Shown here piece after piece: positions 1-20,118 of a DNA stretch of 20,118 nt. The notes beneath the pieces were generated by a model. The model was not told the DNA's origin and made no database searches. It saw nothing but the letters and a program-made list of their open reading frames with translations. Position 1 is the first letter of the stretch, and each line of letters starts with the position of its first letter. The DNA is taken from positions 1-20,118 of the IMG/VR virus record IMGVR_UViG_3300027710_000176; one strand, written 5' to 3'. This DNA is from a virus. A program made the translations under genes and the position numbers.

Positions 1-381
1 CGTATAAGAGCCAAGGGTGCTGCCATTGATAAAAAAGGCACTAACGCATACATAGTTGCACAAGTTGAATTTTACGAAATTAAAAAAGAGCAATGTGAAA
101 ATCCTAACAATCCACAAGAAATCGAAGATTTATTGGCTAATGAAGCCGCGGAGTTCGGTGTTTCTTTAGAAGTTTTCAAAGGACATGTTATTCAGAAATA
201 CAACGAAGCAAAAACAAAGTATCAATTGTTTATGAGAATGATTGAGCGATGTAGAACAAAAATTCAAACGCTTATTGAAACTGGTGATTTTGAAAGCGCT
301 GACATCGCTTTTAATTTGGTTTCAACACTTCAAAATGTAGACCAAGCACAAACTATAATGGAAGAAATTTTAGCACTATGA
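1..381 (+). CDS. Hypothetical protein, 5'-truncated by the window edge
   Basis: The reading frame is open from base 1 (Arg-Ile-Arg-Ala-Lys) through to the stop at 379-381, so at least 126 residues are present and the true start lies outside the window. The TTG at 133 could be read as a start, but the open frame upstream with normal composition makes that unlikely. The first 30 residues look beta-rich (AYIVAQVEFYEI); the rest is helical and charged. Near the C-terminus a helical hairpin (IETGDFESADIAFNLV) resembles UVR-type or TPR-type hairpins, but weakly. It overlaps the next gene by four bases (ATGA), so the two are translationally coupled. I do not recognise the family. Its position just before lysis genes says only that it is in a late phage operon. 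Confidence 0.75.
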   Translation, partial: RIRAKGAAIDKKGTNAYIVAQVEFYEIKKEQCENPNNPQEIEDLLANEAAEFGVSLEVFKGHVIQKYNEAKTKYQLFMRMIERCRTKIQTLIETGDFESADIAFNLVSTLQNVDQAQTIMEEILAL

Positions 382-875
382 TAAACAAATTCAAAACACT
401 AAACACCACTTTCGGAATGTTGTTTTTCTTCATTCCGTTAATTCTAATTATAGTAAATCAAGAAGTACGCCAAAGCATAAGCAATTACGCATATAGCCAG
501 TACAACTATTGGTTTTACTGTTTGATAAGCCTTTCGGGTTTTTTATTTGTTGTTAATGGTTGGTTAGATGCTTCGAGAAGATACAACATAATTTTAGGAG
601 TTTCTTTAATTGGGGTGGCACTCACTCCACACAAAAATTTTCCAATAACGCATTACTTATGTGCCGCTACTTTCTTTTTAGGAAGTGTGTATGTAATGAT
701 TACTTTCAGCTCGGCAAAGCAACGCTTTTATAAAATTATCGCGGGAATAGTAATTGTAACGGCATTGTGTTTTTCTCTAGTAACAAAAAGCATTTCACTT
801 TTTATTGCCGAATGGATAGGAATGTTACCCATTTCAATTCACTATGTTTTAGAAGCACAAAATAAAATTGATTAA
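378..875 (+). CDS. Multi-pass membrane protein of unknown function
   Basis: A 165-residue protein with about six hydrophobic segments, roughly residues 11-27, 43-61, 69-83, 92-110, 117-135 and 139-158. The loops carry polar or charged residues (DASRRYN 64-70, SSAKQR 111-116). The pattern GVSLIGVALTP followed by H92 and a hydrophobic helix recalls DUF998-like or similar small integral membrane families, but this is only an impression. It starts on an ATGA overlap with the preceding gene and is followed by 51 non-coding bases, then the holin candidate. In this place it could be a second holin or antiholin, or a protein that alters the host membrane (for example superinfection exclusion). Nothing in the sequence decides between these. 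Six segments would be more than most holins have. Confidence 0.8.
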   Translation: MINKFKTLNTTFGMLFFFIPLILIIVNQEVRQSISNYAYSQYNYWFYCLISLSGFLFVVNGWLDASRRYNIILGVSLIGVALTPHKNFPITHYLCAATFFLGSVYVMITFSSAKQRFYKIIAGIVIVTALCFSLVTKSISLFIAEWIGMLPISIHYVLEAQNKID

Positions 876-926
876 TCAAATACCACAGCTTATGAATAAC
901 TCTACTTAACACTAAATCATTGAGTC

Positions 927-1487
927 ATGAAAACAATTCAAATTTTAATACCAACCAATGCCATGATACGAAAACCATTATGCGACATTATGTTAATCGC
1001 AGACAACCACCCTACTTTTCTTGAAAAAGTAAAATATTTCATTACAATAATTTCTGCGTTTGCACCAGTAGCATATATTCTTGACGGAGTAAGCTCGTGG
1101 TTTGTAGATAATCATCAATTTGCAACATTTGTGATAATAGCTATTCTGTGCAATATAGGAATAGGCTGGAGATTTCACTCAAAAATGAAGTCTTTTTCAT
1201 GGGAAGAATTTATAAAGAAAAATACATTAATGATTGGAGTTTTAATTGTTTCATACATCATGTTGGAACAACTTAGAATTACTGTAGGACCTGGCATTAT
1301 AGGTGATGGTTTGAAAGTCGTTATTCAAGTTTCTACACTTCTTTATCCAACTTCAAAAGCACTTAAAAACCTATACATTTTATCAAATAATCAATTTCCT
1401 CCAGCTTTCATCATGGAGAGGCTTTACAATTTTGAGAAAACAGGAAACCTAAAAGATTTATTCCCAGAACAAGATAAACCAGAATAA
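927..1487 (+). CDS. Holin candidate
   Basis: A 186-residue protein with three hydrophobic segments at about residues 37-58, 65-80 and 99-114, then an amphipathic helical tail (130-152) and a polar C-terminus. The arrangement, with SFSWEEFIKKN between the second and third segments and a conserved-looking tail ending in ERLYNFEKTGNLKDLF, resembles the toxin-secretion/lysis holin families (Phage_holin_4 type) common in Bacteroidota phages. The gene ends one base before the M15 endolysin, the usual holin-endolysin pairing; a holin would permeabilise the inner membrane so the endolysin can reach the peptidoglycan. The start at 927 gives an N-terminal extension of about 35 residues before the first segment; Met13 (963) and Met22 (990) are alternative starts. 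Membrane topology is clear; the holin role is inferred from similarity and position. Confidence 0.65.
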   Translation: MKTIQILIPTNAMIRKPLCDIMLIADNHPTFLEKVKYFITIISAFAPVAYILDGVSSWFVDNHQFATFVIIAILCNIGIGWRFHSKMKSFSWEEFIKKNTLMIGVLIVSYIMLEQLRITVGPGIIGDGLKVVIQVSTLLYPTSKALKNLYILSNNQFPPAFIMERLYNFEKTGNLKDLFPEQDKPE

Positions 1488-1488
1488 G

Positions 1489-1953
1489 ATGATCACAACA
1501 AAACAAGCAACTGCGGTTTATGGAAAACCTACTCAGCAAGGAGGATATTTAACAACAATAAAATTACCTTATCCAATGCGTCTAGCTTGGGATAAAAAGA
1601 CAAAAGTAAACACCATGCGTTGTCACAAATTAGTGGCTGATGAATTTCTTAATGTTTTTAACGACTTATTAGCGCATTATGGCTACGAGAAGATTGTAGA
1701 GCTTGGAATTGATTTGTTTGGCGGGTGTTTTAATTTTAGAGCTATGCGTGGAGGTTCTGATTACTCTCGCCATTCATGGGGAATCGCTATAGATTTAGAC
1801 CCAGAAAGAAATTTACTTCATGAAACTTCTACAACAGCTCGATTTGCAAGACAAGAGTATAAAGCTATGATAGATATATTCTATAAACGAGGATTCATTT
1901 CATTAGGAAGAGAGAAAAACTATGACTGGATGCACTTTGAAATAAAAGAATAA
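1489..1953 (+). CDS. Endolysin: M15-family peptidoglycan peptidase
   Basis: A 154-residue protein with the zinc site of the M15 (VanX / L-alanyl-D-glutamate endopeptidase) family. S93-R-H95-S-W-G98-I-A-I-D102 matches the SxHxxGxAxD motif and supplies two zinc ligands (H95, D102). D146-W-M-H149-F-E matches the (E/D)xxH motif, giving the third ligand (H149) and the likely catalytic acid (D146). The family cleaves peptide cross-links of peptidoglycan. There is no signal peptide, which fits export through a holin, and the preceding gene is a holin candidate ending one base before this start. The N-terminal 45 residues (beta-rich) could help bind the wall, but no separate cell-wall-binding domain is seen. 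The next gene starts three bases after the stop. Confidence 0.9.
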   Translation: MITTKQATAVYGKPTQQGGYLTTIKLPYPMRLAWDKKTKVNTMRCHKLVADEFLNVFNDLLAHYGYEKIVELGIDLFGGCFNFRAMRGGSDYSRHSWGIAIDLDPERNLLHETSTTARFARQEYKAMIDIFYKRGFISLGREKNYDWMHFEIKE

Positions 1954-1956
1954 ATC

Positions 1957-2169
1957 ATGAAAGACGCAGACAAAACACACGAAGAGCTTATAAATCCAAT
2001 TTATATGCGTGAGATTCAGACTGAAAAGCAGTTTGTTGAAAGATGTAATTGTGCTGCCATTGAAGATTTAGAATCTGATTTACGAGTATTCATGGATGCT
2101 GAAATGTATGAAGAATGTTCGATTATAAGAGATATTTTAACTAAAAAAAGAAAGAAATCATGCAAATAG
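1957..2169 (+). CDS. Small UVR-like helical hairpin protein
   Basis: A 70-residue charged protein. Residues about 34-65 (IEDLESDLRVFMDAEMYEECSIIRDILTKK in two pieces: IEDLESDLRVFMDAE, then MYEECSIIRDILTKK) follow the pattern of the UVR motif of UvrB/UvrC: an amphipathic helix, an acidic turn, then E-x-C/A-x-x-I/L-R-D-x-I. UVR motifs mediate protein-protein contacts. The protein has three cysteines (30, 32, 54) plus one near the end (69), but the spacing does not make a clear zinc site. It lies between endolysin and spanin-like genes and overlaps the latter by ten bases if that gene starts at 2160. No function can be assigned. The resemblance could simply reflect a generic helical hairpin. Confidence 0.7.
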   Translation: MKDADKTHEELINPIYMREIQTEKQFVERCNCAAIEDLESDLRVFMDAEMYEECSIIRDILTKKRKKSCK

Positions 2170-2819
2170 ATTTAATAAAAATTGGAGAGAGGGCAATGAA
2201 AATATTGCCATGGGTGATAGTTCTTGTCTTAGCGTCAATGCTTTTTACGGAATGTGATGATAATAAAGTTTTGGAAAAAAATTTGAAATATCAAACAACG
2301 GCGACAACATACTACAAAAATAAACTTGGTAGTGTTTCTGCTTCAAATGAAGCGTTACAGTACACGAAAAAGCAATTAAAAGAAAATTTACTACAAAAGG
2401 ATGATTCTTTAAAAAAACTAGCGTCTGAATTTGCCAAAGTAAAATCAATTGTAAAGTGGAAAACTAAAACCGAAATCGATTCTATTCTGGTCCCATTCGA
2501 AGTAAAAGCTCCGTGTGATTTTGAGAGATCTGGGATAACTCAAAATAAGTGGTATGAATTTAATTGGAAAGCAAATCAAGATGGATTTAAAGTGTCTGAT
2601 TTTAAAACTTTCAACGAAACTACTGTAATCACCGGAATGAAAAGAAAATGGTTCTGGGGACCGCAAACAATAACTACAGACATTACTAACACGAGTCCGT
2701 ATTATAAGCTTCCAGAAAACCTACAATCAATAGAGACTAAGGAAGAAGTAAAATGGTATCAATCCACATTATTTAAGTTTGGATTAGGAGCAATTGCGGG
2801 TTATTTAATAACCAAGTAA
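2160..2819 (+). CDS. Spanin-like membrane protein next to the endolysin
   Basis: A 219-residue protein with one N-terminal hydrophobic segment (about residues 15-30), a charged helical stretch likely to form a coiled coil (35-100), a beta-rich domain (105-185, with KRKWFWGPQTITTDI) and a second short hydrophobic segment at the very C-terminus (203-218). Proteins of this kind lie beside endolysins in many Bacteroidota phages. Position and topology suggest an Rz/spanin-like role in disrupting or linking the two membranes during lysis. Met13 (base 2196) has a purine-rich GGAGAGAGGG sequence just upstream and would give a more classical signal-type N-terminus (MKILPWVIVLVLASMLF); it may be the real start. 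Cys32 follows the hydrophobic run, but Glu at -1 makes it a poor lipobox. The spanin assignment is inferred, not shown. Confidence 0.55.
   Translation: MQIDLIKIGERAMKILPWVIVLVLASMLFTECDDNKVLEKNLKYQTTATTYYKNKLGSVSASNEALQYTKKQLKENLLQKDDSLKKLASEFAKVKSIVKWKTKTEIDSILVPFEVKAPCDFERSGITQNKWYEFNWKANQDGFKVSDFKTFNETTVITGMKRKWFWGPQTITTDITNTSPYYKLPENLQSIETKEEVKWYQSTLFKFGLGAIAGYLITK
2184..2193 (+). promoter_or_regulatory. Possible ribosome binding site for an internal start at 2196
   Basis: GGAGAGAGGG lies two bases before ATG 2196-2198 (Met13 of the spanin-like gene), with its AGGAG-like core about 4-10 bases upstream. Such purine-rich sites are rare in this window, where most starts have only A-rich leaders. 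It therefore favours a 207-residue product starting at 2196 over the 219-residue reading from 2160, or a dual-start gene. Confidence 0.4.
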
Positions 2820-2837
2820 TATTTTTTTAGGGAAAAG

Positions 2838-2886
2838 GATATAATTATTACATCAAACATCATGAAAGGACTACACGATTACATCA
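2838..2886. promoter_or_regulatory. Bipartite element before the GroES-like gene
   Basis: On the + strand GATATA (2838-2843), four bases, then TTACATCA (2848-2855). On the - strand this reads TGATGTAA-N4-TATATC. A second TTACATCA lies at 2879-2886, inside the first codons of the next gene, 31 bases (about three helical turns) downstream. The same pair of words occurs before four other transcription units in this window. No TAnnTTTG box is seen here. TATAAT at 2840-2845 overlaps the GATATA word but has no clear partner. This is probably a control region for the chaperonin-terminase genes. Confidence 0.5.
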
Positions 2887-3473
2887 TAGAAGTAAAAAAC
2901 AAGTTCAACGAAACCTTTAAAACTGAAGGTGGAGCAGAATTGTATTTGGACCAGCGATTTTCGGCTGAGAAGTTAGCAAATAGAATAGCCAAAGTGGTTA
3001 GTTGTCCGCTTTTAAAAGAAAGTGAGTTACAACCTGGATATGAGGTATTGATTGATCCAACTATTTTTTTTCAGCAGAAGTATGAAAAACACTCCATGAA
3101 TGATAATGGTTATTTGAAAGATGCTGAAAAAGGGTGGTATAAAATTCCTTCTGAAATGATTGTTTGTTACAGAGAAACCGAAAACGATTCATGGAAGGGA
3201 CATGCTGAGAATTTGTTGGTAGAATTTGTAAAAGAGGAAATAAAAACGCCCAAAATGAAATCTACATTAATTATCACAGAATCAAAACCAAAAGAATTCA
3301 CTAAGGGAATTGCCAGAGTAAAACACGCTAACAAAACCCTGATTGAAGACGAGAAAATAAAAGAAGGGGATATGATAGCGATTAAACATGAAGTAGGTAT
3401 TCCTTTCTACCTAGCAAAAACATTGTATTGGATTCGAAATCGGGATGTGTTGGCAGTAATAACTAAAAATTAA
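2862..3473 (+). CDS. GroES-like co-chaperonin (phage type, with insertion)
   Basis: A 203-residue protein whose C-terminal 75 residues follow GroES in order. A hydrophobic tripeptide LII (136-138), in STLIITES, sits where the mobile-loop IVL of GroES binds GroEL. Then come KEFTKGIARVKHA (145-156, like the GEVLAVG strand), KIKEGDMIAIK (165-175, like VKVGDIVIF) and WIRNRDVLAVI (190-200, like the final SESDILAIV strand). GYEVLIDP (59-66) could be the first GroES strand. Residues 67-130 would then be a long insertion, and 1-55 an extra helical N-terminus. GroES itself is about 97 residues. In phage T4, gp31 replaces GroES for folding of the capsid protein. A similar role here fits the location just upstream of the terminase, portal and capsid genes. 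The assignment rests on motif order read by eye, with no alignment score. Confidence 0.6.
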   Translation: MKGLHDYIIEVKNKFNETFKTEGGAELYLDQRFSAEKLANRIAKVVSCPLLKESELQPGYEVLIDPTIFFQQKYEKHSMNDNGYLKDAEKGWYKIPSEMIVCYRETENDSWKGHAENLLVEFVKEEIKTPKMKSTLIITESKPKEFTKGIARVKHANKTLIEDEKIKEGDMIAIKHEVGIPFYLAKTLYWIRNRDVLAVITKN

Positions 3474-3477
3474 GATC

Positions 3478-3825
3478 ATGCAAGACGGAAATGAAGTTAA
3501 AAAATACAGAAAAGAAAAAACATTAGAGCTTGTTGAAAAATACAAAGACTTAATCGATAAAACTTTTGAAATTTTAGATAAAGACTTGTTGCAAAACAAG
3601 ATTGATAGTGCGGATTCTGGCAATGAAGGTGGCAAAGAAACTGAAGAAAAATATCTTGAATCCATAAAAAAGAGAAGAATGTCGCTTGATGAAGTAGATG
3701 TTATGCTTGACAAGATAGAAAAATTGGAAGGCACTTTATTTAACAACAACCAAGATGGCGATGAAATCCAAACGACAACCTCATCAAATCCAACAAAAAG
3801 GTTTGCTAGAAAAGAACAAAAATGA
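3478..3825 (+). CDS. Small charged protein in the terminase small-subunit position
   Basis: A 115-residue, lysine- and glutamate-rich helical protein with a serine/threonine/asparagine-rich, basic C-terminus (TSSNPTKRFARKEQK). Helices are likely at about 5-40 and 52-90. It starts four bases after the GroES-like gene and overlaps the large terminase start by four bases (ATGA). That is the usual place of a small terminase subunit (TerS), which recognises phage DNA and forms a ring. However, no helix-turn-helix is evident, so the identification is positional only. An accessory packaging or scaffold-type protein is also possible. Confidence 0.45.
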   Translation: MQDGNEVKKYRKEKTLELVEKYKDLIDKTFEILDKDLLQNKIDSADSGNEGGKETEEKYLESIKKRRMSLDEVDVMLDKIEKLEGTLFNNNQDGDEIQTTTSSNPTKRFARKEQK

Positions 3826-6050
3826 TATACTACTTAGGAGATAAAGAAGAAAGCGTTGTTGACAAAAATGTGCGATTAGCTAAAAACAAAGCTAAGTCGT
3901 GGAAGTATGGCTACAATGAATCTATCGACACAGTTATTATCTCTAAAGATGGTACTCTTGGCGAAATTTATACTCTAAGCGGTATTAAAATAGGATTTCC
4001 GGAGAAACCAGCCGACAAAGAAATCGCCAATCATGGTAAAACGGCTCGAAACCAAAAATGGGTTAGAGAAGAGTTGCCTAAAGGTCTGAATATAGACACA
4101 ATGAATGAATCTCGATTTGCGGACTATATAGAACGTGAATTCGAAAGAAGAGATAAAGGGCATTGGATTTACATTAACGGCAAGTTAGTGTATATGACCG
4201 GCACATACTATTACGGAATACAATGGGTTAGAGAAGCAACCGATTATCCAGATTTCAGACAGATTCAAAATGAGTTAATGATTTTCTGGGAAGCATGTAA
4301 GGCTGACGAAAGATGTTTCGGGATGCAATATGTGAAAAACAGACGTATTGGAGCATCATTCTTAGCAATAGTAGAATTATTGGAAGCCGGAACCATTAAT
4401 GAAGACAAATTATTAGGAATAGTTTCTAAAAAAGGAGCCGATTCCAAGAAAATATTCAATAGGTTAATCAAAGGATTCAAAAGACTGCCATGTTTCTTTC
4501 AGCCATTATGGGATGGTACTACAACTCCTAAAAAAGAATTAATACTTGACGTTCCGACCAAAAGAAGAGCTAAAAATGAAGTAATCAGTGATGAAGGACT
4601 TGGTTCAGAAATCTCATGGCATAATACTGAGATTAATGCGATGGATGGAGACGCTATATTCCGTTCTCTTTTGGATGAATCTGGAAAATACCCGAAAGAA
4701 GTTCCGTTTGACGAATATTGGTACATTGTAAAGACCTCACACCTTAAAGGAGTAAAGATTACCGGTAAATCAATGGTGGTTTCCACTGTAAACGCGAAAA
4801 GCAAAGGTGGAGCCGGATATGAAACTGTTTGGAATGATAGTGATGTGACTGTACGCGATGGAAATGGTGAAACAAAATCAGGATTGTATCGAATATTTAT
4901 ACCAGCAGAACTTTGTTTGGAAGGTATGTTTGATGAATTCGGATTTACCGTTGTTGAAGATCCAATTGTTCTTGTGAAATGTGATGATGGGAAAACAAAA
5001 TCTTTCGGCTCAAAAACATACTTAAAAAATAAAGCAGAGTCACTTAAAAATGACCCAGAAAAACTAAACGAACATAAACGTCAGTTTCCAGATACTATTC
5101 GTGATGCTTTCCGCGACGAATCTGGAGAGTGTGCCTTTAATCAAATGAAGATTTTAGAGCAACAAGACCATAATGAATTTGATTTACACGATGATAAATA
5201 TGGAAACGATGAAGTAGAAAGAGGTAATTTCTCATGGGTTGATGGTATTCAAGATACTACGGTTAAATGGAATCCTGATCCTGAAAATGGCAGATTTTGG
5301 CTGTGTAAAAACTATCACCCTCCAGTAGATATGAGGAATATCCGTGAAATGAAAATGATTAACGGAGTCCTGGCTTTTGCCCCAGCAAACGAACATATCG
5401 GATGTTTTGGAGTCGATCCATATAACAGAAGTAAGACGGTAGATAGTAGAGGATCAAAAGGTTCAATCCATTTAAGTACAAAATACAACGCTGCTGGATT
5501 TCCAAACAACGCTTTCATTTTGGAATACATAGACAGACCAGCTACAGTAGAATTATTCTTTGAAGACGTACTTATGGCTATGGTTTATTTTAGTATTCCA
5601 ATGCTTGCTGAGTTATCAAATGAGAAGTTTTTGTCAATGATTAAAGATAGAGGTTATCGTCATTTCTCATTAAATAATCCGTTTAAAGCATACAAGGATT
5701 TATCGGACACCGAAAGAAAACTAGGAGGTGTGCCACCGCAAGATGCTAAAATTGGTGAGCAACAATTTTTTGCAACAGAAAGTTATATCCAAGACCATGT
5801 TGGTATCGCTCGTGATGGTTCGAAACGACCTGAAGGAGAAATGGGGTATATGCCATTCAATAGAACACTGGCTCAATGGAAAGAAGTTGACCCGACAAAC
5901 AGAACGAAATTCGATGCTTACATTAGTTCAAGTCTTTCATTATTAGGGAATCAGAAAAAATTAAAACCGGTAGAAGAATCAAAACCAATAGAATTATCAG
6001 CCGTTTTCGGAAGCTATGATAATAGTGGTAATTATTCTAAAGCCTTATGA
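3822..6050 (+). CDS. terL: Terminase large subunit (TerL)
   Basis: A 742-residue packaging motor protein with ATPase and nuclease halves. The Walker A-like motif is V171-K172-N-R-R-I-G-A-S179. It lacks the usual GK(S/T) lysine and has basic residues at its start instead, as in other terminases with displaced Walker A (lambda gpA KSARVGYSK). Walker B is S282-L-L-D285-E286, followed by motif III VVSTVN (319-324). In the C-terminal RNase H-like nuclease, GVDPYNRS (530-537) gives D532, MLAELSNE (594-601) gives E597 and RTKFDAYISSSLSLLG (694-709) gives D698, a plausible metal-binding triad. Residues 1-150 form an extra N-terminal region. TerL docks on the portal, drives DNA into the prohead and cuts the genome. 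The portal gene follows after a 74-base promoter region. The gene's stop codon (TGA) is part of a TGATGTAA regulatory word. Confidence 0.9.
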   Translation: MIYYLGDKEESVVDKNVRLAKNKAKSWKYGYNESIDTVIISKDGTLGEIYTLSGIKIGFPEKPADKEIANHGKTARNQKWVREELPKGLNIDTMNESRFADYIEREFERRDKGHWIYINGKLVYMTGTYYYGIQWVREATDYPDFRQIQNELMIFWEACKADERCFGMQYVKNRRIGASFLAIVELLEAGTINEDKLLGIVSKKGADSKKIFNRLIKGFKRLPCFFQPLWDGTTTPKKELILDVPTKRRAKNEVISDEGLGSEISWHNTEINAMDGDAIFRSLLDESGKYPKEVPFDEYWYIVKTSHLKGVKITGKSMVVSTVNAKSKGGAGYETVWNDSDVTVRDGNGETKSGLYRIFIPAELCLEGMFDEFGFTVVEDPIVLVKCDDGKTKSFGSKTYLKNKAESLKNDPEKLNEHKRQFPDTIRDAFRDESGECAFNQMKILEQQDHNEFDLHDDKYGNDEVERGNFSWVDGIQDTTVKWNPDPENGRFWLCKNYHPPVDMRNIREMKMINGVLAFAPANEHIGCFGVDPYNRSKTVDSRGSKGSIHLSTKYNAAGFPNNAFILEYIDRPATVELFFEDVLMAMVYFSIPMLAELSNEKFLSMIKDRGYRHFSLNNPFKAYKDLSDTERKLGGVPPQDAKIGEQQFFATESYIQDHVGIARDGSKRPEGEMGYMPFNRTLAQWKEVDPTNRTKFDAYISSSLSLLGNQKKLKPVEESKPIELSAVFGSYDNSGNYSKAL

Positions 6051-6076
6051 TGTAAATAATTATATCAATGATGTAA
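6048..6076. promoter_or_regulatory. Bipartite element, direct repeat, before the portal gene
   Basis: TGATGTAA occurs at 6048-6055 (overlapping the terL stop) and 6069-6076 in the same orientation, 21 bases apart (two helical turns). TATATC (6061-6066) lies between them. A -7 box begins eight bases after the second copy. It is likely a regulator binding site. Confidence 0.5.
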
Positions 6077-6098
6077 TTTTATTATATATTTGTTGTTA
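6062..6098 (+). promoter_or_regulatory. Promoter of the portal gene
   Basis: TATATTTG at 6085-6092 matches the Bacteroidota -7 box TAnnTTTG and is followed by the portal start 33 bases later. No TTTG is found where the -33 box should be (near 6060). Transcription may therefore depend on whatever binds the TGATGTAA/TATATC element there. Confidence 0.5.
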
Positions 6099-6124
6099 AA
6101 TTTTCAGTTTAAAAATACTGCCTT

Positions 6125-8536
6125 ATGACGATGATAAAATCAGTACAGGGAAATCCCGATACATTTGCCACTTTTGACGAAAAAAAGTCAGATGCTTACG
6201 GATTAAAAATCGGCCAACTTATAGGTTCCGAATGGTTTAATGGTGGTTTAATCTCCAGTGGTTGTGAATTTTTAAACAGAAGAGAATACGTCAGAAACAA
6301 ACGATTATTTGTTCGTGGCGAGCAAGATACCACTCAATATAAAACACATCAAAGTAGAGGGAGTAATGATCTTGATTTTTTTAATGTCGATTGGACTAAT
6401 ATCAATCTTGTTGAAAAATTTTGTAGAATTGTTTCAAATAATATTTCCGATGAAAATTACAGATTGGATATTAGAGCTACAGATAAACTTACTGTAAAAC
6501 TAAAAGAAGATAAAAAGGACCAGTATCGTAAAGATATTGCATCAATGCCGATGCTTAAAAATGCTAAACAGGCATTAGGTATAGATTTAATGCCGAAAGG
6601 TTTTATGCCGGAAGATGAAGAAGAAATGCGTTTGTTTTTAGAGATTAAAGACCGTCCTAAAGTAGAAATTTGCGAAGAGGTGTTAATCAACTACATCAAA
6701 AACACGAATGAATGGAAATTCATTGAAGGTCAAAACAACATCAATCTTGTAGATTTAGGATTAGCAGGAGTTCAAGTTTATACTGATAAAAACGACGGAA
6801 TAAAACTTAGATACATCGATCCTGAGCATTATGTTCACAGCTATGTAAATAGAAATGATTTTGCCGACAAATATTACGAAGGATTTGTAGACTCAATTAC
6901 AATTTCTGATTTAAGAAGGGAATCTGACTTCACTATTGAACAACTTCGTGAAATTGCTAAAACATATTCACTTTCAAATAATTCACCAACAATTGATTAT
7001 GAGAAATGTGCGATTGACTCTATTATAGACCACAAAGTAGACGTTCTTAGATTCGCTTGGAAAACCACTAAAACTTTAGTTTACAAAACAAAACTCAGAA
7101 ACGGAAAAGTTGTAAAAGCCACTAGAAAAAATGAATTATTCCAAGCGCCAAATAGAAGCGATGTAGGCCGTCTTGAAAAAACACTTGACACTTGGTTCGA
7201 AGGCAATCACGTTATTGGAACCAATGCTATTTACGGATATAGAGAATGTGAAAACTTAACTCGTGACGTAATGAATAAAGCAATGTCTCCATTCATATTC
7301 AGAGCTACAAATATCTACGAAAACAGACCTCAATCATTCCTTACAAAAATAGAGCCAATTGCAAATCAAATGCAAAACGCAGCATTAAAACTTCAGAACT
7401 TCATTGCGGAACTTCGTGGTGATATTGTAGAAATTGATGTTGATATGCTTGCTGAATTAGATAATGGTAAAGGAGGTTCAAAAAAACAAGTTTGGCAAAC
7501 GGCCATGTCTTTATTGAATGTAAAAAACATTGTCTTCCGAAAAAGAGTTGATATGGGAGAGCTTGGAATAAAAGAGAGCCGAGCTGTAACCGTAAGCCCT
7601 TCTGGAAGTGGAGGCCATATAGCTCAATTATTAAACGCTTGGGCCTTCTATTACAATTTAATTAGAGATATTACCGGAGTTAATCCGGCTGCCGACGGTT
7701 CGCTTCCTGCGGATGCTTTGTTAGGAGTAAACCAAATGAATCAATTAGCGTTCAATACTGCTACAAAACATATTGTTGAATCTGCAGTAGAATTGAATAG
7801 AAAAATATGTGAAGTTATTTCTACTAGAATACATGCCGTATTCAATGATCCAAAAGCTAAACATATCAAAGAAATTTATACAAGCGTAGTTGGTAAGCAT
7901 TTTATTGATGCTTTAGAAGTTTTAAAAGACAGACACCTTCACGAATTTGGATTTACTTTCGAAATGCTCCCTACAAATCAGGAGCTTCAGGAATTCAATG
8001 AAACATTGAATTTAGCAATGCAAGAAGGTACTATTAATCCAGAAGTTGTTATTGAAGCAAAAAGAATTGCTAAGGTCAATGTAAAACTAGCTATGGAATA
8101 CTTAATGTACCATAGACGAAAAATGATTAAACAACGCCAGGAAGAGCAAATGATGCTATCAAAAGATAAAAGCCAAAATGATTCAATGGCTGCACAAGCT
8201 AAAGTCAAAGCAGAAGTTGATGGATATGCTGCTAAAAAACAAGCTGATTTAGAGTACGCCAGAGGTTTAGCTGAAATTGATATTATGAAAGCTAAGAAGC
8301 TAAAAGAAATAAACGCTCCATTCGAAGATGCTGATTTCAAAAAGAAAGCTCATTTAGAAGAAATAAAAACAAATGGAAAGTTTGCTCTGGAAGATTACAA
8401 AGAAGGCAGAAAAGACGATAGACAAAATCTAAAAGACACAAACGAATCAAAGAAAATCAAGCAACGTCAAGAAAACGGCGATCCAATTGATTTCGAGGAA
8501 GATTACGATTTTGACGACATACTTAACGAGCAATAA
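6125..8536 (+). CDS. Portal protein
   Basis: An 803-residue protein directly after terL and before the scaffold and capsid genes, the standard place of the portal, the twelve-subunit ring through which DNA enters and leaves. Its length matches the large portals of P22-like and crAss-like podoviruses. Residues about 40-660 form the mixed alpha/beta core. DITGVNPAADGSLPADALLG (about 512-531), followed by a long helix, resembles the portal stem/wing region of related Bacteroidota phages. Residues about 655-790 are highly charged and helical (the crown or barrel), with coiled-coil composition. The last 18 residues are acidic (DFEEDYDFDDILNEQ). ATG 6125 is used here; Met3 (6131) is an alternative. 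A terminator follows immediately. Confidence 0.85.
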   Translation: MTMIKSVQGNPDTFATFDEKKSDAYGLKIGQLIGSEWFNGGLISSGCEFLNRREYVRNKRLFVRGEQDTTQYKTHQSRGSNDLDFFNVDWTNINLVEKFCRIVSNNISDENYRLDIRATDKLTVKLKEDKKDQYRKDIASMPMLKNAKQALGIDLMPKGFMPEDEEEMRLFLEIKDRPKVEICEEVLINYIKNTNEWKFIEGQNNINLVDLGLAGVQVYTDKNDGIKLRYIDPEHYVHSYVNRNDFADKYYEGFVDSITISDLRRESDFTIEQLREIAKTYSLSNNSPTIDYEKCAIDSIIDHKVDVLRFAWKTTKTLVYKTKLRNGKVVKATRKNELFQAPNRSDVGRLEKTLDTWFEGNHVIGTNAIYGYRECENLTRDVMNKAMSPFIFRATNIYENRPQSFLTKIEPIANQMQNAALKLQNFIAELRGDIVEIDVDMLAELDNGKGGSKKQVWQTAMSLLNVKNIVFRKRVDMGELGIKESRAVTVSPSGSGGHIAQLLNAWAFYYNLIRDITGVNPAADGSLPADALLGVNQMNQLAFNTATKHIVESAVELNRKICEVISTRIHAVFNDPKAKHIKEIYTSVVGKHFIDALEVLKDRHLHEFGFTFEMLPTNQELQEFNETLNLAMQEGTINPEVVIEAKRIAKVNVKLAMEYLMYHRRKMIKQRQEEQMMLSKDKSQNDSMAAQAKVKAEVDGYAAKKQADLEYARGLAEIDIMKAKKLKEINAPFEDADFKKKAHLEEIKTNGKFALEDYKEGRKDDRQNLKDTNESKKIKQRQENGDPIDFEEDYDFDDILNEQ

Positions 8537-8541
8537 ACTAG

Positions 8542-8569
8542 AAAGCCTGATTAATTTCAGGCTTTTTTT
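8542..8569 (+). terminator. Rho-independent terminator after the portal gene
   Basis: Stem AAAGCCTGA (8542-8550) pairs with TCAGGCTTT (8557-8565) around the loop TTAATT; T residues continue to 8569. It separates the portal unit from the scaffold-capsid unit, which has its own promoter. Confidence 0.9.
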
Positions 8570-8586
8570 ATAACATAAAGTTAGAA

Positions 8587-8616
8587 ATACATCAAAAAGA
8601 TATAAAAATTACATCA
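8587..8616. promoter_or_regulatory. Bipartite element before the scaffold-capsid operon
   Basis: In the orientation opposite to the portal copy: ATACATCA (8587-8594, one mismatch), AAAA, GATATA (8599-8604), AAAA, TTACATCA (8609-8616). On the - strand it reads TGATGTAA-N4-TATATC-N4-TGATGTAT, with the two half sites 22 bases apart. It is the most regular copy of the element in the window and ends four bases before the -33 box. Confidence 0.55.
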
Positions 8617-8620
8617 AAAA

Positions 8621-8653
8621 TTTGTTTATGATAGAATTTTTCAATTACATTTG
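8621..8653 (+). promoter_or_regulatory. Promoter of the scaffold-capsid operon
   Basis: TTTG (8621-8624) and TACATTTG (8646-8653) match the Bacteroidota -33 TTTG and -7 TAnnTTTG boxes with 21 bases between them. The start codon of the scaffold gene follows 28 bases later. It is the only promoter here with both boxes, which suits the strong expression that a capsid operon needs. Confidence 0.7.
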
Positions 8654-8680
8654 TATCTATAATCGATAAATTCTATTATT

Positions 8681-9868
8681 ATGGCTTTCGGGGAAGAATT
8701 TTTAGCAGACCAAACAGTACCACAAACCACTGATACTACACAAACTACTACTGAGACACAATCAGCTAGTACCGAACAATCAACTGAAGCGACCACCTCG
8801 ACTGAGACTGCTGCAACTGAAACGACAACTACAGAAGCTCAGGCTTCAACCGATACAACACAACAAACTCAAACTACTGAAACTGCTAACGCAGCCGAAG
8901 TTCCTGCTGGATTAAGTCCAGCTCAAATCTTAGAATACTTCGCTGCAAACGGTAGAACCGTTGAAGCTGTTGAAGATTTATTCAAAGAAAAAGAAGTTGT
9001 AAAAGAAGTGAATCCGTATGAAGGAGTACTGGATGATGAAGATAAACAGTATTTAGATTTCAAAAAAGAAACAGGCCGTGGCCGTAAAGAATTTGAATTC
9101 TTAAACCAAGATGTTGATAAAATGAATCCTATTGATTTAGCGAAAGCTCAAATTTTAAAGGAAACTGGATTAACACTATCTACCGAAAAAGCAATTGAAT
9201 ACCTAGAAGATAAATTTGATATTGATTTACAAACTGAGGAATTAAGTACTAAGGCACAAATCGAATTAAACAAATTTATCAAACCGGTAAAAGACGAATA
9301 CAGCTCATTAAAAGAGCAATACAAAAAACCAATTGAAAAGCCTCAGTCACAGCCACAAGAAGAAATGGTAACCCTTACCGATGGCTCTCTTATGAAAAAA
9401 GCTGAGTATGACCAATTAGTAATTAATCATCAAAAACATATTGAAGCTTCTAAGGCCTCGGTGAACAGCGTTACCGAAGCTAGTTTCAAGATGATGATTG
9501 ATGATAATGGAACGGAGAAGGAAGTATCGTATGGTTACGAATATTCACCAGAAGACAAGCAGAAAATGTTGTCAATCGTAAGTGATGTTGACGCAACCAT
9601 GGAAAGCCGATACCGTTCTGAGCAGGGATTTAACCACAAACAATTCGCAGAGGATTTATTTTGGAGCGATCCAGCAAACAGGGGAAAGGCAATACCTTCA
9701 ATGTTAGCTAAGGCGAGAGCTGAGGCTATAGCTGAGGTAATGCAAATACAGAACAACACGAACTTTGAAAGAAATTCTTTGCCCGGTCAAAAGGCAGGAG
9801 AAGGACAAAGAATAGTTTCTATTGGTCAAACTAACAACGGATTTGGGTTTGGAGAACAATTTAAGTAA
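8681..9868 (+). CDS. Head scaffolding-like protein
   Basis: A 395-residue acidic protein between portal and major capsid genes, where a scaffolding protein is expected; such proteins shape the prohead and leave before packaging. Residues 11-70 are almost entirely Thr, Glu, Gln, Ser and Ala, a disordered low-complexity tract. Residues 74-185 are helical and charged, including AQILEYFAANGR and YLDFKKETGRGRKEFEFLNQ, typical of scaffold-like proteins in Bacteroidota phages. Residues 200-260 are coiled-coil-like, and the C-terminus is glycine-rich. The protein begins with FGEEF (3-7) and ends with FGFGEQFK, an odd echo of the same word. No protease motif is seen. The gene shares a transcript with the capsid gene, 21 bases downstream. 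The role is inferred from position and composition. Confidence 0.6.
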   Translation: MAFGEEFLADQTVPQTTDTTQTTTETQSASTEQSTEATTSTETAATETTTTEAQASTDTTQQTQTTETANAAEVPAGLSPAQILEYFAANGRTVEAVEDLFKEKEVVKEVNPYEGVLDDEDKQYLDFKKETGRGRKEFEFLNQDVDKMNPIDLAKAQILKETGLTLSTEKAIEYLEDKFDIDLQTEELSTKAQIELNKFIKPVKDEYSSLKEQYKKPIEKPQSQPQEEMVTLTDGSLMKKAEYDQLVINHQKHIEASKASVNSVTEASFKMMIDDNGTEKEVSYGYEYSPEDKQKMLSIVSDVDATMESRYRSEQGFNHKQFAEDLFWSDPANRGKAIPSMLAKARAEAIAEVMQIQNNTNFERNSLPGQKAGEGQRIVSIGQTNNGFGFGEQFK

Positions 9869-9889
9869 AAACTTTAAAACCTAGAACAA

Positions 9890-11251
9890 ATGGCTTTTGA
9901 TTTAAGAACCAACAACCTCTCCGGTATTGCGATTATTGACCAACCCGGAGGTGTAGCGGCGACACAAGAGAATTTTATCTCTACTTACGATTACGCTACA
10001 CAATATCAACCAGAATTAGTACCTCAATTGCATTACGCAAACGGATTGGGGAGAATTACTGAATTCTTAAAATTCGCTTCAAAAGAAGACTCGTATGCTT
10101 CTGACCAAGTAGAACACATGGAATTACGCAGATTACACAACATTTTGAAAAATGTAGCTGTAGTAGGCGCGACATTTACTTCTCCAACAGCTCACAATTT
10201 GAGAGCAGGGGATGTTATTAAAATTTCTGATGGAGTTATCGAAGCGCAAGCTGAAGTAGCATCTATTACTTCTGCAACTGTTTTCGTTGTAACTAACGAT
10301 TTAGGTGCTGGAGCTTTTGGTTTCGCAGGAAACGTAGATGTTATGGCCGATTTCTCTAGTAGATTCCAAAAAGGATCTGATCCTTTCGCTACTGGTAAAA
10401 ACTGGAACCCAACACCTAAGTACAATTACACTCACATCATCAAGGAAACTTATGATATTTCTGAGAGTAATATGGCACACAAAAATTGGGTAATGACTCC
10501 TTTTGGCCCGCGTTGGTTTAACGCTGAAATGGAGCGTACAGGAACTTTATTCGATAATAAAGCTGAATTAACTACAATTCTACACAATAGAGTTGCTGCT
10601 GGGTCTGCTTCTGCAGTTGCAGGAAAAGCACTTGGTATGAAAGGAGTTGTACAGCAAATCGAAGAAGATGGAAACGTAATCAATGATTACATTACTACTG
10701 TAGACAACCTTTCTGCAATTGCGTTCCGCGCAAAACAACAAGGAAACTGTCGTGAATTTACTGTATGGGCTGACCACAAACAAATGGCTTACTTCCGCGT
10801 ATTATGTGCTGGGGTTAATGCTTCTTTTGTGAACGGCGCACACTACGGAATTTTTAGCAACTCAAAAGATATGGCATTGAAATTAGATTTCTCTTCTATC
10901 TTGGTTGATGGTGTTACTTTCCACTTCACGCCTTGGAGATTATTAGATGATCCTACAATGTTAGGTTCGACTAAATTCTTATTGACTGCGCCAGCTTTCA
11001 TCATCTTACCAACAGGTATGACAGATGTTTATGAAAACGGAAACGCTGCGTCTAAACCATACTTATCATTACGTTACAGACGTGACGGTAATGTAGATAG
11101 AAAACGTCAAGTTAAAATTTTCGGTTTAGGTGGTACTCCACAAAAAGCGGATAAAATGACTGCGAATTTCTTATCTGAAATGACCAATCAGTTAATTGGA
11201 GCTAACTGCTACTTCGTAGGACGTAGAGGCGCTGCATATTACACTGCATAA
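9890..11251 (+). CDS. Major capsid protein (HK97-fold type)
   Basis: A 453-residue protein downstream of portal and scaffold genes, followed by a strong terminator. Its sequence has the run GSDPFATGKNWNPTPKYNY (162-180) with HIIKETYDISESN (182-194), a region I associate with major capsid proteins of crAss-like and related Bacteroidota podoviruses. Residues about 88-152 form a beta-rich module with HNLRAGDVIKIS (102-113) and VASITSATVFVV (123-134), probably an insertion on the capsid surface. The C-terminal part, with LTAPAFIILPTG and RYRRDGNVDRKRQVKIFGLGG, fits the HK97 axial/peripheral beta elements. Each capsid needs hundreds of copies, which matches the two-box promoter upstream of the operon. 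No N-terminal delta-domain cleavage site is evident. Confidence 0.8.
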   Translation: MAFDLRTNNLSGIAIIDQPGGVAATQENFISTYDYATQYQPELVPQLHYANGLGRITEFLKFASKEDSYASDQVEHMELRRLHNILKNVAVVGATFTSPTAHNLRAGDVIKISDGVIEAQAEVASITSATVFVVTNDLGAGAFGFAGNVDVMADFSSRFQKGSDPFATGKNWNPTPKYNYTHIIKETYDISESNMAHKNWVMTPFGPRWFNAEMERTGTLFDNKAELTTILHNRVAAGSASAVAGKALGMKGVVQQIEEDGNVINDYITTVDNLSAIAFRAKQQGNCREFTVWADHKQMAYFRVLCAGVNASFVNGAHYGIFSNSKDMALKLDFSSILVDGVTFHFTPWRLLDDPTMLGSTKFLLTAPAFIILPTGMTDVYENGNAASKPYLSLRYRRDGNVDRKRQVKIFGLGGTPQKADKMTANFLSEMTNQLIGANCYFVGRRGAAYYTA

Positions 11252-11260
11252 TAATTAACA

Positions 11261-11293
11261 AAAGGGAGAGCGAAAAATCTCTCCCTTTTTTTT
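11261..11293 (+). terminator. Rho-independent terminator after the capsid gene
   Basis: Ten-base-pair stem AAAGGGAGAG (11261-11270) with CTCTCCCTTT (11279-11288), loop of eight bases, T run to 11293. The next gene starts only 24 bases further with no visible promoter. The terminator is therefore probably leaky and lowers expression of that gene relative to the capsid protein. Confidence 0.9.
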
Positions 11294-11316
11294 ATTCACT
11301 TAAAAAAAATAACAAA

Positions 11317-12336
11317 ATGGCAAAAGGGAATATCTATCGCCTCAAAAACGGAAAAACTCCTAATTCATGGAGTTTAAAACAAAATGAAGTTGGTATTAAT
11401 GTAGAAGGCCAAGGCTTTAAATTCATTAATTACTTTCCTGGTTCAAACTCTATTTTTGTTGACGACAACGAAAAAAGAAAAACCGAAGATGTTGTATTTG
11501 AATTTAATGACGATAACGCTACAGAACTTGTTGTTCCTGTAGAAAATGTATTGTTAAACAAGTACCTTCAAGCCCACCCCCACTTCAATGTGCATTTCGA
11601 ATTATTCAGTGAAGAAATTTCTGCTGAAAGAATTTTGGCTGATTTCGAGAAAAAAGAAGAAGCTTTAATGGCTATTAAAGAAACTGACGACCTTAAAATC
11701 CAAGCAACAGCTATGGCAATTAATGGAATGGAATCTTTTGGCTGGGAAGCTTTAAAATGTAAAGCTTGGTTAAAAGAAAAAGCATTAACTGATCCTGACG
11801 CTATTCTTTCTAAAATCAACGCTCCAGGTTACGAAAGTCGTTATGTAGCAGCTTTAGCTTTCTACAGCGGAATCGTTAAAGAAGATTTTCATAAAACAAA
11901 AGTTACATGGAATGATGCTATTGAAGGAGTTATTTTGCATTTAGCAAAAGGAGAAAACGGAATCATCAAGTTAGGAGAAATGCTTTCTGTTAACGATAAC
12001 GAATCAAGACTTGTTTTACAAGAAATTGGAAAAAGAGTTGATTCAAGCGTAGCTACAAAAGCAAAACCTGAAGTAAAAACAGATAATTCAGCTCTTGCAG
12101 CGAAAGACGCAGAAATCGAAGCATTAAAAGCACAAATAGCAGCACAAGCTAATCCTGCTCCAGTTGAAGACACTGCAAAATTAGTCACTGAAGAAAAAAC
12201 AGATACGGTAGGTGGCCCAGCCGTGGAGCCTACCATTGAAGAACTACATGCCGCATACGTTGAAAAGTTCAAAAAAGAAGTGCCTCCAAATATGAAAAAC
12301 AATTTGGAATGGCTAAAAGAAAAGACTAAAAACTAA
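11317..12336 (+). CDS. Capsid-adjacent structural protein, unknown role
   Basis: A 339-residue protein encoded between the capsid gene and the neck genes. The N-terminal 90 residues are beta-rich (GQGFKFINYFPGSNSIFVDD, 32-51). Residues 100-240 are mostly helical and charged. About 250-300 is an Ala/Pro/Glu/Lys-rich linker (EIEALKAQIAAQANPAPVED). The last 35 residues (TIEELHAAYVEKFKKEVPPN and the following LEWLKEK) form a small helical domain of a kind often found at the ends of phage structural proteins. Candidates are a head decoration, head fibre or head-completion protein. A terminator lies upstream and another downstream, so it forms its own weakly expressed step. I cannot assign a function from sequence alone. 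Confidence 0.75.
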   Translation: MAKGNIYRLKNGKTPNSWSLKQNEVGINVEGQGFKFINYFPGSNSIFVDDNEKRKTEDVVFEFNDDNATELVVPVENVLLNKYLQAHPHFNVHFELFSEEISAERILADFEKKEEALMAIKETDDLKIQATAMAINGMESFGWEALKCKAWLKEKALTDPDAILSKINAPGYESRYVAALAFYSGIVKEDFHKTKVTWNDAIEGVILHLAKGENGIIKLGEMLSVNDNESRLVLQEIGKRVDSSVATKAKPEVKTDNSALAAKDAEIEALKAQIAAQANPAPVEDTAKLVTEEKTDTVGGPAVEPTIEELHAAYVEKFKKEVPPNMKNNLEWLKEKTKN

Positions 12337-12381
12337 AAATACCATTTTCGTTTTGGTGCGAACTTTTCCCGAAGCTCGAAG

Positions 12382-12408
12382 AAAAACCCTCTTAATTGAG
12401 GGTTTTTT
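12382..12408 (+). terminator. Rho-independent terminator before the neck-tail operon
   Basis: Stem AAAAACCCTC (12382-12391) pairs with GAGGGTTTTT (12398-12407) around the loop TTAATT, the same loop as in the terminator after the portal gene. A T run follows to 12408. Confidence 0.9.
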
Positions 12409-12425
12409 GTTTATAGTATAATAGT

Positions 12426-12466
12426 TATATCTATTTGATGTAAAAAAATACTCAAAAATTACATCG
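12426..12466. promoter_or_regulatory. Bipartite element before the neck-tail operon
   Basis: TATATC (12426-12431), four bases, TGATGTAA (12436-12443), then TTACATCG (12459-12466, one mismatch) in the opposite orientation. The last two form an inverted repeat with centres 23 bases apart. It ends 15 bases before the -7 box. Confidence 0.5.
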
Positions 12467-12474
12467 ATTGTGTT

Positions 12475-12490
12475 TTATTTATATCTTTGT
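12475..12490 (+). promoter_or_regulatory. Promoter of the neck-tail operon
   Basis: TATCTTTG (12482-12489) matches TAnnTTTG; the first start codon is 23 bases further on. The 16-base word TTATTTATATCTTTGT (12475-12490) recurs exactly at 19934-19949, before the ejection-like gene. No TTTG is seen at -33. Confidence 0.65.
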
Positions 12491-12511
12491 TACTATCAAA
12501 TAATTATAGTC

Positions 12512-13216
12512 ATGGTAAGTATTGATTTAGTTTATAAAACCTGCTTAGTATTAGCCAATTCGGACATTCGCGGTAACGTAACTCCTGCGGATTTAAGATT
12601 GATTATAAACAACGTGGTAAATGAAATTTACGAAGAGTATTTGTTCGTAGTAAATCAAATGACTAATCGTGAGAATAGAGGTTTGATGAATGGTGGTTTA
12701 GAGAACATGCCGGATAAGATTCGCGAAAAAATTCAATATTTCCTTCAAGACGCACCAGCAACATTTGTTACTACATTATTCCAATTGCCTTCGGATTTAA
12801 GATATTTTGATAGTGTTTATTTTAACGACACAACTGAAATCAAACCGACAAAAAACGCTAGAGAATTTAAGTTAGTTGGAAATTTTGTTCACACAAAACC
12901 TACTGAGGAATATCCTATATACTTAAAGCAAGGAACCACTATTAAAGTATTACCTACAACTATTCAAGATAATGTGACTGTTTTTTATTTAAGAAATCCA
13001 CTTATCGCAAAATGGACTTACACGGTTGTGTCTGGAGCAGAATTATTCAATCCTTCTGCTTTAGATTTTCAAGACATTGACTTACACCCAAGCGAGGAGG
13101 TTAATGTTATTTTAAGAACGCTACACAAATTCGGTATTAATCTTAAAGAACAAGAAATTGTGGCTATTACTCAGAACATGAAAACACAAGATTTTAACCA
13201 AGATAACGCTAGTTAA
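12512..13216 (+). CDS. Neck/ring-like head-tail connector protein
   Basis: The start is taken as ATG 12512 (MVSIDLVYKTC), giving 234 residues. The frame extends upstream to GTG 12470, but that would place the promoter inside the gene. The N-terminal 55 residues are helical (ADLRLIINNVVNEIYEEYLFVVNQ). There follows LPSDLRYFDSVYF, a beta-rich middle, and a C-terminal helix with HPSEEVNVILRTLHKFGINL (the stretch starting near residue 190) that I associate with neck proteins of crAss-like and similar Bacteroidota phages. The gene is first in the operon, two bases before a second neck-like gene, and follows the head genes. It probably forms a ring between portal and tail. Identification is by general pattern and gene order. 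Confidence 0.6.
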   Translation: MVSIDLVYKTCLVLANSDIRGNVTPADLRLIINNVVNEIYEEYLFVVNQMTNRENRGLMNGGLENMPDKIREKIQYFLQDAPATFVTTLFQLPSDLRYFDSVYFNDTTEIKPTKNAREFKLVGNFVHTKPTEEYPIYLKQGTTIKVLPTTIQDNVTVFYLRNPLIAKWTYTVVSGAELFNPSALDFQDIDLHPSEEVNVILRTLHKFGINLKEQEIVAITQNMKTQDFNQDNAS

Positions 13217-13218
13217 TT

Positions 13219-14067
13219 ATGGCTATTGTAACTCCAGAAGCATATTATTCAGACGAAGATAACCATGGCAATTACCAATGGGTCACACTGAAAGACATTA
13301 TCGATGCGCTAGAAATGGAAGCATTGGACGATGATAGTTATTTAAAAAACACGGACCGGTTCCGCTTTTTATACCATGCTAAAATGGCTATCAAAGATGT
13401 AACGAAAAGCGCAGCAAATCAGGTCGCTTCAATTGAAATGACTGTACCTGGAAGCTTAGTACTACCTCTCATGCAAGATTACGTTGAATACTCGATGGTA
13501 TGTGTTGTTGAGGTTGATAATGTTACTGGAAGTAAAAGACTTCAACCTTTAGATATTAATGAAAACATTAATATTTCAATTGGTTATCTACAAGATAGCA
13601 ACGGTGATATTTTATTTGATGATGATGGCTATATTATAACTTCTGATGGAGACAATGCCTACGGAGTTCCTTATAAAAAATACCAATTCACTGAAGCTGG
13701 AGGACAGTCAAGACTTGATACTTCAAAATTAAGTGAATACGGTGAATTTATCATTGATAAAAACAGAGGTAAAATTTTATTTAGTTCTGAATTATCGGAT
13801 AAAGAAGTTGTCATTTTCTACGTTTCAGACGGTTTACAAGCAGGAATTACAGAAAGCCAAATAAAAGTTCACAAATATCTTGAACAAACGATTAAGGACT
13901 GGGTTTACTATGCTTGTGTCGCTCCAAGACGAAATGTTCCTGGAAACGAAAAGAAACGCGCATTAGATCGTCATAAAACAACATTACACCAAGCTAAGTT
14001 AGACTTATCTGACTTAAATATTTTACAAATAGCGAGAATGGTTCGCTCTAAATCAATGATACTGTAA
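13219..14067 (+). CDS. Second neck/ring-like connector protein
   Basis: A 282-residue protein. WVTLKDIIDALEMEA (21-35), AKMAIKDVTKSAANQ (54-68), a beta strand, then LPLMQDYVEYSMVCVV (82-97) gives the helix-helix-LPxDYVxY layout common in Bacteroidota phage connector proteins. The C-terminal helices (IKVHKYLEQTIKDWVYYACV, then RHKTTLHQAKLDLSDLNI) would pack in a ring. The middle carries a variable Asp-rich insertion (residues 124-148). It starts two bases after the preceding gene and its stop shares one base with the start of the tail gene, so the three are made together. Likely role: connecting portal and tail tube. The exact ring position is unknown. Confidence 0.55.
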   Translation: MAIVTPEAYYSDEDNHGNYQWVTLKDIIDALEMEALDDDSYLKNTDRFRFLYHAKMAIKDVTKSAANQVASIEMTVPGSLVLPLMQDYVEYSMVCVVEVDNVTGSKRLQPLDINENINISIGYLQDSNGDILFDDDGYIITSDGDNAYGVPYKKYQFTEAGGQSRLDTSKLSEYGEFIIDKNRGKILFSSELSDKEVVIFYVSDGLQAGITESQIKVHKYLEQTIKDWVYYACVAPRRNVPGNEKKRALDRHKTTLHQAKLDLSDLNILQIARMVRSKSMIL

Positions 14068-17000
14068 TGGGAGTAGTTAGAAATGATTTTTTAACAGGTA
14101 AAATGGATCGTGATACGGATGAACGTATCGTAAAAGGGTATCGTCATGCCGAAAATGTCTTGATTATAAATTCTGAAGGTTCCGATGTGGGTTCTGTACA
14201 AAATTCATATTCAAACAAAAAACTAACCAATTACGATTTTGGAGAAAATGCAAAGTGCGGATTAGGTTTTGCTGATGAAAAGAACGATAAAATTTATTGG
14301 TTCGTAATTTCCGACAACGGTTGTTATTTAGTAGAATGGGATCATATAAACGAGATTCTTTCAATTGTATTAGGAGATACCAGAGTTGGTTCCGCTAGAG
14401 TTCTTGATTTAAAAGAATCAAACCTAATTACTGGTATTGAAAAAATAATCAGTGAAGACGGTGAAAATGACATGCTGGGATGGTGTGATGACAATATAGA
14501 GCCATGCTGCATAAACATTGAACGCGCTAAAACATACGGTATTAATGGTTTCGAAAAAGAAGATATTTACCTTATTAAAAAACCGCCGGTTTATCCTCCT
14601 ACTGTGGAGCCTGTTTTAAGTAATTCAGGTTCAAATAACATAGAAGAGAAGTTCCCATTATTCGCCTACAGATGGCGTTATTTAGATGGGGAGTATTCTG
14701 CGTTATCATCATTTAGTAATTACTTTTTTTATCCTAAAGAATTTAAAATGAATTATGCTGCTTCTGAAAACAGTGGCATGGTTAATATTTACAACTCAGC
14801 AAGAATTGGGTTCAACACTGGGGATAAAAGAGTTGTAGAGATTCAGGTTATAGTAAAGCAAAGTCTTTCTAATAATCTTTATGTAATTGAAACTTTCAAT
14901 AAAGCCAATTTAGCTTACGGTGACAACCAAATGAAGTATGTGAATTTTTCAAACGATAAAATTCACAAAATACTTGCTGAGAAAGAATTATACAGGACTT
15001 TTGATAACGTGCCTAGATTAGCTAAAGCAATGTGCTTAATAGGTAATCGATTTGTGTTTGGAAATTATGTAGATGGGTACGATTTAATTGACAGAAACGG
15101 AACTCAAATCAATTTTGATTACAATGTGTATTTAAAATCAATACCATTTGATAATCCCCAAATATTTTTTGCTGAAATAAACGAAAATGAGGTTACTTTT
15201 TCTAATCCAGATAATATTCTGCTTAAAAAAGGAAATAAGCTTACGTTATTTATAAATATTTTACTTGAAAACAACACTTTAGTTTTCAACGACACGTTTT
15301 ATTACATATTGCCGGATGATTACGCTACGTTAGACGATGCGTTTGCTACAGATGAATTTCAAAATTTCTTTGATATTATCAAATTAATATTTGCAAATAA
15401 CTATACTTACGACTATGACCCAAACTGGGTTGTTGAAATTCCTCCAGTGTTATCACTTGATTTGTCTGGTCCTAATTTAAGATTTATTGTATCTCCAGTA
15501 ACATACAAAGATACCACAGATGATTCACTTCATGTGGTTGATTTTGTGTTTGAAACTACTACATTAGGATTAACAGAAATAACCAATAACACCTCTTATA
15601 AATCAAATAGAGATTATACGGTAGGGTTTATTTACAAAGATCGTTTTGGAAGAGAAACTACGGTTTTAAATGCTATTGACAACACCATTTACATCCCACA
15701 AAAATATTCAACTTATCTGAATAAAATAGGGATTAAAATTAACCATTACCCTCCGGAGTGGGCTGAAACATATAAAATTTCCATAAAAAGCAAGCAACTG
15801 TCTTATCATGTGGTTTACATAAACAAATTCTACAATGAAGATGATTTTGTGTGGGCGAAACTTGAAGGAGATAATAAACAAAAAGTAAAAGAAGGCGATG
15901 TGTTGATTTTAAAGAAATCAGCCATAGGAACAGAACCTTTTATTAAAAAAGTAAAGGTTTTAGAAATAAAAGAAAAACTAAAAGACTTTTTAGAAGGCAA
16001 TAACGATGCCAATGGTAATCCGCTTATAGAAGAGGCTGGATTGTATATGAAAATACGACCAGAAGGCTTCTCTATGGACTTAGATGATTACAGAGTCTAT
16101 ACAAGCGATGCTTATAAAGGCACTACATCTGGGACACCTACTGTTTACTTGGATTTGTTTTCAACTGAAAACGACACACCTCCTCCTGCTTTCTTGGACT
16201 TAGCAATTCCTTTAGGTAGCGAAATAGATTTATCTTTTTCGAATAGTAGAGAATACGATAGTGGATGGAAGCAAACAGGCGTTTCAAACAGATACTATGC
16301 ACAGCGTAATTATAATAATCTTGAAGATTTTTTCAATGAAATAGTTTTAAATCGTCCTTTATTCAGTAATACTGGTAACGATTCTCAAAATTGGGAAGAC
16401 AAGATTAGTATTGGAAGATATGTTATAACTGATTCCGGCGCTCCGTTTCATTTTAAAACATATACTGAAGATCCTAATGGCCAATATTTATTAAAAATTG
16501 ATGGGTTTTATCAAGGTAGAGACGATAGTGGTTTCGGAAATGGCAAATCTTCCAGATTAAATGCTAAAATTACAATCAGAACTAATGCTGGATTTTTTGC
16601 TTTTGAAACTGAAGAGGTAGATTATGAAAATGAACTTTACTTTCAAACAGAGCAAACATTTGATATTGTTGACGGCTATCACCAAGGTAATATTACTAAT
16701 CAAGATGCTGTAACAAACGGAGAAATATTATTAAACTCATTCAACTGTTTTTCTTTTGGAAACGGAGTGGAAAGCTACATCATAAAAGACGCTTTTAATA
16801 AAAATAAACTTCATATTGATTCAAGACCTTCATCTACATCTATTGAAAGATATAAGGAAATAAGAAGGTATGCCGATTTAACTTACGGAGAAGGTTTTAT
16901 TGAAAGCACTAATGTTAATGGGTTAAATGAATTTAACCTATCAACGGCTAATTACAAAGAGCTTGATAAGCAATACGGAAGTATTCAAAAATTAGTAAGT

Positions 17001-18755
17001 AGAGACGGAGACATTGTTGTTTTTCAGGAAGAGAAAACATCTAAAGTAATGTTCGGTAAAGATGCTCTTTATAATGGAGACGGAACCGCAAATGTGACTT
17101 CTATACCAGAAGTATTGGGGCAGCAAGTTTTTTATTTAGGAGAAAATGGAATTGGGAAAAATCCTGAAAGCGTAGGTATAAATGATTACCAAATTTTCTA
17201 TACAAACGCTTTGAGGGGAATAGTTCAAAGACTTTCTATTGATGGAGTTACTGATATTGTAAATGGACTTACTGATTATTTTAGAGACTTGTTTATTTTA
17301 AAACCAAGATCTAAAAAAATTGGAGCTTTCGACCCATACCACAAACAGTTCTTTATTTCAGTAGGAGAAGAGCCAGTGCGTCAATATTTATTGAAATGTG
17401 GCAACACTATTTCAAGAACAGACCAAACAACTTCTTTCTCGTATAACTTACAATTAAATGATTTAGAGGGAGACATTGTTCTTAACTATAATGCAACTTT
17501 AGGAAATATCACAATAACAGCCATACATGATGGCGATATTTCTGTTGCTTCAAATGTTACAGGAATTGGGAATATAACTATTCCTAGAACTAATTTAGCG
17601 GATAACAATGTAAATGTTACCATTACTCCGGTTTCTTCAATTGTTAGTTATGAAATTTCAAACGTTTGTCCTATTGGATTGCCGTTAGAAATAATAAGTA
17701 TTGTTGTAAATGACGAAACGGATTTAGGGTTAACCATAAAAAATAGATATAAATGGGGTTCCAGTCCTTATTATTATACAGAAGATAGTGTTTTTGACGA
17801 TGAAGAATTAAGTTTTTTTAGTTCTGAAATTGGGACAGAAGGTATTGGTAAGTTCCCTAGAAGCGGAAATATTGTAAACATACAATCTTACAAAGACAGT
17901 GAAAGCACTGCTAATTTTACACCTGCAGAGGAAAATAGACTAGGTTATTTAGTTACAGAAGATGTTTATACAGAATTGGATATAGAAACGATTTTAAGTT
18001 TAGCTACTTTTATTTCTACAACTGAAGAGATTGAAGGGTTGACAAATATTAAAAATCACGGAAATTTCCTTTTCACCAGAACATTACCTGGAGAGAAATT
18101 GTATTTAATTTGGGATTATACAAATAAAATACCTCCGGTAGCTGTTGACGACACTATGACACTTGCAAAAGGAGCAACTGCGATCAAGAATGTTTTATTA
18201 AATGATACTGTAAATAGCGACACGGCAATAATTACGATAACAACTCCTCCTGTAAATGGAACCGCTTCAGTTACTTTGTCAAACACTATTCAATACGAGC
18301 ATGATGATTCAGCAACAACTACTGATTCATTAGTTTATGAATTAGATAATGGATATGGAACAGATACCGCAACACTAGATATTACAATATTGGAAGAGCC
18401 TATTGCCTCGTTTATTACTCAATTAGCGGAAGTTGTTGATGGGTGTAGTTCTGAATGGCAAATAGAAATTACTCCTGACCAAAATGTTACAGTTGATATT
18501 TACCAAACATTTGAATCAGTAGGAATGTGGAAAGATATAACCACTATTTACCCAAGTACTACAATCGTAGAAACGGTTATGTTATACGACCCAATATCTT
18601 CTGGTAATACTAAAAAATATGCTTTTGGAATTGACGCTGCCAGCTTTGGAATTGACCCATACACAAGTTATATTACAGTGGACATTAAAGATATTGATAA
18701 TGAACTAATAGAAACTATGAATTTTTATAGAGTTCATAACAATGCTAATTGCTAA
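14067..18755 (+). CDS. Very large tail protein (stabilization/tube type) with Ig-like domains
   Basis: A 1562-residue protein. The N-terminus (DFLTGKMDRDTDERIVKGYR, 7-26, then NSEGSDVGSVQN) and the segment at about 939-1070 (NGLNEFNLS, GSIQKLVSRDGDIVVFQEEK, then LGENGIGKNPESVG) are of the kind seen in large tail stabilization or tubular proteins of crAss-like phages, which play the role of P22 gp10. About 1120-1205 is a beta-rich, Asn/Thr/Ile-rich Ig-like segment. Residues 1356-1441 (PPVAVDDTMTLAKGA, VLLNDT, TTPPVNGTASV, DSLVYELDNGYGTDTATLDI) closely follow the VCBS/Big_9 cadherin-like repeats of Bacteroidota surface adhesins. The last 120 residues hold a further beta domain with cysteines at 1453 and 1562. 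The C-terminal domains may bind the cell surface or other virion proteins. It forms one operon with its neighbours. Confidence 0.7.
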   Translation: MGVVRNDFLTGKMDRDTDERIVKGYRHAENVLIINSEGSDVGSVQNSYSNKKLTNYDFGENAKCGLGFADEKNDKIYWFVISDNGCYLVEWDHINEILSIVLGDTRVGSARVLDLKESNLITGIEKIISEDGENDMLGWCDDNIEPCCINIERAKTYGINGFEKEDIYLIKKPPVYPPTVEPVLSNSGSNNIEEKFPLFAYRWRYLDGEYSALSSFSNYFFYPKEFKMNYAASENSGMVNIYNSARIGFNTGDKRVVEIQVIVKQSLSNNLYVIETFNKANLAYGDNQMKYVNFSNDKIHKILAEKELYRTFDNVPRLAKAMCLIGNRFVFGNYVDGYDLIDRNGTQINFDYNVYLKSIPFDNPQIFFAEINENEVTFSNPDNILLKKGNKLTLFINILLENNTLVFNDTFYYILPDDYATLDDAFATDEFQNFFDIIKLIFANNYTYDYDPNWVVEIPPVLSLDLSGPNLRFIVSPVTYKDTTDDSLHVVDFVFETTTLGLTEITNNTSYKSNRDYTVGFIYKDRFGRETTVLNAIDNTIYIPQKYSTYLNKIGIKINHYPPEWAETYKISIKSKQLSYHVVYINKFYNEDDFVWAKLEGDNKQKVKEGDVLILKKSAIGTEPFIKKVKVLEIKEKLKDFLEGNNDANGNPLIEEAGLYMKIRPEGFSMDLDDYRVYTSDAYKGTTSGTPTVYLDLFSTENDTPPPAFLDLAIPLGSEIDLSFSNSREYDSGWKQTGVSNRYYAQRNYNNLEDFFNEIVLNRPLFSNTGNDSQNWEDKISIGRYVITDSGAPFHFKTYTEDPNGQYLLKIDGFYQGRDDSGFGNGKSSRLNAKITIRTNAGFFAFETEEVDYENELYFQTEQTFDIVDGYHQGNITNQDAVTNGEILLNSFNCFSFGNGVESYIIKDAFNKNKLHIDSRPSSTSIERYKEIRRYADLTYGEGFIESTNVNGLNEFNLSTANYKELDKQYGSIQKLVSRDGDIVVFQEEKTSKVMFGKDALYNGDGTANVTSIPEVLGQQVFYLGENGIGKNPESVGINDYQIFYTNALRGIVQRLSIDGVTDIVNGLTDYFRDLFILKPRSKKIGAFDPYHKQFFISVGEEPVRQYLLKCGNTISRTDQTTSFSYNLQLNDLEGDIVLNYNATLGNITITAIHDGDISVASNVTGIGNITIPRTNLADNNVNVTITPVSSIVSYEISNVCPIGLPLEIISIVVNDETDLGLTIKNRYKWGSSPYYYTEDSVFDDEELSFFSSEIGTEGIGKFPRSGNIVNIQSYKDSESTANFTPAEENRLGYLVTEDVYTELDIETILSLATFISTTEEIEGLTNIKNHGNFLFTRTLPGEKLYLIWDYTNKIPPVAVDDTMTLAKGATAIKNVLLNDTVNSDTAIITITTPPVNGTASVTLSNTIQYEHDDSATTTDSLVYELDNGYGTDTATLDITILEEPIASFITQLAEVVDGCSSEWQIEITPDQNVTVDIYQTFESVGMWKDITTIYPSTTIVETVMLYDPISSGNTKKYAFGIDAASFGIDPYTSYITVDIKDIDNELIETMNFYRVHNNANC

Positions 18756-18776
18756 TTAAAACAAAGCAAGACTAAA

Positions 18777-19502
18777 ATGAGTGAGACAATATCATATAAC
18801 GACAAAGTAAACGGATGGACTTCGTTCCATTCGTTTATTCCAGATTGGATGGTAAAACTTAACAACCGTTTTTTTTCAATAAAAGATGGTCAATTGTGGC
18901 TGCATAATGACGAGACAAATCCAATTCGAAATAATTTCTATGGGGTTCAATATAATTCAAAAATTACTCCAGTAATTAATGAAGCTAATTCCGAGGACAA
19001 AATTTTCAAAACATTAGCTTTAGAAAGCACTCACCCTTGGAAGGCTACAATAAAAACCAACTACACTGAAAGCACAATTGAGCCTGCTGAATTCAACAAG
19101 AGAGAAAGTCGATTTTTCTCCTATATAAGAAAGAATGAGGATCAAAATGACCTTCATGGTTCTACAGCGCAAGGAATAGGTGTGGTGTTATCGACTACTG
19201 GATTTACAATTACTTTCGCCATGCTTGACAACACTATTAGTATTGGTGATAAGTTGTTTCAGGTAAATGGTTTAGTTAATGAAGAAATTGGGGTCATTTC
19301 TTTGATTAATGACGGTGTTATTACAGTTACGACTGTAGTTACTACCCCAATAAACGGATTATTCTGCTACGCTACTAAAAACGCTAGAATTGAAGGGTCT
19401 GAAATACGTGGGTACTATGCAGAAATTGAATTAGAAAATGCCGATACGGAAGTGGTAGAACTATTTGCTATTGAAAGTAATATTGTGAAAAGTTATGTTT
19501 AA
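18777..19502 (+). CDS. Tail protein, GWTSFHSF type
   Basis: A 241-residue protein. Residues 5-90 (ISYNDKVNGWTSFHSFIPDW, then LNNRFFSIKDGQLWLHN, NNFYG, KIFKTLALES) form a beta-rich region that in related phages I recall as the C-terminal part of the large tail protein; here it is a separate gene 21 bases after that protein. Residues 103-120 (PAEFNKRESRFFSYIRKN) continue it. Residues 140-200 form a small beta module (ISIGDKLFQVNG, GVISLINDGVITVTTVV) resembling the insertion in the major capsid protein. No signal peptide or transmembrane segment. It probably packs on the tail tube or hub. The next gene overlaps its end by eight bases. Confidence 0.6.
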   Translation: MSETISYNDKVNGWTSFHSFIPDWMVKLNNRFFSIKDGQLWLHNDETNPIRNNFYGVQYNSKITPVINEANSEDKIFKTLALESTHPWKATIKTNYTESTIEPAEFNKRESRFFSYIRKNEDQNDLHGSTAQGIGVVLSTTGFTITFAMLDNTISIGDKLFQVNGLVNEEIGVISLINDGVITVTTVVTTPINGLFCYATKNARIEGSEIRGYYAEIELENADTEVVELFAIESNIVKSYV

Positions 19503-19896
19503 CGTAAGAATACTTTACGATACTGATTATAACGCTTTAGTTGGGTGGTGGAAATTTTGGCGCTTCCCAGCTCCTCCAAAAGACTACCTTCCGGAAAACG
19601 GATGTGGTGGAATAATGGTTTCAAAAGACGGCATAAACATTTGTGCTGGATTCTTATTTTTAAACAATTCTAAAATTGCCTGGCTTGAATTCGTAATTTC
19701 CAATCCTGAGTATCGTGAAAACGATAGAAAAGAGGCTATTGAATATTTAATTACGGTATTGTGTGACTTAGCAAAAAACAAAGGATATAAAGCTGTTTTT
19801 ACCTCATTAAAAAACGAGAATTTAATAAATAGATACGAAGCTGCAGGGTTTACAAAAAGCCCACACAAGACAACTGAAATGGTTATTTCATTATGA
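19495..19896 (+). CDS. GNAT acetyltransferase-like protein
   Basis: A 133-residue protein with the order of the GNAT fold. GGIMVSKDGINICAGFLFL (38-56) gives beta2-beta3, KIAWLEFVIS (60-69) beta4, the acceptor loop 70-79, helix EAIEYLITVLCDLAKNKGYK (80-99), strand AVFTSLKN (100-107) and NLINRYEAAGFTKS (109-122) motif B. The acetyl-CoA pyrophosphate loop (usually RxxGxG/A) is replaced by R-E-N-D-R-K-E-A (74-81), with no glycine, so the enzyme may be inactive or may bind something else. The same kind of small gene occurs beside tail genes in other podoviruses. The substrate is unknown. It overlaps the tail protein gene by eight bases and ends the operon. Its TGA stop is part of a TGATGTAA word. 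Confidence 0.65.
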   Translation: MFNVRILYDTDYNALVGWWKFWRFPAPPKDYLPENGCGGIMVSKDGINICAGFLFLNNSKIAWLEFVISNPEYRENDRKEAIEYLITVLCDLAKNKGYKAVFTSLKNENLINRYEAAGFTKSPHKTTEMVISL

Positions 19897-19924
19897 TGTA
19901 ATTAATTGATGTAAAAAGTATATC
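19894..19924. promoter_or_regulatory. Bipartite element before the ejection-like gene
   Basis: TGATGTAA at 19894-19901 (overlapping the stop of the GNAT-like gene) and again at 19907-19914, then four bases and TATATC (19919-19924). The two copies are 13 bases apart, unlike the 21-23 base spacing elsewhere. The -7 box begins 16 bases after TATATC. Confidence 0.5.
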
Positions 19925-19933
19925 AGATTACAA

Positions 19934-19949
19934 TTATTTATATCTTTGT
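19934..19949 (+). promoter_or_regulatory. Promoter of the ejection-like gene
   Basis: TATCTTTG (19941-19948) matches TAnnTTTG. The 16-base word around it is identical to that at 12475-12490. No -33 TTTG is present. The TTG start at 19993 lies 45 bases downstream. Confidence 0.65.
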
Positions 19950-19992
19950 CTAAATCAAGTATTAAAGATGTTTAACTTAAAAATTTAAGATT

Positions 19993-20118
19993 TTGGCTGC
20001 AGCTATCACGACGACCGCACTGGCAATTGGTGTTTCTGGTTTTCAGGCATACCAAGGTATGCAAGCAAAAAAAGACGCTCAAAACGCTTTGAATGATTAT
20101 GAAAGACAATCATTAGAC
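19993..20118 (+). CDS. Probable DNA-ejection (internal virion) protein, 3'-truncated
   Basis: Forty-two residues are visible before the window ends. TTG 19993 is taken as start because the frame has a stop at 19978-19980 and no ATG between. The product begins (M)AAAITTTALAIGVSGFQAYQ and continues with a charged helix, AKKDAQNALNDYERQ. A short Ala/Gly-rich hydrophobic start followed by a Lys/Gln/Ala-rich helix is typical of phage internal virion or ejection proteins, which are injected ahead of the DNA in podoviruses. Position after the tail genes and behind its own promoter fits this. The rest of the gene is outside the window, so the call is provisional. Confidence 0.5.
   Translation, partial: MAAAITTTALAIGVSGFQAYQGMQAKKDAQNALNDYERQSLD

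Follow-up and report, generated by a model that had tools for sequence, protein, structure and literature searches.

Phased repeats at late promoters of a marine phage are probably operator arrays for a phage-encoded regulator

The DNA that we analyzed (the window) is a virus record of 20,118 bases carrying the genes for packaging and for the virion of a tailed phage, a marine bacterial virus. Five gene-start regions in it bear clustered copies of a short word, TGATGTAA, and many related phages bear words of their own at the same late promoters. On the sequence evidence, these arrays are very likely bound by a regulator of late genes. The fuller reading, which we favor with some reserve, is that they are operator arrays for a late regulator encoded by the phage, that this protein likely activates transcription together with the host sigma-A RNA polymerase, and that a protein of the family PHROG_17028 is the best candidate for it.

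On the plus strand, the window carries a groES-like gene (2862-3473; PHROG_13932), which is the first gene of the terminase operon, followed by the genes for the terminase large subunit (3822-6050; PHROG_6681) and the portal (6125-8536; PHROG_6547), a scaffold-position gene (8681-9868; PHROG_16786) and a gene for a virion structural protein (12512-13216; PHROG_14543). PHROG_16786 has no function assigned, and both this gene and the one after it, which encodes a virion structural protein at the major capsid position (9890-11251; PHROG_13704), are named by position. The phage collection held no close DNA match to the window. Its terminase is 58% identical to those of the Cellulophaga phages phi18:3, phi46:3, phi19:3 and phi13:2, and the closest IMG/VR contig is L001, with a TerL identity of 79%.

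An unbiased count of all 8-mers ranked TGATGTAA first among the intergenic words, with 7 copies found and 0.07 expected (Poisson p 1.3e-12). The window holds eight exact copies, five on the plus strand (6048, 6069, 12436, 19894 and 19907) and three on the minus strand (2848, 2879 and 8609), and 7 of the 8 are intergenic. An earlier note on this DNA had listed these eight positions and one-mismatch copies at 8587 and 12459, all of them correctly; there is no other exact copy in the 20,118 bases, and the only one within a gene is that at 2879-2886, as the note had said. Over the whole window, words with one mismatch were only mildly enriched (40 vs. 29.8 expected), and thus the signal is positional.

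The same note had described a bipartite element, in which TATATC or GATATA lies 2-5 bases from a copy of the word at all five loci. The spacing was confirmed, whereas the two-part description had to be given up, since TATATC is not independent: at all five loci it is part of an inverted half-site in which G5 is changed to A (T/A/G-GATATAA). There is a single half-site motif; the alignment of 15 half-sites gives TGATRTAA, in which GAT and TA never vary. These half-sites stack about 11 bp apart in alternating orientation, so that adjacent opposite-strand pairs form pseudo-palindromes (TGATGTAA-N3-TTATATC). Only six opposite-strand pairs at 10-12 bp occur in the whole window, all at the five loci (2837/2848, 6048/6060, 8587/8598/8609, 12425/12436 and 19907/19918), a count that is descriptive because the matrix was made from these very sites.

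At the portal promoter, the array (6048-6076) consists of half-sites at 6048 (+), 6060 (-, TTATATCA) and 6069 (+), with centres at -33, -21 and -12 from the TAnnTTTG of the -7 box TATATTTG (6085-6092, +). The scaffold/major capsid promoter has half-sites at 8587 (-), 8598 (+, AGATATAA) and 8609 (-), spaced 11 and 11 bp (array 8587-8616), followed by a -33 TTTG at 8621-8624 (+), the only one found adjoining an array, and by the -7 box TACATTTG (8646-8653, +). For the gene starting at 12512, half-sites at 12425 (-), 12436 (+) and 12459 (-) make up the array (12425-12466) and the -7 box is TATCTTTG (12482-12489, +). The same box, TATCTTTG (19941-19948, +), lies downstream of the last array (19894-19925; half-sites 19894 (+), 19907 (+) and 19918 (-)), which belongs to the next virion gene, an orthologue of G016 26003-26680. 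The box of the host -7 class is therefore kept at four of the five loci (6085, 8646, 12482 and 19941), and a -33 TTTG is present only at the 8646 promoter; the earlier note had reported the same counts. By its position, the phage word would take the -35/-33 place in 3 of these 4 promoters, and the 8587-8616 array lies upstream of the TTTG that is kept.

The fifth locus, at the groES-like gene, is the one with no -7 box. Its array (2837-2855) has half-sites at 2837 (+, GGATATAA) and 2848 (-, TTACATCA), 11 bp from each other, and adjoins the ATG at 2862, with no TAnnTTTG in between. The extra exact half-site in the first codons of the gene (2879-2886, -), 31 bp from 2848, may be there by chance. 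Either the array works differently at this gene or the start is at another place. An array abutting the groES-like start codon without a -7 box was also seen in several relatives (L001-L005, L017 and L025); that of L025 (G011) consists of three copies of AGTGTAGTAAA with an exact 11-bp period and a single orientation.

Other elements were noticed around these promoters. Terminator-like hairpins with T-runs lie between virion genes at 11262-11296 and 12387-12407, the latter directly upstream of an array promoter. A second element, ATAGAT-N3/4-ATCTAT, is kept across phages with differing array words (promoters of L012, L035, L036 and L052); it lies directly upstream of the -7 box, is often repeated in the leader just before the ATG, and is degenerate in the window (8634-8680). 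It is possibly a second operator or a leader hairpin.

By the terms of the earlier note, its reading would fail if related phages lacked the word in front of these genes. Taken literally, the word is absent: TGATGTAA was missing between the genes in nearly all of the 58 related loci, L001 among them, and a search of IMG/VR for the window's own array returned only four unrelated contigs. When the same promoters were read in the relatives, different repeated words stood in that place, in several relatives in the same layout, and for this reason the absence of TGATGTAA does not refute the reading. We rebuilt 14 related records from pieces and determined for each, independently of TGATGTAA, which 8-mer ranked first between genes. 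Many relatives had their own lineage-specific word at the same late promoters (TAGTATAA, ATATAAAT, AACATAAA, GATATATT and others), and the top words were largely intergenic (11 of 13 copies for TAGTATAA, 13 of 16 for ATATAAAT, 17 of 24 for AACATAAA and 8 of 8 for TAATAGTA). Clear, mostly intergenic words were found in G002, G004, G012, G013, G016 and G018, weaker ones in G010, G005 and G017, and none in several other rebuilt records. Among the genomes fetched later, G023 (TTAGTATA, 10 of 11 intergenic) and G024 (TATATAAA, 12 of 16) had such words, G021 and G022 had no clear word, and G019 was led by unrelated words. When words were swapped between phages, the resulting matrix was almost diagonal, that is, each word is specific to its phage.

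The arrays stand at orthologous genes across phages: the GroES-like gene, the scaffold gene, the 12512 gene and the virion gene after 19,900, and in addition PHROG_17028 with the divergent late operon, and a 104-aa gene. A stricter test was confined to late promoters; in a z-score version of it terminator hairpins prevailed, and that version was given up. The best word beat all 60 shuffles in 4 of 20 phages and nearly did so in 4 more, and 12 phages failed. In about half of the relatives the arrays do not reach significance.

The spacing of the sites was analyzed in eight phages. In relatives, successive sites switch strand, at intervals of 9 and 13 or of 11 and 11 bases. Pairs on opposite strands 9-13 bp apart were found 33 times (6.7 expected; maximum of 16 in 1000 simulations) and same-strand pairs at 20-24 bp 22 times (6.0 expected; maximum of 15 in 1000 simulations), and the out-of-phase class at 14-18 bp showed no enrichment (9 observed vs. 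12.4 expected). The excess came chiefly from G002, G004 and G013, with support from G000; the test was weak or negative in G018, G012, G016 and G010, and also in G023, G024 and G019 of the new set. The arrays also keep register with the -7 box, their centres lying at about -11, -22, -33, -44 and -55 from the first T of TAnnTTTG (Rayleigh test at 11 bp, p 0.0014, n = 25 promoters with one vote each). The earlier note was thus right that orientation and distance to the -7 box vary, but the distances vary in steps of whole helical turns. As it had proposed, a regulator that binds DNA at multiple sites and controls late genes agrees better with the data than a fixed core-promoter element; that part of its interpretation is supported, and we infer, as it did, that the regulator is an activator, and we also infer which protein it is.

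We propose the following mechanism. The words would be half-sites of operator arrays for a phage-encoded regulator of late (virion) genes, and an opposite-strand pair with centres about 11 bp apart would make a pseudo-palindrome of about 19 bp for one dimer. Two to three half-sites would share a face of the helix, near -23, -34 and -45; at the scaffold promoter, which keeps its -33 TTTG, they would lie one to two turns further upstream. The regulator would most likely substitute for a -33 contact that is weak or missing, and recruit the host sigma-A RNA polymerase, which would provide the -7 contact at TAnnTTTG; late genes would turn on as the regulator builds up. Across the phage group, regulon and spacing would be kept while the half-site sequence varies by lineage. 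That the regulator activates is, in our judgment, fairly likely; the array that abuts the groES-like ATG without a -7 box is a poor fit to simple activation.

PHROG_17028 was picked among the clusters common to all seven near-complete relatives. The protein (about 190-220 aa) is present in 7 of 7, and its gene, which is not within the window, often has arrays upstream; it diverges from the late operon, and in many phages the shared gap contains an array or promoter elements. A search against Pfam gave nothing above the cut-off and a weak winged-helix hint (HTH_27, E 0.23, in one member). In the AlphaFold model (pLDDT 79) the helices, the helix-turn-helix and the wing follow the MarR topology. 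Nearly all of the top 50 Foldseek matches to the model were MarR-type (best E 2.9e-3, probability 1.00), some of them DNA-bound structures, and the VIA Z to 2a61 was 8.0 (99 residues, rmsd 3.0), although a Z of 8 alone is not decisive. A MarR-type winged-helix fold is thus predicted from the model, and the DNA pattern TGATGTAA-N3-TTATATC would suit a dimer of such a protein. Within its core, the family is most variable in the recognition helix (2.3 bits) and the wing (2.2 bits), compared with 1.3 bits in helices 1-2; this is expected if specificity shifts, although residues on the surface tend to vary more in any protein.

By tblastn, PHROG_17028 was found only in the Cellulophaga phages phi13:2, 18:3, 19:3 and 46:3. 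A profile search found distant homologues, both annotated as hypothetical, in Elemovirus elemoE (NC_055854.1 23838-24368, Flavobacterium elemo phages, adjoining groEL/groES) and in Cellulophaga phage phi38:1 (NC_021796.1 41497-41946, gp078), and the late-regulator family is possibly wider than this phage group. The promoters of elemoE and phi38:1 showed no visible arrays. Because distant homologues occur in these phages without arrays, co-occurrence does not identify the protein, and we withdrew it as evidence. In elemoE (L138), the top intergenic words, TATCTTTG and ATCTTTGC, are an extended -7 box (TATCTTTGCAAA), which suggests a different late-promoter design in Elemovirus. A small HTH_17 protein was set aside as the regulator since it is missing from 1 of the 7 near-complete relatives. 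A conserved 104-aa protein (A3) also has arrays upstream and bears no DNA-binding signature. PHROG_17028 is our leading candidate, at somewhat short of even chances.

The best-surviving alternative, which we consider unlikely, is that the arrays serve a repressor or a timing switch as its operators: the protein would cover the -33 region (and the leader at groES) and keep late genes off until it is lost. MarR proteins are mostly repressors (PMC9692554), sites that overlap -33 or abut the groES ATG would suit blocking, and the presumed regulator gene has an array of its own. However, most arrayed promoters have no -33 TTTG and so seem weak without help, even if -33 is poorly conserved in F. johnsoniae anyway, and most of the sites are found upstream of the -7 box, keeping register with it through as many as four turns, which looks more like the placement of an activator.

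Alternatively, a phage sigma factor or a phage RNA polymerase could itself read the words as a core-promoter element, as the position of the words next to gene starts and the groES array with no -7 box before the ATG would allow. We regard this as improbable, given that the copies are multiple, that orientation and distance vary in whole turns and that the host -7 box is retained at 4 of the 5 loci. Searches for sigma-70 regions 2 and 4 (PF08281, PF04542) were negative in all nine relatives with positive controls, which counts against a phage sigma factor; a search for a phage RNA polymerase with PF00940 was uninformative, as no control gave a match.

Slightly less probable again is that the words are ordinary AT-rich promoter tracts in helical phase or chance occurrences in AT-rich intergenic DNA. 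Host promoters do carry AT-rich motifs one turn and two turns upstream of the -7 box, in F. johnsoniae at -18 and -28 (PMC6847099), and therefore part of the register could be general for AT-only words; words are AT-only in several relatives, and many relatives fail the strict test. But TGATGTAA contains a G and its intergenic count far exceeds expectation, and the word is phage-specific, whereas a general AT tract would not vary by lineage. The least probable reading is that the arrays are packaging or replication sites, such as repeated binding sites of the terminase small subunit, for which one array heads the terminase operon and repeated phased sites suit ring-shaped small terminase subunits, but the arrays occur at five or more promoters, phased with the -7 box, and, in relatives, at the regulator gene and other genes as well.

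If the arrays are indeed operators of a late regulator, the variation between phages suggests that the switch protein is made by the virus and that its DNA code changes quickly between virus lineages. We put forward tentatively a stronger form, in which one orthologous regulator, PHROG_17028, kept its regulon and the phased layout while it and all of its operators switched recognition code several times; the late-gene switches of close relatives could then be blind to one another. It has long been asked how a regulator changes specificity jointly with all its sites, and this phage group provides one switch in several natural versions, with the same genes and geometry, a candidate protein and readable operators. 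A literature search found no mapped promoters for these marine flavobacterial phages, and the arrays would give the first regulatory code for their late genes.

Mu Mor/C and the lambda-type late regulators are single regulators that switch a set of late promoters, as proposed here, and their folds are expected to differ from that of our candidate. Host Bacteroidota sigma-A promoters consist of a -33 TTTG and a -7 TAnnTTTG (PMC6847099). The promoters in the window resemble them in having the -7 box at the expected place at 4 of 5 loci, and differ in that the upstream part is a phage-specific array and that the -33 TTTG is missing at 3 of 4. A precedent for the protein class of PHROG_17028, as we read it, is the cyanophage pMarR, a MarR-type phage protein that is reported to activate and to have several binding sites (PMC9692554), although pMarR acts on a host gene promoter, without a described phased array or phage late regulon. 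In the middle promoters of phage T4, the MotA box replaces the -35 element and the host -10 is kept, which is known as sigma appropriation (PMC2988021). MotA is a monomer on a single site 12 bp from the -10, at middle genes and with AsiA as a partner, whereas here two to three half-sites of alternating orientation lie at late genes, at distances that vary by whole turns, and no counterpart of AsiA is known. In both systems an element of the host -10 class is kept; here a phage-specific word would, by its position at 3 of 4 promoters, take the place of the -35, and here too a phage DNA-binding protein would be read beside sigma. The mechanism that we propose thus appears close in logic to that of the MotA box of T4 middle promoters.
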